Positions 1 to 64,000 of a stretch of 64,000 bases of DNA are shown in pieces. The stretch comes from Dokdonia sinensis (GTDB taxonomy: Bacteria > Bacteroidota > Bacteroidia > Flavobacteriales > Flavobacteriaceae). Both the position numbers and the translations under genes were made by a program. The notes beneath the pieces are model-generated. The model saw nothing but the letters and a program-made list of their open reading frames with translations. It ran no database searches and had not been told where the DNA came from. The DNA lies in contig NZ_REFV01000004.1 in assembly GCF_003688895.1 (NCBI RefSeq), positions 1 through 64,000 of the forward strand, written 5' to 3'. Numbering within the stretch: position 1 is the first letter of the stretch; each line of letters starts with the position of its first letter.

Positions 1-229
1 TGGTGGGAGAAGACTCAACTGGGACTGGTTGTTGGTCTTCCAGACAGGACTGGCTTTCATACCATGAAGATACGAAATACTGAAAAGTATTCAAAAAAAA
101 GAGACTGCCTTTTAAGACAGCCTCATTTTTTTATGGCCTTCCCTTGTTACATAATCTTAAGATTTCTTTAGAACAGATTGGAAGCGATAAACCGTAACTT
201 TAACTTTTACTAATAAAATACCAACATAA
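1..229. other. Left edge of window, no assignable gene
   Basis: An open frame runs in from the left edge in more than one frame: frame 2 ends with TGA at 64-66 and frame 3 ends just after position 80. Either could be the last residues of an upstream plus-strand gene, but too little is present to choose. A hairpin follows at 101-124, and the MscS gene starts at 230. Confidence 0.3.
101..124. terminator. Hairpin with flanking A/T runs
   Basis: GAGACTGCC and GACAGCCTC pair around a short AT loop, better on the minus-strand transcript where two mismatches become G-U pairs. A runs precede it and T runs follow it, so it could end transcripts from either side. It separates whatever lies left of the window from the MscS gene. 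Confidence 0.5.
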
Positions 230-1144
230 ATGATATTACAAAACGCTCAAGTTCCAAGAGATGCATTTGAGGTGCAAGATGCTATAGGTAAGTTATGGGA
301 AAAATTAGGTGGATGGTTAGATGCCGTTATTCTTAAATTACCCAACTTTATTCTAGCAATAATACTTCTAATTATTTTTTACTTTATTGCAAAAGGTCTA
401 GCAAAATTTAGTCGCAAAGTATTATTTAAAAAACTAGAACAAGAATCTATTAGACAGATGTTGAGCAAGCTCACGTTTGCTATTACATTTATAATAGGAT
501 TCTTTATTGCATTAAGCGTTTTAGAGTTGGACAAAGCCCTTACTTCTGTTCTCGCTGGTGCTGGTGTCGTAGGTCTGGCTATCGGTCTGGCTTTACAGGG
601 TACGCTGAGTAATAGTGTATCTGGTCTCGTATTGTCATTTATTCCAAATGTGAGAATAGGTGATTATGTTGAGACAAATGATAAGAGCGGTTTTGTAACC
701 GAAATAACTTTGCGTAGCATAGTCATAAGACAGCCTAACAATGAATATGTGGTTATGCCAAATTCAAAATTTGTAGATGAACCCTTTACCAACTATTCGT
801 TAACAGAGCGTTCGAGAATCTCCGTATCCTGTGGGGTAGGATACGAAAGTGATTTGCAGATGGTAGAAGATATCACAACAGAAATTATTGGTCAGGCTTT
901 TGAACAAAAGGGCACGGAAGAAATAGAATTCTTTTTTACAGAATTTGGAGATAGTTCTATAAATTTTGAAGTGCGATTTTGGATAGACTGTACAGCTATA
1001 AAAGCAAAAAAAGCTGCCACACACAAAGCTGTAAAAATTATTAAAGCTCGTTTTGACAAGGAAAATATCAATATTCCTTTCCCTATCAGAACGTTAGACT
1101 TTGGAAAAAATAATTTACAGATTGTAAAAAATAGTAAAGAGTAA
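230..1144 (+). CDS. MscS-family mechanosensitive channel
   Basis: A small-conductance mechanosensitive channel subunit of the inner membrane, expected to release solutes on hypo-osmotic shock. The 304 residues match the usual small MscS length. Three hydrophobic segments are visible at about 38-57, 79-99 and 104-137. The last is the Gly/Ala-rich pore helix (AGAGVVGLAIGLALQ) followed by the kinked GTLSNSVSGL stretch. The beta domain follows (IGDYVE, VTEITLRS, VVMPNSKFV), then a mixed C-terminal domain. The gene stands alone and is convergent with the next gene, with only 5 bp between stops. Family assignment is secure; conductance and gating are not readable from sequence. Confidence 0.93.
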   Translation: MILQNAQVPRDAFEVQDAIGKLWEKLGGWLDAVILKLPNFILAIILLIIFYFIAKGLAKFSRKVLFKKLEQESIRQMLSKLTFAITFIIGFFIALSVLELDKALTSVLAGAGVVGLAIGLALQGTLSNSVSGLVLSFIPNVRIGDYVETNDKSGFVTEITLRSIVIRQPNNEYVVMPNSKFVDEPFTNYSLTERSRISVSCGVGYESDLQMVEDITTEIIGQAFEQKGTEEIEFFFTEFGDSSINFEVRFWIDCTAIKAKKAATHKAVKIIKARFDKENINIPFPIRTLDFGKNNLQIVKNSKE

Positions 1145-1149
1145 TAAAT

Positions 1150-1824
1150 TTAATCTTTAACAATAATTACGGTAGCCTTAGCCCCTGTTGCAAGGTTCCA
1201 GACATTAGATGATATTACTTTTTTATCATCATCATACATCACAAACTGAGCTGTGTTAGGCCCAGACTCACCTTGATTCAAGGCTTCGATATCTATTTTA
1301 TTGAAGCCTTTTTCTAATTCTATATAAAATCCTTGAAAATCACCCTGCAACAATATATTGGGATGAATTACCTGATCATTGATATAAACGCGTATTCTGT
1401 CACCGTCCACATACTCGTGATCGCGGTAAAGGAAATTTACAAACTTCGATCCACTTTTAAACTGCCCTAAATTCTGATCTTTATAAAACTCAGGTTTCAG
1501 GGGTCTATCTGCCTTAGCGTAAGATTTATTTAATTTCTCAGCAATGACTTGATAGTCTTTCTCTTTAAACTCATTCCCTTTATTAAACCGTACATTTTTC
1601 TTTATATCTGCCTTTAGAGGGTCACCTAATTTTACACGACTTTTAATGGAGATAGTGCCAGATGTAATTTCATCTTTTGCAAATTCTGGAGAGACGAGAA
1701 CAGATTCTTTTATGGTATTTTCCTCAACAGCGCCTATTGCGATAGACTTTCTCTGAAAATCAATCTGTGCATTACTGGCAGCAACCACCGTAAAAAGAAA
1801 TAAAAATGATAGTAGGTTTTTCAT
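1150..1824 (-). CDS. Exported protein of unknown function
   Basis: A 224-residue protein starting with a clear type I signal peptide (MKNLLSFLFLFTVVAASNAQ, cleavage after NAQ). The mature part is polar and beta-rich, with repeated K/D/E-rich stretches and a C-terminal block (NKIDIEALNQGESGPNTAQF) that looks like a beta-sandwich strand pattern. No catalytic motif or known domain was recognised. It is convergent with the MscS gene and has no obvious operon partner. It is likely periplasmic or outer-membrane associated. The real start is supported by the signal peptide; the function is unknown. Confidence 0.8.
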   Translation of the reverse strand: MKNLLSFLFLFTVVAASNAQIDFQRKSIAIGAVEENTIKESVLVSPEFAKDEITSGTISIKSRVKLGDPLKADIKKNVRFNKGNEFKEKDYQVIAEKLNKSYAKADRPLKPEFYKDQNLGQFKSGSKFVNFLYRDHEYVDGDRIRVYINDQVIHPNILLQGDFQGFYIELEKGFNKIDIEALNQGESGPNTAQFVMYDDDKKVISSNVWNLATGAKATVIIVKD

Positions 1825-1970
1825 TATGATTTGGAAATCTATCCGGTCTCTATTGTAAATATAATCATAGTTACTAGACTAATGATTAACGTTATTGTTC
1901 CTCTCTTGGTTTATCTTATGACACGAATTATGCCAAAAGGATTAAGATTATGGCTTGATATTATTATTTA

Positions 1971-1990
1971 TACGCTTTCGCGAAAGCGTA
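1971..1990. repeat. Iterated palindrome, full 20-bp form
   Basis: An exact copy of TACGCTTTCGCGAAAGCGTA in the 291-bp spacer between the divergent genes ending at 1824 and starting at 2116. This spacer otherwise shows nothing recognisable; a 63-codon open frame across it lacks coding character. Confidence 0.95.
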
Positions 1991-2115
1991 AATCTGACAA
2001 CTACCTCTCCTATCAAAGATAGCTCTGTCTACTCGTCGTAGTACTCATTACAGCAAGTTTGAAATAAAGTCCTAGATATAGACGTTATCGCAATATCAAT
2101 TTTAATCGAACAATT

Positions 2116-3177
2116 ATGAAGTATAAAATGTTTACTGCCGCAATTATGGCTGCCTTCCTAACTTTAGGATGTAGCACTCGCGATGATGATGGACTCGAAT
2201 CTAGCAATGTAGATGATTGCCTTAACTTTGGTTCTAGTGAGTTAAGACTCACAATACAAGAGTCCTTTACTACATTACCTTCTAAGGTTTCTGTATTTTT
2301 TAAAGTGACCGACAACGATGGTAATGGAGTCTCTAACCTCCTCGGCTCAAATTTTAGAGTTTTTGAAAAAGGAAGAAATGATGATTGTCCTAATGAAATA
2401 TCAAGTGCCGAATCTTCAGGGGACATCTCTCCCAATGCTCAAATTTTTAAGAATAACGCATTTCTAGTTTTAGATTTAAGTAATAGCGTGTTATCCACCA
2501 GCTTAACCGAACTTAAACAAGCATCTATAAGTTTTGTAAACAATGTCGTTCCGCAAACACAAACAGATTCTTTTAGAATGGCTATTTACTGGTTTGATGG
2601 AGAAAATGAACTTCATTTATTACAACCACTTACATCAGATATTACAACACTAGAAGCTGCAATAAACGGTATTACTACAGACATTAGTAATGACCCGTCT
2701 ACAGATTTATATGGTGCTGTTATAAAAGCGACCGCTGTTGCAGATGATGTAATAGATACGTTTGAGCAGCAAGAAATTTTTGCGGCAGCATCTGTCGTCA
2801 TATTTACAGATGGTACAGATCAAGCCGCACGCTTTACAAAAGCACAAGCGCTACAAAGTGTACGCAACGCAGATGCCGATATATCAATATTTACGATAGG
2901 CTTAGGGAGCGAAATAGACCAGCAAACATTATCCCAAATAGGTAAAACAGGAAGCGTAGTCGCAGAGAATTCTGCACAGTTAGAACAAGTATTTAATACG
3001 ATATCTGAAAATGTTTCTGGAGAGGCGAACAGTTTTTATCTTTTTGAATATTGCAGTCCTAAACGCGATGGAAGTGGTACTAACGAATTAACTATTCAAG
3101 CCTTTGACGGAGATAGACAGGGGTCTGTAGAAACTTCATTTAATGCAGAAGGGTTTACATCAGGCTGCACCAACTAG
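2116..3177 (+). CDS. VWA-domain lipoprotein
   Basis: A surface or periplasmic lipoprotein with a von Willebrand factor A domain, likely used for metal-dependent protein binding. The signal peptide ends in the lipobox LTLGC, with Cys at about residue 19, followed by an Asp-rich stretch (STRDDDG) typical of exported Bacteroidota lipoproteins. The VWA domain begins at about residue 115 with the MIDAS motif DLSNS (DxSxS). It continues through the strand FTDGTDQAARFTKAQ and the ISIFTIGLGSEID segment. The final 50 residues include a Cys pair (EYCSP, SGCTN). The gene stands alone with a strong hairpin directly downstream. The ligand is unknown. Confidence 0.88.
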   Translation: MKYKMFTAAIMAAFLTLGCSTRDDDGLESSNVDDCLNFGSSELRLTIQESFTTLPSKVSVFFKVTDNDGNGVSNLLGSNFRVFEKGRNDDCPNEISSAESSGDISPNAQIFKNNAFLVLDLSNSVLSTSLTELKQASISFVNNVVPQTQTDSFRMAIYWFDGENELHLLQPLTSDITTLEAAINGITTDISNDPSTDLYGAVIKATAVADDVIDTFEQQEIFAAASVVIFTDGTDQAARFTKAQALQSVRNADADISIFTIGLGSEIDQQTLSQIGKTGSVVAENSAQLEQVFNTISENVSGEANSFYLFEYCSPKRDGSGTNELTIQAFDGDRQGSVETSFNAEGFTSGCTN

Positions 3178-3212
3178 TAGTAATTAAGAAAGACTAATTA
3201 TAAATTAGACAT

Positions 3213-3248
3213 AATCCATTCTAAAACATTGCGCTTTTAGAATGGATT
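3213..3248 (+). terminator. Strong intrinsic terminator
   Basis: A perfect 14-bp stem (AATCCATTCTAAAA paired with TTTTAGAATGGATT) with an 8-nt loop, followed by TGTATTTTTC. It ends the VWA lipoprotein transcript 36 bp after the stop codon. It also sits immediately upstream of the next gene's start. Confidence 0.85.
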
Positions 3249-3267
3249 TGTATTTTTCGGTGTGAAA

Positions 3268-3696
3268 ATGTTAGAATCTAATTTAATAAGTGAGATCGAG
3301 GATACTTATATCCTCGATTTTGGTACTTTCTATTTTTGTACCCATTACATCGTATCAGAAGTAAATGAGGGCGTAACATTTTCGTGGAAAAATGCCGAAA
3401 AGATTATGGAGTTGGGGTATGCCCACTATGGAAAAGATGTAAAAATTTCCTATATATCAAATCGCATAAATTCGTATGCTGTGGTTCCACAGGACTGGCT
3501 TAAATTATTTAGAGGACATGAAACAGTTCAGGCCGTCGCTGTTATAACGTATAACAAGTCTGCCCTAACAAATATTATGATGGAAAAACTATTTTTCCTA
3601 TCTCAAACATTAAGACAGTTTGAATCTCTGGAAACAGCCGCTGCTTGGATCACTAAAAATAGGCCTGCAATAAGGTCTAAAACGTACGACCGCTAG
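3268..3696 (+). CDS. Conserved small cytosolic protein, unknown function
   Basis: About 142 residues with no signal peptide or membrane segment. The pattern (ILDFGTFYFCTHYIVSEVNEGVTFSW, then KISYISNRINSYAVVPQDW) suggests an alternating alpha/beta fold similar in size to STAS-like or SpoIIAA-like proteins seen in flavobacteria, but no motif is decisive. The longest reading frame opens with GTG at 3262. The ATG at 3268, preceded by GAAA, is the more likely start for this phylum. The gene is convergent with the GH20 gene, with only 2 bp between stop codons. Function is not assigned. Confidence 0.7.
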   Translation: MLESNLISEIEDTYILDFGTFYFCTHYIVSEVNEGVTFSWKNAEKIMELGYAHYGKDVKISYISNRINSYAVVPQDWLKLFRGHETVQAVAVITYNKSALTNIMMEKLFFLSQTLRQFESLETAAAWITKNRPAIRSKTYDR

Positions 3697-3698
3697 TC

Positions 3699-5318
3699 TT
3701 ACTCCTTCAGTTTAATAGAATCTGTTAGAAAAATCTTAGGTGATTTATAATAGTTTATTCCTTGTAAATCCATTCTAGACTGATGTTGTTTTAATCTGTT
3801 TTTGTATGATTCCCATTTGAGAGAAGCAGGTGCGCTCCAGCCCATTTCGGCGTGACCTATGATTCTTGGGAAAGCAAGATACTCGACATCATCTATAGTT
3901 ACCGCCGTTTCTGACCATAGAGGGGATTCTATTCCTAAAATAGCCTCGTGGGGTACATCTTTGAGAATACTCTTTGGATTCCATAAATACGCACTATCTA
4001 CTGCTGTAGGTCCGGCCCACCTCAAACCTATTCTAGTAGTATCGTTGTACTTCATATCAAGATATGTTTTAGGGGCTGGTGACAAAACGACTTTTGCTCC
4101 TTTGGAAACACCTAACTCAGCTTTATTTGCAGCTGTCCAATGCTGGACTATAGTTTCTTCATTCACATCCATTATAGAAATATCTTCCCAACCCATAACT
4201 TTCTTATTATACTTTGCGACAATGGGCGCAACCCTATTTAAGAATTTTACATAATCCGCATCAGAAGTTGCTTGGGATTCATCTCCTCCAAGGTGGATAT
4301 ATTCCCCCGGTGTCATCGCGGCAAGCTCTCGGATCACATCATCTATAAATTTGTATGTTAGTTCCTTGTCCACACAAAATGAAGAGAAGCCTACTCGCAT
4401 TCCTGTATACATTACAGGAGAGATGCCATTACAGTTAAGCTCTGCATAAGAAACAAGTGCGGCGTTAGAATGTCCTGGCATATCAATTTCAGGAATTATG
4501 GCTATATAGTTTTGAGTGGCGTACTCTACAATCTCTTTATAGTCTTCCTGAGTGTAGAAACCGCCTTTACCTCCTCCTACGGCCGTCTTCCCTCCTATTG
4601 TTGTAAGTTTAGGCCACGATTTAATTTCTATACGCCAGCCTTGATCATCTGTCAGGTGCAAGTGAAGTGTATTCAATTTGTATTGAGCGATTAGGTCTAT
4701 ATACCTTTTTACATCTTCTACAGAAAAGAAATGCCTGGCTACGTCCAGCATTGCTCCGCGGTATTCGTATTCTGGATAATCTATAATGGTCAGTCCAGGA
4801 ACTGCCCAGTTTATTGAGTCAGAAACAGATTCTTTGCTTTCGATTTGTGAGGGAAGTAGTTGTTTTATGGTTTGCAGGCCTCTATAAAGTCCGCTGGGAT
4901 GTATTGCTTTTATTACAAGTCTTCTATTGGCGCTTTGGATTGTATATCCCTCCTTTTTATACATTAGTTCGGGGATACTATCAATCATAAAATAGACTCC
5001 CTCTTCACCTATTTCTGCGGTTATTATTGCATTTTCTATTTTGAAAATGCTTGCTTTATTAAACTGATTTACAAATCTCTGTGCAATTGCAAGTGGCTCA
5101 TTTCCTGAGCTAGCATATACTCGAGTGTTTTCTCTTATGACAAAGGTTTGCTTTCCTAATTTTGAGGTATCGGGAAGAGTAAGCTTTTGCGTAAGCGGGA
5201 TTAAAACCCTTTCACTTACATCTACGTGAAGGATTTCTGGCTCAAGTTCCTTTTCTGGAGCGCATCCCGTTATAAGAAGAAAAAAAACTAGAATTAAACT
5301 AGAAAAACACTTTATCAT
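3699..5318 (-). CDS. GH20 beta-N-acetylhexosaminidase, lipoprotein
   Basis: A family GH20 exo-beta-N-acetylhexosaminidase that removes terminal GlcNAc/GalNAc from chitooligosaccharides or glycans by substrate-assisted catalysis. It starts with a lipobox (LLITGC, Cys19), so it is anchored to a membrane facing the periplasm or the outside. The GH20b beta-alpha domain spans about 55-180. The TIM barrel follows, with HLHLTDDQGWRIEIK (about 219-233) and the catalytic pair Asp346-Glu347 in HLGGDES. MGWEDI and QHWTA lie further on, as in active GH20 enzymes. The length of 539 residues is normal. It stands 16 bp downstream of the methyltransferase gene and may be read through from it. Confidence 0.93.
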   Translation of the reverse strand: MIKCFSSLILVFFLLITGCAPEKELEPEILHVDVSERVLIPLTQKLTLPDTSKLGKQTFVIRENTRVYASSGNEPLAIAQRFVNQFNKASIFKIENAIITAEIGEEGVYFMIDSIPELMYKKEGYTIQSANRRLVIKAIHPSGLYRGLQTIKQLLPSQIESKESVSDSINWAVPGLTIIDYPEYEYRGAMLDVARHFFSVEDVKRYIDLIAQYKLNTLHLHLTDDQGWRIEIKSWPKLTTIGGKTAVGGGKGGFYTQEDYKEIVEYATQNYIAIIPEIDMPGHSNAALVSYAELNCNGISPVMYTGMRVGFSSFCVDKELTYKFIDDVIRELAAMTPGEYIHLGGDESQATSDADYVKFLNRVAPIVAKYNKKVMGWEDISIMDVNEETIVQHWTAANKAELGVSKGAKVVLSPAPKTYLDMKYNDTTRIGLRWAGPTAVDSAYLWNPKSILKDVPHEAILGIESPLWSETAVTIDDVEYLAFPRIIGHAEMGWSAPASLKWESYKNRLKQHQSRMDLQGINYYKSPKIFLTDSIKLKE

Positions 5319-5334
5319 AACTTCTACTTTTTAT

Positions 5335-6543
5335 CTAATACACTTTATAATAACCGCATTTAAGATAAGCACCCTCTGGAAAAGCGATAGGATGGTCGCT
5401 GTCGTGGTAGGTTTTATCTAAAATTTCAAAAGAATGACCCGCGTCTCGAAGTGTACTTTCCGAAATATCAAAAAATTGCTGAGCGCTTACACGAGAAGAA
5501 CAAGATGCAAGAATCAATGTGCCCCCTTTTTTTGTTAGTTTCCCCCCTAAAGCTGCGAGACGGGCATAACTGTTTTTTGCCGTATGGACCTCAGAGGCGC
5601 GCTTTGCAAAGCTAGGGGGATCTATGACAACAATGTCAAACGCTTTAGAATCACTTATGAGTTGCTGCATTCCTTCAAAGGCGTCTATTGCATAAATGTT
5701 GTGAGTTCCCTTAGACGGGTTTAGTTTTCCGTTTTCTAGAGCTACTTCTAACGCTTGTTTACTAATATCTAAGCTCATCACCATCTTTGCTCCTCCAGCC
5801 AGAGCGTGTACAGAAAATCCTCCGGCATAACTAAAAACATCGAGTACCGTCTTCCCTTTAGCCATTGCTCCTACCCGTTTTCTATTTAAACGATGATCGA
5901 GAAAATACCCCGTTTTATGACCGTGTATCACATTTGCTGAAAAATTAATTCCGTATTCTTTAAAGAATACAACTTCATTTTTTAATACTCCAAAAACAAC
6001 TTGTCCATCACTTAAACCATAATTCTTTTGCTGTTGTAGATTTCTGCTTAGACGCAATACCACAGTTTTTACTTTACTTATTTCTTTAAGTAATAGTAAA
6101 ATCTCATTAAAGTAAGGGTACCAAATAGCCGAGTATAATTTTACCACGAGAAAATCATCATAAACATCTGCGATTAATCCCGGGAAGCCGTCATTCTCTC
6201 CAAAAATTAATCTGTAACTATTCGTATCTGTCCTAAGTAACTCAGCGCGAAGTTTAAAAGCCTTCTCTATTTTTTCTTTAAAAAAAACAGTTTCAAGTTT
6301 TGCGGGAGCGTAATTAATGACTTTAATGCGTATGGGAGACTGCGCATCATACAATCCAATGGCAAACGGTTTATCACGTCTATTGTCAAAAAGCACAGCG
6401 ATATCCCCCGTTACACCTTCTTTATTACATTTTACGATGCTGTCTGTAAAAATCCAAGGATGACCCTGCTTTACTAGCTTTTCGGCAGTAGCGGTGAGTT
6501 TTATGGCTAGTGTTTTTGTTAAAATTTCTGGAAGAAGTTGCAT
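5335..6543 (-). CDS. RlmI-like class I SAM rRNA methyltransferase
   Basis: A 402-residue methyltransferase of the COG1092 group, whose E. coli member RlmI makes m5C1962 in 23S rRNA. An N-terminal PUA-like domain (GHPWIFTDSI, then DIAVLFDNRRDKPFAIGLY) is followed by the RlmI linker. The Rossmann domain has motif I at VLDVFSYAGGFSVHAL and motif IV at DIVVIDPPSFAK. The GHKTGYFLDHRLNRKRV segment is diagnostic of the group. The protein is cytosolic. The exact modified base is inferred only from the family. Start: MQLLPEIL, an ATG near the upstream intergenic spacer; an internal start before TKTLAIKL is possible. Confidence 0.88.
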   Translation of the reverse strand: MQLLPEILTKTLAIKLTATAEKLVKQGHPWIFTDSIVKCNKEGVTGDIAVLFDNRRDKPFAIGLYDAQSPIRIKVINYAPAKLETVFFKEKIEKAFKLRAELLRTDTNSYRLIFGENDGFPGLIADVYDDFLVVKLYSAIWYPYFNEILLLLKEISKVKTVVLRLSRNLQQQKNYGLSDGQVVFGVLKNEVVFFKEYGINFSANVIHGHKTGYFLDHRLNRKRVGAMAKGKTVLDVFSYAGGFSVHALAGGAKMVMSLDISKQALEVALENGKLNPSKGTHNIYAIDAFEGMQQLISDSKAFDIVVIDPPSFAKRASEVHTAKNSYARLAALGGKLTKKGGTLILASCSSRVSAQQFFDISESTLRDAGHSFEILDKTYHDSDHPIAFPEGAYLKCGYYKVY

Positions 6544-6598
6544 GTATTGGGCAATTGCGGCTTGATAAGTTAGTAAAAGTAAGACAAAATAGTATTCC

Positions 6599-6612
6599 GC
6601 TTTCGCGAAAGC
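6599..6612. repeat. Iterated palindrome, 14-bp core
   Basis: An exact GCTTTCGCGAAAGC in the 104-bp spacer between the divergent methyltransferase and dipeptidase genes, 36 bp before the dipeptidase start codon. Confidence 0.95.
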
Positions 6613-6647
6613 AAAATCAAAACAAATTAAAATCGTATTTTCAAAAT

Positions 6648-7268
6648 ATGAAACGATCGCTACTTCTTCTTCTCTGTCTGATAAATTTACTTACAACTGC
6701 CTTCCAAACTAAAAAATCTGAGCCGCTTGTAAATATAGAATCATTTGATAGTGTATTCGCATATGATGTGCGCTATGCAACCGAAAATAATTTTTTAAAA
6801 CAAGCTGTTTACGATTGTGAGCAATGTCTTTTAATACCAGAAGTCGCCCAGGCTCTGGTAGATGCAAATGACTACTTCTGTGATTTAGGTTATAAGATAA
6901 AACTTTACGATTGCTACAGACCTGTTTCTGTACAAAAAAAAATGTGGGCAATTTACCCTAACCCATCTTATGTAGGAAATCCTTATGGCAGCGGATCAAT
7001 CCATAATCGAGGCGCTGCGATAGATATGACTATTGTAAAGTTAAATAATGACACTTTAGATATGGGTAGTGACTATGACCATTTTGGTAAAGAGGCGCAT
7101 ATAGACCACCCTCATAATGACACAGTTCGGGCTAATCGGAAACAACTATGGCAGGTGATGAAAAAATTTGGCTTTTCCCCAATTAGAACAGAGTGGTGGC
7201 ATTTTAATTATGATGCAAAAAATTACGGATTGAAGGTTATGGATGTAGATTTTGATTGTAATAAATAG
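6648..7268 (+). CDS. M15D D-alanyl-D-alanine dipeptidase (VanX/DdpX-like)
   Basis: A zinc dipeptidase that cleaves D-Ala-D-Ala, probably for recycling or scavenging peptidoglycan peptides. The 206 residues start with a hydrophobic signal segment (MKRSLLLLLCLINLLTTAF), so it acts outside the cytoplasm. Zinc and catalytic residues are visible as SIHNRGAAID (His119, Asp126) and EWWHFNY (Glu182, His185), plus the conserved YDCYRP arginine. The frame is open further upstream to 6510. The ATG at 6648, which gives the signal peptide and has an A-rich leader, is the convincing start. Family is secure; substrate preference is inferred. Confidence 0.9.
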   Translation: MKRSLLLLLCLINLLTTAFQTKKSEPLVNIESFDSVFAYDVRYATENNFLKQAVYDCEQCLLIPEVAQALVDANDYFCDLGYKIKLYDCYRPVSVQKKMWAIYPNPSYVGNPYGSGSIHNRGAAIDMTIVKLNNDTLDMGSDYDHFGKEAHIDHPHNDTVRANRKQLWQVMKKFGFSPIRTEWWHFNYDAKNYGLKVMDVDFDCNK

Positions 7269-7383
7269 ATGTTAGGCCTCAGAGTTCGTTAATTTCAATA
7301 TTACAAAAAGTGATATCCTAAAAATGAATCTCATTAATTTGATCGTGGGGATTGCATGAGTGATCTTAAAATATTTCACAAAA

Positions 7384-7411
7384 AAAACGTCTCAATTGCT
7401 CGAGACGTTTT
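7384..7411 (-). terminator. Intrinsic terminator for ompA-like gene
   Basis: AAAACGTCTC pairs with GAGACGTTTT, with a T run on the minus strand. It lies 35 bp beyond the stop of the OmpA-family gene and could also stop plus-strand transcripts from the dipeptidase gene. Confidence 0.85.
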
Positions 7412-7445
7412 TACGTGTTTGGTTGGTTTAACCGTATTAATATGC

Positions 7446-8552
7446 TTAGTTATTAATTAAGCGGAATTCTGTACGACGATTTTGTGCGTGTTGACGCTCA
7501 GTACACGATACTCCATCTGCACAACGATTTTTAAGCTTACGCTCTCCAAAACCATTTGCAACAAGTAAGCTACTGTTTACACCTTTAGAAATAAGATAGT
7601 TTGCAACAGACTGAGCACGACGCTCAGACAATGCTTGATTGTTACTATTATTTCCTCTTGAATCTGTGTGAGAAGCAATTTCTAACTTTACTCCAGGATT
7701 TTGAGCTAACAATGGCATTAATCTAGTATCAATAATACCTTTTGCTTCATTAGTAAGCGTTGCACTTCCTAAATTCCAGTTTATAGGTAAAGCTTGATAC
7801 TCAACAAGAGCACACTCTACTTCTCTCCAAGTAGTTAATCCACCTTTTTGCTTTAAAACTTCTTTTGAAACCGTACTGAATGTTGCAGGAACAGTCTCTT
7901 CTGTTGTAGTAGCGTCTTTTACTAATACTGTTTTAGTGATAGTTGCGTATTCAGCAGGAATTTCTTCTTCTACAACGCGTGCAGGCTGGTCTACAACTCT
8001 TTTTGTGTAAGTTCCGTTTGCAGAACCTCCTGGGGTAGTTGATACAGATGCATCAGAAGCAAGCGTTCTTACAGAAACTGTCTCATACTCTGCTGGGTAT
8101 CCTTTGTAACACCAGTATCTACAATCATCAGGATTAGATGATGCACAATCTGGAGCAGGTGCACCTAGCTCCCATTGAGCATAAGCAGACTTAACTTCGA
8201 TTGTTTCTGTGTCATTCCCAAAAGATGCAGGAACTACACGTAAAGAAGAACCAGAAGTACTCTTTACGTAAGAAACTGTTTCAGTTTTGTAGGTAGCTGG
8301 AATAACTTTAAGACGCTTAGAAGCCTCTTTTACAAGTACTCTCTCAGTAACTTGCTCGTACTGTGCAGGGACTACAGCAAGTTTCTTGTATGCTGGAGTT
8401 TTCTGAATTTGAACCGTCTGAGTTTCATAAATATCAGGAGTTGTACAACGTACATAACATTTACCAGCCTCTGGGTTTGTTGGGAGATCTTGCGCTTGTG
8501 CAGTTGTAACTACAAATGCGAACGCAGCGCATAATAATAAAATTTTCTTCAT
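7446..8552 (-). CDS. OmpA-family outer membrane protein with repeated PAxY segments
   Basis: A peptidoglycan-binding outer membrane or periplasmic protein. It has a signal peptide (cleaved after TTAQAQ) and a 230-residue central region of at least six repeats with the pattern P-A-x-Y/F-x-x-V followed by a V-L-V-K-x-A-like strand. Four cysteines occur in the middle (DCASSNPDDCRYWCYKG). A canonical OmpA domain covers about 255-368 (LEIASHTDSRGNN, LSERRAQSVANYL, NRRTEFRL). It lacks an N-terminal beta-barrel, so it is probably a periplasmic scaffold. A promoter -7 box and an inverted repeat lie upstream (separate entries), which suggests regulated expression. Confidence 0.9.
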   Translation of the reverse strand: MKKILLLCAAFAFVVTTAQAQDLPTNPEAGKCYVRCTTPDIYETQTVQIQKTPAYKKLAVVPAQYEQVTERVLVKEASKRLKVIPATYKTETVSYVKSTSGSSLRVVPASFGNDTETIEVKSAYAQWELGAPAPDCASSNPDDCRYWCYKGYPAEYETVSVRTLASDASVSTTPGGSANGTYTKRVVDQPARVVEEEIPAEYATITKTVLVKDATTTEETVPATFSTVSKEVLKQKGGLTTWREVECALVEYQALPINWNLGSATLTNEAKGIIDTRLMPLLAQNPGVKLEIASHTDSRGNNSNNQALSERRAQSVANYLISKGVNSSLLVANGFGERKLKNRCADGVSCTERQHAQNRRTEFRLINN

Positions 8553-8600
8553 AATAATGGTTATTTAATAGTTAATGTGTTGGAATTCAATTTAAAGTTA

Positions 8601-8608
8601 CAAAATTA
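8601..8608 (-). promoter_or_regulatory. -7 promoter box of ompA-like gene
   Basis: On the minus strand this reads TAATTTTG, an exact match to the Bacteroidota TAnnTTTG element. A start site about 7 nt downstream would give a leader of roughly 40 nt before the ATG at 8552. A TTTG at the ideal -33 spacing is not seen. Confidence 0.6.
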
Positions 8609-8611
8609 GGA

Positions 8612-8628
8612 CAATAGTTCCACTATTG
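8612..8628. promoter_or_regulatory. Candidate operator, 7-3-7 inverted repeat
   Basis: CAATAGT-TCC-ACTATTG is a perfect inverted repeat lying 3 bp upstream of the -7 box of the ompA-like gene, in the -7/-33 spacer where a repressor or activator dimer would act. No regulator gene is adjacent. Confidence 0.45.
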
Positions 8629-8745
8629 ATCTCCAAAATTCCAAGAAGATTAATTAATAGACAAAGTACATCTCAAAACCGTTGAAAGACACAAAATTTT
8701 AAAAACCCTGCCTTTTAGTGCAGATTTAACTTGTACTATATTGCG

Positions 8746-9780
8746 CTATGATGATGCAAATGCCTTTAAAATAGCCAGAAAGCGCTCGTGTTGCTCTTGA
8801 GCATAGTCGTAATGCGTCACAATTCTCAATTTCCCTTGTCCCATATTACTTATAGCAATTTCATTTGCACTAAGATAACTAACGAATGATTGTTCGGACT
8901 CACGATCTTCTAGGGTAAAAATGACAATATTTGTATCAACCGGTTCAACGTTTGTCACAACGTTTAGTTTACTCAATTGCAGAGCTAGCTCTTTTGCCTT
9001 ATCATGATCCTCGCTCATTCTATTTATGTGATGATCCAGTGCATAGAGTCCTGCGGCGGCCATAAAACCTACCTGTCTCATTCCTCCACCTAATACCTTA
9101 CGAACTCGCATAGCTTTCTGCATTAAAGATGAATTACCCACAAGTACTGAACCCATAGGAGCCCCAAGACCCTTAGACAAACAAACCGAGATAGTATCAA
9201 ATAGGTTTCCATATACTTTTGGGTCGGTACCTTTTGCAACGATAGCATTCCAAATTCGTGCGCCATCCAGATGCAGGCCTAAATCATGCTCAGCACACAA
9301 AGCGTTAATTTCACGTATTTCATTTATATCATAGCAGGCTCCACCTCCTTTGTTTGTTGTGTTTTCTAAACAAACAAGCGACGTGAGCGGACTATGGTAA
9401 AAATCCGGTGGATTAATAGCCTCTTGTATTTGTGCTGCTGTAATCATCCCGCGATGACCGTCTATAAGTTTACAGGAAACGCCGCTGTTAAAGGAAACTC
9501 CTCCTCCTTCATAATTATAAACGTGAGCATATTTATCTGCAATGAGCTGTTCTCCTGGTTGGGTATGCATTTTTATGGCAGCTTGATTTGCCATACTTCC
9601 GGTTGGGAAATAAAGTGCGCTATCCATCCCAAACATCTCAGCTATACGGCGCTCAAGCTCATTTACAGTCGGGTCTTCCTTATATACATCATCCCCTACC
9701 TCAGCCTGCATCATAAATTTGAGCATCTCTGCAGTAGGCTTTGTAAGTGTATCTGATCGTAGGTCTATTTTCATATTCAT
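8746..9780 (-). CDS. ltaE: Low-specificity L-threonine aldolase
   Basis: A fold-type I PLP enzyme that splits L-threonine or L-allo-threonine into glycine and acetaldehyde in the cytoplasm. The 344 residues match the family length. Visible features are the N-terminal [12 protein letters not shown], the substrate-loop region [15 protein letters not shown] and [11 protein letters not shown]. The PLP lysine lies in [12 protein letters not shown] (near residue 200). It starts at MNMK; the internal ATG two codons later is equally usable. It stands alone. The ltaE name is by family; stereospecificity cannot be read from sequence. Confidence 0.93.
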
Positions 9781-9785
9781 TACAT

Positions 9786-9803
9786 TTTCCGCGTAGGCGG
9801 AAA
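9786..9803. repeat. Small REP-like hairpin repeat
   Basis: TTTCCGC-GTAG-GCGGAAA lies 5 bp upstream of the threonine aldolase start. Related short palindromes with CCGC/GCGG stems recur at 25314-25333 and, degenerate, near 15600 and 50975. Confidence 0.55.
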
Positions 9804-9911
9804 TCTATATTTTATATTCAACATTCTTCTTTTGACGGTAATCTTGTTAATCATTCAACTTACTCATAAACTGTAATCTCAAGCGCCGTTGACATAATTT
9901 GTGGGTGCTTC

Positions 9912-12323
9912 TTAATGGATCGGCTCCTCAAAACATCCTATAGGAGAACCATCAGGAATTTTTGGCGATGGAATCACTTTAAATTTTTCTGGCTCTTTAA
10001 AAAAGGTCTCAATCTCAGACATCATATAAGCACTATTTGCGTCAAGGCTTCCCAACTTCTTGAGGTTGTCGTGTATGGTTTGTAGTTGCGCTTTCGCGAA
10101 AGCTTTACTCTGAGGGATCGCATCTTTATGGACGGTCAAGTTCATCAAATGTTTAAGTACATTATAATTAATGGTGCGCTGCACCTCAGCCTCATATGCT
10201 GAGTTTGTCTGATAATTGAGGGTCTCACGAGCCAAAGTACTAAGCATTTCAGGTAAGCCCAGATTTTTCTGATTCATCGCCTTTTGTTGCACGAGCCTGT
10301 TTGCCCTTTCAGGATGTAATAATAGTCCGAGTGTCATATCACTTGCGGTTGCCGCGGCTCCTAGAGCATCAAAACCTACGCCATTATTACTTTTAAAACT
10401 CTCCCGGGTGCGCCCGTAGCCGTGCGCTCTTGGTGGGAATAGTTCCAGCTTATCCTGAGGGATGGCCAGATGATCTGCTTGTAAGGTTTTTAGAACAGCC
10501 GTTAACGCAGCGTTTTGCTCTTTGCTGTTAAGGATAGAAACAACATTTAAATTTTTATCGCCTTTTACGGCATAATTATAATCGAGACCGCCTATAGATT
10601 TTACGGCAGCTTCTGTCTGATATCTGTGATAAAAGTAGAGAGGCACAAAAACGTCCTCTAGAACCGAGAGTGGCTCTCCCGTCTTTATGTTATCTATAGA
10701 AAAATTCTCTATAGCACCTTTACGTAATTTTAGGAGTGCATTAAGTTCTGATACAGCATTTGAGCCATTGTCCCAAAGGTGCGCCTTATAATGGGCTCCT
10801 CCTTGCGGTCTGGCATCACTGTCTGTAATGTAGTGGAGACCTTTTTGTTCTGCGTCTTCTATGACGTTATTTAAATACTCCTGCTCCGACACACCAGCCG
10901 GCGGAATGCCATAGCTATACTTCACCGTTACTTTATCCCAATCGCCTATACCAACGGCGTATGCATTAGAAAAATCAACTTCCTTCCCTGTCCAAGTTAA
11001 TGTAGGATGCGGATAATCCATCACGCTGGCCCGACCATTAGGACTGGCAGCAAAGTTATGTGCAAACCCGATGGTATGACCTACCTCGTGGGCGCTTAAC
11101 TGTCGTATTCTTGCGAGTGCCATTTCCAGCATAGGCTCATAGTTATCATCGCTATCCTTATAAGGTTGATTCATTAAAGCCTGAGCGATAAGAAAATCCT
11201 GGCGAATGCGAAGACTTCCCAGACTCACGTGACCTTTTATGATCTCGCCCGTTCGTGGGTCTGTAACACTCGCGCCATAACTCCATCCCCTAGTACTGCG
11301 GTGCACCCATTGTATCACATTATATCGTACATCCATCGGGTCTGCATCGTCTGGTAGCATTTTTACCTGAAAAGCATTTTTAAACCCTGCGGCCTCGTAT
11401 GCTTCATTCCACCAGCTCGCTCCTTCCAACAAAGCCGAACGTACCGGCTCTGGAGTTCCCGGGTCTAGGTAGTAAACAATAGGTTCTACCGCTTCACTCA
11501 TTGTGGCGTTTGGGTTTTTCTTTTCTAAACGGTGTCTATTTGCAAATCTTTTTACTATGGGCTCTTGCACGGGTGTAGCATAATCTAGGTATGTAGTAGA
11601 AATGTTTCCAGCTCTCGGGTCAAAGGGTCTAGGAGTATATCCATCATCCGGTAACTCCACAAAAGAATAGTGCTGTATCACCGTAAGTGCTCCAGAGTCT
11701 GGTGCCACAGAACGAATGTTTCTTCCCGTTGCTTCACCTTTAAAGGTAAGCATCGCCTCAAATTCCGTGTTCTTAGGGAAACTCTTTGTGCGCTCCATAT
11801 ATAGGGCACTTCTTGTTTTATCAACTTTATATGTTCCCTCTTTTCCTCTCTTTAATCTACTCGCAACACCGTGGGTGTCTTCCATTAAGAAAGGAGTAAG
11901 ATCTATGACATAGGTGTCGCCTTTAGTCTCCTTAATTTCAAATCCAAATAGGACTGAACGTGCAAAAGCCTCTTCGATAGAACGCCGTTCCAAGACATTA
12001 TCTGTATTTGCTCTGTAATTTAGATTGGGTTGCATAAGGAGTAACTTGTTCCCCGCTTTTTGAAACTTTACAACTGCTGTTCCTCCTAACTGTCCACGAT
12101 CTAAACCTATGTCATTTGAGCCTAGTCCAGTACGTAAAGAATGTACAAAAAGGAATTCTTCATCTAGTTTATTTACTTCTAGATAGAGTTCATCTTCGGC
12201 TTCATTGTAATGGAATTTAAAGAATCCATCTTGAGTTTTTAGGTCTTCTTTTTTTTCAAGGAATTGTGCAAATGTGGTCGTGGCGATGAGTAGCCCCACG
12301 ATGAGAAATAGATGTCTTTTCAT
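9912..12323 (-). CDS. Secreted zinc metalloprotease (DUF5117/DUF5118 type)
   Basis: An 803-residue exported zinc-dependent protease. A signal peptide (MKRHLFLIVGLLIATTTFAQ) is followed by the N-terminal DUF5118/5117 regions and then the active site SAHEVGHTIGFAHN. That site contains HExxH plus the third histidine, as in metzincin-like peptidases, at about residue 410. The C-terminal 250 residues are helical (DUF4953-like). The protein is probably periplasmic or outer-membrane associated; its substrate is unknown. An exact copy of the iterated palindrome lies inside the gene at 10090-10103, where it encodes AFAKA in a helical stretch. Length and architecture are normal for flavobacteria. Confidence 0.88.
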   Translation of the reverse strand: MKRHLFLIVGLLIATTTFAQFLEKKEDLKTQDGFFKFHYNEAEDELYLEVNKLDEEFLFVHSLRTGLGSNDIGLDRGQLGGTAVVKFQKAGNKLLLMQPNLNYRANTDNVLERRSIEEAFARSVLFGFEIKETKGDTYVIDLTPFLMEDTHGVASRLKRGKEGTYKVDKTRSALYMERTKSFPKNTEFEAMLTFKGEATGRNIRSVAPDSGALTVIQHYSFVELPDDGYTPRPFDPRAGNISTTYLDYATPVQEPIVKRFANRHRLEKKNPNATMSEAVEPIVYYLDPGTPEPVRSALLEGASWWNEAYEAAGFKNAFQVKMLPDDADPMDVRYNVIQWVHRSTRGWSYGASVTDPRTGEIIKGHVSLGSLRIRQDFLIAQALMNQPYKDSDDNYEPMLEMALARIRQLSAHEVGHTIGFAHNFAASPNGRASVMDYPHPTLTWTGKEVDFSNAYAVGIGDWDKVTVKYSYGIPPAGVSEQEYLNNVIEDAEQKGLHYITDSDARPQGGAHYKAHLWDNGSNAVSELNALLKLRKGAIENFSIDNIKTGEPLSVLEDVFVPLYFYHRYQTEAAVKSIGGLDYNYAVKGDKNLNVVSILNSKEQNAALTAVLKTLQADHLAIPQDKLELFPPRAHGYGRTRESFKSNNGVGFDALGAAATASDMTLGLLLHPERANRLVQQKAMNQKNLGLPEMLSTLARETLNYQTNSAYEAEVQRTINYNVLKHLMNLTVHKDAIPQSKAFAKAQLQTIHDNLKKLGSLDANSAYMMSEIETFFKEPEKFKVIPSPKIPDGSPIGCFEEPIH
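10090..10103. repeat. Iterated palindrome, 14-bp core, intragenic
   Basis: An exact GCTTTCGCGAAAGC inside the C-terminal part of the metalloprotease gene. It is read in frame as part of the sequence KAFAKAQL. Confidence 0.95.
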
Positions 12324-12363
12324 TTTCGGTCGGATTATTATGGACTAAGATAGGGGTTTGTAC

Positions 12364-12377
12364 GCTTTCGCGAAAGC
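12364..12377. repeat. Iterated palindrome, 14-bp core
   Basis: An exact core (TACGCTTTCGCGAAAGCG from 12361) in the 221-bp spacer between the divergent metalloprotease and prfB genes. Confidence 0.95.
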
Positions 12378-12419
12378 GGAATACTTAAAGTAGAAATTAG
12401 AAATATGAATTACAAACTT

Positions 12420-12530
12420 TTTGACTCTTCCAGCATCCAACACCCACACCTAACATCCAGCATCCTACACCCCACTCTAAAAATTATTACATTTCATCAC
12501 ACACATCTCTTTTACAATTCTAATAAAGAA
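12420..12530. other. G-poor spacer with short direct repeat
   Basis: The plus strand is almost free of G over about 100 nt. It holds two near-identical 14-mers, CCAGCATCCAACAC and CCAGCATCCTACAC, about 30 bp apart, plus the related ACACCCACACC. It forms the leader side of prfB. A TACATTTA near 12535 is a weak -7 candidate. Confidence 0.4.
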
Positions 12531-12544
12531 AGTACATTTACCCT

Positions 12545-13652
12545 ATGATTTCTACAGACCACATAAAAGCACTCCAAAAGCGCGTAGACAGCTTGAGGAG
12601 ATATCTTTGACATCGATCGTAAGCGTATCGAGATTGCAAACGACGAGGAAAAAACATTTGACCCAAATTTCTGGAATGACCCTAAGGAGGCTGAGGCTTT
12701 AATGAAGGTAATCCGTGGTAAAAAACAATGGGTAAAAGACTATGAGCAAGCTGTTACTCTGGTAGAAGATCTCGAGGTTATCTACGAGTTTGCCAAAGAG
12801 GACGAAGCCACCGAAGATCAAGTACAAGCTCGTTACGAAACCGCCGAAGACCACATAGAATCCATAGAGTTTAAAAATATGCTCTCTGAGGAAGGTGATG
12901 AATTGAGCGCGGTACTCCAAATTACAGCTGGTGCTGGTGGCACAGAATCCTGTGACTGGGCAAGTATGCTTATGCGCATGTACCTGATGTGGGCAGAGAA
13001 AAAAGGCTTTAAGGTAAAAGAGCTTAACTTTCAAGAAGGTGATGTTGCGGGTATAAAAACTGTATCGCTAGAGATAGATGGGGACTTTGCCTTTGGCTGG
13101 TTAAAGGGAGAAAATGGTGTGCATAGACTAGTGCGCATATCCCCTTTTGACAGTAATGCAAAGCGTCACACTTCATTTGCGTCGGTATATGTATATCCTA
13201 TGGTAGATGACAGTATCGAGATTGAAATAAATCCAGCAGAATATGAGATCATTACTTCACGCTCCTCAGGAGCTGGAGGACAGAATGTAAACAAGGTAGA
13301 GACTAAAGTCCAATTGACCCACTTCCCTACTGGAATACAAATCTCTTGTTCGGACTCTCGCTCGCAACACGAAAATCGAGCTACAGCTCTAAAAATGCTC
13401 AAATCGCAACTCTACGAACTCGAACTGCGCAAGCAAATGGAGGCGCGTAATGCCATAGAAGCTAATAAAATGGCTATAGAATGGGGCTCACAAATACGTA
13501 ATTACGTATTGCACCCCTACAAACTCGTAAAGGATGTGCGTACTGCTGTCGAAACTGGGAACACAGATGCTGTTTTGGACGGTGATATCGATAAGTTCCT
13601 TAAGGGCTATCTAATGGCTATGGGGCAGGAAGAAGCGAGTGATGAACTTTAA
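12545..13652 (+). CDS. prfB: Peptide chain release factor 2, programmed +1 frameshift
   Basis: Release factor RF2 terminates translation at UGA and UAA. The gene is split. A 21-codon first frame from ATG 12545 ([10 protein letters not shown]...) reaches CTT-TGA at 12605-12610, and the main frame resumes at GAC 12609 after skipping one T. The frameshift site has an upstream AGGAG (12596-12600) and the conserved TATCTTTGAC, as in most bacterial prfB genes. Low RF2 lets UGA stall and shift, giving autoregulation. The joined product has 368 residues, the normal length. The SPF codon-recognition motif lies at about 199-201 and GGQ (GAGGQNVNK) at about 244-246. An annotation beginning at 12702 would miss the N terminus. 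Confidence 0.95.
12596..12611 (+). promoter_or_regulatory. Programmed ribosomal frameshift signal in prfB
   Basis: AGGAG followed after four bases by CTT-TGA-C. The internal Shine-Dalgarno-like element pushes the ribosome forward one base at the in-frame UGA. It is notable in a phylum that otherwise makes little use of Shine-Dalgarno pairing. Confidence 0.9.
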
Positions 13653-14054
13653 GAAGGCTATGCTTTTGCCGAAAACTTGTCCCGCATTTTTTTGAGAGCG
13701 CTATCCTTAAAAATGATATCATTATACAGGTAAGTTAATTATTTGTTAAAAGCTTGACTTGCTATTTCACGACTTCAAATTTGAATATATGTTTGTCACG
13801 CAAAATGAGTCCTATAAAAAGACCCATTGCCTACTTCTAATGAAATCAATTTTCACGTTTGGGCCTAGGATGATAATGAAGTCTAATCCAAAAGCTACCC
13901 AAGATTTTGGGAACCGAATGCTCAGGCTGGCTTCTGCAGTATCTAGCACTTGTAAGAGTCTGGCATCATTTTCATTTACTCCATTTACTGTTTTCATAAT
14001 CCGCATCTGAATTATTAGGCTTAACGGTATATTAATCTCTACCGTTCATTTCAT
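13653..14054. other. Intergenic region, no supported gene
   Basis: About 400 bp between prfB and the arginine decarboxylase gene. Open frames of 83 codons (plus) and 64 codons (minus) overlap here, but neither has a recognisable motif or start context. An inverted repeat AACGGTA/TACCGTT lies at 14023-14046, just before the promoter of the next gene. Confidence 0.5.
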
Positions 14055-14085
14055 TTTGTAACTTTATACACTATTCATAATTTCA
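14055..14085 (+). promoter_or_regulatory. Promoter of speA-like gene
   Basis: TTTG (14055-14058), a 19-bp spacer and TAATTTCA (14078-14085) match the Bacteroidota TTTG-N19-TAnnTTTG pattern except for the last two bases. The predicted start site is only a few bases before the ATG at 14096, so the mRNA would be nearly leaderless. Confidence 0.55.
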
Positions 14086-14095
14086 ACTTTCTTTA

Positions 14096-15583
14096 ATGAA
14101 GACTAAATACATTGATCTTATAGATCAGAGTTTCTATTTTCCTCAAGAGGAATTTACTTTAGAAAATAATGCATTGCAGTTTCACGGTATTGACCTAATG
14201 AAACTGGTTGAGCAATATGGTGCCCCTCTAAAGTTTACCTATCTACCTAAAATATCTGATAACATCCAGAGAGCAAAAAAATGGTTTGCAGATGCTATTG
14301 AGGCAAACGGATACGAAGGAAATTACCACTACTGCTATTGCACAAAAAGTTCACATTTTAAACACGTGCTTAATGAGGCGTTAAGTAATGATATACATAT
14401 TGAGACTTCCTCAGCCTTTGACATAGATATCGTAGAGCGTCTTAAAGTCGAAGGAAAAATCACAAATGAAACTTACGTAATAAGCAACGGCTTTAAGCGT
14501 GACCAATATGTAAATAATATCGCCCGACTTATCAATAACGGACACAAGAATGCCATTCCCGTGATAGATAACTATGAAGAAATAGAATTGTTAAGTGAGG
14601 AGATAGAAGGAAAGTTTAAAGTGGGTATACGCATCGCGTCAGAGGAGGAACCTAAATTTGAGTTCTATACATCTAGATTAGGAATTGGGTACAAAAACAT
14701 AGTTCCTTTTTATACAAAGCAGATTGAGAGTAATCCTCAAGTAGAGCTTAAGATGTTGCACTTCTTTATCAATACTGGAATACGCGATACTGCATATTAC
14801 TGGAATGAGTTGATGAAATGTATCAAAGTCTACATTGCCCTAAAAAAGGTATGTCCTACACTAGATAGTCTCAACATAGGTGGTGGGTTTCCTATTAAGA
14901 ATTCGCTTGCTTTTGAGTATGACTATGCCTATATGATTAATGAAATCATCTACCAGATCAAAACAGCTTGTGATGAAGCTGGAGTAAAAGTTCCGCATAT
15001 TTTTACAGAATTTGGCAGTTTTACAGTAGGCGAAAGTGGCGGAGCCATTTATGAAGTACTCTACCAGAAACTACAAAACGACCGTGAAAAATGGAATATG
15101 ATTAATTCCTCATTTATCACAACAATGCCAGACACTTGGGCGATAAACAAGCGCTTTGTGATGCTTGCAGTAAATCGCTGGAATGAGGAATATGAGCGTG
15201 TCCTCCTGGGCGGACTTACCTGTGATAGTGACGACTATTATAATAGCGAGCAACATATGAATGCGATATATATGCCTAAGTATAAAAAAGACAAACCGCT
15301 CTACATCGGCTTTTTTAATACAGGCGCTTATCAGGAAACCATAGGAGGATTCGGCGGACTGCAACATTGCTTGATTCCTTCGCCCAAGCATATATTGATA
15401 GATAGAGATGAAGACGGAAATCTTACTACCGAAGTTTTTGCACAACAACAGACTAGTGACCAGTTGCTAGGAATTTTGGGGTATGGAAAAAATATAAATG
15501 GTGAGAATAACGCTCCCGAAATAAATTCGGGACAAGTTTTCGCGAAAGCTAAAGAAAAAACAGATCCGATTACAACATCATAA
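14096..15583 (+). CDS. speA: Biosynthetic arginine decarboxylase, short form
   Basis: A PLP-dependent (alanine-racemase fold) decarboxylase converting arginine to agmatine, the first step of polyamine synthesis. The PLP lysine lies in YCYCTKSSHFKH (Lys84). The glycine-rich phosphate loop is LNIGGGFPIKNS, and the C-terminal barrel carries FTEFGSFTVGES and LLGGLTCDSDD. At 495 residues it lacks the extra domains of the roughly 650-residue E. coli SpeA, as usual in Bacteroidota. The final 25 codons are built from two repeats: a TCCCGAA/TTCGGGA hairpin at 15514-15532 and a partial copy of the iterated palindrome at 15538-15549, so the tail (APEINSGQVFAKAKE) looks repeat-derived. Agmatinase follows. 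Confidence 0.9.
   Translation: MKTKYIDLIDQSFYFPQEEFTLENNALQFHGIDLMKLVEQYGAPLKFTYLPKISDNIQRAKKWFADAIEANGYEGNYHYCYCTKSSHFKHVLNEALSNDIHIETSSAFDIDIVERLKVEGKITNETYVISNGFKRDQYVNNIARLINNGHKNAIPVIDNYEEIELLSEEIEGKFKVGIRIASEEEPKFEFYTSRLGIGYKNIVPFYTKQIESNPQVELKMLHFFINTGIRDTAYYWNELMKCIKVYIALKKVCPTLDSLNIGGGFPIKNSLAFEYDYAYMINEIIYQIKTACDEAGVKVPHIFTEFGSFTVGESGGAIYEVLYQKLQNDREKWNMINSSFITTMPDTWAINKRFVMLAVNRWNEEYERVLLGGLTCDSDDYYNSEQHMNAIYMPKYKKDKPLYIGFFNTGAYQETIGGFGGLQHCLIPSPKHILIDRDEDGNLTTEVFAQQQTSDQLLGILGYGKNINGENNAPEINSGQVFAKAKEKTDPITTS
15514..15549. repeat. Two adjacent repeats in the speA 3' end
   Basis: TCCCGAA-ATAAA-TTCGGGA forms a hairpin. Five bases later TTTCGCGAAAGC is 12 of 14 bases of the iterated palindrome. 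Both are translated as the end of the decarboxylase. Confidence 0.7.
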
Positions 15584-15670
15584 ATTATTATACGCGTGTC
15601 CGCCGAAGCTTTTGCGCAGGTGGAAAAGCAAAACAAAAACCACAACAATTAAACTTTAACCTTTACCAAA

Positions 15671-16600
15671 ATGAAAACGTACGCAGGTATTCCACAAGAA
15701 TATGCAAGTCCAGAGAAATCAAAAATTATTTTAATCCCAGTTCCTTACGATGGAACAAGTACTTGGGGAAAAGGAGCAGATAAAGGCCCAGAGGCGTTTC
15801 TTAATGCTTCTGAAAATATGGAGCTCTATGATATCGAGACCGAAAGTGAAGTTTACAAACAAGGAATCTACCTTGCCGACCCTATAACCGAAGATGCTTC
15901 GCCAGAAGCAATGGTAAAGGCAGTACACAAACAAGTAAAGGAGAATATAAAACGTAACAAGTTTGTCACAATGTTTGGTGGAGAGCATTCTATCTCTATC
16001 GGCTCTATTAGGGCGTTTAATGAAATGTTTGATGATTTAACGGTTTTACAAATAGATGCTCACGCAGACTTACGTGAAAGCTACGAAGGCTCAAAATGCA
16101 ACCACGCGTGCGCCGTGTATGAAGCAAACCAAACCACAAATCTCGTACAGGTTGGTATACGCAGTATGGATGCTGTAGAGAAAACCGTCATGAATGAAGA
16201 CAATGTGTTTTTTGCGCACGATATGGCACAAGATGAGTATTGGGCAGATACGGCTATCGAAGCAATGACAGAAAATGTGTATATCACTTTTGATCTTGAC
16301 GCTTTTGATCCGTCAGTACTTCCAGCAACAGGAACTCCAGAACCAGGTGGATTGTTGTGGTATGAGACACTAGACTTTTTACGTCGCGTGTTTGCAGAAA
16401 AAAATGTCGTAGGTTTTGATATTGTAGAGCTTTGTCCAAATAGTCATAGCAAGCCCTCAGATTTTGCAGCAGCGAAGCTATACTACAAGATGCTGAGCTA
16501 CAAATTTGAGCAAGAAGATGCAGACGAAGAGTATGCAATGAGCGGACTTCAAGAAAAGTCTAAAAAAGTTAACCAAGAAGAAGACGATTACGATGAGTAA
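15671..16600 (+). CDS. speB: Agmatinase (agmatine ureohydrolase)
   Basis: A binuclear manganese ureohydrolase that splits agmatine into putrescine and urea. The metal-binding motifs GGEHS, DAHADLRESYEG and FDLDAFDPS are intact, and the 309-residue length is normal. The last 25 residues are acidic/lysine-rich (EEDADEEYAMSG...EEDDYDE). It lies 87 bp after the arginine decarboxylase and overlaps the next gene by 8 bp (ATGAGTAA), so translation is likely coupled. The neighbours support agmatine rather than arginine as substrate. Confidence 0.93.
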   Translation: MKTYAGIPQEYASPEKSKIILIPVPYDGTSTWGKGADKGPEAFLNASENMELYDIETESEVYKQGIYLADPITEDASPEAMVKAVHKQVKENIKRNKFVTMFGGEHSISIGSIRAFNEMFDDLTVLQIDAHADLRESYEGSKCNHACAVYEANQTTNLVQVGIRSMDAVEKTVMNEDNVFFAHDMAQDEYWADTAIEAMTENVYITFDLDAFDPSVLPATGTPEPGGLLWYETLDFLRRVFAEKNVVGFDIVELCPNSHSKPSDFAAAKLYYKMLSYKFEQEDADEEYAMSGLQEKSKKVNQEEDDYDE

Positions 16601-17567
16601 TAAAGGAGCGATTTCACAATTTATAGAAAAGTATTATTTACACTTCAATGCGGCAGCAGTTGTAGATGCGGCAAAAGGGTATGAAATACAGCTGGACAAT
16701 GGTGCGAAGATGCTTGTTTCCCTAGCAGGTGCGATGAGCACGGCCGAACTAGGAAAGATCTTTGCAGAAATGATTCGCCAGAAAAAAGTGCACATCATCT
16801 CTTGTACAGGTGCAAATCTAGAAGAAGATATTATGAACCTTGTGGCTCACAGCCATTACAAGCGTGTTCCTAATTACCGTGACCTCACACCACAAGATGA
16901 GTGGGATTTGTTAGAAAAAGGACTCAATCGCGTTACTGATACGTGCATCCCTGAGGAAGAAGCTTTCCGTAGGATACAAGAGCACATTGTAAAAATCTGG
17001 AAGGATGCAGAGGCTGCTGGAGAGCGTTACCTGCCACATGAGTATATGTATAAGTTGTTACTCTCGGGAGTTCTTGAAGAGCATTATGAAATCGACCTGA
17101 AAGACAGCTGGATGTACGCCGCTGCCGAAGCAAACCTGCCTATCATCTGCCCGGGATGGGAAGATAGTACGATGGGTAACATATTTGCTAGCTATGTACT
17201 TAAAGGCGAGCTTAAAGCCAGTACGATGAAATCTGGGATTGAGTATATGACTTTTCTTGCAGACTGGTACACGGACAATTCTCAAAATGGCATCGGTTTC
17301 TTCCAGATAGGTGGAGGAATTGCTGGAGATTTCCCTATTTGCGTAGTTCCTATGCTGTATCAAGATATGGAACTTACAGAGACACCATTCTGGAGCTACT
17401 TCTGCCAGATAAGTGATTCAACAACAAGTTATGGTTCCTACTCTGGAGCGGTACCTAACGAGAAAATCACTTGGGGAAAACTGGATATGGATACTCCCAA
17501 ATTTATAATAGAAAGTGATGCTACGATTGTAGCTCCATTAATTTTTGCTTACCTACTAGATATGTAA
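16593..17567 (+). CDS. Deoxyhypusine-synthase-family protein, probable homospermidine synthase
   Basis: A homologue of eukaryotic deoxyhypusine synthase. Bacteria lack eIF5A, and related bacterial proteins (SpeY of Anabaena) make homospermidine from putrescine and spermidine, so a polyamine role fits its place directly after speA and speB. The NAD-binding Rossmann-like parts are visible (VSLAGAMSTAELG, HIISCTGANLEEDI), as are the C-terminal FQIGGGIAGDF, TTSYGSYSGAVPNEKITWGK and IESDATIVAPL. The family's catalytic lysine, in GGGVVKHH of the human enzyme, aligns with Gly245 here, so chemistry may differ. It overlaps speB by 8 bp and is 3 bp from the next gene. The 324 residues are slightly shorter than the human enzyme. 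Confidence 0.8.
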   Translation: MSNKGAISQFIEKYYLHFNAAAVVDAAKGYEIQLDNGAKMLVSLAGAMSTAELGKIFAEMIRQKKVHIISCTGANLEEDIMNLVAHSHYKRVPNYRDLTPQDEWDLLEKGLNRVTDTCIPEEEAFRRIQEHIVKIWKDAEAAGERYLPHEYMYKLLLSGVLEEHYEIDLKDSWMYAAAEANLPIICPGWEDSTMGNIFASYVLKGELKASTMKSGIEYMTFLADWYTDNSQNGIGFFQIGGGIAGDFPICVVPMLYQDMELTETPFWSYFCQISDSTTSYGSYSGAVPNEKITWGKLDMDTPKFIIESDATIVAPLIFAYLLDM

Positions 17568-17570
17568 TTT

Positions 17571-17888
17571 ATGAGACAACCTAGCAACTTAAAACGAGTT
17601 ATTGTAGATTATGCAAAGCTCAATGATGATATCCTTAATTTATTGGTAGAAAAATATCCTTTTGGGTACGACCCAGCAGATATTATTTCTTTTAAGAACG
17701 CTAAAGGCGAGATGGTAGACTGCGTAGAGGTTAAAACCGATGACACCTTATATCTCGTCAAAGTTAGTAAGCGTCTCGTAGCTGCAATGGAAGATTTTGA
17801 TGCAGATGATTATAACGATGACGATGACGAAGATGATGACAATGACCCTGATTTTGACTTAGGTGATGAGCCTGAGGAAAAAGAGTAA
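17571..17888 (+). CDS. Small acidic protein of the polyamine cluster
   Basis: A 105-residue cytosolic protein with an ordered, basic-to-neutral N-terminal part (LKRVIVDYAKLNDDILNLL, then FGYDPADIISFKNAKGEMVDC). Its 30-residue tail is made almost entirely of Asp and Glu. Such a tail could bind polyamines or other cations; this is inference. It follows the DHS-family gene by 3 bp and very probably shares its mRNA. No family name was recognised. A hairpin-free AT-rich spacer follows. Confidence 0.75.
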   Translation: MRQPSNLKRVIVDYAKLNDDILNLLVEKYPFGYDPADIISFKNAKGEMVDCVEVKTDDTLYLVKVSKRLVAAMEDFDADDYNDDDDEDDDNDPDFDLGDEPEEKE

Positions 17889-18047
17889 AATTTAATTATT
17901 TTTTTGAAACATTTTAACGGTTTCTAACGTATAACAATAGGTTCAGAAAATGGAGATAATACACATCTCCCTGAAGTTTTTAATACAATAGTGGTCGCAC
18001 AAGCGGCAAAGCTTTAAACAAATCTAATTTTTAAAAGTTACGCTATT

Positions 18048-18347
18048 ATGAAAACTCTTTTTATTACAATTTTTGCGCTTATTTCTTTATCGGCTCCTGT
18101 AGAGACAGAAACAATAACTGCCGTTTACGACGGTATGGAAGAAGGAACCTATTACTTTACAGATGAGGACGAACTCGTTCACTCCTTTGATATGGTAACA
18201 GATGGTGTCCTTACAACGTATGACTTGGACTCTGACGCCTTTCACGGCAAAAAATTCAAGGTTACTTATAATACGATGACAGAAATCAATGAGGATGATG
18301 AGGAGTATGATATGCACGTCATCACAAAACTAGAACTGATAAAATAA
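18048..18347 (+). CDS. Small exported protein, unknown function
   Basis: A 99-residue protein with a hydrophobic N terminus (MKTLFITIFALISLSAPVET) that looks like a signal peptide cleaved near residue 17. The acidic, aromatic mature part (GMEEGTYYFTDEDELVHSF) could form a small beta-barrel of the OB type, but no motif is decisive. It stands alone, ending at a hairpin. It is real by codon pattern and its own signals; the function is unknown. Confidence 0.65.
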   Translation: MKTLFITIFALISLSAPVETETITAVYDGMEEGTYYFTDEDELVHSFDMVTDGVLTTYDLDSDAFHGKKFKVTYNTMTEINEDDEEYDMHVITKLELIK

Positions 18348-18354
18348 GTTCTAT

Positions 18355-18379
18355 GGGCAGGAGTTCTTTGCTTCTGCCC
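18355..18379 (+). terminator. Intrinsic terminator
   Basis: GGGCAG pairs with CTGCCC, with additional GAG/CTTC pairing, followed by TATTTATTA. It lies 8 bp after the stop of the small exported protein. Confidence 0.65.
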
Positions 18380-18389
18380 TATTTATTAC

Positions 18390-18403
18390 GCTTTCGCGAA
18401 AGC
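18390..18403. repeat. Iterated palindrome, 14-bp core
   Basis: An exact GCTTTCGCGAAAGC between the terminator at 18355-18379 and the start of the PLP enzyme at 18520. Confidence 0.95.
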
Positions 18404-18519
18404 TAAACTAAACGCGTTTCATTAACGTACGTCTAAACGTTACAATCTTTAGCAAAATTTACTAACATTTCCTTTCCCTATAGTTATCTTTTACCAAATC
18501 ACAAGGTAAACACACATCA

Positions 18520-19581
18520 ATGAACCTAAAAGACGGTGTAAAAACTGCAGAAAATAAAATCTCCTCAGAAGCAGAAAAACTGAGTGAGTTAGTTAAAGAC
18601 ACATCAAAAACACTTACGGATAGACTTGAAAGTTTTGAGGATATTATAAGTTTGGAAGTGGGCGACACCGCGCTCACAAGAGCAAAAACGCTAGAGCGCG
18701 ATTTTGACATTAGACAAGTGTATATAAAATACGAAGGAGATAATCCTACGGGAACACAAAAGGACCGTATCGCTTTTGCTCAAGTATATGATGCACTAAG
18801 ACGTGACTTCGACACTATAGCGCTTGCTACTTGCGGTAATTATGGGGTCGCTGTAGCACTAGCGGCAAAATTGGGCGGACTACATTGTCACATTTACATT
18901 CCAGAATCCTATCACACAGACCGCATTGTAGAAATGGAAAAACTGGGCGCAACAATTTTCAGGATTAAAGGAAGCTATGAAGATGTTGTAACTAAAAGCA
19001 GTAAACTCGCCTCTCAAAACGATTGGTACGACGCAAACCCTGGCGGTGCAAACACCCCATTGCAAATACAAGCCTACTCGCAAATAGCAGTAGAGATTGT
19101 AGAGGATCTGGGAGATGCACCTAAATACTGCGCAGCTCCAGTCTCAAATGGAACCCTATTTGCAGGGATTTACCGAGGTTTTGTGAGTCTGTACAAACGA
19201 GGAAAAACATCACGCATTCCTAAAATGATTGCCGCCTCTTCTACAGGGAAGAACCCGATAATCCAATCCTTTAAAGAAGGTCTAGACCACTGTAGAGATT
19301 TGAATCCTGATAAAATCAAAGAGACAAAATACAACGAACCATTAATAAATTGGCACAGCTTTGATGGTGAGGAAGCATTGTACGCCATACAGCAATCTTA
19401 TGGTGATGCTTACAATATAAGTGATGCAAAAATGAAAGAAATGACAAGTTACCTCCTCAAAAAAGAAGGAATGCGCATTTTACCTGCCTCTACAGCGGGA
19501 CTCATCGCATTGCTTGAACTGGATGAAAAAAATAATCTTGAGCCAGACCGCTTTGTGGCAGTGCTCACGGCAAAATACTAA
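18520..19581 (+). CDS. Threonine-synthase-like PLP enzyme
   Basis: A fold-type II PLP-dependent enzyme resembling threonine synthase and cysteate synthase. After a 45-residue charged helical leader, the PLP-lysine motif reads GDNPTGTQKDRIAF (Lys near residue 86). The asparagine loop ATCGNYGVAVALAA and the phosphate-binding ASSTGKNP region follow, and PASTAGLIALLEL lies near the end. At 353 residues it is shorter than E. coli ThrC. Because a canonical threonine synthase reads NPTGSFKDR, the Gln-Lys pair suggests a different substrate. It precedes the DgcN/DgcA pair by 68 bp and may act in the same amino-acid pathway; that link is inference. Confidence 0.8.
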   Translation: MNLKDGVKTAENKISSEAEKLSELVKDTSKTLTDRLESFEDIISLEVGDTALTRAKTLERDFDIRQVYIKYEGDNPTGTQKDRIAFAQVYDALRRDFDTIALATCGNYGVAVALAAKLGGLHCHIYIPESYHTDRIVEMEKLGATIFRIKGSYEDVVTKSSKLASQNDWYDANPGGANTPLQIQAYSQIAVEIVEDLGDAPKYCAAPVSNGTLFAGIYRGFVSLYKRGKTSRIPKMIAASSTGKNPIIQSFKEGLDHCRDLNPDKIKETKYNEPLINWHSFDGEEALYAIQQSYGDAYNISDAKMKEMTSYLLKKEGMRILPASTAGLIALLELDEKNNLEPDRFVAVLTAKY

Positions 19582-19649
19582 ATTATAATTCTGTTTCTGA
19601 TCGATACTTTCGGAAATAATAATACTTAACCGCCAACGCGGTCAACAAT

Positions 19650-20729
19650 ATGAAAAAATCAATAGACGGACGCGCTTTAGTTTACTGCGAAGGCGCGTTT
19701 AATACCCCAAATGGTAAAACAGCTCACGGTCTCGTAAGATTTACAGAACGCTATGATGTTGTAGGTATAATAGACAGTCGCTACGCAGGTAAAGATGCGG
19801 GGCAAGTGCTGGACGGAAAAGCAAACGGAATATTTGTCTTTACTGATTTGGACGGCGCCGTAGCTCAACTCAAAGAAATGGAACTGTTGCCACAATCATT
19901 GGTCATAGGCCTTGCTCCTGACGGCGGAAGATTGCCCAAAGAGGCAAAAACAACAATTGCCAGAGCTTTGGAAATGGGTTGGAACGTGGATAGTGGCCTG
20001 CACGACTTTTTGACCAATGATCCTAACCTTGTAGAAACGGCAAAGGCTAATAAGGTACGTATCCGTGATATTCGGAAAACTCCGGATAGGGATGCGTTAC
20101 ACTTCTTTACTGGAGATATTGAGCAGGTGGATTGTTTAAAGTTAGCTGTACTGGGAACGGATTCGGCGATAGGTAAACGGACTACGGCGTGGTTAATCGT
20201 GCACGGTTTTCGCGAAAGCGGCCTAAAGTCAGAAATGATAGGCACAGGTCAAACGGCGTGGATGCAAGGCGCAAAATACAGTATGGTGATGGACAGTTGT
20301 ATCAATGATTTTGTGTCTGGAGAAATTGAACACGCTGTAGTGAGCGCTTACAAAAATGAAAAACCAGATGTCATTGTGATTGAAGGTCAGGGTAGCTTAA
20401 TGAACCCTGCATATCCCGGTGGATTTGAAATTCTCGCCGCAGGAAGACCCGATTATGTCATTCTGCAACACGCTCCTAAACGTGTAGAATACGACGGATT
20501 CCCAGGTTATAAATTGCATTCCCTGCAAGAGCAAATCAATGCAATCGAGGTGATTTCCGGTAAAAAAGTAGTGGCAATAACCGTAAACCACGAGGGTATG
20601 ACTCCAGAAGAAATTGATCCCGCGTGCAAAGCAATTACACAAGAAACCGGACTGCCTGCTTATGATGTGCTTGCTCACGGTGCGTCTGGACTTGTTGAAA
20701 CACTTAAATCCTACATCAAAAACGCTTAA
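19650..20729 (+). CDS. dgcN: DUF1611 protein, DgcN-type
   Basis: A 359-residue DUF1611 protein. Members named DgcN are reported to N-acetylate D-glutamate in a D-amino-acid catabolic route together with the epimerase DgcA. An N-terminal Rossmann-like domain (RYDVVGIIDSRYAGKDAG, SLVIGLAPDGGRLP) is followed by a C-terminal P-loop-like domain (VLGTDSAIGKRTTAW, VIVIEGQGSLMNPAYPG). It overlaps the next gene by one base (TAATG), so the two are co-translated. A nearly complete copy of the iterated palindrome is translated within it at 20208-20219. Family is secure; the reaction is from recalled literature. Confidence 0.82.
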   Translation: MKKSIDGRALVYCEGAFNTPNGKTAHGLVRFTERYDVVGIIDSRYAGKDAGQVLDGKANGIFVFTDLDGAVAQLKEMELLPQSLVIGLAPDGGRLPKEAKTTIARALEMGWNVDSGLHDFLTNDPNLVETAKANKVRIRDIRKTPDRDALHFFTGDIEQVDCLKLAVLGTDSAIGKRTTAWLIVHGFRESGLKSEMIGTGQTAWMQGAKYSMVMDSCINDFVSGEIEHAVVSAYKNEKPDVIVIEGQGSLMNPAYPGGFEILAAGRPDYVILQHAPKRVEYDGFPGYKLHSLQEQINAIEVISGKKVVAITVNHEGMTPEEIDPACKAITQETGLPAYDVLAHGASGLVETLKSYIKNA

Positions 20730-21787
20730 TGAAGATTACTAATGTTACCTACGAACGTCTGGATTTAGTTTTAAACGAACCATATACCATTGCCTATGAA
20801 ACCGTTTCAAAAGCTACAAATTTTATTCTAAAAGTTGAGACTGATTCAAGCATTGTAGGCTATGGCTGTGCCGCTCCAGACCTTGAAGTAACAAATGAAA
20901 ATGCCGAAGATGTCGAACGGGCGCTAGACCTCGTAATTCTTCCCTATCTCAAAGGAAAAAACCCGATCAATTATAAAAAGATTCTTGAGGAACTCAAACC
21001 ACTCTTGAGTGTCGTCTCCTCTGCCCTTGCGATGGTGGATATGGCATTGCTGGATATTGCGGCAAAGAAGATGGATGTCCCGCTCTACCAATTTTTAGGA
21101 GGTTACAAAAAATCCATTGCGACAAGTATCACCATAGGTATTGTTTCCTTAGAAGAAACGATGTTGCAAGCAAAAGAGTTTGTAAACCAAGGGTTCCAAA
21201 TCATTAAACTTAAAGGTGGGTTATCTGTAGAAGAAGATATTGAAAAGGTGTTACGCTTGCGCGAAAGTTTCCCCAACCTTACTCTGCGTTTTGACGGAAA
21301 TCAGGGCTATTCCGTACGTCAGGCCGTACAATTTGTGGAGCAAACAAAAACTGCCAAACTCGAAATGCTGGAACAACCCACACTCGTAGGACAGGATGAA
21401 AAAATGGGTAAAATCACAAAGCTAGTACCCATTCCCGTTATGGCAGATGAAAGTCTTAAAACCCTAAAAGACGCCTTCCGCCTAGCTCAGAATGGCCGAA
21501 TGAATATGGTAAACATCAAAATTCAAAAAGTGGGTGGTATTATGGAAGCAATGCATATTGATTCCGTGGCAAAAGCTGCCGGCCTTAAAGCTATGATAGG
21601 GTGTATAGATGAATGCAGACTTGGCATTGCCTCGGGATTACACTTTGCGCTATCACGTCCTAATACGCTTTATGCAGACCTTGACGGACATCTCGATTTT
21701 GAAAATGACCCGTTTAAAGGATTGTTTAGTATAGATAAAGGAATAATGACGCCTAATGGGAAGGCTGGGCTGGGGTTGATTTCGTAA
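20729..21787 (+). CDS. dgcA: Enolase-superfamily dipeptide epimerase, DgcA-type
   Basis: A member of the muconate-lactonizing subgroup of the enolase superfamily. It is close in pattern to L-Ala-D/L-Glu epimerase (YcjG) and to DgcA, proposed to epimerise N-acetyl-D-glutamate. Catalytic residues are visible: the KxK pair IIKLKGG, metal ligands in RFDGNQ, LEQP and MADES, and the second-face lysine in NIKIQKVGG. The C-terminal YADLDGHLDF is typical of dipeptide epimerases. The length of 352 residues is normal. The one-base overlap with the DUF1611 gene favours the DgcN/DgcA pathway. The alternative, muropeptide dipeptide recycling, fits the D-Ala-D-Ala dipeptidase and amidase elsewhere in the window. 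Confidence 0.87.
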   Translation: MKITNVTYERLDLVLNEPYTIAYETVSKATNFILKVETDSSIVGYGCAAPDLEVTNENAEDVERALDLVILPYLKGKNPINYKKILEELKPLLSVVSSALAMVDMALLDIAAKKMDVPLYQFLGGYKKSIATSITIGIVSLEETMLQAKEFVNQGFQIIKLKGGLSVEEDIEKVLRLRESFPNLTLRFDGNQGYSVRQAVQFVEQTKTAKLEMLEQPTLVGQDEKMGKITKLVPIPVMADESLKTLKDAFRLAQNGRMNMVNIKIQKVGGIMEAMHIDSVAKAAGLKAMIGCIDECRLGIASGLHFALSRPNTLYADLDGHLDFENDPFKGLFSIDKGIMTPNGKAGLGLIS

Positions 21788-21810
21788 ATGACGAAGAGCA
21801 TTAAATCCAA

Positions 21811-22242
21811 TCACTCGACGATTTTACACCAAATTGCCGGATACTCAGTTCCATAAACCCAAAGTATTCTATGATTCTTTCTAATTTGAGCGTAGAGTTT
21901 TCGTTCGGGTAATTTATTTTCCGAATTTCTCTCTTGCATAAAAGTAACTATCTCTCCTTTATTAAATTTTCTATTTTCATAAGATACCAATACTGATAAC
22001 GTGTCGGGCAATTGTTCCGTTAAGGTTTCTCCAATAAACAAACCATAAGGTATTCCTTCAAAATCACCAAATTTCTCTTCATTAGGATGATATTCCAAAA
22101 CCCTTACTTGAAAAGAATTTGGATAACTCATTAAATTAAAGTCTTTCGCTCCAATGAATTCCTCAGTTTTATACCTAGGGTAACGAGATGAATGGCAACC
22201 CATAAATGTCGCAAGAATGAAAATTTGAATAAATACTTTCAC
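21811..22242 (-). CDS. Small lipoprotein, unknown function
   Basis: A 143-residue lipoprotein. The signal sequence ends in the lipobox ATFMGC (Cys16), followed by HSSRYPRYKTEE. The mature part has an OB-like or beta-rich pattern (NSFQVRVLEYHPNEEKFGDF, GLFIGETLTEQLPD). It is more AT-rich than its conserved neighbours, convergent with the epimerase gene, and next to a MITE-like repeat, which suggests an accessory gene. No family was recognised. Confidence 0.7.
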   Translation of the reverse strand: MKVFIQIFILATFMGCHSSRYPRYKTEEFIGAKDFNLMSYPNSFQVRVLEYHPNEEKFGDFEGIPYGLFIGETLTEQLPDTLSVLVSYENRKFNKGEIVTFMQERNSENKLPERKLYAQIRKNHRILWVYGTEYPAIWCKIVE

Positions 22243-22330
22243 AAATCCTATTATATATAGTTTACCTTGATTTATTATAAACTGGGTTGAATAAAAATAT
22301 CGTCATTATTTACGAATCGGGCAATTAATA

Positions 22331-22572
22331 CCACGTTGTTAACATCTCCCTAAATCCCTCTTCAAAGAGGGACTTCTTAGCTTGTTCTCCTTGAAGAGAA
22401 AGCTTAAAGCATTACCTCTGAGTCTAATTTAGAGATATCTCCTGCATTCAACTTATTGATTTTATAATTTTACAATACATATTACACTAAACTTTTATTC
22501 GTCATACTTTTTTCTACAACAGTGCCTCTCTTTGAAGAGAGGGTCGGAGAGATGTTCGCAACAGTGTGCTAA
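22331..22572. repeat. MITE-like element with terminal inverted repeats
   Basis: A 387-bp gene-free stretch holds two inverted ends. The left end reads GTTGTTAACATCTCCC followed by CCCTCTTCAAAGAGGG. The right end, reverse-complemented, reads GTTGCGAACATCTCTCC followed by CCCTCTCTTCAAAGAGAGG. Between them is about 150 bp of AT-rich sequence without a gene. Each end also contains its own small hairpin. No target-site duplication could be defined. Confidence 0.55.
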
Positions 22573-22629
22573 ACACGATTAATGTATATCGGCTAAATCA
22601 TAGAATTTCTCCCATCATCATTATAACAC

Positions 22630-23013
22630 TTAATCCTTATACCGCTTCAAATTATAAATCCCCAAAAATATCATCACCGCCTCTGCAATCATTCCTACAC
22701 CATACTGAGGCGACCAACCATCAAGAATAGTACTGATTAACCTTCCCACGGCAAGTCCACCCATAAAGAGAATATTGACTATCGTTGCAGAACGCCAATG
22801 GTTCGGTTTTAAGATTCCATATACCCAATATCCGCCAAAGGCAAGATAAATTCCCATTACAGCCCTAAAAATGTTTTTGAGTTCCAAATTCTGGACTTCA
22901 AAGCCAAAAATATACGGCAAGATCACACTAGGATGCGCCCCATATACAAAAGCCATACAGATAACGATAAATGCTGATAGGGCGAGGTGTAAATTTTTAG
23001 GTAGCCTACTCAT
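22630..23013 (-). CDS. DUF4345-like membrane protein
   Basis: A 127-residue integral membrane protein with four hydrophobic helices at about 7-27, 46-66, 74-94 and 100-120. Its conserved features (FRAVMGIYLAFGGYW near the second helix) match the DUF4345 family. The function is unknown. Its start overlaps the stop of cmk by 4 bp (ATGA), so the two are co-translated. Family assignment is from pattern memory. Confidence 0.75.
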   Translation of the reverse strand: MSRLPKNLHLALSAFIVICMAFVYGAHPSVILPYIFGFEVQNLELKNIFRAVMGIYLAFGGYWVYGILKPNHWRSATIVNILFMGGLAVGRLISTILDGWSPQYGVGMIAEAVMIFLGIYNLKRYKD

Positions 23014-23705
23014 ATTCTTCCCGCAATCCGATCCTTAGCGAGTTGTAATATCGTATGAAACTGGTCACTCACGTTGGTATGCGTATTATCTATGACAATA
23101 GCGTCATCTGCTTGTACCAGCGGGGAATCTGCACGTGTAGTGTCTATATGATCTCGCTCTACGACGTTTGCAAGTACAGCTTTATAATTTACGGTATCTC
23201 CCCTATCTAATAATTCTTGGTAACGACGTTTAGCCCGTTCTTCAGCGCTCGCGGTCATAAATATTTTAAGTTCGGCGTCGGGAAAGACTACGGTGCCTAT
23301 ATCGCGACCGTCCATCACGATACCTTTTGAAGCACCCATCTTTTGTTGTTGTTCGACCAACTTTGCGCGAACCTCCGAAACGGTGGCGATGGGACTTACG
23401 AAAGTGGAAACTTCGAGCGTCCGAATGTGTTTTTCGACATTCTTGCCATTCAACGTTACTTCCGCCTTTCCAGAGTCGGTGTTTCGGGTAAAGGCGATTT
23501 CGATATCGTCCAGCTTTTTGATGAGCGATTCTTTGTCAAAAAACCCATCGGCTATCAGGCTGTTTTCCATTGAATACAGCGTCAAGGCGCGGTACATTGC
23601 TCCGGTGTCTACGTAAATGTATTCTAGCCAGTCGGCAAGTTGTTTGGCAACCGTACTTTTTCCTGTGGATGAATATCCGTCTATGGCGATGGTGATTTTT
23701 TTCAA
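23010..23705 (-). CDS. cmk: Cytidylate kinase
   Basis: Phosphorylates CMP and dCMP with ATP in pyrimidine nucleotide recycling. The P-loop reads AIDGYSSTGKSTVAKQLA at the very start. The CMP-binding region contains YVDTGAMYRALTLY, VMDGRDIGTVVFPDA and the LID arginines in SAEERAKRRYQE. The frame is open upstream to a TTG at 23741. Family members begin MKKITIAIDG, however, which corresponds to the TTG codon at 23705 and gives 231 residues; a GTG at 23723 is the other option. No in-frame ATG exists near the start. It overlaps the DUF4345 gene. Confidence 0.9.
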   Translation of the reverse strand: MKKITIAIDGYSSTGKSTVAKQLADWLEYIYVDTGAMYRALTLYSMENSLIADGFFDKESLIKKLDDIEIAFTRNTDSGKAEVTLNGKNVEKHIRTLEVSTFVSPIATVSEVRAKLVEQQQKMGASKGIVMDGRDIGTVVFPDAELKIFMTASAEERAKRRYQELLDRGDTVNYKAVLANVVERDHIDTTRADSPLVQADDAIVIDNTHTNVSDQFHTILQLAKDRIAGRI

Positions 23706-23823
23706 AAGGCGCTCATTTTCCACAAAAATAGGGAATACCAATTGTTAAGCGTGGCATTGTTTAAAAGGTTTGCTATTTTTAGAGGATAATCAACAGCCAT
23801 TGCATTATGCTGTCCGACTTCTT

Positions 23824-24252
23824 ATGATATTGAAAAGAATAAAAATCATCATTGTATTTCTTATCCCGTTCTTGTTTTCAGGATGCTCTTTTCTGACAGA
23901 ATTCTATATTCAGAATTTCACCAATGAACCCAAAATAATTCAAGTAAAATTTAATGAGAAAAGATTCATTATGGATACCTTGGATTATACAAGTCGAATA
24001 GTACAGCCCAAGAAATTCTGGAAGATAAAAAACGACAGTTTACAGCAAATTGTAGGAATTGAAAAGGAATCACAATTAGTCGAATATGTCATAAAACCTA
24101 ATTCCACAACGCGCGTGGTACGATCAATAAACTATATGTGGAAAACTTATTTTATCGATTATATAATAATTGATTCTGTAAAATATACTGTCGACAAAAT
24201 CGTAGAAGATTCAGAAAAAATTAAAACGCACTACGTTTACAAGATGGAATAA
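23824..24252 (+). CDS. Small lipoprotein, unknown function
   Basis: About 142 residues with a lipoprotein signal (MILKRIKIIIVFLIPFLFSGC, Cys near residue 21). The mature part is hydrophilic and beta-rich (TNEPKIIQVKFNEKRFIM, YVIKPNSTTRVVRSINYM), like a small immunoglobulin-like or cupredoxin-size domain. An earlier in-frame start at 23770 would add 18 residues that spoil the signal sequence, so the ATG at 23824 is preferred. AT-rich and unlinked to conserved neighbours; probably accessory. No family was recognised. Confidence 0.65.
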   Translation: MILKRIKIIIVFLIPFLFSGCSFLTEFYIQNFTNEPKIIQVKFNEKRFIMDTLDYTSRIVQPKKFWKIKNDSLQQIVGIEKESQLVEYVIKPNSTTRVVRSINYMWKTYFIDYIIIDSVKYTVDKIVEDSEKIKTHYVYKME

Positions 24253-24278
24253 ATGAGACGCTACTTAAATTAATAATA

Positions 24279-24824
24279 ATGATATTTAAACATATATTTT
24301 CGGTTGTTGTGGTGTTCGCTTTCGCGAAAGCGTTATCAGCACAAACCACCGCCACTCCAGGGCCTGTGATTTCCAATTTTGGCAAAACCTACCCAATAGA
24401 AAATCCAGACTTTGTAACCAACACTTCCCTAGTTTTTAAAGCAGTCTTTGACGTTTCCAAAGCGCCCGAAGACCCAGCCACCCGAAACCCGTACATAGAA
24501 ACCATCGCCCGCTTCCTGAATATGCACGCCAAAGCAGGCGTTCCCGTAGAAAACTTGCAGGTGCGAATGGCAATGCACGGGCAAGCCTCCTACGGATTGC
24601 TCAAAAATGAGTTTTACAAGGAGAAATACGGCGTAGACAACCCAAATATCGAACTATTAGAAGCTATAGACAACGCTGGAGTAGACGTCATCCTGTGCGG
24701 ACAAACCGCGGGAGCCAGAGATATTTCGCCAGAAAAACGAATCCCACTCACCCAAACCGCCCTAAGTGCAATGACGATATTATTGCAGTCGCAAGCGGAG
24801 GGGTTTGGATTGATTGCTTTTTAA
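24279..24824 (+). CDS. Exported DsrE-family protein
   Basis: A periplasmic protein of the DsrE/DsrF-like fold. After the signal peptide (VVVVFAFAKALSAQ), the DsrE core runs from about 45 to 175. A conserved cysteine sits in VDVILCGQTAGARDI, where DsrE proteins carry their sulfur-accepting residue. A role in sulfur relay or persulfide chemistry is possible but inferred only from that cysteine. Its signal peptide contains an exact copy of the iterated palindrome. It overlaps the next gene by one base (TAATG). Confidence 0.82.
   Translation: MIFKHIFSVVVVFAFAKALSAQTTATPGPVISNFGKTYPIENPDFVTNTSLVFKAVFDVSKAPEDPATRNPYIETIARFLNMHAKAGVPVENLQVRMAMHGQASYGLLKNEFYKEKYGVDNPNIELLEAIDNAGVDVILCGQTAGARDISPEKRIPLTQTALSAMTILLQSQAEGFGLIAF
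24318..24331. repeat. Iterated palindrome in a signal-peptide coding region
   Basis: An exact GCTTTCGCGAAAGC, read in frame as AFAKA at the end of the hydrophobic core of the DsrE-family signal peptide. Confidence 0.95.
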
Positions 24825-25336
24825 TGAAAGGGCTTCTAAAAATAGCGCTCATACTCCTGTTTTATCAAAACAGCATAAGTGTATTTTCGCAGTACTCCCA
24901 AAGTCAGTTGGATTCATTGTGGAGAGAGTCAAACAAAATAAAAATAATGAGTGCAAAATATGTTACATCAGAAATAAAAGGAGATTCATCAATTACAATT
25001 ATACAAAAGGCTAAAGATTATGTGACCGCTCAAACAATTTTTGATGATGGCAATAAATTCAACCTAGAATTCTTCCTTTTTGATTCTGAAATAGCTAGAA
25101 TATCAATCATTGACAATTGCACCTCCGATACAGCTGGCTATTATGACTATATTATCTGCGATGATGATATATGGCACAAAAGCTATTCTCATTCTATTAA
25201 TGGTTGCAACATTTTCAAGGATGCTGAAAAATATTCCGACAATCATTATAACTGGAAGGATGTTCAACTTTTTAGTTTGAATCTTTTTGAAAAAATAAAA
25301 CCTAATAAACAAGATTCCCGCCTTCGCGGGAATTAA
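24824..25336 (+). CDS. Exported protein, unknown; C terminus from a repeat
   Basis: About 170 residues with an N-terminal signal peptide (MKGLLKIALILLFYQNSISVFSQ) starting at the ATG that overlaps the DsrE stop. The mature part is acidic, with two cysteines (DNCTS, NGCNIF), and has no recognised family. The last ten residues (NKQDSRLRGN) are encoded by a REP-like hairpin repeat at 25314-25333, which appears to have replaced or extended the original end of the gene. The reading frame upstream of the ATG is only a shadow of the DsrE gene. Confidence 0.62.
   Translation: MKGLLKIALILLFYQNSISVFSQYSQSQLDSLWRESNKIKIMSAKYVTSEIKGDSSITIIQKAKDYVTAQTIFDDGNKFNLEFFLFDSEIARISIIDNCTSDTAGYYDYIICDDDIWHKSYSHSINGCNIFKDAEKYSDNHYNWKDVQLFSLNLFEKIKPNKQDSRLRGN
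25314..25333. repeat. REP-like palindrome
   Basis: ATTCCCGCCTTCGCGGGAAT forms an 8-bp stem with a 4-nt loop. It spans the stop end of the upstream gene and ends 11 bp before the M20 amidohydrolase start, so it could also act as a processing or termination signal between them. Confidence 0.7.
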
Positions 25337-25344
25337 ATAGAATT

Positions 25345-26625
25345 ATGAAAAGACACCTATTCCCTGCCCTATTCCTAGCTTTTGCTGGAACGGCAATTGC
25401 CCAAACAGATTTTGATAACGACATCGCATCTGTAAAAGATAAAGTCATTGAGTGGCGACGCGACTTTCACCAAAATCCAGAACTCTCCAATCGCGAATTC
25501 AAAACGGCAGAAAAAATTGCCAAGCACCTCAAGTCCTTAGGTATCGAAGTGCAAACAGGAGTTGCGCACACAGGTGTTGTTGGTATTTTAAAAGGAAATA
25601 ATCCGGGAAAAGTAGTCGCCCTCCGAGCAGACATCGATGCACTTCCTGTAACTGAAAGAAATGATTTACCCTTTAAATCTGAGGTAAAAACGAAGTTTCT
25701 TGACTCAGAAACGGGTGTAATGCACGCTTGCGGTCACGATACGCATACGGCAATCCTAATGGGCGTGGCAGAAGTGCTTTCAAAAAACAAAGACAAAATA
25801 AACGGTACCGTAAAGTTCATCTTCCAACCTGCTGAAGAAGGAGCTCCTCCGGGAGAGGAAGGTGGAGCAAAATTGATGATCAAAGAAGGCGTGCTTAAAA
25901 ACCCTGATGTAGACGCCATTTTTGGACTGCATATTAATAGCGCGACACCTGTCAACACGATTCGCTACAAACCGGGCGGTACAATGGCGGCCACGGAGCG
26001 TTTTGTGGTCAACGTAAAAGGAAAACAAACGCACGGAAGCCAACCCTGGTCTGGCGTGGATCCTATTTATATTTCGGCGAAAATTGTGGATGGGTTTCAG
26101 AGTATTATTTCGAGAGAAAGTAAGCTCATAGAAGAAGCTGCAGTGATTACGGTGGGTAAAATCACTTCTGGACTTCGTTTTAACATCATTCCCGAAAGTG
26201 CAGAAATGATAGGAACGGTACGCACCCTAGACCCAGATATGCGTGAGAAAATCATACGCCGTATGGATGAAATGGCCGCAGGAATAGCCAAGGCATACGG
26301 TGGCGAAGCAACCATCGAGTGGCAAAATATGACGGCCGTCACCTACAACGACCTCGACCTCACAGCACAAATGCTTCCAACACTTCAAAAAGTGGGCGGC
26401 ACCGAAAATGTGAATTTGCAAAAAGCAGTCACTGGCGGCGAGGATTTCTCATTTTTCCAAGAAGAGGTTCCTGGTTTTTATTTTTTCCTAGGAGGAATGA
26501 CACCGGGCAATAAAGAAGCCTTCCCACACCACACCCCAGATTTCTTTATAGACGAAAGCGGGTTTCAATTGGGAGTAAAAGCGTTGAGTCAGATGAGTGT
26601 GGATTATTTGAGTAGCGAGGACTAA
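25345..26625 (+). CDS. M20 amidohydrolase, exported (paralogue 1)
   Basis: A dinuclear metal hydrolase of family M20D (IAA-amino-acid hydrolase, aminoacylase or N-acyl-amino-acid deacylase type). It has a signal peptide (FAGTAIAQ) and probably works in the periplasm. Metal ligands are visible in MHACGHDTHTA, PAEEGAPPGEEGG and the C-terminal FPHHTPDFFIDE. The dimerisation domain includes VKGKQTHGSQPWSGVDP. The 426-residue length is normal. The protein is closely similar over its whole length to the one at 29210, with an X-Pro dipeptidyl-peptidase between them, which suggests stepwise breakdown of peptides or N-acyl amino acids. Substrate is unknown. Confidence 0.9.
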   Translation: MKRHLFPALFLAFAGTAIAQTDFDNDIASVKDKVIEWRRDFHQNPELSNREFKTAEKIAKHLKSLGIEVQTGVAHTGVVGILKGNNPGKVVALRADIDALPVTERNDLPFKSEVKTKFLDSETGVMHACGHDTHTAILMGVAEVLSKNKDKINGTVKFIFQPAEEGAPPGEEGGAKLMIKEGVLKNPDVDAIFGLHINSATPVNTIRYKPGGTMAATERFVVNVKGKQTHGSQPWSGVDPIYISAKIVDGFQSIISRESKLIEEAAVITVGKITSGLRFNIIPESAEMIGTVRTLDPDMREKIIRRMDEMAAGIAKAYGGEATIEWQNMTAVTYNDLDLTAQMLPTLQKVGGTENVNLQKAVTGGEDFSFFQEEVPGFYFFLGGMTPGNKEAFPHHTPDFFIDESGFQLGVKALSQMSVDYLSSED

Positions 26626-26661
26626 TATCATATTTCTTGATAAATTTTATAAATATTCTAT

Positions 26662-26856
26662 ATGCATCCAATAATAATTTTAATAATAATTGCCATTTGC
26701 TTTTGGTCAGTTTTTACAACCTCTAAAGCAATTTATCTGATACTTACAAAAGACTTTACTGGTGATAAACCTACTTGGATTTTGACAGTTATGATTGGGA
26801 TAATTGGCCCTATTTTATGGATTACAAGAGGAAAGAAATTGATTGTTCAAAAATGA
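26662..26856 (+). CDS. Small membrane protein, PLDc_N-like
   Basis: A 64-residue protein with two hydrophobic helices (IIILIIIAICFWSVFTTSKAIY and TWILTVMIGIIGPILWI) and a basic C terminus. This is the pattern of the small PLDc_N membrane family. Its stop overlaps the ATG of the following lipoprotein (ATGA), which supports real translation. The function is unknown. Confidence 0.6.
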   Translation: MHPIIILIIIAICFWSVFTTSKAIYLILTKDFTGDKPTWILTVMIGIIGPILWITRGKKLIVQK

Positions 26857-27266
26857 GAGGAATTATTCTTACGGTGTTTGTAGTTTTCCTTTATAGTTGT
26901 AATTCGGGTAAGGAAAAGATTAATTATGGCACATTTAAATTGTACGAAGATGACACTTTAGTAGGTACTATTTATAGAATAGATAATTTTCAAATCGAAA
27001 AATATCTAGACGAATCAGAAGTAGTTGCAAAGATTCAATACACTTCGGACTCAACATATATTATGAGTGGTATAGAAAAGAACCAAGTTGGAATAGACAC
27101 ATTAAAATGGCTCAATACCTACAGAAAAACTGGAAATAGTAAATTTCAGATTATTGCAAAACCACAGAACTCCGATATTGATTATGAATATAAAGCTACT
27201 CTTGTAAAAACAAGAAATGAAGTTCCTATAGAATTTGCTGAAAGACTAAATGAACTTAATGAATAA
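26853..27266 (+). CDS. Small lipoprotein, unknown function
   Basis: About 137 residues, starting at the ATG that overlaps the previous stop. The signal sequence is MRGIILTVFVVFLYSC, with the lipid-modified Cys near residue 16. The mature part is lysine/aspartate-rich with beta pattern (NYGTFKLYEDDTLVGTIYRI). No family was recognised. AT-rich compared with the flanking peptidase genes, so likely an accessory insertion between the M20 gene and the dipeptidyl-peptidase gene. The frame continues upstream to 26775 without a signal, so that start is rejected. Confidence 0.62.
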   Translation: MRGIILTVFVVFLYSCNSGKEKINYGTFKLYEDDTLVGTIYRIDNFQIEKYLDESEVVAKIQYTSDSTYIMSGIEKNQVGIDTLKWLNTYRKTGNSKFQIIAKPQNSDIDYEYKATLVKTRNEVPIEFAERLNELNE

Positions 27267-27352
27267 AGCGTTAGTTGTAATAATCAATACTCGGAGTCAA
27301 ACGAACAAGCCATACTACATCTATAAATATTAAAAACCCAGAAACACTAATT

Positions 27353-29182
27353 ATGCAAAAATATTTACAACCCCACCTCCTCCTAACCCTACTCACCCTA
27401 ACTACCACCCTATCCTTCTCTCAAGAAACGGCAAAACCCGTTTTTGAAGACGGAGAAGCACAGGTAGTTCCAGCCTTTGAAAACCCAGACAACTGGATAC
27501 GAGAAGACTTATGGGTAGAAACTGAGTTTGACACAGACGGTGACGGGAAGCCCGACCGTATGCACGTGGACGTGACACGTCCTGAGCAAACGGAAACCTC
27601 AGGATTGAAACTTCCTGTGGTATATGAGTCTAGTCCGTATTATGCTGGCGTTGCAGCAAATGATACAAACTTATTTTATGACGTAAAGCACGAAATAGGC
27701 GCACCAGAAAAACCCATTGCAAATGGTGTAGTCGTACGAAGAGGCGAACGTCCCATCATTTCAAATTCGCAAATTAGAACTTGGGTTCCTCGAGGGTATA
27801 TCGTGGTGCATTCTTCCTCACCAGGAACAGGACTCTCGGACGGTTCTCCTACCGTGGGGGGAGATAACGAGTCTCTCGCGCCTAAGGCAGTTATAGATTG
27901 GCTCAACGGCCGAGCCAAAGGCTACAAGTCTCGTGAAGGAAATGAAGAGGTCAAAGCTTATTGGTCTACAGGAAAAGTGGGAATGACGGGGACTTCTTAT
28001 AACGGGACGCTACCACTAGCAGCCGCGACAACAGGTGTCAAAGGACTGGAAGCCATCATCCCTGTTGCACCTAATACTTCTTATTATCATTATTACAGAT
28101 CAAATGGTCTTGTGCGTTCTCCGGGAGGTTATCTAGGTGAGGACATAGATGTACTATACAATTTCATTCACAGTGGTGATGAGTCTAAGAGAGCATACTC
28201 AGACAGTATCGTGCGCGATACCGAATATAAAAAAGGAATGGACCGCGCCACAGGGGATTATAATGATTTCTGGGCGGGACGGGATTATCTTAACGATATG
28301 GAACCTATGAAGGCCGCCTTATTGATGTCTCACGGTTTTAACGATTGGAATGTTATGCCAGAGCACAGTTATCGTATTTATAAAAGAGCCAAAGAAATGG
28401 GAATTCCGAGCCAAATATTCTATCACCAGAATGGTCACGGTGGCCCACCACCTATGAAAATGATGAATAGATGGTTTACAAAATACCTGCACGGCATAGA
28501 TAATGGCGTAGAAAATGACCCCAAAGCCCAGATTGTAAGAGAAAACGACCCACGCAATGAACCCACGGCTTATGAAGATTATCCTAATCCAGAGGCAGAG
28601 AATATTACTCTTCACCCAGGAGCCAGCAAAAAAGGACAAGGTACACTAGGCTTTAAGAAAACAAAGACTAAAGAGTCTTTTGTAGATAATTACACTATAA
28701 CCACTAAGGATATGATGAAAACGCCAGCATCGGCGCAACGTTTGTTGTACACTACACCAGTGCTCGATGAAGACCTGCATATTTCGGGTACGCCACAGGT
28801 AACCATCAGTATTTCTAGTAGTAAACCTGCGGCCAACTTGAGCGTATATCTGGTCTCCTTACCGTATGAAGAAGGCGACGATGTAAAAATAACTGACAAC
28901 CTCATCACCCGCGGTTGGGCAGACCCTCAAAATCATAAATCCATTACAGAAAGTGAACCGCTTAAAAAAGGAAAATTTTATGACGTCACGTTTGACTTAA
29001 TGCCAGATGACCAAATTATCAGAAAAGGACAGCAAATAGGCCTTATGATTTTCTCCAGTGACAGCGAGTTCACTATCCTCCCTGACCCGGGAACGGTACT
29101 GACGGTGGATTTAAAAAAGACAGAACTCGTGTTGCCTGTTGTGGGCGGAGAGGACGCTTTCGCGAAAGCGATAAAAAAATAA
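27353..29182 (+). CDS. Xaa-Pro dipeptidyl-peptidase, S15/CocE family
   Basis: A secreted serine peptidase of the S15/CocE-NonD family that releases X-Pro dipeptides from peptide N termini. A signal peptide (TTTLSFSQ) is followed by the alpha/beta-hydrolase domain. The nucleophile is in GMTGTSYNGTLPLAAA (G-x-S-x-x-G, Ser near residue 221); the acid and histidine lie in SHGFNDWNVMPEH and YHQNGHGGPP. The C-terminal jelly-roll domain contains VSLPYEEGDDVKITDN. The length of 609 residues is normal. The C terminus is encoded by an exact copy of the iterated palindrome (EDAFAKAIKK). It sits between two paralogous M20 hydrolases. Confidence 0.9.
   Translation: MQKYLQPHLLLTLLTLTTTLSFSQETAKPVFEDGEAQVVPAFENPDNWIREDLWVETEFDTDGDGKPDRMHVDVTRPEQTETSGLKLPVVYESSPYYAGVAANDTNLFYDVKHEIGAPEKPIANGVVVRRGERPIISNSQIRTWVPRGYIVVHSSSPGTGLSDGSPTVGGDNESLAPKAVIDWLNGRAKGYKSREGNEEVKAYWSTGKVGMTGTSYNGTLPLAAATTGVKGLEAIIPVAPNTSYYHYYRSNGLVRSPGGYLGEDIDVLYNFIHSGDESKRAYSDSIVRDTEYKKGMDRATGDYNDFWAGRDYLNDMEPMKAALLMSHGFNDWNVMPEHSYRIYKRAKEMGIPSQIFYHQNGHGGPPPMKMMNRWFTKYLHGIDNGVENDPKAQIVRENDPRNEPTAYEDYPNPEAENITLHPGASKKGQGTLGFKKTKTKESFVDNYTITTKDMMKTPASAQRLLYTTPVLDEDLHISGTPQVTISISSSKPAANLSVYLVSLPYEEGDDVKITDNLITRGWADPQNHKSITESEPLKKGKFYDVTFDLMPDDQIIRKGQQIGLMIFSSDSEFTILPDPGTVLTVDLKKTELVLPVVGGEDAFAKAIKK
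29156..29169. repeat. Iterated palindrome at gene 3' end
   Basis: An exact GCTTTCGCGAAAGC, translated as AFAKA in the last codons of the dipeptidyl-peptidase gene. The next exact copy is only 102 bp away. Confidence 0.95.
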
Positions 29183-29209
29183 TTATAATAAGAGTAACCT
29201 AAACGCATT

Positions 29210-30487
29210 ATGAAACATACAACGATTATAGTACTAGCAGGGTTGGTGTTGGTATCCGCTTTCGCGAAAGCGCAAACCTCCCTGGACAAAGAAATAAACG
29301 CCATAGAAGATAAAGTCATCGAGTGGCGTAGAGATTTCCACCAAAATCCAGAGCTGGGAAATCGTGAGTTCAAAACTGCCGAAAAAATTGCTACGCACTT
29401 AAAATCCCTAGGGATGGAGGTGCAAACGGAAGTTGCCAAAACCGGAGTGGTAGGTATCCTCAAAGGAAAAAAGCCCGGAAAAGTTCTCGCTCTGAGAGCA
29501 GACATAGACGGATTACCCGTAGAAGAACGCGCAGATTTGCCCTTCAAATCGACCGCCAAAGGGGAATATCGAGGTGAGGAAGTTCCCGTAATGCACGCCT
29601 GCGGTCACGATACGCACATTGCTATCCTAATGGGTGTGGCAGAGGTGCTCGCAAAAAATAACGACTTTGCAGGGACCATAAAATTCATTTTCCAACCTGC
29701 CGAAGAAGGCGCTCCTCCAGGAGAAGAAGGTGGTGCAGAACTTATGGTAAAAGAAAACGTTTTGAAAAATCCAGACGTAGATGCGATTTTTGGACTACAC
29801 ATAGGTTCTGGGCAAGAGGTAAATACGCTTGCATATAAACCTGCTGGGATTATGGCTGCATCTCAAAGCTTTGAAATAAACGTAAAAGGAAAGCAAAGTC
29901 ACGGCTCTACCCCGTGGACCAGTATTGACCCCATTATGGCAAGTGTAAAAATCATTGATGGACTGCAAACAATTATTTCTAGAGAATCGCCACTTACCCA
30001 AGAAGCTGCCGTGCTTTCCATAGGGAAAATTACTTCTGGCGTACGTAGTAATATCATTCCAGAAACAGCACAAATTATAGGAACTTTGCGCACATTAGAC
30101 CCGGAAATGCAAGGGATGATTAATAAACGAATGGAGGAAATGGTGCCCGCCATTGCCGCGGCATACCGCGCCGAAGCAACTATAGATATCGCTACTGGAT
30201 ATCCGATAACGTATAACGATCCGAAACTTACGGCTCAAATGCTTCCTTCATTAGAAAAGGCGGCTGGTAAGGAAAATGTAAAACTGATTAAAGCAATTAC
30301 AGGAGCCGAGGATTTTTCGTTTTTTGCTCAGGAAGTGCCAGGATTATATTTCTTTTTAGGAGGAAAAACTCCAGGTAGTACAGAAGTATTTCCGCATCAC
30401 ACTCCGGATTTCTTTATAGACGAAAGTGGACTGCTTTTAGGTGTAAGAACCTTTGTGCAAATGACCCAGGATTATTTAGGTAACTAA
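29210..30487 (+). CDS. M20 amidohydrolase, exported (paralogue 2)
   Basis: The second M20D hydrolase, 425 residues, aligned end to end with the gene at 25345. It shares the same metal motifs (MHACGHDTHIA, PAEEGAPPGEEGG, HHTPDFFIDES) and the same VIEWRRDFHQNPEL start region. The two clearly arose by duplication. Differences cluster in the dimerisation domain and around the entrance loops, so substrates may have diverged. The signal peptide ends SAFAKAQ and is encoded by an exact copy of the iterated palindrome. A terminator follows, so this is the last gene of the peptidase group. Confidence 0.9.
   Translation: MKHTTIIVLAGLVLVSAFAKAQTSLDKEINAIEDKVIEWRRDFHQNPELGNREFKTAEKIATHLKSLGMEVQTEVAKTGVVGILKGKKPGKVLALRADIDGLPVEERADLPFKSTAKGEYRGEEVPVMHACGHDTHIAILMGVAEVLAKNNDFAGTIKFIFQPAEEGAPPGEEGGAELMVKENVLKNPDVDAIFGLHIGSGQEVNTLAYKPAGIMAASQSFEINVKGKQSHGSTPWTSIDPIMASVKIIDGLQTIISRESPLTQEAAVLSIGKITSGVRSNIIPETAQIIGTLRTLDPEMQGMINKRMEEMVPAIAAAYRAEATIDIATGYPITYNDPKLTAQMLPSLEKAAGKENVKLIKAITGAEDFSFFAQEVPGLYFFLGGKTPGSTEVFPHHTPDFFIDESGLLLGVRTFVQMTQDYLGN
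29258..29271. repeat. Iterated palindrome in a signal-peptide coding region
   Basis: An exact GCTTTCGCGAAAGC, read as AFAKA immediately before the predicted signal peptidase site of the second M20 hydrolase. Confidence 0.95.
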
Positions 30488-30510
30488 TAAGAGCTCTTTT
30501 AAAACTGTAG

Positions 30511-30540
30511 AAGAGATGATTTTATAGTCATCTCTTTTTT
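30511..30540 (+). terminator. Intrinsic terminator of the peptidase group
   Basis: AAGAGATGA pairs with TCATCTCTT around an AT loop, followed by a run of eight T. It lies 24 bp after the second M20 stop. Confidence 0.85.
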
Positions 30541-30573
30541 TTGTGTAAACATTTTATTTTCAATTATTTAGAG

Positions 30574-30614
30574 TACGCTTTCGCGAACCTGCCTCGCCGG
30601 CAGGCAGGAGCGTA
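30574..30614. repeat. Iterated palindrome split by a 21-nt insert (copy A)
   Basis: TACGCTTTCGCGAA is followed by a 21-nt GC-rich element (30588-30608, starting CCTGCCTCGCC and ending GGCAGG) and then AGCGTA. Removing the insert restores the exact 20-bp palindrome. Copy B at 31685-31719 carries the same insert at the same position in opposite orientation. Confidence 0.9.
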
Positions 30615-30694
30615 AATAACAAATACGCAAACGTTTTCGCTTTTGGCACGCTTGTTGGAATTTCACTCATAACAACAATTTAAAACCTTGTATT

Positions 30695-30793
30695 ATGAAA
30701 GATTCTAGAAAAACATTTGCCGAAAAATGGAGTGAATTTGTAATTAACTTAGAAGAAATTGCAAAAGCGTGTAGTTATGCCATCCATAGATAA
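30695..30793 (+). CDS. Possible 32-residue small protein
   Basis: ATG 30695 opens a 33-codon frame: MKDSRKTFAEKWSEFVINLE, then EIAKACSYAIHR and TAA. The peptide would form an amphipathic helix with one cysteine. It lies in a 363-bp region between two terminators, with its own terminator 28 bp after the stop, so it looks like an independent small transcription unit. No family was recognised; it could instead mark an untranslated small RNA. Confidence 0.4.
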   Translation: MKDSRKTFAEKWSEFVINLEEIAKACSYAIHR

Positions 30794-30821
30794 TCATAAC
30801 CTTATACCTCCGACATTTTAG

Positions 30822-30848
30822 AATCCTTTACAGCAATAGTAAAGGATT
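30822..30848. terminator. Bidirectional terminator
   Basis: AATCCTTTAC pairs perfectly with GTAAAGGATT around a 7-nt loop, followed by TTTTTTATA on the plus strand. It serves the small plus-strand unit and sits 3 bp from the stop of the minus-strand FAD oxidoreductase. Confidence 0.8.
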
Positions 30849-30850
30849 TT

Positions 30851-32134
30851 TTATACCTCAGTTTCTATGATATGTCCCAACTTTTCTAAAGCTCCTTGTG
30901 CTGCTCTCTCCCCAGAAATCATTGCAGCGTTGAGTGAACCGTTAAGCAAATAATCTCCGGCTAGAAATACATTTTCCTTTATTTGAGTTTCTGACGGTGC
31001 GCAGTCGTATCTCAATGTATCGAGTTTTGGCAAAGCCTTTGAAATTCTGTAATGTTTTAAGAATTTTGCGTTTTTTATACCGCAATAAGTTGAAAGTTCT
31101 GATGTCACAATGGCGACAAGCGCCTCTACACTTACATCGTGCTGCTTTACAACCGTTACAGACAGTAAATCCTCACTACCAAGTTGCTCAGTTTCTAACA
31201 CACTATGATTGAAAATATTATTGATATGAGCACCTTCGTCAGACACTAAACCTATGAGCGGCTTTCGGTCCTTCATTTTTGGTATTGTAAAATACAGCGT
31301 ATCGCAGGATTTCCAAGGAATGTCCTGTCCACGCATATTGGGAATTAAGTCACTCGCTTCTGTCGCAACAATGATATAGTCTGCATTTAATGCCTCCCCA
31401 TTTTCCAGAGTCACAAGGTTGCTATCGACTTGCTTCACTTTTGAGTCAAATCGGAATGTCGTCTGGGTAAGTTTATCCTTGAGTTGTTGCGGAATAGCCT
31501 CAATTCCAGCCTTGGGTAAAGTCGCCATCCCCTCTCCGAACATTTTATAGACAAACTCAAACATCGCACTTGAAGTGTCAAGATGGGGCTCGAGAAATAT
31601 TCCGCTAAAGAAGGGTTTAAAAAAATCTGTTATTATCTCGTGACTAAAGCCCTTTTCCTGAAGGTATTCGAGGGTTGTTTTTTTGCTCCTGCCTGCCGGC
31701 GAGGCAGGTTCGCGAAAGCAGTCTTCTACACTTTGCTTTTGTAGCGTATTATTGAGTTTTAAGATCTTGACCTTATCAGCAAAAGTTCCTACCGATGATT
31801 TTAGGGTAGGTAATAGTAATTTAAGACTTCTCAATGGGTCGCCTATGGTCTGACTCTTTCCATTTTTAAAGATTTGAGCGCCAGGGAGAAAAGATTGCAA
31901 TTGTAAAGCATCGTAATCTAGATATTGTTTTGCCTTAGGATAGCCATCTAGCAACACCTGAAAGCCACGGTCTAGCTGATACCCATCTACGATATCTGTT
32001 TTTACTCTACCGCCCACCCCGGAACTTGCTTCTATAACAATGGGCGTGTAACCTTTTGATTCCAACACCTGTGCTGCTATCAAGCCACTGATACCTGCGC
32101 CTATGATGTAAATAGATTCTTCCTTTTTATCCAT
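30851..32134 (-). CDS. FAD-dependent amine oxidase/desaturase-like protein
   Basis: A 427-residue flavoprotein of the amine oxidase/protoporphyrinogen oxidase/phytoene desaturase superfamily. The dinucleotide-binding fold is at the N terminus (IYIIGAGISGLIAAQVLESKG, then VIEASSGVGGRVKTD). The second FAD motif (ADYIIVATEASDL) lies in the middle, and the C-terminal FLAGDYLLNGSLNAAMISGERAA closes the FAD site. The substrate is unknown. A 21-nt insert inside a copy of the iterated palindrome adds seven codons in frame (reading CFREPASPAGRSKK), extending a surface loop near residue 145. It stands alone. Confidence 0.85.
   Translation of the reverse strand: MDKKEESIYIIGAGISGLIAAQVLESKGYTPIVIEASSGVGGRVKTDIVDGYQLDRGFQVLLDGYPKAKQYLDYDALQLQSFLPGAQIFKNGKSQTIGDPLRSLKLLLPTLKSSVGTFADKVKILKLNNTLQKQSVEDCFREPASPAGRSKKTTLEYLQEKGFSHEIITDFFKPFFSGIFLEPHLDTSSAMFEFVYKMFGEGMATLPKAGIEAIPQQLKDKLTQTTFRFDSKVKQVDSNLVTLENGEALNADYIIVATEASDLIPNMRGQDIPWKSCDTLYFTIPKMKDRKPLIGLVSDEGAHINNIFNHSVLETEQLGSEDLLSVTVVKQHDVSVEALVAIVTSELSTYCGIKNAKFLKHYRISKALPKLDTLRYDCAPSETQIKENVFLAGDYLLNGSLNAAMISGERAAQGALEKLGHIIETEV
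31685..31719. repeat. Iterated palindrome split by a 21-nt insert (copy B, intragenic)
   Basis: GCT, then the 21-nt element (31688-31708, reverse complement of copy A), then TTCGCGAAAGC. Deleting the insert restores the exact 14-bp core. It lies in the FAD oxidoreductase gene and keeps the reading frame. Confidence 0.9.
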
Positions 32135-32291
32135 ATCTCAAAAATAGCCAATAGACGCTCTCTAAAAAATAGCCAGATTCATAAATGTATGCCAAAGAAA
32201 TAGCCCTTACCTGTAGATTGACATAATTCTTGTGGCAAATCATTAAGATAACATTCGGACTGCCTTAACGTTTATTAAGAAACAGTAAAAT

Positions 32292-32299
32292 TATTTTTG
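32292..32299 (+). promoter_or_regulatory. -7 promoter box
   Basis: TATTTTTG matches TAnnTTTG and lies 23 bp before the start codon of the small beta-barrel gene. No good -33 element is seen at the usual spacing. Confidence 0.45.
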
Positions 32300-32321
32300 G
32301 TCATCAACAAACAATCATATC

Positions 32322-32807
32322 ATGAAAAAACTCATTTTTACTTCGCTATTATGCGTTGCTTTTGCACTAACTGCGGGAGCACAGGAAATTTCTAAAAATG
32401 CTATAGGTCTTCGTATAGGAGACAGTGACGGCTTCGGGACAGAAGTATCGTATCAAAGAGCTTTAGGTGATAACAATCGTCTAGAATTAGATCTAGGGTT
32501 TAGAAACGCAGATGATTTTAATGCATATCGTCTTACGGGTCTTTATCAATGGGTTTGGAATATAGACGGAGGGTTTAATTGGTATGCTGGTGCTGGTGGA
32601 GGAATAGCACAGTATGACGGACGAAGAAATGACCTTGACTTTGACCAGACTGTTTTTTATGCCGCTGGTGACATAGGTATAGAATATAATTTTGATTTTC
32701 CATTATTACTGTCTCTCGATTTTAGACCCGAATTTGGAATTAACAATGACGTTGTAGACGACTTTGTTGAGTTCGATATCGCACTTGGAATAAGATATCA
32801 ATTCTAG
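32322..32807 (+). CDS. Small outer membrane beta-barrel protein
   Basis: A 161-residue protein with a signal peptide (LTAGAQ) and alternating hydrophobic/polar strands throughout. Strands include RLELDLGFRNADDFNAYRL, FNWYAGAGGGIAQYD and LLLSLDFRPEFGI, and it ends in an aromatic strand, IALGIRYQF, the usual signal for outer membrane insertion. It probably forms an eight-stranded barrel of the OmpX/OmpW size class. Specific function is unknown. It has its own promoter box and terminator and is convergent with bshA. Confidence 0.82.
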   Translation: MKKLIFTSLLCVAFALTAGAQEISKNAIGLRIGDSDGFGTEVSYQRALGDNNRLELDLGFRNADDFNAYRLTGLYQWVWNIDGGFNWYAGAGGGIAQYDGRRNDLDFDQTVFYAAGDIGIEYNFDFPLLLSLDFRPEFGINNDVVDDFVEFDIALGIRYQF

Positions 32808-32832
32808 ACTGTCGGAATATATAATAGAAAAT

Positions 32833-32851
32833 GCCGAGCAAGTTGCTCGGC
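32833..32851. terminator. Intrinsic terminator between convergent genes
   Basis: GCCGAGCA pairs with TGCTCGGC around a 3-nt loop, followed by ACTTTTTGTTTT. It ends the beta-barrel transcript and may also act on bshA. Confidence 0.85.
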
Positions 32852-32882
32852 ACTTTTTGTTTTAAAGCATATCTATATCTCA

Positions 32883-34013
32883 TTATTCCTGAGCGACTAA
32901 AACACGCTCATACAATTCTTCATAAAGAGGAACAACTTTATGAATATCAAAACGACCCGCTTCTCGCTGCGCATTGTCTTTAAACTTTTCTAAAGTAGTA
33001 TCATCTCCTAAAATTCGAATACCATTAAGCGCCATTTCTGCAATATTACCTACGTTAGAGAGGTAGCCTGTGACACCATCTATATTTACCTCAGGAATTC
33101 CTCCAGCGTTACTAGATACTACAGGAACTCTGTTTACCATTGCCTCTAAGGCCGCAAGTCCGAAACTCTCGGCTTCGGATGGGAGTAAAAATAAATCTGA
33201 GAAACATAATATTTTATCTATCTCATTACTATTACCTAAAAATTTTACTTTATCCTCTAATCCGAGTTTGGCCACAAGTTCCTCTGCTCCTTCTCTCTCT
33301 GGTCCCTCTCCTACCATCAGTAATTTGGAAGGTACTTCAAGCTGTATTCTATGAAAGATTTCTATAACATCCTGAACACGTTTTACTTTCCTAAAGTTAC
33401 TGATATGCGTGATGATGCGTTCGCCTTCATCTGCCATCAAATCCCGCTGACAATCTGTAAAAGAGCTATCTGATGCTCCGACGTCTATAAAATTGGGAAC
33501 CACATCAATTTCTTGTGTTATATCAAAGAGACGCAGCGTATCCTGCTTCAAGCTATCAGAAACAGAAGTTACCACATCACTATTGTTTATACTAAAAGCG
33601 ACTGCAGGACGGTAAAATGGATGGCTACCCACGAGTGTAATATCTGTCCCGTGGAGTGTGGTTACCATAGGAATATGAATACCCTCTTCCTTAAGCATCA
33701 TTTTTGCCATGTAACCCGCATAAGCGTGAGGAATAGCATAATGTACGTGGAGGATATCTATATCGTGCTTTTTTACAATATTCACCAATTTGCTAGACAA
33801 GGCCAACTCATATGGTTGATAATGGAACAGTGCATAATCCGGAACATTTACCTCGTGAAAATGGATATTATCATTCAGCAATGCGAGGCGCACGGGCTGT
33901 TTATACGTCACAAAGTGTACTTCGTGGCCTCTATGTGATAATGCTATTCCTAGTTCTGTGGCTACTACTCCACTACCGCCAAAGGTCGGATAGCATACAA
34001 TTGCAATTTTCAT
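32883..34013 (-). CDS. bshA: N-acetyl-alpha-D-glucosaminyl L-malate synthase BshA
   Basis: A GT4 glycosyltransferase that joins UDP-GlcNAc to L-malate, the first step of bacillithiol synthesis. The N-terminal IAIVCYPTFGGSGVVATELG and the following HEVHFVT...PVRL segment are characteristic. Further matches are HVHYAIPHAYAGYMAK, TTLHGTDITLVGSHP and VVPNFID. The C-terminal E-x7-E nucleotide-sugar motif is present (LLPSEAESFGLAALEAM). The 376-residue length is normal. The presence of bshA predicts bacillithiol as the low-molecular-weight thiol; bshB and bshC are not in this window. It lies downstream of the GH3 fusion gene on the same strand. Confidence 0.94.
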   Translation of the reverse strand: MKIAIVCYPTFGGSGVVATELGIALSHRGHEVHFVTYKQPVRLALLNDNIHFHEVNVPDYALFHYQPYELALSSKLVNIVKKHDIDILHVHYAIPHAYAGYMAKMMLKEEGIHIPMVTTLHGTDITLVGSHPFYRPAVAFSINNSDVVTSVSDSLKQDTLRLFDITQEIDVVPNFIDVGASDSSFTDCQRDLMADEGERIITHISNFRKVKRVQDVIEIFHRIQLEVPSKLLMVGEGPEREGAEELVAKLGLEDKVKFLGNSNEIDKILCFSDLFLLPSEAESFGLAALEAMVNRVPVVSSNAGGIPEVNIDGVTGYLSNVGNIAEMALNGIRILGDDTTLEKFKDNAQREAGRFDIHKVVPLYEELYERVLVAQE

Positions 34014-34059
34014 AATCTATTTGATTTTTGGCTACGCCCCGATGTGTGGATGTTATTCC

Positions 34060-34073
34060 GCTTTCGCGAAAGC
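34060..34073. repeat. Iterated palindrome, 14-bp core
   Basis: An exact GCTTTCGCGAAAGC between the stop of the GH3 fusion gene and the start of bshA, both on the minus strand. Confidence 0.95.
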
Positions 34074-34088
34074 GTAACCTTCAAAATT

Positions 34089-37010
34089 CTAATCAATTAT
34101 CGATTTATATATCGCTTCTTGAATCTGCGTACGAAGCCCGGAAGAAACTAATTTCCTGTTCTCCATCGTAGGGAACGTACGGTTTGATAAAAATACGTAA
34201 ACGAGTTCATTTTCTGGGTCTGCCCAAGTGTAGGTTCCTGTAAAACCGCTGTGCCCAAAACTCGTCATTGGTACACAACCGCACGTGGGACCGCTCCCCG
34301 ACAACTGAGGTTTGTCGAATCCTACCCCACGCCTTACATTCTCATCGCAATAATTGCAAGTATTAAACTCCTCTAAGGTTTCTTTTGAAATAAAACGCTT
34401 CCCGCCATAGTACCCATTTTGAAGGAACATCTGCATCATCTTTGCTACATCATTTGCATTGCTGAAGAGCCCTGCGTGACCACCCATGTTACTCTGCATT
34501 GCAGCGCCCATATCATGCACGTAGCCTTGTACTTTCTGATTACGCCAGTAAGTGTCATTTTCTGAAGGGACAATATCCTTTTTTCTAAATTTATTAAGAG
34601 GTCTGTACCCTGTTCTAGTAGCTCCTATCGGATTGTAAAAACGTTGTGCCGTAAGATCATCCAGATTCTTACCGTAGTAATCTTCTAAGTATTTTTTCAT
34701 TAAGTAATAGGGTAAATCGCTATACTTATAAGACAGTCTGTCCCGTAAATCACTCTCTCCAATAAAGCGAATTATGCTATCGGGATAGTCGCTACGCAAG
34801 TACATCTCATCTGCAACCTTTACGTTAAAATCGCTACTGTAAGATTTTCTGTAATACTCCTTAGACGGTTTTTTTGTAACGCTGTCTAACGTTTTAAGAT
34901 AAAAAGGTATCCAAGCCTTAAATTGTGCGTAATGGGATAGCGCTTTTTTTAAGGTTATTTTTGATTTATTGGTTCCTTTCATTTCTGGCATTAGCTCACC
35001 TAAAGTATTATCTAGTGAAATAGAACCTTGACTGCGTAGTTCCATGAGTAAGGGTAATGTCGCTAGTATTTTAGTCATTGAGGCGACATCATAAACATCA
35101 TTTAGGTTAACTTTTTCCTTCTTATTGTAAGTATGATAACCATAGGCTTTCTCAAAAACTACTTTTCCTTTTCTAGCGACTAATATTTGAGCACCTGGCA
35201 TCATTGCTCTGCTCAGTCCTATCTTTACTAAAGAATCTATTTTTTTATTTAGGGTGTCGCTATTGATACCCACTTCTTCGGGTATACCGTATTGTAATCT
35301 TCGTAGAGTTCCAGATTCAAAACCATCTCCAGCTTTTGAAGTTTTAAGACTTACAGGAAGTTTCCCCTTGCTGGGAATTGCCCCGAAGATAAGCTGAGCA
35401 CTCTTTTCTTGTGCTATCTTACTGTTTTGATAACTATGTATAATACCCTCAATACTAGCAGTACTATCCAAATCCAGCATTGCATAGGGTCTCACAAAGA
35501 GATCGAGAACAACATCTTTTTGAGAAGCAATAGTCTCAAGAATAAGTCTCTCTTTTGCAGAAAATCCATACGATTTCCACGGATTGTCATTAGAACGATG
35601 AAAGCCTACGACAACATAATTGTAAGGTTCTAATTTTTTTGAAATCCCTATGGTGTCATTTACCTTTACTGATGTAACGTTTGCATACTTTTGCATTTGT
35701 GATACAAAAGCATCACCACTATCATCTCCTAGACCAACATAGGCTATTTTCTTCTCGTCTATATTTTTAACAGGCAGGATTTGCCCTGCGTTTTTAGTAA
35801 TAGTGATGGCGTTTTCAATTGCCTGACTGTACACAATGTCATCGAGGCGTGTATTCAAGTTATCCACGAGGTTTTCGGTGATGACAGGCTCGTAATTATT
35901 AAGGCCTACTTTATACTTAGCGTACAGAATCTTTTTTACTGAATGTGCGAGACGCTCTTGTGTAATCTCCCCTTTATTAATCGCTTCTAAAATTTTTGCA
36001 GAAGCAGAAGGAACATCTTCACTAATTAGTAATATATCATTACCTGCTTTAAATGCAGCTAAGTCTATGTCACCTGGACTTTGAAAATTTGCCGCTCCTT
36101 TCATATTTAAAGCATCGGTAAAGATGAGTCCGTGAAATTTCAGACTATCCTTAAGGATTTTAGTCACTACCGTAGGCGATATTGACGTAGGATATCCCTT
36201 CTCTGGAACAAGTTTAGGAACATTAAGATGGGCAATCATAACACTAGCAATACCTTCCTGAATGATAGGCTTGTAAGGATACATCTCGATATTATTAAGA
36301 CGTTCTCGTGTGAAATCCAGCGTGGGTAGCGTTTTATGACTGTCTTTATCGGTGTCACCGTGGCCTGGGAAATGCTTTGCACTGCCCAAAACTCCCGCAC
36401 CTTGCATTCCTGTCATAAAAGCAATGGCTTTCTCAGTAACATTTACTTTATCTTCTCCAAAAGACCTATTCCCAATGATAGGGTTTGCAGGATTGATATT
36501 GATATCTACTACAGGACCAAAGTTAATGTGTACTCCCAATCGCTTGCAATGGAGTCCAATTTGCCTTCCAACTCGCTCTACAATTTTATTATCTTGAATC
36601 GCACCTAGCGTCATATTCCACGGGAATGCGTACGTACTATCTAGCCGCATCGCCAGTCCCCACTCTGCGTCCATCCCAACCATAAGTGGGACTTTAGAAA
36701 GAGCTTGAAATTCATTATTCAGTTTAGCCTGACGCATCGGGCCGCCTTTAGAAAAAATAACGCCGCCTATATGTTGTTCTTTAATGAGCCGGCGTACTTT
36801 ATCCACTTTGGATTTTGGGTCGCTAGACAAAATATCGACCATAAAAAGTTGGCCCACGCGCTCTTTCTGGGACATAGCATTATACACGCTGTCCACCCAA
36901 GTTTTTTGAGCTTCAATATCTGCCGAGTAGAGCGGATAGGATTGCTGCGCAATTGTAACGGTAGAAAAAAGTAGTAATAAAATGTATGGAAGTGTCTTTT
37001 TTAGGGACAT
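34089..37010 (-). CDS. GH3 beta-N-acetylglucosaminidase fused to a serine beta-lactamase-like domain
   Basis: A 973-residue exported bifunctional protein. After the signal peptide (STVTIAQ), the GH3 domain (about 35-380) carries the NagZ-type KHFPGHGDTDKDSH motif at 212-225, expected to cut GlcNAc-anhMurNAc or GlcNAc linkages. The middle region (about 390-590) resembles the GH3 C-terminal domain. The last 370 residues are a serine hydrolase of the beta-lactamase/penicillin-binding class, with SMTK as the S-x-x-K motif, YSDL as the Y-x-N equivalent and HSGFTGT near the end. This fusion occurs widely in Bacteroidota. The likely job is peptidoglycan fragment processing in the periplasm. Confidence 0.9.
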   Translation of the reverse strand: MSLKKTLPYILLLLFSTVTIAQQSYPLYSADIEAQKTWVDSVYNAMSQKERVGQLFMVDILSSDPKSKVDKVRRLIKEQHIGGVIFSKGGPMRQAKLNNEFQALSKVPLMVGMDAEWGLAMRLDSTYAFPWNMTLGAIQDNKIVERVGRQIGLHCKRLGVHINFGPVVDININPANPIIGNRSFGEDKVNVTEKAIAFMTGMQGAGVLGSAKHFPGHGDTDKDSHKTLPTLDFTRERLNNIEMYPYKPIIQEGIASVMIAHLNVPKLVPEKGYPTSISPTVVTKILKDSLKFHGLIFTDALNMKGAANFQSPGDIDLAAFKAGNDILLISEDVPSASAKILEAINKGEITQERLAHSVKKILYAKYKVGLNNYEPVITENLVDNLNTRLDDIVYSQAIENAITITKNAGQILPVKNIDEKKIAYVGLGDDSGDAFVSQMQKYANVTSVKVNDTIGISKKLEPYNYVVVGFHRSNDNPWKSYGFSAKERLILETIASQKDVVLDLFVRPYAMLDLDSTASIEGIIHSYQNSKIAQEKSAQLIFGAIPSKGKLPVSLKTSKAGDGFESGTLRRLQYGIPEEVGINSDTLNKKIDSLVKIGLSRAMMPGAQILVARKGKVVFEKAYGYHTYNKKEKVNLNDVYDVASMTKILATLPLLMELRSQGSISLDNTLGELMPEMKGTNKSKITLKKALSHYAQFKAWIPFYLKTLDSVTKKPSKEYYRKSYSSDFNVKVADEMYLRSDYPDSIIRFIGESDLRDRLSYKYSDLPYYLMKKYLEDYYGKNLDDLTAQRFYNPIGATRTGYRPLNKFRKKDIVPSENDTYWRNQKVQGYVHDMGAAMQSNMGGHAGLFSNANDVAKMMQMFLQNGYYGGKRFISKETLEEFNTCNYCDENVRRGVGFDKPQLSGSGPTCGCVPMTSFGHSGFTGTYTWADPENELVYVFLSNRTFPTMENRKLVSSGLRTQIQEAIYKSIID

Positions 37011-37101
37011 AAATTGCGTCTATTAAAATTTTGAAAAGATGAGCATTTAAGTGTACTCAAAAGGTACCGTAAATACAACTATAAAAGTAAAGGGTTTGTT
37101 G

Positions 37102-37121
37102 TACGCTTTCGCGAAAGCGTA
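37102..37121. repeat. Iterated palindrome, full 20-bp form
   Basis: An exact TACGCTTTCGCGAAAGCGTA in the 225-bp spacer between the divergent GH3 fusion and M28 peptidase genes. Confidence 0.95.
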
Positions 37122-37235
37122 TAAATCTTAACAACATCTTATGAACCGAACAGCTTCATACCACGTAAGATATTTAAGACCTATCCAAATAATTTTTTCC
37201 TCAAAATTATTAATAACTTGCATAAAAATCCTACA

Positions 37236-38687
37236 ATGAAAAATTTTGTCCCCATTCTCGTTCTTTTCCTCTTATCAAATGTGCTCAAGGCACAACAGCA
37301 AGACTTCTTTTATGCAACGATGAGCAAGCAGCACGCTCAAGAGCTCGCCGTTGAAGCGCCAGATGAAATAGAACTCATTGCAACGAATAACGATATAGCT
37401 GCCGTACGACTTTCTCTTGAGGGCAGTCATCTATTGCACGAGAAAATCCTCGCGCACGGTCCTGGATACATTTATAGAACTTCAGAAAGGGAGGCGCTAG
37501 CTGTTATTCAATCCAATAAAAGAAACGTAAGGGCCGAAACTGAATTTACAATATCTGAAAATGAAACTGTGCTGGATGTTATTGATCGAATTAACATCAC
37601 AACTATAGAAGAGCATATTATAGAACTAGAAAACTACGGAACACGTTTCCACAATACCGCTACGGGTACTCAGGCCGCGCAAGACTTAAAGGCTAGATGG
37701 GAGGCAATGGCTGCAACCTACAACCGCTCAGATGTGAACGTACGACTTGTGGAACATACAAATACAACAATGCCCTCTGTGGTACTCACCATTACAGGTA
37801 CTACGCTCCCCGATGAGTTTGTAATCGTGGGAGGTCACTTGGATTCTACTTCTGGCCAAAATCAAACTAATGCGCCTGGCGCCGATGATGATGCCTCTGG
37901 AATTGCCACCATTACCGAAGCGACAAGAGCTCTTTTTGAGGCAAATTTTATCCCACAGCGCACGATAGAGATAATGGCCTACGCTGCCGAAGAAATAGGG
38001 CTCGTAGGTTCTAACGAGATTGCACAACAATATGCGGCAAACAATGTAAATGTGGTCGCCGTAGCTCAATTTGATATGACTTTATTTAACGGTTCCTCAA
38101 ATGATGTCTCCTTTGTCACAGATTTTACAAATGAAACTTTAAACAACTATATGATGAGTCTTTTAGACCATTATAATGCATCTGGAGAGCATCAAGTTAC
38201 GTATGGCACATCACTATGTAACTATGGATGTTCTGACCACGCAAGCTGGACAGAGCAAGGATATATGGCTAGTTTTCCCTTTGAGGCAAACTTCGGAGAT
38301 CATAATGGAAGTATTCATTCTCCTAATGATACTTTTAATTTAATAAACACCGCAGCACACTCTGTTAAGTTTGCAAAACTGTGCGCTGAGTTTTTAATAG
38401 AAATTGCAAAGTCAGACGCTTCTTCTCTCGGAATAAATGAAGAGGAAGAACCATTTATCTCCCTTTTTGTTTTTAATGGTAAGTTGATATATGATACATC
38501 CACAAGCACAAAGGAATATCATAAACTCAAGCTCTATTCACTTGATGGACGTCTGGTTATACAGCAGCAGGTGTCGAGAAAAAAAGGTGAATTTAACACT
38601 CCTCAGTTAACTACGGGCGTCTACATTGCTGCGCTAGAATCTACTAATGGAGAGGTAGTTACAAAGAAAATAGTCGTTAAAGACTAA
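37236..38687 (+). CDS. Secreted M28 aminopeptidase with T9SS sorting tail
   Basis: A zinc aminopeptidase of family M28. The signal peptide (VLKAQ) follows the ATG at 37236; the open frame extends 18 bp upstream. A 100-residue propeptide-like region precedes the catalytic domain. Zinc ligands and catalytic residues are seen as GGHLDST, GADDDASG, AYAAEEIGLVGS, QFDMTLF and CSDHASW. The last 80 residues form a type IX secretion tail (FVFNGKLIYD, LKLYSLDGRLV, GVYIAALES, KKIVVKD). The protein should therefore be exported to the cell surface or medium by the flavobacterial T9SS. Good assignment; substrate is unknown. Confidence 0.92.
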   Translation: MKNFVPILVLFLLSNVLKAQQQDFFYATMSKQHAQELAVEAPDEIELIATNNDIAAVRLSLEGSHLLHEKILAHGPGYIYRTSEREALAVIQSNKRNVRAETEFTISENETVLDVIDRINITTIEEHIIELENYGTRFHNTATGTQAAQDLKARWEAMAATYNRSDVNVRLVEHTNTTMPSVVLTITGTTLPDEFVIVGGHLDSTSGQNQTNAPGADDDASGIATITEATRALFEANFIPQRTIEIMAYAAEEIGLVGSNEIAQQYAANNVNVVAVAQFDMTLFNGSSNDVSFVTDFTNETLNNYMMSLLDHYNASGEHQVTYGTSLCNYGCSDHASWTEQGYMASFPFEANFGDHNGSIHSPNDTFNLINTAAHSVKFAKLCAEFLIEIAKSDASSLGINEEEEPFISLFVFNGKLIYDTSTSTKEYHKLKLYSLDGRLVIQQQVSRKKGEFNTPQLTTGVYIAALESTNGEVVTKKIVVKD

Positions 38688-39181
38688 GACTTACCCTTTT
38701 TAAGGAAACGGCTATGCCAGCTATCTATTGCAGGAATTTCCCAGTTCTCTTCAAACTCACCTAGATCAGTAACAAGATTGTTAAAGACAATGGTGTTTTT
38801 ACCTACCGCACCATCTTTTGCCATTTTTCTGAATTCCATTAATGGCTTGTAATGCACGCGATCGTTTTGATAATAAGTGACATTCATCTTATCGAGTAAA
38901 TCAATACCAAGCTCTTCTTGAAGTGAAATGATAAAGCGTACTTGGCTGTCTATAGAACAGCCACTAGCTTGTGACTTAGATTGATCTAGGGCAATTATGA
39001 CAAAACGATTATACTTTATTATGAATCCGGCGTTAAGATCAGCACCGTGTGCAGTCCAAGCAGTTAAGAATGAAGTCAAATCAATCTTTATCTTCTTTTC
39101 CTGTTCCTCTGAAAATTTTGTGTCACTCTGGTAAATCCAGATTCGGGATTCTTTAGGCAAAGTATCAAATGGTACAATCAT
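38684..39181 (-). CDS. Conserved cytosolic protein, unknown function
   Basis: About 165 residues. The frame is open to 39208, but ATG 39181 (MIVPFDTLPKESRIWIYQSD) is the natural start, 4 bp after the Fe-S protein stop. Flavobacterial homologues are sometimes labelled ABC transporter ATPase, but there is no Walker A, Walker B or signature motif here. The fold looks alpha/beta (FTEEQE-like helix, FVIIALDQ, FIISLQEELGIDLLDK). It is conserved next to the CCG-domain protein, so it may act with it. It overlaps the M28 stop by 4 bp at its end. Confidence 0.72.
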   Translation of the reverse strand: MIVPFDTLPKESRIWIYQSDTKFSEEQEKKIKIDLTSFLTAWTAHGADLNAGFIIKYNRFVIIALDQSKSQASGCSIDSQVRFIISLQEELGIDLLDKMNVTYYQNDRVHYKPLMEFRKMAKDGAVGKNTIVFNNLVTDLGEFEENWEIPAIDSWHSRFLKKGKS

Positions 39182-39185
39182 AGGA

Positions 39186-39977
39186 TTATAATTCTTCGGC
39201 AGAAGCAATCATCTCTGCAATGTCCATTACCTCAATACTATCCTCTTTTTCTTTGCCTTTAATACCATCTGTCATCATGGTGTTACAAAAAGGGCAACCA
39301 GCAGCAATAACATCTGGTTTTACTTCAAGTGCCTGCTCCGTACGTTCTATGTTTACATCTTTATTTCCTGGCTCTGGCTCTTTAAACATTTGAGCACCTC
39401 CAGCGCCACAACATAGACCGTTAGTCTTGCACTTACGCATTTCTACAAGTTCTACATCAAGCTTACGTAGTAAGTCTCTAGGAGCTTCATACACACCATT
39501 TGCACGTCCTAAATAGCACGGATCGTGAAAGGTGATGCGCTTTCCCTTAAACTTCCCTCCTTCTACAGTAAGGCGACCATCATCTAAGAGTGATTTTAAA
39601 AATTGTGTGTGGTGCACCACATCATAGTTTCCTCCTAAAGATGGATATTCGTTCTTAAGAGTGTTGAAACAATGCGGACAGGCCGTAACGATTTTCTTAA
39701 TATCGTAGCCATTGAGCACCTCAATATTAGTCACAGCTTGCATCTGGAAAAGGAATTCGTTCCCAGCACGTTTTGCCGGGTCTCCTGTACAGCTTTCTTC
39801 TGCTCCAAGAACGGCAAAGTCTACATTTGCTTTGTTAAGGATGCGAGCAAAAGCTTTTGTAATTTTCTTTGCTCGATCATCAAAACTTCCTGCACAACCC
39901 ACCCAGAATAATACTTCTGGAGATTTTCCTTGAGCCATATATTCGGCCATTGTGGGTACTTTCAACGTTTCACTCAT
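39186..39977 (-). CDS. CCG-domain iron-sulfur protein (HdrD/LutA-like)
   Basis: A 263-residue protein with two cysteine-rich CCG domains, as in heterodisulfide reductase HdrB/D, glycolate oxidase GlcF and lactate oxidase LutA. The first domain shows WVGCAGSFDDR and ACPHCFNTL; the second shows HDPCYLGR and LCCGAGGAQMF, and GCPFCNTMM follows. These ligands hold a noncubane [4Fe-4S] cluster in HdrB. The membrane [4Fe-4S] ferredoxin-type protein at 40738 lies upstream on the same strand, so the two probably form one quinone- or thiol-linked electron-transfer complex. The electron donor is unknown. Confidence 0.85.
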   Translation of the reverse strand: MSETLKVPTMAEYMAQGKSPEVLFWVGCAGSFDDRAKKITKAFARILNKANVDFAVLGAEESCTGDPAKRAGNEFLFQMQAVTNIEVLNGYDIKKIVTACPHCFNTLKNEYPSLGGNYDVVHHTQFLKSLLDDGRLTVEGGKFKGKRITFHDPCYLGRANGVYEAPRDLLRKLDVELVEMRKCKTNGLCCGAGGAQMFKEPEPGNKDVNIERTEQALEVKPDVIAAGCPFCNTMMTDGIKGKEKEDSIEVMDIAEMIASAEEL

Positions 39978-39982
39978 AATTC

Positions 39983-40426
39983 TTAGTCTTCAAAAACTTC
40001 AATAGTCACTTCTTTTTCTACTAAATCCGTAAATTTTCCTTTGTAGCGCGTTGCCTTTACAAGGTGGTTGTCTACCCAATGGTAATTTCCTCCTCTAGGT
40101 TTACCCATTAATAGACTGTGAAATTTAAATCCGTGACGGTTAAGCCATTCTGTAGTTACATCTCGATGCTCTTCTGTTCTAGAAGTGAAGAAACAAATGA
40201 TGTGACCCTCGTCATACCATTTATTCAATGTTTTAAGAGCATCTGGAAAAGGCTCACAAGTCTTCATACGATCTGGCTCTTCATTAGGCACATCTTCCGT
40301 AATTGTCCCGTCTATATCGATAAGATAATTCTTTACACCCTCAGGAAGGACTGGACTTACGTGTTCTCCATCTTCTAATTTCTCGCTCAACAATTTGTTC
40401 ACTTCGTCTTTATTCATTTTGCTCAT
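39983..40426 (-). CDS. HAD-like phosphatase
   Basis: A 147-residue cytosolic protein of the haloacid dehalogenase fold. The nucleophile motif is YLIDIDGTITED (DxDGT), motif II is FFTSRTEEH, and the acidic motif is NYHWVDNHLVKA. No cap domain fits in this length, which points to the small LNS2/polynucleotide-kinase-phosphatase-like HADs. Databases often label such flavobacterial proteins phosphoheptose isomerase, which the motifs do not support. It lies 5 bp from the CCG protein and overlaps the upstream gene by 17 bp, so the group is co-transcribed. Confidence 0.72.
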   Translation of the reverse strand: MSKMNKDEVNKLLSEKLEDGEHVSPVLPEGVKNYLIDIDGTITEDVPNEEPDRMKTCEPFPDALKTLNKWYDEGHIICFFTSRTEEHRDVTTEWLNRHGFKFHSLLMGKPRGGNYHWVDNHLVKATRYKGKFTDLVEKEVTIEVFED

Positions 40427-40748
40427 TTAAATTCTTAAAATCCTTTTTACTAAATCGCACTACAAGTGCTAATCTGTGTTCGCCTGGCTTCCTGTATTTT
40501 GGGTTGTATCGTTCTAGCATCGATTGTCGCATTGCTTCTTGCTGCAAGACGTCCATTTGCTTTTCAGAACAAAAGTCACAGAATATCTTTTTTACCGTAA
40601 GAGAATCTACTTCTAATTTTTCTCCTATATACAATCTGGTGTACATTTTAAATTGTAAGGAATCTTGTCTATAGTCGTAATGGGTTTGCGCTTTCGCGAA
40701 AGCGGAAAAAAACAACATCCCAGCTATGACAAAAAAATTAGTTTTCAC
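40410..40748 (-). CDS. Small exported protein, unknown function
   Basis: A 112-residue protein with a signal peptide (MLFFSAFAKAQ) whose C-terminal part is encoded by an exact copy of the iterated palindrome. The mature part contains one CxxC pair (FCDFCSEKQ) and is helical and charged (QQEAMRQSMLERYNPKYR). The CxxC could bind metal or be redox-active. It overlaps both neighbours (the membrane Fe-S gene and the HAD gene), so it belongs to the same operon. No family was recognised. Confidence 0.7.
   Translation of the reverse strand: MKTNFFVIAGMLFFSAFAKAQTHYDYRQDSLQFKMYTRLYIGEKLEVDSLTVKKIFCDFCSEKQMDVLQQEAMRQSMLERYNPKYRKPGEHRLALVVRFSKKDFKNLNEQNE
40690..40703. repeat. Iterated palindrome in a signal-peptide coding region
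   Basis: An exact GCTTTCGCGAAAGC, read on the minus strand as AFAKA just before the cleavage site of the small exported protein. Confidence 0.95.
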
Positions 40749-42084
40749 TTATCCAGTTTCCTCTATCCATCTGATTAAACGGCCACGGAGCTCCGTTGTT
40801 TTCAATATTGGTCATTGCATTATTAAGATCTGTAGGGGCGCTACTCTCTTCCATCACCATATAGCGGCGCATTTCCATAATAATACTCAATGGATCTATA
40901 CCTATAGGACAAGCCTCTACGCAGGCATTACAAGTCGTACAAGCCCAAAGTTCCTCTTTTGTAATATAATCGTCCAGTAATTGCTTCCCGTCAGGGATAA
41001 AAACGCCCTTGTTTGCATCTATATTCTTTCCAACTGTTTCTAGACGGTCGCGGGTATCCATCATAATTTTACGGGGAGAAAGCAATTTGCCCGTTTGATT
41101 TGCTGGACATTCTGAGGTACAACGTCCACACTCGGTACAGGAATAGGAGTTCATAAGTTGTACCCAATTAAGATCCATGACATCGCTGGCTCCAAATTTT
41201 TCTGGTTCACCTTCGGCCTCATCTTCTGGAGGTGCCGCAAATGGGTCTGCATCAGGATCCATCATAAGCATAACTTCTTTTGTTACGGCTTCTACATTTG
41301 TAAACTCTCCTTGTGGTTTGAGCTTTGCATACCAAGTATTAGGGAAAGCGAGTAAGATGTGTAAATGCTTAGAATAATATAGATAGTTCAAGAAGACTAA
41401 TATACCCAGAATGTGCAACCACCAGGCGGCACGCTCTAAAATAACCAGACTGCTCGTAGACATCCCCTCGAAGAGAGGAGCTATATACTGACTGATAGGA
41501 AATGCTCCCATTATCTCGCCAGTAGTAGATGCGTAGTGATCTGCTCCTTGAATTTGTAATTGTAAATCTGCCGCATTCATTGTAAGAAATAGTCCCATAA
41601 GCACCATTTCAAAATAAAGAATGAGATTTGCGTCTAGCTTAGGCCAAGAGGTCATCTCACGAGCCATAAAACGTTTTATGTTCATCACATTACGACGTAT
41701 CCAGAAAATAACAACACCCACAAAAACGAGTGCCGCAAAAATCTCAAAGGTTCCAATCAAGAAATCATAAAATCCACCTAAGAAAGAAAATATACGATGC
41801 GTCCCGAAAATACCGTCTATAATGATCTCAAGCACTTCGATATTAATGATAATAAAGCCAAGATAGACAATGACGTGAATAATGCCAGAAACAGGGCGTT
41901 TAACCATTTTGTACTGCCCTAGGGCTATTTTGGCCATGTTTTTCCATCGTGCTGGCTTGTTGTCAGAACGATCTATGTCTCTTCCTAAATTAATATTACG
42001 AAGTAGTTTTTTTACATTCTTAGCAAAAAAACCAACGCCCAGAATTAGGGCGATGATAAAAACTATATTGGGTATGTATTGCAT
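40738..42084 (-). CDS. Membrane-bound 2x[4Fe-4S] electron-transfer protein
   Basis: A 448-residue integral membrane Fe-S protein. The N-terminal half holds about five membrane helices (NIVFIIALILGVGFF, GIIHVIVYLGFIIINIEVLEI, FEIFAALVFVGVVIFW, FEMVLMGLFLTMNA, ILGILVFLNYLYYS) with histidines that could bind heme b, as in NarI or HdrE. The C-terminal half has two ferredoxin motifs, CTECGRCTSECPANQ and CTTCNACVEACPIGI. With the CCG protein two genes downstream it resembles an HdrDE-, DsrMK- or GlpC-like complex passing electrons between quinol and a soluble partner. It overlaps the next gene by 11 bp. Confidence 0.85.
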   Translation of the reverse strand: MQYIPNIVFIIALILGVGFFAKNVKKLLRNINLGRDIDRSDNKPARWKNMAKIALGQYKMVKRPVSGIIHVIVYLGFIIINIEVLEIIIDGIFGTHRIFSFLGGFYDFLIGTFEIFAALVFVGVVIFWIRRNVMNIKRFMAREMTSWPKLDANLILYFEMVLMGLFLTMNAADLQLQIQGADHYASTTGEIMGAFPISQYIAPLFEGMSTSSLVILERAAWWLHILGILVFLNYLYYSKHLHILLAFPNTWYAKLKPQGEFTNVEAVTKEVMLMMDPDADPFAAPPEDEAEGEPEKFGASDVMDLNWVQLMNSYSCTECGRCTSECPANQTGKLLSPRKIMMDTRDRLETVGKNIDANKGVFIPDGKQLLDDYITKEELWACTTCNACVEACPIGIDPLSIIMEMRRYMVMEESSAPTDLNNAMTNIENNGAPWPFNQMDRGNWISEN

Positions 42085-42105
42085 ATTGCATTAGTTAGGC
42101 GAGAC

Positions 42106-43056
42106 CTAACGTAACGAATCCTTAGGCTCTTCATATTCTTTAGGTCTCTTCCCGAAAACCGAGAAGTGAACGTAGCGCTTGGGATTGAGCTTCATATCTT
42201 GAAGTAATTGCTCCATTTGCTTCGTTGTACGCTCCAAATTTACGTAAACTTGATCATCATTCAAAAGTTTACCCATCGTTCCTTGTCCAGAATTGAGGTT
42301 ATTTGAGATATCCTCAAAATCTGCCACAACTTTTTCAAGATTTGCCACTAAAGTTCCCACATCTACATTAGAAAGCGAATCAGAAATAGTAACAAAATTT
42401 GCAGACATTTTATCAAGATTTGTAAATGTTCTGTTGAGTTTATCTTCGTTCTCGCTGAGCATGCTATTCATTGATCTGGAGATCCCCTTGAGACTTGTTG
42501 CTGTGGAGGTAAAATCTGCAATTGCAGCCCTCAAGTTTGCCCTAGTGTCTATATCTAAAACTGCATTTACATTAGTAAGTACAGAATCTGCGTCTACTAT
42601 AACAGCTTCTACTTTTTCTTGCAATGGAGTTAGTCTTTCATTTACAAGTTCCATAATTCCCTCACTAGACTCCGAGAGTAACGTGTCACCATCTTTTGCC
42701 ATAACTCCTCCGCTATAGTCAGGAATTATAGAAAGTGACTTACCACCTATAAGTCCACCCCCGTATATCCGAGCAACACTCTTCTTGGAAAACTCAAAAT
42801 CTTTTTCTACTGTGAAAGTAACTAGTAATTTTCCTTGCTGGTCTGCAAATCCAATATCTAGTACTTTCCCCACTTTTAAACCATTTATGGTTACGGCAGA
42901 TGCTGGGGCGAGACCCTCTACATTATCGTATATGGCATAAAAGGTTCTACTTTTATCTAGTAGATTTTGCCCTTTTAAATATTGATATCCAAAAATCAAT
43001 AATGCAATGGACACAATCATTAAAATTGCGGTCTTTACTTCTCTAGAAATTTTCAA
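42106..43056 (-). CDS. MCE/MlaD-family protein
   Basis: A periplasmic lipid-transport substrate-binding protein of the MCE family, anchored by one N-terminal helix (TAILMIVSIALLIFGYQYL). The MCE domain spans about 35-115 (FYAIYDNVEGLAPASAVTIN, GLKVGKVLDI, GGLIGGKSLSII). A long helical region follows (about 120-290), as in proteins that form a tunnel. The partner permease and ATPase (MlaE/F type) are not in this window. It is 65 bp from the amidase and 22 bp before the Fe-S gene, all on the minus strand. It probably moves phospholipids between membranes. Confidence 0.9.
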   Translation of the reverse strand: MKISREVKTAILMIVSIALLIFGYQYLKGQNLLDKSRTFYAIYDNVEGLAPASAVTINGLKVGKVLDIGFADQQGKLLVTFTVEKDFEFSKKSVARIYGGGLIGGKSLSIIPDYSGGVMAKDGDTLLSESSEGIMELVNERLTPLQEKVEAVIVDADSVLTNVNAVLDIDTRANLRAAIADFTSTATSLKGISRSMNSMLSENEDKLNRTFTNLDKMSANFVTISDSLSNVDVGTLVANLEKVVADFEDISNNLNSGQGTMGKLLNDDQVYVNLERTTKQMEQLLQDMKLNPKRYVHFSVFGKRPKEYEEPKDSLR

Positions 43057-43121
43057 TGGTAAGTTCTTTAGTGTGTGTACAAATGTAGCCCAATAATAGA
43101 AAGTTCATATAATGGATAAGA

Positions 43122-44228
43122 CTAATTTAACACTTTATCAAGCGGGATTTTGATGTTATTATCATCAAAAGAAACAATAAATGCAGAGGTATATCCTTTA
43201 GACTTTGCCTCGGCCAGTCGTTTTCTTATCGCATTATAATCATTTGTACTACCGCTATAATATTTATAAAGATTACCATCACGCACTCTTGAGATTTCTG
43301 GTAGTTTTTTAAAGTTATAAGATTTTGGCTCTAATTTTTTACTGCTAGCGGCGAGTTGCACTTTAAAAGTTACATTATTAAATATTTGCTTCTTCTCTAC
43401 AGCAACCGATTGTTCTTTAAAAGCCGTGGGTTCAAAAACAAAAACCTTGTCCTTATAGCTTCTAACCGACTTTGCAATAGCGCCAGCAATTTCTTGCTGG
43501 CCCTTTTTTGAAGCCAAATATTTTCCTTCTGTCACATTTGTTATAAAACCAGTTTCAATAAGAATGCTTGGCATTGTCGTTTGGTGCAGTACGACAAACC
43601 CTGCTTGTTTTACACTACGGTTCTTCCGGCCAAGATCTTTTGTAAAGTTGTCTTGCACCATTGATGCAATAAGAATGCTTTGATCTAAAAACTCTTCTTG
43701 CATTAAGTTGAGGCCTATAATTGATTCAGGAGAATTGATATTGTAATCTGCATAAGCGACCTCGTAGTCTTCTTCCATAAAAATTACGGAATTCTCTGCT
43801 TTTGCAACACGCAGATTCTCTTCGTTTGCGTGAAGTCCCAGTACATAAGTCTCCGTTCCATAAGCTTGGGTGTTATGTGCATTACAATGTATGGATATAA
43901 ATAGGTCAGCTTTCTCGCGATTTGCAATAGCTCCACGCTCTCTTAGTTTTATGAAAACGTCTGTTTTACGCGTATAAACTACGTCGATGTCCGTATTTTT
44001 TTCTAGTTGCTCCCCAAGAGCTAGTGCAATTTTTAGCGCAATATCACTTTCTTTGAAACCTGCCTTAGAAGGCTTTCCAGGATCATCTCCTCCGTGACCT
44101 GCATCGATAACGACCTTAAATTTCTTAGATGATGGTTGTTGTGAGTACGCTTTCGCGAAAGCGGAAAAAACAACAAGCAACGTTAAAATAATATTAAATG
44201 TAATTCTAGAACGCATCCTTTTATTCAA
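43122..44228 (-). CDS. N-acetylmuramoyl-L-alanine amidase (Amidase_3)
   Basis: A zinc amidase that cuts the bond between MurNAc and L-Ala in peptidoglycan, needed for cell separation. The signal peptide (VVFSAFAKAYSQ) includes an exact copy of the iterated palindrome. The catalytic domain (about 38-260) has VVIDAGHGGDDPG (zinc His), GFKESD (zinc Glu), FISIHCNAH (zinc His) and SILIETGFITN (catalytic Glu). The C-terminal 100 residues end in a SPOR-like repeat (KVQLAASSKKLEPKSYNF, AKSKGYTSAFIVSF) that would direct it to the division site. It is divergent from lptD. Confidence 0.92.
   Translation of the reverse strand: MNKRMRSRITFNIILTLLVVFSAFAKAYSQQPSSKKFKVVIDAGHGGDDPGKPSKAGFKESDIALKIALALGEQLEKNTDIDVVYTRKTDVFIKLRERGAIANREKADLFISIHCNAHNTQAYGTETYVLGLHANEENLRVAKAENSVIFMEEDYEVAYADYNINSPESIIGLNLMQEEFLDQSILIASMVQDNFTKDLGRKNRSVKQAGFVVLHQTTMPSILIETGFITNVTEGKYLASKKGQQEIAGAIAKSVRSYKDKVFVFEPTAFKEQSVAVEKKQIFNNVTFKVQLAASSKKLEPKSYNFKKLPEISRVRDGNLYKYYSGSTNDYNAIRKRLAEAKSKGYTSAFIVSFDDNNIKIPLDKVLN
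44149..44162. repeat. Iterated palindrome in a signal-peptide coding region
   Basis: An exact GCTTTCGCGAAAGC, read on the minus strand as AFAKA in the signal peptide of the amidase. Confidence 0.95.
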
Positions 44229-44348
44229 AATTTAATCTTTTACACGTTAGTGACTGTGATATACAACCTTGTCTATGTCTTAACGCACATCGCTGCACGC
44301 TTATTTTAAATTGTACTTCCTTGCGGGAATCGTCCCGAAAAAAAGGTG

Positions 44349-44356
44349 TAATTTTG
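44349..44356 (+). promoter_or_regulatory. -7 promoter box of lptD
   Basis: TAATTTTG matches TAnnTTTG exactly. It would place the transcript start near 44363, downstream of the first in-frame ATG (44311), and so supports the TTG start of lptD at 44401. A short CGGGA/TCCCG hairpin repeat lies just upstream at 44325-44337. Confidence 0.55.
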
Positions 44357-44400
44357 GCACTTTAATTGCGGCTACTGGCACAAAAATAGGATTAATCGCA

Positions 44401-47118
44401 TTGCAAACAAAAATCGCAAATTTCTTGCTGCTTTCAGGCTTTATGCTCTGCTCATTTTTGGGCTATAGTCAAGACCTTCCACCCAAAGACAATGCCAGAA
44501 AAGTTCCTGCGCGCGACACGACTCTCATAACTACCGCTGCCGAAGGTTTTGAAATTAAAGAAATCATACAAGACACCGTAAAATCTGATACTGTACGTGT
44601 TAATAAAAAGGAAACCCTTACAGATAAAGTACGATATAAAGCGACCGATTACGAGCGTATCTCGCAACGCTTAAAACAAATTATCCTGTACAATGAGGCA
44701 GAAGTAATTTACGGTGATATGAAAATAAACGCTGGAGAAATCATATTAAATTACGAGAAGAACACCGTATTTGCAAAAGGGATTAAAGACAGCGCTGGGG
44801 TTTATACCCAAATACCAGTTTTTATTCAAGGTGGGAACGAAGTAGTACCTGACTCTATTGCCTTTAACTTTGACACGCAGCAAGCACTTATTTATGGCTC
44901 GCGTGTAGAAGATCAAGCCACAGGCTTTAATATTAAAAACGAAGTTAGTAAGCGCGTAAACGACTCTGTGGTATTTATGCGTAATGTAAAATTTACTACT
45001 TCTGAAGATATTGATAACCCCGAATATTATTTTTATGCGAGAAAGGTAAAGTTTGTTCCTGGGGAAAAGCTTGTTACGGGCCTTACCAATATGTACATTG
45101 CAGATGTCCCTACTCCCATAGGACTACCCTTCGCATTTTTTCCGATGGATAAGCAACAAAGTGTTTCAGGTTTTGTTCTTCCATCACCAGGAGAAACGAG
45201 ACAAAGAGGATATTTTCTTCAAAACGGTGGATACTATTTTGCCCTGAGCGACTATTATAATTTGCTCGTGGTAGGGGATTATTATACAAATGGCAGCTAC
45301 GGTCTCCGAGCTTCTTCGGAATATAAACTAAGATATAAATTTAGTGGCCGACTTAATTTTAGCTACGAACGTATACTGAATAGTGAGCGCGGACTTCCAG
45401 ATTTTACCGAAACAAATACCTATAATATACGCTGGAATCACAGCCAAGATACTAAGTCAAGTCCAAATAGTAGATTCTCGGCCTCTGTTAACTTAGGAAG
45501 TTCTGATTTTTACCAGCAATCTATAAACCAGAGCAATACAGGTAATTTCTTGAATAACAACTTTAGCTCTTCAGTTTCGTATAGTAAAACTTTTACTGGA
45601 AAAGTTCCTGTAAATTTAACCTTAGCAGCTACACATTCTCAGAATTCGAGAACCCAAGAAATAAATATGACCCTTCCTACGGCGCAAGTAAACGTAGACC
45701 GTATCTTTCCTCTAGCGCCCAAATCAGGGAGCAAAAAGGGAGCCATTCAGAACATTAATTTTAGTTACTCTGCTCGAGGAGAAAATAGGTTTAACACTAC
45801 AGACAGTCTGTTCTTTACTCCGGAAATGTTTAGGGATGGGCAGATGGGTGTTCAGCATAGCGTTCCTATTTCTACAAATTTTAAAATAGCAAAATATATT
45901 AGTACCAGCGTTGGAGGTAGTTATACTGAGAATTGGCTTTTTAAAACTATTGATCAATCTTTTGACGAAGAAGAACAAGTTGTGCTAAGAGACACAATAA
46001 GGGGTTTTGACTCTTATAGAACCTATAATGGAGGAATAAGCTTTGGAACAACGGTTTACGGGCAGTTTAATATGCGCAAACTCGGCGGGAGACTACAAGA
46101 AATTCGCCACGTTATGCGCCCTTCTTTGAGTTACAGCTATACTCCTGCTTTTGACCAATTTTATGATAGCTACACAAGAACTGACCCCACAACCAATGTG
46201 ACTGAAGAGGTAGAGTTCTCCAGATTCCAAGGTGGCTTATATGGTGCCCCTGGAAACAGGGTGGCCAGCTCTTTATCATTTAGCCTAAGTAATATTATAG
46301 AGGCCAAAGTTATTTCAAAAGATACAACAGCCACAGAACCCAAAAAAATATCATTACTCAAAAACTTGAACCTTGGAACGAGTTATAATTTTGCAGCAGA
46401 CAGCCTAAAACTCTCCCCTATTCGTGTAAATGGCACACTACCCATTATAGAAGGCAAGCTAAATATAAACTTTAGTGCTGGGCTTGATGTTTATGCTCTT
46501 AATAATGCAAACCAGCGTATTAACACCCTCAATATCGATAACGGTGGCAGTCTTTTTAGGCTTACAGGCGCAAGTGCAAACTTCGGGTATTCGTTTTCGA
46601 ACAAAGATTTTGATGGCTCTAAGGATGTGGAGCCAGACCGCAGGGACAACTCGCAATTTGCTGCTGGAGGTAGACCGGACGACCTTTTTGGGGAAGGAAT
46701 TGATATTACAGGTAATAGTCTTTTAGATGATGAACCATTAGATGACGAAGACCGAGAGGAACAGGAAGTAAAATTTTATAATTTTGAAATACCTTGGAAT
46801 CTTAGACTTTCTTATCAGATCAACTACTCCAATAACAGGAGAGAGGATGAGATTTCTGTTCATACTCTCAATTTTAGCGGAGACGTAGAACTAGGAAAAC
46901 GGTGGTCTATAAGAGCGTCATCTGGTTATGATATCAAGAATCCAGGATTTACTTATACATCTTTAGGATTTGCAAGAGATCTTGAAAGTTGGAAATTAGA
47001 CTTTAATTGGGTCCCTTTCAGCGCGAGGTCATCTTGGTACTTCTTTATTGGGATTAAGAAAAGTATTCTAAGTGACATTAAGTATGACAAACGCCGTGCT
47101 CCGGACGAGCGTTTATAG
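44401..47118 (+). CDS. lptD: LPS-assembly outer membrane protein LptD
   Basis: A beta-barrel protein that inserts lipopolysaccharide into the outer leaflet. TTG 44401 gives a proper signal peptide (LQTKIANFLLLSGFMLCSFL, cleaved before SQD); the open frame extends to 44311 without one. An OstA-like N-terminal domain covers roughly 70-190 (LNYEKNTVFAKG, VPDSIAFNFDTQQALIYGSRV). The barrel follows, with repeated amphipathic strands ending in aromatic residues. The insert at about 760-800 is Asp/Glu-rich. About 905 residues is the usual size in Bacteroidota, larger than E. coli LptD. It is divergent from the amidase, the common order in flavobacteria. Confidence 0.9.
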   Translation: MQTKIANFLLLSGFMLCSFLGYSQDLPPKDNARKVPARDTTLITTAAEGFEIKEIIQDTVKSDTVRVNKKETLTDKVRYKATDYERISQRLKQIILYNEAEVIYGDMKINAGEIILNYEKNTVFAKGIKDSAGVYTQIPVFIQGGNEVVPDSIAFNFDTQQALIYGSRVEDQATGFNIKNEVSKRVNDSVVFMRNVKFTTSEDIDNPEYYFYARKVKFVPGEKLVTGLTNMYIADVPTPIGLPFAFFPMDKQQSVSGFVLPSPGETRQRGYFLQNGGYYFALSDYYNLLVVGDYYTNGSYGLRASSEYKLRYKFSGRLNFSYERILNSERGLPDFTETNTYNIRWNHSQDTKSSPNSRFSASVNLGSSDFYQQSINQSNTGNFLNNNFSSSVSYSKTFTGKVPVNLTLAATHSQNSRTQEINMTLPTAQVNVDRIFPLAPKSGSKKGAIQNINFSYSARGENRFNTTDSLFFTPEMFRDGQMGVQHSVPISTNFKIAKYISTSVGGSYTENWLFKTIDQSFDEEEQVVLRDTIRGFDSYRTYNGGISFGTTVYGQFNMRKLGGRLQEIRHVMRPSLSYSYTPAFDQFYDSYTRTDPTTNVTEEVEFSRFQGGLYGAPGNRVASSLSFSLSNIIEAKVISKDTTATEPKKISLLKNLNLGTSYNFAADSLKLSPIRVNGTLPIIEGKLNINFSAGLDVYALNNANQRINTLNIDNGGSLFRLTGASANFGYSFSNKDFDGSKDVEPDRRDNSQFAAGGRPDDLFGEGIDITGNSLLDDEPLDDEDREEQEVKFYNFEIPWNLRLSYQINYSNNRREDEISVHTLNFSGDVELGKRWSIRASSGYDIKNPGFTYTSLGFARDLESWKLDFNWVPFSARSSWYFFIGIKKSILSDIKYDKRRAPDERL

Positions 47119-47133
47119 TAATAAAGAAAACTA

Positions 47134-47637
47134 CTACTCGTCTTTTACTTTGGGATAAATTAAACTTTGTTTGGTTTCAAAAGAGATGCTGTCCCCCTCT
47201 CCTATTTCATATCCTATAAACAATTCCCCCCAACGTTCTCCGTCAGAGAAATCTGCTATAATCCACTTGTGGTTTAAGACTTGAACTTTATTTATTCTGA
47301 AAGGAGCTCGAAGGCCTTCAAAGGGGATGAGGTCATTCCCTTCTTTTGTATTTCTAGTGTATATTGCATCTTCTATTTTTGGAATGATAGTGTCTATTAC
47401 GTAGCCGTCATTTTCAAAATAAGCGTAGGCATTTTCATTCCCTTTTACAGTAAAATACTCTGCGTCAAAAAGAGCATCTTTTGTCGTTTGCGTTTGGGCT
47501 TCGGCAGCCTGAACTTGTGCTTCTAATCGTGATATTCTTTTTTCTTGATTCTCATAAACTTTTACGTTGTTTACGTATTGAAAAACAATCCACAAGGCGG
47601 CAAAAAGAAATAGGTACAAAAATATGTTACGTCTCAT
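47134..47637 (-). CDS. Single-pass membrane protein with coiled coil, unknown function
   Basis: A 167-residue protein with one N-terminal membrane helix (IFLYLFLFAALWIVFQYV). A short coiled coil follows (ENQEKRISRLEAQVQAAEAQ), then a globular periplasmic domain of about 110 residues (YFENDGYVIDTIIPKIEDA, HKWIIADFSDGERWGELFIGYE). No known domain was recognised. It overlaps the MBL hydrolase stop by 11 bp and is co-transcribed with it. It is convergent with lptD, with only 15 bp between stops and no clear terminator. Confidence 0.72.
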   Translation of the reverse strand: MRRNIFLYLFLFAALWIVFQYVNNVKVYENQEKRISRLEAQVQAAEAQTQTTKDALFDAEYFTVKGNENAYAYFENDGYVIDTIIPKIEDAIYTRNTKEGNDLIPFEGLRAPFRINKVQVLNHKWIIADFSDGERWGELFIGYEIGEGDSISFETKQSLIYPKVKDE

Positions 47638-48427
47638 CTGTTGTAAGTGTTAAGCCATCATAGGCAAGGTATACGTTTTCTGGAAGTTGTTTTTCAACTT
47701 CTGCGTGAAAGCCCATAATATGGCTTATGTGGGTAAAATATGTCCGTTTAGGTTTTATGAGCGATACAAGTTCCAGCGCCTCTTCTACATTGAGATGCGT
47801 AGGATGTTCCTCATAACGCAGCGCGTTGATCACGAGTATATCGAGACCTTTTAATTTTTCAATTTCGGCTGGAGCTATAGTTTTAACATCTGTGAGATAT
47901 GCGATCTGGTCAAAACGATATCCAAAAACCTGCAATTTACCGTGAAAAACTTCAATGGGCACGACTTCTACACCACTCAGTTTTAGAGAAATATTATTTC
48001 GAACTTCGATAGCTTTAACGCTGGGAGCGCCAGGGTATCGATTTTCGGTAGTAAATATGTAGTCAAATCTTTCTCTTAACGTCTTCAGCACTCTTTGATG
48101 TGCATAAAAAGGCATATCGCCTTGCCTGAAGACGAATGGCCTAATATCATCTAGTCCAGCAACATGATCTGCGTGTTCATGGGTAAATAGGATACCGTTC
48201 AACACAGGAAGTGGCTGTGGGGGATTACGCTTTCGCGAAAGCGTACGCAACATCTGTTCCCTAAAATCAGGACCGCAATCTATTACATAATTATTATTCT
48301 TCCATTGTATAAGAACGGAGACCCGCAACCTCTTGTCACGAGGGTCATCACTATGACAAACAGGGTGATTACTCCCTATGACAGGGATTCCTTGCGATGT
48401 TCCGGTTCCTAAAAAAGTGATTTTCAC
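47627..48427 (-). CDS. MBL-fold metallo-hydrolase (PhnP/RNase Z-like)
   Basis: A metallo-beta-lactamase-fold hydrolase close to PhnP-type phosphodiesterases. Motifs are FLGTGTSQGIPVIGS at the start, the metal site FTHEHADHVAGLDDIRPF, LTDVKTIAP and YFTHISHIMGFH. The probable start is the GTG at 48427 (KITFLGTGTSQGIP). A promoter at 48444-48473 lies downstream of the more distal start at 48472, so that start would not be in the transcript. It is 266 residues long and cytosolic. The substrate, probably a cyclic or nucleotide phosphodiester, is unknown. The gene contains an exact full copy of the iterated palindrome. Confidence 0.87.
   Translation of the reverse strand: MKITFLGTGTSQGIPVIGSNHPVCHSDDPRDKRLRVSVLIQWKNNNYVIDCGPDFREQMLRTLSRKRNPPQPLPVLNGILFTHEHADHVAGLDDIRPFVFRQGDMPFYAHQRVLKTLRERFDYIFTTENRYPGAPSVKAIEVRNNISLKLSGVEVVPIEVFHGKLQVFGYRFDQIAYLTDVKTIAPAEIEKLKGLDILVINALRYEEHPTHLNVEEALELVSLIKPKRTYFTHISHIMGFHAEVEKQLPENVYLAYDGLTLTTDET
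48226..48245. repeat. Iterated palindrome, full 20-bp form, intragenic
   Basis: An exact TACGCTTTCGCGAAAGCGTA within the MBL hydrolase gene, read as TLSRKRN rather than AFAKA, so it is not tied to one reading frame. Confidence 0.95.
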
Positions 48428-48443
48428 AGCTGTAACTTTATCA

Positions 48444-48473
48444 CAAAAGTAACAGTTTAATTTTTTGTTCAAG
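48444..48473 (-). promoter_or_regulatory. Promoter of the MBL hydrolase gene
   Basis: On the minus strand CTTG, an 18-bp spacer and TACTTTTG (48451-48444) match the Bacteroidota promoter. The start site would be about 10 nt before the GTG at 48427. Confidence 0.65.
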
Positions 48474-48493
48474 GGCTGTATTCCCTATCTTTG
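48464..48493 (+). promoter_or_regulatory. Promoter of the gene at 48526
   Basis: TTTG (48464-48467), an 18-bp spacer and TATCTTTG (48486-48493) form an almost ideal Bacteroidota promoter. The leader would be about 26 nt. Its -33 element overlaps the divergent promoter at 48444-48473. Confidence 0.75.
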
Positions 48494-48525
48494 AGATAGC
48501 ATTTTTTAACAACTAAAACAGCGCT

Positions 48526-49983
48526 ATGGCTATTGCAATTCTTGGCGACAAGGACTTTGAAAAAGTTCCTTCCATAAAAAACAAAGTACTACGAGTAAAT
48601 CTTAATGAAAACATCTACGGCACTTTTGCCGAGATAGGCGCAGGCCAAGAAACGGTGCGTCATTTTTTTAGGGCAGGTGGAGCTAGTGGTACAATAGCAA
48701 AGGCGATGAGTGCCTACGACAAGGACTTTTCTGATGCGATTTATGGTATAGAGACAGACGGACGTTATGTTACTGAGGCCCGACTTAAAAAGATGCTTAC
48801 GCACGAGATGCAACTCATAGAAGATCGTATCTCTCGCTACAAACAACCTAATAAAATTTTCTTTACGTATGCAAATACGGTGGCTACTATTGATTTTGCA
48901 AAAAAATACAAAGGTCACGGTTGGGTGGGTATAAAATTTCAAATATCACCAGAGGGTGAGTTTAACGAGATTATATTGCATGTCCGTTTTCACGAGAACG
49001 ATGCGCGTTTACAACAGCTCACTTTAGGAACATTAGGAGTAAATCTTATTTACGGTGCTTTTTACAAACACGATAATCCTAAAAAATTACTCAAGTATCT
49101 TTATGACCATATCGATAAAGATCAAATTGAGATAGACACCATTAATTTTTCTGGACCACAGTTTGAAAATGTGGACAATAGACTTATGAGTCTTCAATTA
49201 GTAAAGAACGGCATGACTGAAGCGGTAATGTTTGACCCTTCTGGAAACAATGTCCTTCCAGCCGCACTACTTTACAAGAAAAATGTTCTGGCATTGCGCG
49301 GGAGTTTCCGCCCCGTAACAAGGGTAAATATGGATATGTACGAGAAGTCTCTTGCAATGTTCCTAGATGCAAACCGTGTAAATAAAAATAAAACTGAAGT
49401 CATTTTTGAAATCACGCTTTCTAACCTTCGTGCCGAAGGTGAGATAGACGAAGAAGATTTTATGGGACGTGCCCAACTGCTGTGCGCACTAGGACAGACG
49501 GTTATGATCTCCAACTTTAAAGAATATTATAAACTCGTAGAGTATTTCTCAAACTTTACAAAAGAAAGGATGGGGCTCACCATGGGAGTAAACAACCTAG
49601 TGGATGTTTTTGATACCTCCTACTATCGTCACCTTAGTGGCGGTATATTGGAAGCCTTTGGAAAATTGTTCTTTAAGGACTTAAAAGTGTATCTCTACCC
49701 GATGAAAGATCCAGAAACGGGAGAAGTTACGACTAGCGAAAACTTAAAAGTACATCCACGTATGAAAGAGCTTTATAAGTTCTTTAAATACAATGGCAAG
49801 GTTGTAGATATTGAAAATCCTGATGAAGATATCTCTAATGTTTTCTCACGAGAGGTTCTACGTATGATTTCAGATGGAGAAACGGGCTGGGAAGGTATGC
49901 TACCGGAGGGTAGTGCAGAGCTTATTAAATCTCGTAACCTCTTTGGTTTTGATAACACCACAGTTCTAGAAGAGAAGCAATGA
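48526..49983 (+). CDS. Conserved cytosolic protein, unknown function
   Basis: A 485-residue soluble protein conserved in Bacteroidota and sometimes labelled a TonB-dependent receptor. There is no signal peptide, plug or barrel pattern, so that label is not supported. Strongly patterned segments include AEIGAGQETVRHFFRAGGASGTIAKAMSAYD, FTYANTVATIDFAKKYKGHGWVG, PAALLYKKNVLALRGSFRPV and YRHLSGGILEAFGKLFFKDLKVYLYPM. It may be an enzyme, with AEIGAGQET like a nucleotide- or SAM-binding turn; that is a guess. The promoter is strong, and it overlaps the next gene by 4 bp. Confidence 0.82.
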   Translation: MAIAILGDKDFEKVPSIKNKVLRVNLNENIYGTFAEIGAGQETVRHFFRAGGASGTIAKAMSAYDKDFSDAIYGIETDGRYVTEARLKKMLTHEMQLIEDRISRYKQPNKIFFTYANTVATIDFAKKYKGHGWVGIKFQISPEGEFNEIILHVRFHENDARLQQLTLGTLGVNLIYGAFYKHDNPKKLLKYLYDHIDKDQIEIDTINFSGPQFENVDNRLMSLQLVKNGMTEAVMFDPSGNNVLPAALLYKKNVLALRGSFRPVTRVNMDMYEKSLAMFLDANRVNKNKTEVIFEITLSNLRAEGEIDEEDFMGRAQLLCALGQTVMISNFKEYYKLVEYFSNFTKERMGLTMGVNNLVDVFDTSYYRHLSGGILEAFGKLFFKDLKVYLYPMKDPETGEVTTSENLKVHPRMKELYKFFKYNGKVVDIENPDEDISNVFSREVLRMISDGETGWEGMLPEGSAELIKSRNLFGFDNTTVLEEKQ

Positions 49984-50420
49984 TGCAAAAACTTTTGAAA
50001 TTCTTTGTAATCGCTCTGGTAATGTTAATCACTTTTGCCTGTGGCGAGAAGTCTACAACAAATGTAGGAAGTACAGAGCTTCAGACTTATAATTTAACTG
50101 CAATGAGTTCTGGACAAATCGTGGGTGACACAAATAACGCTCTGGAATGGGAAGAAGCCTATATGCTCGGAGAAGACTTTAGCTTTGAGAAAGTGCGTGT
50201 ACGCGATGGCGAGACCATCACTGCTTCTGGAAATTACGAGCGCAAAGCAATGGACGATGGAGAATATCTCATTTTAAATTACGAGAAAGCACATCCGTTA
50301 ATAGGTAATTGTTCTGGGGATTATACAGAAACATTGCGTATCGTAGATGAAACTAAACTACAAGGTACTTGGATTGCTTGTGATGGCCCTGCTTTAACAT
50401 ATACCTTAAAGGTCAATTAA
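49980..50420 (+). CDS. Small lipoprotein, unknown function
   Basis: A 146-residue lipoprotein translated from an ATGA overlap with the upstream gene. The lipobox is LITFAC (Cys near residue 21), followed by GEKSTTNVGST. The mature part resembles a small beta-barrel (lipocalin-like length): FSFEKVRVRDGETITASGNYE, then LQGTWIACDGPALTYTLKV, with three cysteines after the lipid-bearing one. It likely shares its role with the upstream conserved protein, with which it forms a two-gene operon that ends in a very strong terminator. No family was recognised. Confidence 0.75.
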   Translation: MMQKLLKFFVIALVMLITFACGEKSTTNVGSTELQTYNLTAMSSGQIVGDTNNALEWEEAYMLGEDFSFEKVRVRDGETITASGNYERKAMDDGEYLILNYEKAHPLIGNCSGDYTETLRIVDETKLQGTWIACDGPALTYTLKVN

Positions 50421-50443
50421 GTGAAGAGTAAAACTTAAATATT

Positions 50444-50483
50444 AAAAATAAGGGCGGTTCAAATTTGAACCGCCCTTATTTTT
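50444..50483. terminator. Perfect 40-bp palindromic bidirectional terminator
   Basis: The two 20-bp halves (starting AAAAATAAGGGCGGTTC) are exact reverse complements without a loop. It lies between convergent genes and gives a GC-rich stem flanked by A and T runs in both directions. Confidence 0.92.
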
Positions 50484-50505
50484 GTTATAATGTGCAACAG
50501 GAATA

Positions 50506-50958
50506 TCAACCCAATAGTTGCGCTGCGTGATCTTTAGTTTTTACTTTATCAATGACCTCTGTAACGACTCCTTCACCATTTACTTTAAAAGTTTTACGAT
50601 GAATCCCATCATACTCCTTTCCCATAAATTTTTTATTACCCCAAACACCAAAGGCATTTATTACCGAGTGATCCTCATCTGCCAGTAACTGGAAAGGGAA
50701 ATCATACTTGGTCGCAAAGTTCTTTTGACGCTTTTCAGAATCTGCACTCACTCCCAAAAGTGTATATCCTGCTTCCTGTAGTTCTTTATAATTGTCCCTA
50801 AGATTACAAGCTTCTGCCGTACAACCCGGTGTCGAGGCCTTTGGATAAAAGAAAACGATCAAATCCTTTCCTTTAAAATCAGACAAAGACACCTTATTTC
50901 CGTCTTGGTCAGTGGTTGTAAAATCTGGCACCTTGTCTCCTACTTTAAGTGTATTCAT
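50506..50958 (-). CDS. bcp: Thioredoxin-dependent thiol peroxidase (BCP/PrxQ)
   Basis: An atypical 2-Cys peroxiredoxin of the BCP/PrxQ group that reduces hydroperoxides in the cytoplasm. The peroxidatic and resolving cysteines are in ASTPGCTAEACNLRD (five residues apart, the PrxQ helix-type arrangement). FFYPKAS, GVSADSEKRQKNF and FPFQLLADEDHSV complete the fold. ATG 50958 (MNTLKVGDKVPDF) gives the normal 150 residues; the frame is open to 51000. It stands alone. Confidence 0.93.
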   Translation of the reverse strand: MNTLKVGDKVPDFTTTDQDGNKVSLSDFKGKDLIVFFYPKASTPGCTAEACNLRDNYKELQEAGYTLLGVSADSEKRQKNFATKYDFPFQLLADEDHSVINAFGVWGNKKFMGKEYDGIHRKTFKVNGEGVVTEVIDKVKTKDHAAQLLG

Positions 50959-51275
50959 AATTTTATTTGAATTTACGCGAAGGCAGAAATATCGGTCCAC
51001 CCCACACGGTTATTAATATGTTACTAATTTATACGCTTTTCCTCTTACGTTGAAGCTTTTGCAGACAATTACGAAACCAGAAATCTCACCCGTGCTTCCC
51101 GATTTTAAAAGATATTTCTAGTCGTATTCATAGTTCAAATCGCAACTAATCGCGATGAAATCTCCCTCCACTATTCGCTATTCCTAATACTGCTTCTTAT
51201 CTTTACATTATACGCTTTCGCGAAATTTACTCTGAATTCATTTCACGAGCGTAACCATTATAAAAATACTGATTA
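50959..51275. other. Intergenic region with half-decayed palindrome
   Basis: A 317-bp spacer between bcp and nth. It contains TACGCTTTCGCGAAA at 51211-51225, that is, 15 of 20 bases of the iterated palindrome with a lost right end. A TATCTTTA near 51200 is a possible -7 box for nth. No gene was seen. Confidence 0.5.
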
Positions 51276-51950
51276 ATGACCAAACAGGAGAAGGTAGACT
51301 ATGTTATCTCGACATTGCAGGAATTGTATCCACAGATTCCCGTCCCTCTGGATCACAAAGACCCCTACACCCTACTCATAGCCGTTTTATTGAGTGCACA
51401 AAGTACAGACGTGCGGGTAAATCAAATCACCCCACTCTTGTTTGAAGTTGCAGACAACCCTTACGATATGGTCAAACTCACGGTCGAAGAAATACGTGAG
51501 ATCATAAAACCTGTAGGACTCTCACCTATGAAGTCTAAAGGAATCCATGGCTTGTCCCAGATGCTTATAGATAAATATGATGGCGTTGTTCCAAATGATA
51601 TTGCATTGCTTGAGGAGTTTCCAGCTGTTGGGCACAAAACGGCAAGTGTAGTAGTTTCTCAAGCATTTGGAACACCTGCATTTCCAGTAGACACGCATAT
51701 ACACAGGCTAATGTATCGCTGGGGATTTACAAATGGAAAAAATGTCGTTCAGACAGAAAAGGATGCAAAACGACTTTTTCCCGAGTACACTTGGAATGAT
51801 CTTCACCTACAAATTATCTGGTATGGACGTCAATACTCGCCTGCACGTGGTTGGGATCTTGAAAAAGATATCATTACAAAAACTATTGGAAGGAAAACTG
51901 TGATTAACGACTACTACAAAAAGCTAGAGAAACGTAATAAGAAAAAGTAG
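51276..51950 (+). CDS. nth: Endonuclease III homologue without an Fe-S cluster
   Basis: A DNA glycosylase/AP lyase of the HhH-GPD family that removes oxidised pyrimidines. The helix-hairpin-helix reads LEEFPAVGHKTASVVV with the catalytic Lys121. The catalytic Asp139 is in VDTHIHRLMYR, at the same 18-residue spacing as E. coli Lys120/Asp138. The C-terminal [4Fe-4S] loop is absent: the protein has no cysteine at all, where E. coli has C-x6-C-x2-C-x5-C. The rest of the fold is full length (224 residues). It is presumed active because Fe-S-free relatives exist in the superfamily. It is followed 51 bp later by the PLP enzyme gene. Confidence 0.9.
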   Translation: MTKQEKVDYVISTLQELYPQIPVPLDHKDPYTLLIAVLLSAQSTDVRVNQITPLLFEVADNPYDMVKLTVEEIREIIKPVGLSPMKSKGIHGLSQMLIDKYDGVVPNDIALLEEFPAVGHKTASVVVSQAFGTPAFPVDTHIHRLMYRWGFTNGKNVVQTEKDAKRLFPEYTWNDLHLQIIWYGRQYSPARGWDLEKDIITKTIGRKTVINDYYKKLEKRNKKK

Positions 51951-52001
51951 GGAATAAGGTGAGTTAAAGACCTTTACTGTACTTTAAAAAATACTTAATT
52001 T

Positions 52002-53879
52002 ATGAGCCACAATAGTGAAATAATGAGTTTTCGAGAGAATGAGAGCAAAACGCTAGATTATATAGACAAAGTACTTGAAAATATGCCTTCAGAATGGTTG
52101 GGCCTAACCACTCACCGTCTAGATATTTATAATGAAGAAAAAGCTAAAGTCCAGTTCCTAGACCAGTTTCAAGCATTATATGAGGCTAATGTTTATGAAA
52201 AATCAGCATTTAATCAATTACCAACTGCTTATGACTATATAAGATTAGGTCATCCGCTTTCCTGTGTGCTGGAATGGACAATTGCTAAGCTAAATGGACT
52301 TGAGACTGAAAGTGTTATTAGTTTTTCATCTAGGAGTGCTCCAATTTTGGCTATTCTAAGAAAAAATCTCTTGGACAAGAGGAACACTCAAATCGTTTAC
52401 ACAGATGCTTTGCCAGATTACGTAGATGTAGATGTTTTAAAGCGTGTTTACGGTTACTCTTTTGACTTAAAAAAAGTGAACGACGTAGAAGAAGTCTCTA
52501 CTTATGAAGGTAGTATCCTTTTGATCTCAAAACAATCTGAATTTAAAACAACTAAACTCCAGTCTAATATTGATTTTTATATCAACATTTACGACAATCT
52601 AGGGAGCGTATTATTAGTAAACGGGAAGAGAAATCAAAGTTATATCCCTGACATACAGCACGTCCGAAGAAGGGAAACTATAGCAATGACACCTGCAGAC
52701 TCACTGACTGCTCTACAAATGCTAACCGGAAAAACTATATCCAGAAAAGAGGATAGTACAAACCCTCGACATAAGACCATTGTTTTAGATACCATTAAAG
52801 AAGTAACGGGCACCAATCTGAAGCCGCTTGTGGGCTCTAGCGGCCTCTCCATACAGTACGCAATAATGATGGGGCTTATAAATGATGCACTTGAAAATCA
52901 TAAAGGAAAAGCTATTAAATTTATCGTTCCGCCTAACTGCTATGGTGGTACAAATGACCAAGCAAGGCGTGTTGCTGCCTGTCTCGATACCGTAGAAATT
53001 GTAGATTTACCTGTAGACGGTGACAACGATATGGTCAGAAGTATTGATACTGTACTTGTAAAAATTGCTCAAGAAGATGCCATACCCTATATCATAGCCG
53101 AAATACCAACAAATCCAAGAGTTGAAGTTCCAAATCTTAATGATTTAAGAGTTGTCCTGTCCAAGAAACGCAAAACTGCACAAGGTAATCCCGCGATAGA
53201 CCCTGTCTTTATACTTGATCAAACCTTCTGTCCCAACGTGCATTTTTTAGGAGAAGGGAAAACACTTTCAAACGTAAGGACGATTTCTTATGCCAGCGGA
53301 TCTAAATTTCCAAGTGGTGGTAAATGTACCGCTGGCTATTGTGTAGGCAATGACAAGACAGAAGCACTTATGACCAAGATTGAAAGACACCTCATACTTT
53401 GCGACAATGAGGCGACTGGACTTCAATACGCAATTCTTGCAAAGCAATTACCATCAATGAATCAAAGAATTACCGATGCTTATATCAATACTCGCGAGTT
53501 TGTAAATTTTATACACAAGGTTTTGCCAGAAGCAAAAATTAATTTTGTCTCTGAGGAACTAGCACAACGAGACTTTACGCCCTCTGTTTTCTCCTTAGAT
53601 CTTCCAACAAAGGGGAGTAATGATCAGGAAAGAGAATCACATAAAAGAGCTCTGAATCTCAAGTTGATCAACCTAATGATAAGTGAGATACCTGAAGAAA
53701 GTAAATTTTGTGTGAGTTATGGTCAACTCAAAGGATGTTACTGGACCATCCCAGCTACTTCAACACAAGGCACAACCAAGGAAGGTGACAAAGACTACAT
53801 AGTACGTGCATCACTTTCTCCTGACCTTGATTTAGAGCGTCACAAAGAGGTTTTTTTAAAATTTACAAAAAACATCTAA
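52002..53879 (+). CDS. Long Cys/Met-metabolism PLP enzyme
   Basis: A 625-residue fold-type I PLP enzyme of the cystathionine gamma-synthase/lyase family. The PLP lysine is Lys435 in ISYASGSKFPSGGKC. FILDQTFCPN carries the PLP-ring Asp, and PPNCYGGTNDQARRV is in the position of the substrate tyrosine loop. Typical members have about 390 residues. Here an extra N-terminal domain of about 230 residues (DYIRLGHPLSCVLEWTIAKLNG; VISFSSRSAPILAIL) is present, recalling the long fungal cystathionine gamma-synthases. The precise reaction cannot be assigned. It stands alone and ends at a strong terminator. Confidence 0.8.
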   Translation: MSHNSEIMSFRENESKTLDYIDKVLENMPSEWLGLTTHRLDIYNEEKAKVQFLDQFQALYEANVYEKSAFNQLPTAYDYIRLGHPLSCVLEWTIAKLNGLETESVISFSSRSAPILAILRKNLLDKRNTQIVYTDALPDYVDVDVLKRVYGYSFDLKKVNDVEEVSTYEGSILLISKQSEFKTTKLQSNIDFYINIYDNLGSVLLVNGKRNQSYIPDIQHVRRRETIAMTPADSLTALQMLTGKTISRKEDSTNPRHKTIVLDTIKEVTGTNLKPLVGSSGLSIQYAIMMGLINDALENHKGKAIKFIVPPNCYGGTNDQARRVAACLDTVEIVDLPVDGDNDMVRSIDTVLVKIAQEDAIPYIIAEIPTNPRVEVPNLNDLRVVLSKKRKTAQGNPAIDPVFILDQTFCPNVHFLGEGKTLSNVRTISYASGSKFPSGGKCTAGYCVGNDKTEALMTKIERHLILCDNEATGLQYAILAKQLPSMNQRITDAYINTREFVNFIHKVLPEAKINFVSEELAQRDFTPSVFSLDLPTKGSNDQERESHKRALNLKLINLMISEIPEESKFCVSYGQLKGCYWTIPATSTQGTTKEGDKDYIVRASLSPDLDLERHKEVFLKFTKNI

Positions 53880-53883
53880 CTAC

Positions 53884-53910
53884 ATAGGGAGGCACGATGT
53901 GCCTCCCTAT
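53884..53910. terminator. Bidirectional terminator
   Basis: ATAGGGAGGCAC pairs perfectly with GTGCCTCCCTAT around GAT, followed by TTTATAT. It separates the convergent PLP enzyme and DUF6495-like genes. Confidence 0.88.
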
Positions 53911-53940
53911 TTTATATCTATCAAATAAGTAATTATAAGA

Positions 53941-54417
53941 TTATTTTATCTCCACAAAACGATTAATCCATTGGTACAACTCACCTTTAGTAATAATTGC
54001 ACCTTGTTGTATCAGGGCAAATTTATCTAGGTTAGGGTCCTCAGAATATTCTTTTCTGGCTGTGAGGAACACTACATCGTCGTCTCCCAAATTATCTTTC
54101 AACCATTGATAACCTTCTTTTGTAGTTATGTCTATATCTTCTTTATTAATTTTAATTGCGATAAGCTGCATATCGTCAGCTCCTAACTGGAACAAATGCA
54201 TTTGATTAGGAGAAACGTGTTCTAAATATTGGGCTGCTTTTAAAACACCTTCCCAAACTAAGTCTGAAAAGACATCAATCTCTTCTTCGGCGACTTGAGG
54301 CTTATTTTTTTTAATATCTTCCCACTCATCGCCCGTTATAGATTGGGTTGCAAGAAAGTTTATAAATTCTGGATGTAGCTCCTCCAGTTGTTCTTTTGTT
54401 AGTCTTAAATATCTCAT
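53941..54417 (-). CDS. Conserved flavobacterial protein (DUF6495-like)
   Basis: A 158-residue soluble, acidic protein without signal or membrane segments. Patterned parts are MRYLRLTKEQLEELHPEFIN, SDLVWEGVLKAAQYLEHVSP, MQLIAIKINKEDIDI and AIITKGELYQWINRFV. The overall pattern resembles the flavobacterial DUF6495 family, recalled rather than checked. It lies downstream of rplI on the same strand but is separated from it by a terminator and a copy of the iterated palindrome. Function is unknown. Confidence 0.7.
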   Translation of the reverse strand: MRYLRLTKEQLEELHPEFINFLATQSITGDEWEDIKKNKPQVAEEEIDVFSDLVWEGVLKAAQYLEHVSPNQMHLFQLGADDMQLIAIKINKEDIDITTKEGYQWLKDNLGDDDVVFLTARKEYSEDPNLDKFALIQQGAIITKGELYQWINRFVEIK

Positions 54418-54433
54418 TGTATTGAATTAGAAA

Positions 54434-54453
54434 TACGCTTTCGCGAAAGCGTA
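54434..54453. repeat. Iterated palindrome, full 20-bp form
   Basis: An exact TACGCTTTCGCGAAAGCGTA between the rplI terminator and the DUF6495-like gene. Confidence 0.95.
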
Positions 54454-54464
54454 AAAAGCAAAAA

Positions 54465-54488
54465 ACCGCTCTTAAAAATAAGAACGGT
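54465..54488 (-). terminator. Terminator of the rpsF-rpsR-rplI operon
   Basis: On the minus strand ACCGTTCTT pairs with AAGAGCGGT (one mismatch) around an AT loop, followed by TTTTTTG. It lies 23 bp past the rplI stop. Confidence 0.8.
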
Positions 54489-54510
54489 CTTTAAAAATTT
54501 ATGCCTTGAC

Positions 54511-54963
54511 TTAGTTAGCCTCTGCAACTACGTCAAAAGGTAATGTTGCAATAACATCTCTGTGAAAACGGATGGTAGCTTCGTAGTTACCTAAACGTTT
54601 TACACTATTTCCTGCGATAGAAATAAACTTCTTCTCTACAGAAACACCTTCTTTCTCAAGGTACTCAGCAAGGTCTGCATTAGTAACTGATCCGAAGAGT
54701 TTATCTCCTTCACCAGCTTTTGCTGCAATCTTTACTTCAAGACCATTTAATTTTTCAACTTGTTTTTGTGCCTCATCTACAACTTTTTGCTCTTTGTGAG
54801 CACGTTGTTTTAGATTTTCGGCAAGTACTTTTTTAGCACTTGGTGTAGCAAGTACAGCGTGGCCTCTAGGAATCAAGTAATTTCTTCCGTAACCATTCTT
54901 TACATCTACAATATCGTCTGCAAATCCTAGATTCTCAACGTCGTTCTTTAAAATAAGTTCCAT
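54511..54963 (-). CDS. rplI: 50S ribosomal protein bL9
   Basis: Ribosomal protein L9 of the large subunit. The N-terminal domain has the signature DDIVDVKNGYGRNYLIPRGHAVLATP. A long connecting helix (NLKQRAHKEQKVVDEAQKQVEKLNG) and the C-terminal domain (KLFGSVTNADLAEYLEKEG) follow. The 150-residue length is normal. It is the last gene of the rpsF-rpsR-rplI operon, 15 bp after rpsR. Confidence 0.97.
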   Translation of the reverse strand: MELILKNDVENLGFADDIVDVKNGYGRNYLIPRGHAVLATPSAKKVLAENLKQRAHKEQKVVDEAQKQVEKLNGLEVKIAAKAGEGDKLFGSVTNADLAEYLEKEGVSVEKKFISIAGNSVKRLGNYEATIRFHRDVIATLPFDVVAEAN

Positions 54964-54978
54964 TGTTGTCTCTAGTTT

Positions 54979-55275
54979 TTATTTATACAAATCTGTAACG
55001 TAAGGCATAAGAGCTAGGTGGCGTGCGCGCTTTACAGCTACACTTACCTTGCGCTGATACTTTAAAGACGTTCCTGTAAGACGGCGAGGTAACAATTTAC
55101 CTTGCTCGTTTACAAAACCTGCTAGCCAGTCTGCATCCTTGTAGTCTACATACTTAATTCCAGATTTCTTAAAACGACAATATTTTTTTGCCTTATTAGT
55201 TTCAATGTTAAGCGGAGTAAGGTATCTTAATTCTCCGTCTTTTTTTCCTTTAGCTTGTTGTTGAAGTGTTGCCAT
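54979..55275 (-). CDS. rpsR: 30S ribosomal protein bS18
   Basis: Ribosomal protein S18, which pairs with bS6 on the platform of the small subunit. Recognised by [40 protein letters not shown] and the terminal [17 protein letters not shown]. The 98 residues include an N-terminal extension typical of Bacteroidota. In this phylum bS18, with bS6 and bS21, helps to hold the anti-Shine-Dalgarno tail of 16S rRNA (known from F. johnsoniae ribosomes). It follows rpsF by 3 bp. Confidence 0.97.
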
Positions 55276-55278
55276 TTC

Positions 55279-55617
55279 TTATGCGCTTTTTTTGTCTCTT
55301 ATCACTCGTTTTGCAGCCCAAGCAATTGCGTGCTTATCTAGGCTTACTGTAAGGTAACGCATTACACGTTCATCACGACGAAAAGCAAGTTCATACTCTG
55401 CAATAACCTCTCCAGGTACTGTGAATTCTAAAAGGTGATAGAAACCACTCTTTTTGTTTTGGATTGGGTAGGCTAATTTTTTAAGCCCCCAGTCTTCTTT
55501 GTTAATCATCTTGGCACCTTTAGAAGTAAGCATATCTTCGTACTTCTTAACTGTTTCCTTTATCTGTTCATCAGATAAAACGGGATTCAAGATGAAAACA
55601 GTTTCATAATGATTCAT
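55279..55617 (-). CDS. rpsF: 30S ribosomal protein bS6
   Basis: Ribosomal protein S6, 112 residues, first gene of the operon. The ferredoxin-like RRM fold is recognised from NHYETVFILNPVLSDEQIKETVKKYEDML, the KEDWGLKKLAYPIQNKKSGFYHLLEF strand pair and ELAFRRDERVMRYLTVSLD. A promoter lies at 55648-55678. In Bacteroidota bS6 contributes, with bS18 and bS21, to sequestering the anti-Shine-Dalgarno sequence. The order rpsF-rpsR-rplI is the usual one in this phylum, without priB. Confidence 0.97.
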   Translation of the reverse strand: MNHYETVFILNPVLSDEQIKETVKKYEDMLTSKGAKMINKEDWGLKKLAYPIQNKKSGFYHLLEFTVPGEVIAEYELAFRRDERVMRYLTVSLDKHAIAWAAKRVIRDKKSA

Positions 55618-55647
55618 AATTAATGAAATTTTAGATTAAAATGAGTG

Positions 55648-55678
55648 CAAAAGTAATTATAATTTCCCAATGAGCAAT
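55648..55678 (-). promoter_or_regulatory. Promoter of the rpsF operon
   Basis: On the minus strand ATTG, a 19-bp spacer and TACTTTTG (55655-55648) match the Bacteroidota TTTG-N19-TAnnTTTG pattern. The leader would be about 24 nt. Confidence 0.65.
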
Positions 55679-55918
55679 ACCTAGCACACAAGTAATTCTA
55701 AATTTTTATAATATAGAACACACATTTATAGATATGCTATTTGTAAGTATATAAGGTCGAGATCAAATACATAGTTCAACACATTGAAAATCAAAGATTT
55801 AAACTAAATTATATCGATAAAACAAGCTAAACTCTCGATGAAATTCACAAAAATGTTGCATTTCATCGATATTTTGTATAATATTGACAGACTTAACCTA
55901 ATTCTAATATCTCAAATC

Positions 55919-56620
55919 GTGGAGGGAGTATTACTAGATTGCGCCGTTGTAGATGATTCAAGCTTACAGCGCCTTGCTATTGTAAAGATGATCAATGATC
56001 ATCCCAATTTGCGCCTCGTGGCCGAATATAACAATGCCATCGAAACTAAGAACGGACTCCTTGAAACAAAGGTAGACCTAATTTTCTTAGATATTGAAAT
56101 GCCTATCCTGTCTGGATTTGACCTACTGGATGATCTTGTGCATAAGCCACAAATCATCTTTGTCACAGGAAAAACAAAGTATGCGTACAAGGCATTTAAT
56201 TATAATGCCATAGACTACCTACGCAAGCCTATTACTAAAGATCGTTTTACAAATGCGGTATATAAAGCAATAAGCCTACATAAATTAAAGACCGAAGGTT
56301 CTGTAGATGATGACGATTACATCTTTGTAAAGTCTAATCTCAAGAAAAAGAAGGTAATGCTGAGCGAGCTTAAGTATATAACTGCTCTAGGAGATTACGT
56401 AAAGCTCGTAACGGTGCACGACCCTATCATTGTTCTTGCGACTATGAAGTCTTTTGTAGCACAATTACCACCAGAGCGTTTTATGCGTATACACAAATCT
56501 TACATAATTAATATAGACAAGATAGAAAAGTACAATTCTCGTAACATCGAGATAGATGGTGAGAAGATACCGCTGAGTAGGCACAAGAAGTCTGACTTGA
56601 TGGAGGTGCTTTCTGCTTAG
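55919..56620 (+). CDS. LytTR-family response regulator
   Basis: A two-domain response regulator. The receiver domain begins at LDCAVVDDSSLQRLAIV and has the phospho-acceptor Asp in LIFLDIEMPILSGFDLL, Thr in IFVTGKTKYAY and Lys in YLRKPITKDRF. The C-terminal LytTR DNA-binding domain (about 130-230) shows DDYIFVKSNLKKKKVML, LGDYVKLVT and FMRIHKSYIINIDKIEKY. The frame is open to ATG 55838, but those 27 residues do not belong to the receiver fold. GTG 55919 is the likely start, giving 233 residues. No histidine kinase is adjacent, so its partner lies elsewhere. Confidence 0.9.
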   Translation: MEGVLLDCAVVDDSSLQRLAIVKMINDHPNLRLVAEYNNAIETKNGLLETKVDLIFLDIEMPILSGFDLLDDLVHKPQIIFVTGKTKYAYKAFNYNAIDYLRKPITKDRFTNAVYKAISLHKLKTEGSVDDDDYIFVKSNLKKKKVMLSELKYITALGDYVKLVTVHDPIIVLATMKSFVAQLPPERFMRIHKSYIINIDKIEKYNSRNIEIDGEKIPLSRHKKSDLMEVLSA

Positions 56621-56645
56621 ATTTATATTGAATTGATACTATTTA

Positions 56646-56668
56646 AAAATCCGCTTTTTGCGGATTTT
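56646..56668 (+). terminator. Intrinsic terminator of the LytTR regulator gene
   Basis: AAAATCCGC pairs with GCGGATTTT around a T loop, followed by TTTTGTTG. It marks the end of conserved sequence; the AT-rich accessory island begins after it. Confidence 0.85.
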
Positions 56669-56699
56669 TTTGTTGATGGAATGATTTATCTTTATGGGA

Positions 56700-56720
56700 T
56701 ATCGACGATAAAAGTTATTA
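56700..56720 (+). repeat. Island direct repeat, copy 1
   Basis: A 21-bp sequence beginning TATCGACGATAAAAGTTATT lies 43 bp before the CoiA-like gene. An exact copy lies at 57779-57799 before the next accessory gene; a degenerate copy is at 57733-57767. Both exact copies are followed by a related AACAAGTT or AACGAGTT motif. Confidence 0.85.
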
Positions 56721-56762
56721 TATAACAAGTTGCTAGTAATTTAAAAACACAGTAGATAATTA

Positions 56763-57554
56763 ATGAAATTTGCGCTTTTAGACAACAAAAGAATTGAAGC
56801 TCAACCAAATTTAATCGCAGAATGTCCGAATTGTGGAAATGCTGTAAGGTCTTATTGTGGTGAACAGATTGTTCATCATTGGAAACATATAAAACTAAGT
56901 GATTGTGATGATTGGTATGAAACAGAAACAGAATGGCATCGAAATTGGAAAAATCATTTTGACAAATCCTATCAAGAAGTTATAAGGTTCGACAAGAACA
57001 CTAATGAAAAACATATCGCAGACATTTACAACGGCGAAAAAGATGTCGTTTTAGAGTTCCAACATTCACCTATTGAAATTCAAGAAATTAAAGCTCGCGA
57101 AATATTTTATGACCGTATGATTTGGATAATCGACTTGATAGCTATTAAAGATAATTTAGAATTTCATAAATCAAAATCTGCCATTGAATATGAACTTAGC
57201 AAAATGAGACATAATCTACCTAAAGATTTTAAAGTAAAGGAAGATTTTGAAATGAATGAAAGTCAAAAGCAAGTTGGCGATTTTTTAAATATGCTTGGCT
57301 TAGATAGTGTTAATACAAATGAAAGCCATTATATATCTGAACTTCAAAATAAATACAACGATTTATGTGAGAAAAAAAACTACTCATTGATGACTTGGAA
57401 ATATTTACACAAGAGATGGAATGATAATCTAAAACCAAAATTTATAGATATAGGAAATAATTATATTTATCAATTAATTGAAAAGGTTAAAATAGGAAAC
57501 GCTTATATTGTTAAACAATACGAAAAGCAGAGGTTTATAAATCATTACCGATAA
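56763..57554 (+). CDS. CoiA-like nuclease-domain protein
   Basis: A 263-residue protein resembling the competence protein CoiA family. A zinc-finger-like CPNCGNAVRSYCGE (Cys21, Cys24) with HHWKH precedes a PD-(D/E)xK-type nuclease core. That core shows ETEWHRNWKNHF (Glu57, His59), HIADIYN (Asp87) and VVLEFQHSPI (Glu98, Gln100). The C-terminal half is helical and lysine-rich. CoiA acts on incoming DNA in natural transformation, and similar stand-alone nucleases also appear in defence islands. The gene is AT-rich and flanked by island repeats, so it was probably acquired. Its role here is not established. Confidence 0.72.
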   Translation: MKFALLDNKRIEAQPNLIAECPNCGNAVRSYCGEQIVHHWKHIKLSDCDDWYETETEWHRNWKNHFDKSYQEVIRFDKNTNEKHIADIYNGEKDVVLEFQHSPIEIQEIKAREIFYDRMIWIIDLIAIKDNLEFHKSKSAIEYELSKMRHNLPKDFKVKEDFEMNESQKQVGDFLNMLGLDSVNTNESHYISELQNKYNDLCEKKNYSLMTWKYLHKRWNDNLKPKFIDIGNNYIYQLIEKVKIGNAYIVKQYEKQRFINHYR

Positions 57555-57690
57555 AAAACTACTGGCAACATCTATACAACATATAAAACAACCCATCACA
57601 TTAACTGAAATATTGAATCCAACCCCTCAATAACAATCCACATCCATAATTAACCGCACACTTCTAAACTGTGCAATGGCCTGAAAACAG
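57555..57690 (-). pseudogene. Duplicated 3' end of priA (diverged relic)
   Basis: The minus strand of 57632-57690 encodes FQAIAQFRSVRLIMDVDCY and a stop, identical in protein to the last 19 residues of priA at 58825 but with synonymous base changes. Similarity continues weakly beyond the stop to about 57555 (compare 58757-58824) and fades upstream of the FQA codons. It is a truncated second priA end, with one accessory gene between it and the intact priA. Confidence 0.85.
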
Positions 57691-57778
57691 CAAACATCCT
57701 TAAAATCTATGCTATTTAATTTATATTTACGAGGAATCGACGACCATAAACAGTTATTATCCTATTAACTTAACGGTA

Positions 57779-57799
57779 TATCGACGATAAAAGTTATTA
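57779..57799 (+). repeat. Island direct repeat, copy 2
   Basis: Exact 21-bp match to the repeat at 56700-56720, lying 38 bp before the start of the 305-residue exported protein. It is followed by AACGAGTTAGGC, which contains GTTAGGC, the form of an integron core site (GTTRRRY). Confidence 0.85.
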
Positions 57800-57837
57800 G
57801 AAAACGAGTTAGGCAACAATTGCACAAACCTACAATA

Positions 57838-58755
57838 ATGAATAAACTTTTAGTATTTGGAACAATATTCCTTCTTTCATCAAATCTCTTTGGCCAAATA
57901 AGTGTTAAAGATTCTACCGTCCAAGTCATTGGATATTGGTCAAAACTAGAGACTCAATCATATGATGTTACCTATGACAAATACAAAGTAAAAAGCAAAG
58001 ACACAATATCACGAGAATTAATGAAATATGAAGTGGATATTAAAGTAATAGACTCAACAGAAAACAGCTATATAATTGAATGGTTTTATAAAAACTACTC
58101 AATAGACACAGAAAATGAATTAGTTAGAAAACTAACATCAATTACTAATGATATTTCTGTAAAAATAAAAACAGATGAATATGGAGCATTTGTCGAGGTT
58201 GTCAATTGGCAAGAAGTTAGTGATTATTTAGGAAAAATTACTGAAACCCTTAAAAATGAATTAAAGGATATTCCTAACCACGAAAAAATAATAGCTAATG
58301 TTATGAACATATACTCTAGCAAAGAATCTATTGAGGCTAATGCAATTAAGGATGCTTTACAATTTTATAAATTTCACGGAGTAAAATATAAACTTGGAGA
58401 AGAGTTAACAGGAAAATTAGAAACCTCAAACAATTTCGGGGGAAAACCTTTTGAAACCGATGTTCATTATAGTTTAGACGAAATAAATGAAACTGATGGA
58501 AATTCAATTTTAAGGTCAAACGAAGTCATAAATTCACAAGAATTAACTGATGCCACTTACAATTATCTAAAAAAATCAGGGACCTTTGGAGATAAATTTC
58601 CGCCAAGAAATAAATTTCCTTCATTGACAAATGAAACGAATACAGCATCTAGAATTCACGGAGAAACTGGTTGGATTATATACAGTATAGAGACAAAAAC
58701 TGTAACTGCGGAAGAAACAACAAATATTGAGGAAAGAATTATGGAATTAAAATAA
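57838..58755 (+). CDS. Exported accessory protein, unknown function
   Basis: About 305 residues with a signal peptide (MNKLLVFGTIFLLSSNLFGQ); ATG 57838 is the start, and the frame is open 18 bp upstream from a TTG. The mature part is rich in K, E, N and S with beta strands (GYWSKLETQSYDVTYDKYKV, YKLGEELTGKLETSNNFGG, GETGWIIYSIETKTV). No domain was recognised. It is strongly AT-rich and lies between the two copies of the priA 3' end, so it is a clear candidate for horizontally acquired cargo. Confidence 0.75.
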   Translation: MNKLLVFGTIFLLSSNLFGQISVKDSTVQVIGYWSKLETQSYDVTYDKYKVKSKDTISRELMKYEVDIKVIDSTENSYIIEWFYKNYSIDTENELVRKLTSITNDISVKIKTDEYGAFVEVVNWQEVSDYLGKITETLKNELKDIPNHEKIIANVMNIYSSKESIEANAIKDALQFYKFHGVKYKLGEELTGKLETSNNFGGKPFETDVHYSLDEINETDGNSILRSNEVINSQELTDATYNYLKKSGTFGDKFPPRNKFPSLTNETNTASRIHGETGWIIYSIETKTVTAEETTNIEERIMELK

Positions 58756-58824
58756 CTGTGCATAAAATCCTATATAACCTATAAAATAACACATCAGACC
58801 GACTGAACTATTTAGCTCAACTCA

Positions 58825-61278
58825 TTAATAACAATCCACATCCATTATCAACCGCACACTTCTAAACTGTGCAATGGCTTGAAAGCTGGTTTTTACTTTA
58901 AGAATGGCGGTTTTAGTCTGGGAGATGTTTTGCTTTCGCGAAAGCTTCACCATCACATTTCTTCTGTACTGATTGCGCACACGAGCCACAGAGGGTGTTT
59001 CTGGACCCAATACGGCTTCATCGCCCAGCACTTGACGTAGCGCTCTTGATAACCAAATACTACTATCCTCAATCTTCTGGTAATCCCTATGCTTTAACGT
59101 AATCCTAATCAACCTATGAAATGGCGGATATTTGAAACTACGCCGATCCTCGAGTTGCTCCTCGTACATCGCCGTAAACTTATTTGCGCTTACCTGTTGC
59201 AATATTTGATGATAGGGATTGTAAGTCTGTACCAATACCTTCCCCTGTTTCTCGGTACGCCCTGCCCTACCCGATACCTGCGCTATGAGCTGGTAACTAC
59301 GCTCGTGAGCGCGGAAATCTGGAAAATTGAGCATACTGTCTGCATTGAGAATGCCGACTAAGGATACGTTTCTAAAATCCAATCCTTTAGTAAGCATCTG
59401 TGTACCTACGAGGATGTCTATTTCTTCTTGCTCAAAGGCAGTAATTATCTTTTCAAATCCATACTTCCCCTTTGTCGTATCAGAATCCATCCGGCCTATG
59501 TTGAGCTCGGGGTAGAGTTCGCGTAGTTCCAGTTCTATCTGTTCGGTACCAAAACCTTTTGTGGTGAGGTCTGGACTGCCACAGGCCATACATTTTAATT
59601 GCATTGCAATGTGATAGCCACAATAGTGACACCGCAACTGATTGCGATATTTATGATACGTTAGACTTACGTCACAGTTGGGGCATTGTGGTGCGTGACC
59701 ACAGGTCGTACATTCCAAAATGGGTGAAAAACCGCGCCTGTTCTGGAACAAAATCACTTGCTCTCCTAAAGAAATGGCATCGGTTATTGCTCGGAGCAAG
59801 GTATCGCTAAAATGCCCTGTCATCTCTCGCTTACGGTGCTTTTCCTTGATATCTACCAAGTTTATTTCTGGCATCAGGATGTTTCCGTGGCGCTGTTTAA
59901 GTTCTACAAAGCCGTATTTTCCAGATTTGGCATTGTATACCGTTTCTAACGCTGGGGTGGCGGATCCTAGTAAGACTTTGGCATTAAAGATATTTCCTAA
60001 AACTATGGCAGTGTCCCGAGCGTGATAGCGTGGCGCTGGTTCAAACTGCTTAAAACTGCTCTCGTGCTCCTCATCTACAATAATAAAATCTAGATTTCTG
60101 AACGGCAGTAAAATAGCACTACGCGCCCCGATGATAATTTGTGCTTTGTCTGCCTTCGCCAGTACATTGTTGTACACCTCTACCCGCTCGTGTATGGAAT
60201 ATTTGGAATGAAAAACGGCTACTTTTTCTCCAAAATACGCCTGCAATCTAGAAATAAGCTGTGTCGTCAGGGCGATTTCTGGAAGTAAGTATAAGACTTG
60301 GTTACCGGTATCCAGCATTTCTCCGATGAGGGAGACGTAGATTTCTGTCTTTCCTGATGCGGTTACGCCGTGCAACAGGCACACCTCTTTGATTTCGTAG
60401 CTCTCCTTAATTTCGGCGAGGGCGGTTTCTTGGTGTGGGTTTAGGGTTTTGGTGACCTCGGTATCTCCTTCGAATTCTATGCGGTCTTTTCGTTTTTCAA
60501 AAAGTTCGAATATTCCCTTGTCTACCAAGGATTGTAGTTGCGTTGCGGTGGCTTTGGCTTGCTTTTGGAGGTCGAGTGCTTTTATGGGTTTATTTGTTTT
60601 CGCTTTAAGCGAAAAAAACTGTAGTACCATTTCCCGTTGTTTGGGCGCTCGAGATAGTTCTTCCATAATCGCCGTAAATGAGGTCTCGCTCTCATAATCG
60701 GGATGCAGTTGTACAAATTTTACAATTTTAGGCTTGTACTGCTCGTAGATTTCCTCGCGCAGTGTGAGCGCTCCTTTCTCCAAAAGACTTTTTATGTGCG
60801 GAAATACCTTGCGTTTTTCCAAAATATCCATCACCTCTTGAATCTTAAGCTCCGACTGATGTTGTAGGGCTTCGTATATCAAGAATTCCTCGTCTTTTAG
60901 GTTTTGATCTTCGAGGATGGTTTCCGGATTTCGTACAACTATGGTTTCACTTTCTAGTAAAAATGCGCTGGGAAGTGACGCTCGCATTACTTGGCCCTCC
61001 GTACACATATAGTAAGAAGCAATCCACTTCCAGAGTTTAAGCTGTTCTGGCGTGACGATGGGCGTCTCATCTAGAATGTGCTCAATTTCCTTTGCCTCAT
61101 ATATCGTGGGCGCCGTATTGTGAATGTGCTTTACAATCCCAGCGTAGACCTTTGATTTCCCAAATGGAACAGCCACCCGCATCCCAGGTTGCAGGAACTG
61201 AGCTTCGGCTTGAGAAACACGGTAGGTAAACGTATTCTCGACTGGAATGGGCAGTATGACGTCTATGAAATAATTCAC
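58825..61278 (-). CDS. priA: Primosomal replication protein N', PriA helicase
   Basis: A 3'-to-5' DNA helicase that restarts stalled replication forks. The 3'-DNA binding domain spans about 1-110 (FTYRVSQAEAQFLQPGMRV). Walker A is GVTASGKTEIYV (304-315) and the DEEH box is FIIVDEEHESSFKQ. Eight zinc-binding cysteines sit in CTTCGHAPQCPNCD, CHYCGY and CMACGSPD, and the helicase arginines are in AQVSGRAGRTEKQ. The length of 817 residues is normal. An exact copy of the iterated palindrome lies near the 3' end. The 3' end is duplicated 1.2 kb away, marking an insertion site. Confidence 0.96.
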   Translation of the reverse strand: MNYFIDVILPIPVENTFTYRVSQAEAQFLQPGMRVAVPFGKSKVYAGIVKHIHNTAPTIYEAKEIEHILDETPIVTPEQLKLWKWIASYYMCTEGQVMRASLPSAFLLESETIVVRNPETILEDQNLKDEEFLIYEALQHQSELKIQEVMDILEKRKVFPHIKSLLEKGALTLREEIYEQYKPKIVKFVQLHPDYESETSFTAIMEELSRAPKQREMVLQFFSLKAKTNKPIKALDLQKQAKATATQLQSLVDKGIFELFEKRKDRIEFEGDTEVTKTLNPHQETALAEIKESYEIKEVCLLHGVTASGKTEIYVSLIGEMLDTGNQVLYLLPEIALTTQLISRLQAYFGEKVAVFHSKYSIHERVEVYNNVLAKADKAQIIIGARSAILLPFRNLDFIIVDEEHESSFKQFEPAPRYHARDTAIVLGNIFNAKVLLGSATPALETVYNAKSGKYGFVELKQRHGNILMPEINLVDIKEKHRKREMTGHFSDTLLRAITDAISLGEQVILFQNRRGFSPILECTTCGHAPQCPNCDVSLTYHKYRNQLRCHYCGYHIAMQLKCMACGSPDLTTKGFGTEQIELELRELYPELNIGRMDSDTTKGKYGFEKIITAFEQEEIDILVGTQMLTKGLDFRNVSLVGILNADSMLNFPDFRAHERSYQLIAQVSGRAGRTEKQGKVLVQTYNPYHQILQQVSANKFTAMYEEQLEDRRSFKYPPFHRLIRITLKHRDYQKIEDSSIWLSRALRQVLGDEAVLGPETPSVARVRNQYRRNVMVKLSRKQNISQTKTAILKVKTSFQAIAQFRSVRLIMDVDCY
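58932..58945. repeat. Iterated palindrome, 14-bp core, intragenic
   Basis: An exact GCTTTCGCGAAAGC near the 3' end of priA, read on the minus strand as KLSRKQ. Confidence 0.95.
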
Positions 61279-61304
61279 AGCGCTAAAATACGAAGATGTC
61301 TAAT

Positions 61305-61324
61305 TACGCTTTCGCGAAAGCGTA
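61305..61324. repeat. Iterated palindrome, full 20-bp form
   Basis: An exact TACGCTTTCGCGAAAGCGTA between priA and the mini tail-collar gene, both on the minus strand. Confidence 0.95.
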
Positions 61325-61354
61325 AAAACTATCCAATCTAATATGGACAACTAA

Positions 61355-61594
61355 TTAGTGTCTTGACGGAAATACGCCTTGTATAGCGATGCAAGGTGTT
61401 TCTAAAGGACTATTATCATCTCTGAGGTCCGGAAGCCCAAAAGTAGTCCTCCCATCTCCTCCATATTTAGTTCCGAGGAGTGCAAAGAGTGCCGTATTGT
61501 TGTTAATTTGTAAAATTTGACCTTCACATTTTTCCCAGTATCGCAGTGCAAAATTAAATCCGAATGTTTCTATTTGTCCAAGAAAAGGTTTCAT
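61355..61594 (-). CDS. Mini tail-collar protein, probable internal deletion
   Basis: A 79-residue protein built from two ends of a phage tail-collar (microcystin-dependent-protein) domain. The first 58 residues match its start (GQIETFGFNFALRYWEKCEG, NTALFALLGTKYGGDGRTTF, GLPDLRD). The last 15 match its end (PCIAIQGVFPSRH). About 90 residues that normally lie between are missing, at the junction DDNSPLET. It is either a deleted remnant or a natural mini-variant. Full-length relatives occur in contractile injection systems and phages; no such genes are nearby. Confidence 0.72.
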   Translation of the reverse strand: MKPFLGQIETFGFNFALRYWEKCEGQILQINNNTALFALLGTKYGGDGRTTFGLPDLRDDNSPLETPCIAIQGVFPSRH

Positions 61595-61717
61595 AGTGTA
61601 TTATTTTATGAGTACTATCCTAGCTGGAATAACTTACTTTGTTAATCACCACAAATAAACACAAAATATTGATTTACAGATACTTATTGTTGTAATATTA
61701 GGATTACAACGGCTTTT

Positions 61718-62152
61718 CTAATCATCGACACGTATCCACTCTTGCGTTCGGTATAAAAAAGCTATATACCCTCGCACCATAAGTGTATTAGGTTCATCTT
61801 TTTCCACCCAAATTTTTGCGGTATACTCCTTCCCTTTTTCAGGGTCAAAGATGGTTCCATCTTCATACTTGTCTCCATCCTTTTCAAGGTCTTTTATGAT
61901 TGTAAGACCTATTAGTGGCTTGCCCTTATCTGCTCCCTTGCAGTAAATACAGGTTTTATCGCGATCTGCAGGATTAAGGATATTCGCAATTTTACCGTAT
62001 ACTTTCCCATCTTTTTGGTAGATCTCGACGATAGATTTTGCCTCACCTGTGTTATCATCTATGGTTTTCCATTTTCCAAAAACAGATGCTTCTTGGGCTT
62101 GCATACTGCTCGCTACAAAAGTCAAACAGAGTATTAAAAGTATTTTTCTCAT
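61718..62152 (-). CDS. DUF2147 exported protein
   Basis: A 144-residue periplasmic protein of the DUF2147 family: signal peptide (SSMQAQ), then VFGKWKTIDDNTGEAKSIVEIYQKDGKVYG, a CxxC-like pair in CIYCKGADKGKPLIGL and the closing YTAKIWV...RVRGYIAFLYRTQEW strands of a lipocalin-like barrel. Family members are small exported proteins of unknown ligand. It is followed 66 bp upstream in transcription by the chalcone-isomerase-like gene, with a terminator between. Confidence 0.86.
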   Translation of the reverse strand: MRKILLILCLTFVASSMQAQEASVFGKWKTIDDNTGEAKSIVEIYQKDGKVYGKIANILNPADRDKTCIYCKGADKGKPLIGLTIIKDLEKDGDKYEDGTIFDPEKGKEYTAKIWVEKDEPNTLMVRGYIAFLYRTQEWIRVDD

Positions 62153-62172
62153 TGCAAATTTTATTTAAAATG

Positions 62173-62202
62173 AAAACGGCGAATGATTCCATTCGCCGTT
62201 TT
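62173..62202 (-). terminator. Intrinsic terminator of the chalcone-isomerase-like gene
   Basis: AAAACGGCGAAT pairs with ATTCGCCGTTTT around a short loop. On the minus strand this lies 18 bp after the stop of the gene at 62220, with A/T-rich flanks. Confidence 0.8.
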
Positions 62203-62219
62203 AAAATGATTTTTAAGGA

Positions 62220-62780
62220 TTACTTTCCTAGCATCGCCTTTTTAAGATCTTTATCTGCAGGCTCTTTCCCCAACCAGATACCAAAAAGAGCTTTCTTAAA
62301 GTCCATACCTTCAATCACTCCAACTTCTTTTCCGTTTTTGTAAACTACAGATCCTTTTCCTTTTATGTAAGCAATGTCAAAAACGTTTCCATTTACAATC
62401 TCCTCATTAAAAAATCCTTTAAACTTCTCGATCTTATCTTTAAGTGGCGCAATATTTCCTCTCATAGAAGCATCAAAACCATCATTTACAGCCTCTACCA
62501 TTTTTTCTTTAGAAACTAGTCCGGATACGATATGTAGTTTCATAACCATAGTCTCATCTGCATTTATGATAGTGTTTGCGTCTTTGCTTTTTGCTTTAAG
62601 ATACAATCCGCCTGCATAAAGATCTATCCAGACTTTCTCTCTCATTCCTGCTCCATTGAGCATTAGGTCAGCTCCCTCGATAGTCATTGTGTTTGGGAGT
62701 GTGGCGTCACCTACTTGGGTTTGCGCTTTGGCAAAAGCAAAACTAAAAACAGTAACTAAAGCTAAAAATACATTTTTCAT
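62220..62780 (-). CDS. Chalcone-isomerase-like exported protein
   Basis: A 186-residue periplasmic protein of the chalcone-isomerase-like (Chalcone_3) family, related to fatty-acid-binding members rather than to plant enzymes. After the signal peptide (FSFAFAKAQ), the core runs GDATLPNTMTIEGADLMLNGAGMREKVWID, LYAGGLYLKAKS, MVMKLHIVSGLVSKEKM and GSVVYKNGKEVGVIEG, ending in ALFGIWLGKEPADKDLKKAMLG. Its signal peptide carries a degenerate copy of the iterated palindrome (GCTTTTGCCAAAGC on the coding strand) that still spells AFAKA. Confidence 0.85.
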   Translation of the reverse strand: MKNVFLALVTVFSFAFAKAQTQVGDATLPNTMTIEGADLMLNGAGMREKVWIDLYAGGLYLKAKSKDANTIINADETMVMKLHIVSGLVSKEKMVEAVNDGFDASMRGNIAPLKDKIEKFKGFFNEEIVNGNVFDIAYIKGKGSVVYKNGKEVGVIEGMDFKKALFGIWLGKEPADKDLKKAMLGK

Positions 62781-62787
62781 AATTTGT

Positions 62788-63729
62788 TTATTTATTTAAG
62801 GGTTGGTGCGATTTCCGCAATTTTCGTAAAACAGCGTTAAGCTCGAAGCCTAACAATATCAGGTTTGAATTTATCCAAATATATAACAACATTATTAATA
62901 GTGCACCTATGGAACCGTACAGCTCATTATAGTTTGAAAAATTATCAATGTAAACACCAAATAAATAGGTAGTTAACATAAATAATAGTGTGGTCATTAG
63001 TGCTCCTGGCGAGAAAAACCTGCTGTGTTTTCCTTCTTTGGTGCCAAAATAATATAACGTCGCTACCGTCACATAGATCATAATCGTAAAGAAAATGTAA
63101 CTCCCTACACTCAATAAAACAATGTCTGTATCGTCACTCATAAAGTCCCTATCTCTTAAAGAATTGAGAACATATTCAAAATAAACCAATACTGTTATCG
63201 TAGTAACCAACAACAATGCCAAAATTATTGAAACACTCAGAGCTATAGCGTATTGCCTGAAAAAACTACGGTTTATATGCACATTAAAAGAGCCTTCAAA
63301 ACCACTAAAAATGGCATTTACGCCATTTGCCATAAGAAATAGTGCAAGTATACCGGCAAATGATAAAAGTCCCGCTCGCTCGTTCTGCGCAATGTCAGAA
63401 ATTATGGGTTGAAAAAAACCTTGCGACTGACTAGGAATAAGTTCATAGATGAATGCCATAAACTTAAGATTAAAGTCATCTATGGGCACATACGGAATCA
63501 AGTTTAACAAAAAAAGTAGCGCAGGAAAAAGCGCCATAAAAAAACTGTATGCGATAGAACTCGCTCTTGAGGACAATGCTCCTTCAAGAATTCCTGTAAA
63601 ATAGGTTTTTGTGAGATCATAAGCCGTCATTCCTTCAAAACCTGGAAGCACGATTTTCTGTAAACCCTCTACTATATAGCAAAAAGGCTTAAATCGCATT
63701 AACTTCTCTTCCAGCGTCTTTTCGGCCAT
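62788..63729 (-). CDS. YihY/BrkB-family membrane protein
   Basis: A 313-residue inner membrane protein of the YihY (formerly RNase BN) family with about six helices. Characteristic parts are SSRASSIAYSFFMALFPALLFLLNLIPYVP, LLSFAGILALFLMANGVNAIFSGFE and FSPGALMTTLLFMLTTYLFGVY. The last is LYGSIGALLIMLLYIWINSNLILLGFELNAVL. The transported substrate is unknown; the ribonuclease label of older databases is not supported. Its start overlaps the nadC stop by one base (TAATG), so it is co-translated with nadC. Confidence 0.9.
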   Translation of the reverse strand: MAEKTLEEKLMRFKPFCYIVEGLQKIVLPGFEGMTAYDLTKTYFTGILEGALSSRASSIAYSFFMALFPALLFLLNLIPYVPIDDFNLKFMAFIYELIPSQSQGFFQPIISDIAQNERAGLLSFAGILALFLMANGVNAIFSGFEGSFNVHINRSFFRQYAIALSVSIILALLLVTTITVLVYFEYVLNSLRDRDFMSDDTDIVLLSVGSYIFFTIMIYVTVATLYYFGTKEGKHSRFFSPGALMTTLLFMLTTYLFGVYIDNFSNYNELYGSIGALLIMLLYIWINSNLILLGFELNAVLRKLRKSHQPLNK

Positions 63730-64000
63730 TAGACTGCTTTAAGACTTAGGTCTAAATTGTATACAGAATGTGTGAGGGCACCACTAGAAATATAATCTAC
63801 ACCGCACATCGCATACTCGCGTATGGTCTTTTCATTTATCCCACCAGAAGACTCCGTAAGGCACTTATCGCCAATTAATTTTACAGCCTTGCGCGTATCC
63901 TCATAATTAAAGTTATCTATGAGAATGCGATACACGTGCTCGTGATTTTCTAGGATTTCTTCGATTTCAGTTAAACTCCTTGCTTCGACAATTATCTTTA
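63729..64000 (-). CDS. nadC: Nicotinate-nucleotide pyrophosphorylase, 3' part only
   Basis: The C-terminal about 90 residues of quinolinate phosphoribosyltransferase, which converts quinolinate and PRPP into nicotinate mononucleotide for NAD synthesis. The gene runs off the right edge of the window. Visible features are the strand KIIVEARSLTEIEEIL, then RILIDNFNYED (the PRPP/phosphate-binding LLDN region) and LTESSGGINEKTIREYA. The end is GVDYISSGALTHSVYNLDLSLKA, all typical of NadC. Confidence 0.93.
   Translation of the reverse strand, partial: KIIVEARSLTEIEEILENHEHVYRILIDNFNYEDTRKAVKLIGDKCLTESSGGINEKTIREYAMCGVDYISSGALTHSVYNLDLSLKAV

What the first reader, a model, noticed from the sequence alone, without database searches (positions are those of the whole stretch)
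1971..61324. Highly iterated 14-20 bp palindrome about every 4 kb, in genes and between them
Seen: 16 exact copies of GCTTTCGCGAAAGC (starts 1974, 6599, 10090, 12364, 18390, 24318, 29156, 29258, 34060, 37105, 40690, 44149, 48229, 54437, 58932, 61308). Five extend to the full TACGCTTTCGCGAAAGCGTA. Eight lie inside genes and eight between genes; partial copies exist at 15538, 20208 and 51211. A given 14-mer is expected well under once in 64 kb. Apart from the 29156/29258 pair, spacing is rather even. This resembles HIP1 of cyanobacteria in density, palindromy and tolerance inside genes. Possible roles (inference): binding site of a nucleoid or segregation protein, methylation target, or mobile micro-element.
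Basis: seen in the sequence. Interest (0 to 1): 0.9.

Follow-up and report, generated by a model that had tools for sequence, protein, structure and literature searches.

The report
Evenly spaced palindrome tagging marine flavobacteria
A marine flavobacterium (genus Dokdonia) carries a 14-letter DNA palindrome about 860 times, spread evenly and strongly preserved, which looks like a genome-wide tag read by a dedicated protein, perhaps to recognise its own DNA.

Summary
All 16 copies of GCTTTCGCGAAAGC are at the stated places, and the host genome (Dokdonia, 3.65 Mb) has 857 against none for the reversed control. The 18 Dokdonia genomes searched carry 369-905. Of 298 genomes sampled from the family only Dokdonia, Nonlabens and one unnamed genus have hundreds.
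New here: (1) spacing is regular, pairs under 1 kb nearly absent; (2) copies sit between ~20-nt arms poor in C on the 5' side and in G on the 3' side, within and between genes; (3) 45 of 48 copies are identical between two species in which only 53% of nearby 14-bp windows are; (4) most losses leave no large gap; (5) two island-like stretches and two Nonlabens phages lack it; (6) four methyltransferase families and ParB show no carrier-specific partner.
It is HIP1-like in form, but no HIP1-type enzyme was found. A DNA-uptake-type self tag fits best (0.38); a nucleoid-protein site is the main rival. I found no paper describing it. The reader protein is unknown.

The parts
1974..1987 (.). exact 14-bp palindrome, full TAC..GTA 20-mer; between divergent genes
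6599..6612. exact 14-bp palindrome; between divergent genes by my gene calls (inside a GTG-start ORF)
10090..10103 (.). exact 14-bp palindrome, in gene 9912-12323 (DUF5117/Met-zincin), frame A-F-A-K-A
12364..12377 (.). exact 14-bp palindrome; intergenic
15514..15549 (-). split copy: GCTTTCGCGAAA followed by a 24-bp REP-like hairpin (15514-15537)
18390..18403 (.). exact 14-bp palindrome; intergenic
20206..20219 (.). one-sided copy GTTTTCGCGAAAGC inside ORF 19650-20729
24318..24331 (.). exact 14-bp palindrome 39 bases into a DsrE-like protein gene (signal-peptide region by eye)
29156..29169 (.). exact 14-bp palindrome at the 3' end of a peptidase S15 gene
29258..29271 (.). exact 14-bp palindrome 48 bases into an M20 peptidase gene (signal-peptide region by eye); with 29156 the only pair closer than 500 bp among 114 own-genome gaps
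34060..34073 (.). exact 14-bp palindrome; intergenic; a copy within about 36 bp in 11 of 13 Dokdonia relatives (two placed by extrapolation)
37105..37118 (.). exact 14-bp palindrome, full 20-mer; divergent intergenic; in G298 an unrelated stretch of nearly the same length (1 bp longer) stands in its place
40690..40703 (.). exact 14-bp palindrome; intergenic; a copy within about 20 bp in 8 of 14 relatives
44149..44162 (.). exact 14-bp palindrome near the start of an N-acetylmuramoyl-L-alanine amidase gene; a copy within about 15 bp in 8 of 12 relatives
48229..48242. exact 14-bp palindrome, full 20-mer; intergenic by my gene calls (inside a TTG-start ORF)
51214..51250 (+). split copy GCTTTCGCGAAA - 23 bp - GC(GTAACC)
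54437..54450 (.). exact 14-bp palindrome, full 20-mer; intergenic
58932..58945 (.). exact 14-bp palindrome near the 3' end of the priA gene
61308..61321 (.). exact 14-bp palindrome, full 20-mer; upstream of priA

Best explanation
The element is a double-stranded DNA recognition tag: a 14-bp perfect palindrome (weaker consensus TTACGCTTTCGCGAAAGCGTAA) with about 20 nt on each side that avoid C on the 5' flank and G on the 3' flank. SHOWN: number, spacing, arms, conservation, taxon limits in the samples searched, loss mostly without large gaps. INFERRED: a dimeric protein reads it as dsDNA. Most likely (0.38) it works as a DNA-uptake-type self tag: fragments that carry it are taken up or recombined preferentially, so copies are spread and kept in the shared (core) genome by conversion plus selection. 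A second copy on the same fragment adds nothing, which would produce the observed lack of close pairs. Newly arrived islands and phage DNA have not yet received copies. (First put at 0.4; lowered because a recheck, showed the surroundings evolve close to the genome average, so one uptake-sequence trait is only weakly met.)
For: Regular spacing: gamma shape 2.8 (own, 114 gaps) and 2.7 (G298, 152 gaps), histograms peaking at 3-3.5 kb; gaps under 1 kb 2.2% against 22% under a gene-aware null. 60 of 106 copies in genes, intergenic density about 6.6-fold higher, no promoter or terminator preference. Core identical in 45 of 48 sites against 254 of 479 nearby control windows. Treangen et al. report for Neisseria uptake sequences a highly conserved core, core-genome bias, absence from recently acquired genes and slightly more divergent surroundings (PMC2397512, abstract and passages); the first three resemble this case. 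Fewer copies per Mb in large Dokdonia genomes: 162 (4 genomes over 4 Mb) against 237 (9 smaller), of 13 at least 90% complete. Two site-poor stretches of G298 hold, beyond a single copy near one end, an integrase/mercury/restriction-modification region and an integron-like array. Two Nonlabens phages, 0 copies in 65.7 kb. Site positions rarely shared between genera although the motif is: 1 of 19 comparisons within 60 bp. Riemerella anatipestifer and R. columbina, placed by that paper in the same family, are naturally competent and R. columbina prefers its own DNA (PMC7965970, passages). ComEC in 15 of 15 carriers.
Against: Known uptake sequences are not palindromes (PMC1939737, passages). I found no report of natural transformation in Dokdonia: one search gave one paper, whose title and abstract start do not concern it; I did not open it. 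ComEC is also in 9 of 10 non-carriers, so it does not discriminate. Surroundings are only marginally faster than background (gap-free identity 0.920 at 11-20 bp, P 0.005; 0.937 at 21-50 bp, not significant; background 0.943). Copy number does rise with genome size if all 18 Dokdonia genomes, incomplete ones included, are used (Spearman 0.60, P 0.009), though not significantly in the 13 at least 90% complete (0.40, P 0.17). Not every gap is foreign DNA: own-genome gaps of 13-18 kb look like ordinary genes. Exact copies outnumber single-mismatch copies 254 to 31, which suggests stronger constraint than I expect for an uptake motif. Density, 1 per 4 kb, is lower than about 1 per kb for USS/DUS. 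No receptor was identified.
Confidence: 0.38

Rival explanations
1. Chromosome-organising site: a dimeric nucleoid or segregation protein binds every copy, setting about 4-kb units along the chromosome, and the arms are wrapped or contacted DNA.
For: Palindromy; each of 20 sampled stretches of a complete chromosome holds at least one copy, variance/mean 0.70; a gap mode at 3-4 kb; symmetric arms in genes and between; core strongly conserved.
Against: Fewer copies per Mb in large genomes and none over about 17-19 kb in two island-like stretches, odd for an architectural need. No extra ParB-type gene in carriers: 1 copy in 13 of 15, 2 in the other two; non-carriers 1 in 14 of 18, 2 in 4. No candidate protein.
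Confidence: 0.25
2. Bidirectional recombination hotspot (Chi-like): an end-processing nuclease/helicase stops at the palindrome from either direction and RecA loads on the GT-rich 5' arm of whichever strand is left.
For: The 5' arm of each strand is rich in G and T and poor in C. C-T exchange is low there, 1.4% against 3.7% in background, while A-G exchange is 5.5% against 3.3%, so the arms look constrained in composition. A weak 3-bp T periodicity at -4, -7, -10, -13 in intergenic sites (permutation P 0.035, 0.036 and 0.056 for 12, 16 and 24 positions). That RecA prefers GT-rich DNA in base triplets is recalled.
Against: Known Chi sites are not palindromes and not confined to a few genera (recalled). 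Even spacing with excluded close pairs is not required. The periodicity is marginal, and the arms are weak in G190.
Confidence: 0.1
3. HIP1-like site made and kept by an orphan DNA methyltransferase and linked mismatch repair (Elhai model).
For: Same outward form as HIP1. 8 of 31 single-mismatch copies are C>T at the first C of CGCG (folded on the dyad), as methyl-C deamination would give.
Against: No methyltransferase shared by the 15 carriers: N6_N4_Mtase in 4 of 15, C5 in 6 of 15, N6_Mtase in 14 of 15 (at scattered loci, none in G190), D12 in 9 of 15. Phages of a carrier genus lack even TCGCGA in the 65.7 kb examined. Other methyltransferase families were not searched.
Confidence: 0.1
4. 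Mobile micro-element (REP/REPIN type) that inserts itself.
For: A 24-bp REP-like hairpin is found at a fixed point inside some copies in this species. 3 of 20 aligned losses have a gap of 9 or more bases.
Against: At 94% identity 3 of 3 differences are single substitutions within the 14-mer; at about 71% identity 17 of 20 pairs without an exact copy show no large gap. Arm positions beyond 3 bp are not conserved above background. Where checked (2 loci), the hairpin was inserted into a pre-existing copy.
Confidence: 0.05
5. Transcription terminator or RNA hairpin.
For: The palindrome can fold as a short hairpin (by eye; not folded here).
Against: Only 3 of 46 intergenic copies lie between convergent genes, which hold 7.3 of 48.4 kb of intergenic DNA; 60 of 106 lie inside genes. 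Arms show no complementarity beyond composition from position 4 outward.
Confidence: 0.02

Closest known systems
HIP1 (GCGATCGC) of cyanobacteria and its alternates
   Same: palindrome, hundreds of copies or more, inside and between genes, taxon-limited
   Different: longer (14-20 bp), arms of biased composition, no shared methyltransferase found among four families, different phylum, unrelated sequence
DNA uptake sequences: USS of Haemophilus, DUS of Neisseria
   Same: even spacing, conserved core, fewer in acquired DNA, biased flanks around the core (AT-rich in USS)
   Different: perfect palindrome, about 4-fold sparser, few near-matches, surroundings barely faster than average, uptake function not shown
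parS / Noc-type palindromic ParB-family sites
   Same: 14-16-bp palindrome read by a dimer (recalled)
   Different: some 860 copies spread widely; one or two ParB-type genes in carriers as in non-carriers
Chi sites
   Same: about one per 4-5 kb (recalled), GT-rich neighbourhood
   Different: palindromic, so without direction; lineage-limited
REP/REPIN elements
   Same: short repeated palindromes, some fused to this one
   Different: the 14-mer differs between species mostly by substitution, not insertion

Membership tests
HIP1-type highly iterated palindrome (outward form) | palindrome far over expectation in and between genes | tested here: met
   857 copies, reversed control 0; 106 against 0.0013 expected in a 464-kb sample; 60 of 106 in genes
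HIP1-type highly iterated palindrome (outward form) | cognate DNA methyltransferase present in carriers | tested here: not met
   no family among PF01555, PF00145, PF02384, PF02086 in all 15 carriers; other families not searched
HIP1-type highly iterated palindrome (outward form) | sequence GCGATCGC in a cyanobacterium | tested here: not met
   sequence GCTTTCGCGAAAGC, genus Dokdonia by contig-length match of a same-genus relative
DNA uptake sequence | DNA with the motif is preferentially taken up | not testable with these tools
   needs transformation assays
DNA uptake sequence | even spacing, few close pairs | tested here: met
DNA uptake sequence | core conserved within slightly faster-evolving surroundings | tested here: inconclusive
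   core 45 of 48; surroundings gap-free 0.920 at 11-20 bp (P 0.005), 0.936-0.937 at 21-100 bp, background 0.943
DNA uptake sequence | rare in recently acquired DNA | tested here: inconclusive
   two island-like stretches and two phages without copies inside; density lower in large genomes; but ordinary genes fill some gaps
DNA uptake sequence | non-palindromic motif | tested here: not met
   perfect 14-bp palindrome; the expectation is from PMC1939737
DNA uptake sequence | DNA-import machinery present | tested here: met
   ComEC in 15 of 15 carriers, but also in 9 of 10 non-carriers
parS/Noc site | carrier-specific ParB-family protein | tested here: not met
   ParB_N in 33 of 33 genomes; second copies in 2 of 15 carriers and 4 of 18 non-carriers
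parS/Noc or matS-type site | clustering at or exclusion from a large chromosome region (origin or terminus) | tested here: not met
   20 stretches of 20 kb spread over a complete chromosome hold 1-7 each, variance/mean 0.70; origin and terminus themselves were not located
REP/REPIN | present/absent as an insertion | tested here: not met
   3 of 3 substitutions; 17 of 20 aligned losses without and 3 with a gap of 9 or more bases

The most novel reading that the evidence does not exclude
A two-part DNA address, a 14-bp palindrome plus strand-asymmetric arms that exclude C on each 5' side, is a direction-free tag for DNA exchange (a palindromic uptake sequence or a two-way Chi) in Bacteroidota, kept in three genera by an unknown dimeric reader and spread by conversion through the shared genome but not into islands or phages.
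Probability: 0.34. Interest if true: 0.88.

Novelty: new variant of a known kind. Interest (0 to 1): 0.74.

Why it matters
HIP1 was described in 1995 (cited in PMC4390886) and, as far as I know, still has no agreed function. Here is a longer iterated palindrome in an unrelated phylum, with handles for testing: arms constrained in composition, measured short-range exclusion, close and distant species pairs for comparison, and named genera (Dokdonia, Nonlabens) to work in. If it marks self DNA for exchange, it would be the first such tag I know of in Bacteroidota. If it organises the nucleoid, it predicts an unrecognised DNA-binding protein. It may also serve as a tracer of gene flow: low-copy genomes carry it largely in metal-efflux clusters.

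Tried and rejected
parS-like origin cluster: low-copy relatives have clustered copies with a repeated 933-bp spacing, which first looked like a centromere. In the 18 stretches fetched many lie in metal-efflux clusters: of 10 genes scanned (9 of them bearing a copy) 7 match efflux or metal families (OEP, ACR_tran, E1-E2 ATPase, CusB/HMBD, FUR), one DUF4138, one DUF2652, one beta-lactamase-fold/rhodanese. The 933-bp pair lies in one 405-aa outer-membrane efflux gene. Rejected.

Terminator/RNA hairpin: disfavoured. Rfam found nothing in the window. No tRNA.

Orphan methyltransferase: four families searched, none in all carriers. Not all families were searched.

Extra ParB/Noc paralogue: none specific to carriers.

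Dialects with the same 10-bp core elsewhere in the family: only the same three genera are high among 298 genomes, the next highest being 34. A dialect with a different core would be missed.

Mended on recheck: flank identity counted gaps as mismatches, the background did not; redone gap-free, the surroundings are only marginally faster than average. Six of the pairs called changed have an exact copy within 60 columns (shifted or gapped alignment). The genome-size test used 12 genomes and left out G311; redone with 13 and with all 18.


Full report
WHAT WAS CHECKED. The host genome, 3.65 Mb in 43 contigs, has 857 exact copies and none of the reversed control. In a 464-kb sample (400 kb of contig C1, fetched, plus the window) there are 106, against an order-3 Markov expectation of 0.0013.

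WHO CARRIES IT. All 18 genomes of the genus that were searched carry 369-905 copies. The genus is Dokdonia: contig C1 of relative G313 has exactly the length (850,193) of a named Dokdonia contig. Among 298 genomes drawn from the family (236 genera), 60 have at least one copy, but only the own genome (857), two Nonlabens (578, 664) and G190 (408; genus unnamed, 3,163,819-bp chromosome, G+C 0.42-0.47 in the four stretches taken) have hundreds; the next highest is 19. Among 395 genomes drawn from the phylum, 22 have a copy and none but the own genome has more than 6. The 10-bp core TTTCGCGAAA is high in the same three genera only: 1107, 595, 700 and 559, next highest 34 of 298 genomes. In low-copy genomes many of the copies examined lie in metal-efflux gene clusters that look transferred.

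ANATOMY. Beyond the 14-mer, symmetrised position -1 is C in 89% and -3 is T in 78% of 253 pooled Dokdonia sites (own and G298), giving a weak consensus TTACGCTTTCGCGAAAGCGTAA. Outside this lie arms: in the 5' sense, positions -4 to -20 are 7% C, 26% G, 40% T, 27% A, against about 20% C at 150-200 bp. The bias holds in intergenic (46) and in-gene (60) copies, in 52 Nonlabens and 45 other Dokdonia sites and 31 sites of low-copy genomes, and is much weaker in 12 sites of G190. The arms are not complementary to each other beyond composition from position 4 outward, so they do not extend a hairpin; positions 1-3 show a small excess. Between two species at 94% identity, C-T exchange in the 5' arms is 1.4% against 3.7% in background, while A-G exchange is 5.5% against 3.3%. 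The arms are thus constrained in composition, not sequence; I infer that C is selected against there. Intergenic sites show a marginal 3-bp T rhythm (permutation P 0.035 over 12 positions, 0.056 over 24).

DISTRIBUTION. By home-made gene calls, 60 of 106 copies lie in genes, although 88-89% of the sequence is coding; intergenic density is about 6.6-fold higher. Intergenic copies roughly follow the length of tandem (32 copies, 30.8 kb), divergent (11, 10.3 kb) and convergent (3, 7.3 kb) gaps, so no promoter or terminator role is indicated. In genes, 37 of 60 read Ala-Phe-Ala-Lys-Ala. Spacing is regular: CV 0.66 (90 copies, own contig; 0 of 5000 gene-aware simulations as low) and 0.74 (first 100 listed copies of G298, P 0.0003); gaps below 1 kb are 2.2% and 4.0% against 22% and 23% expected; pooled gaps peak at 3-4 kb, 48 against 19.6. 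Gamma shapes are 2.8 and 2.7. Twenty 20-kb stretches spread over a complete chromosome (G298) hold 1 to 7 copies, variance/mean 0.70, with no large void; origin and terminus were not located. Counts rise with G+C (Spearman 0.68, P 0.001). The two poorest stretches hold one copy each, near one end. One then runs into a tyrosine integrase, mercury-transport and restriction-modification genes; the other into a tyrosine integrase followed by a repeat array that looks like an integron. A third poor stretch (2 copies) was not annotated. Among 13 Dokdonia genomes at least 90% complete the count does not rise significantly with genome size (Spearman 0.40, P 0.17; 237 per Mb in 9 below 4 Mb, 162 per Mb in 4 above); with all 18, incomplete ones included, it does (0.60, P 0.009). 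Large gaps in the own genome are not all foreign: two of 13-18 kb hold curli-like and other ordinary-looking genes (by eye). Two Nonlabens phages (35.7 kb whole, 30 kb of the second) have no copy of the 14-mer, the 10-mer or TCGCGA.

EVOLUTION. In the aligned parts of 200 kb of G298 against G313 (94.3% identity outside the sites), 45 copies are identical in both and 3 are in one only, each differing by a single substitution within the 14-mer. Control 14-bp windows 30-100 bp away are identical in 254 of 479 (53%), P = 8e-10. Counted without gaps, flank positions 1-3 are 98.5% identical, 4-10 94.6%, 11-20 92.0% (P 0.005), 21-50 93.7%, 51-100 93.6% (P 0.04), background 94.3%: beyond 3 bp the surroundings evolve at or slightly above the average rate. 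At about 71% identity, 52 own-versus-relative pairs over 19 own sites could be aligned: 26 exact, 6 with an exact copy within 60 columns, 17 without a copy and without a large gap, 3 without a copy and with a gap; 11 of the 19 sites have an exact copy in at least one relative. Four window sites supply 37 of the 52 pairs, so the pairs are not independent; neutral survival of a 14-mer at 71% would be under 1%. By position, 34060 has a counterpart within about 36 bp in 11 of 13 relatives, 37105 within 20 bp in 7 of 14, 40690 in 8 of 14 and 44149 in 8 of 12. Some counterparts are shifted by 13-36 bp within the same short gap, so this is conservation of place more than of base. At 37105, G298 has an unrelated stretch 1 bp longer while the flanks stay alike. 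Between genera, only 1 of 19 ortholog comparisons with a copy on either side had copies within 60 bp (13 with Nonlabens, 6 with G190). The motif is thus old or shared, and the set of sites is renewed. Exact copies outnumber single-mismatch copies 254 to 31 in 1.06 Mb.

WHAT READS IT. Four methyltransferase families were sought in 15 carriers: N6_N4_Mtase in 4, C5 in 6, N6_Mtase in 14 (at scattered loci, none in G190), D12 in 9. None is a common partner, against what Elhai reports for HIP1 (PMC4390886: abstract and passages seen). ParB_N proteins are as numerous in carriers as in non-carriers. ComEC is in 15 of 15 carriers and 9 of 10 non-carriers.

INTERPRETATION. Regular spacing with short-range exclusion, a conserved core and scarcity in island-like DNA and phages are properties reported for Neisseria and Haemophilus uptake sequences (PMC2397512, PMC7811141, PMC1939737; abstracts and passages), apart from the phages, which are my own comparison. 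Naturally competent Riemerella, placed by its authors in the same family, exist, and R. columbina prefers its own DNA; the same paper found Flavobacterium johnsoniae not competent under its conditions, and its own candidate motifs are short k-mers unlike this one in the part of the table I saw (PMC7965970, abstract start and passages; PMC8459023, abstract start in listing). Palindromy, sparse near-matches and the lack of any known competence are the main difficulties for the first; lower density in large genomes and site-free islands for the second. I found no print report of the motif: searches for the 14-mer, its core, HIP with Flavobacteria, Nonlabens/Dokdonia with palindromes and a wider set of terms gave no paper whose listing describes it; listed papers other than those cited were not opened.

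Noticed in passing
window 15514-15549 and 51214-51250; own contig C1 at 80107, 92821, 153619, 193437, 277088, 293088, 322621: A REP-like hairpin unit of 23-24 bp (at least two sequence families) sits at a fixed point inside the palindrome (between GC and TTT). At C1 80107 and 322621 relatives G298 and G313 have the intact palindrome, so the unit was inserted into pre-existing copies; at 293088 the G313 ortholog has neither.
   Followed up: partly
L031-L048 (unnamed relatives; G101 has the contig length of Altibacter lentus): Genomes without the genome-wide palindrome carry it largely in metal-efflux clusters; one 405-aa outer-membrane efflux gene has two copies 933 bp apart in G101, G078, G214 and G087, four genera. 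Possible tracer of transfer from carrier lineages.
   Followed up: partly
L355 (G298:C1:2850001-2870000): Integron-like array: tyrosine integrase followed by same-strand ORFs separated by long repeats of several hundred bases with a constant GCCGCACTCGCTTTATGTAGTGG block in 12 copies; its only palindrome copy lies at 848, beside the integrase gene.
   Followed up: partly
own genome, 464-kb sample: Copies with a broken outer end (core intact, one outer GC lost) are common in this species, 30 against 106 exact, but rare in G298, 11 against 148; species differ in how copies decay.
   Followed up: partly
L337, L338 (phages P12024S, P12024L): Neither phage has a single TCGCGA in the 65.7 kb examined, possibly avoidance; expectation not computed.
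   Followed up: no
window 34089-37010: One 973-aa ORF fuses a glycoside hydrolase family 3 domain to a beta-lactamase-fold domain.
   Followed up: no
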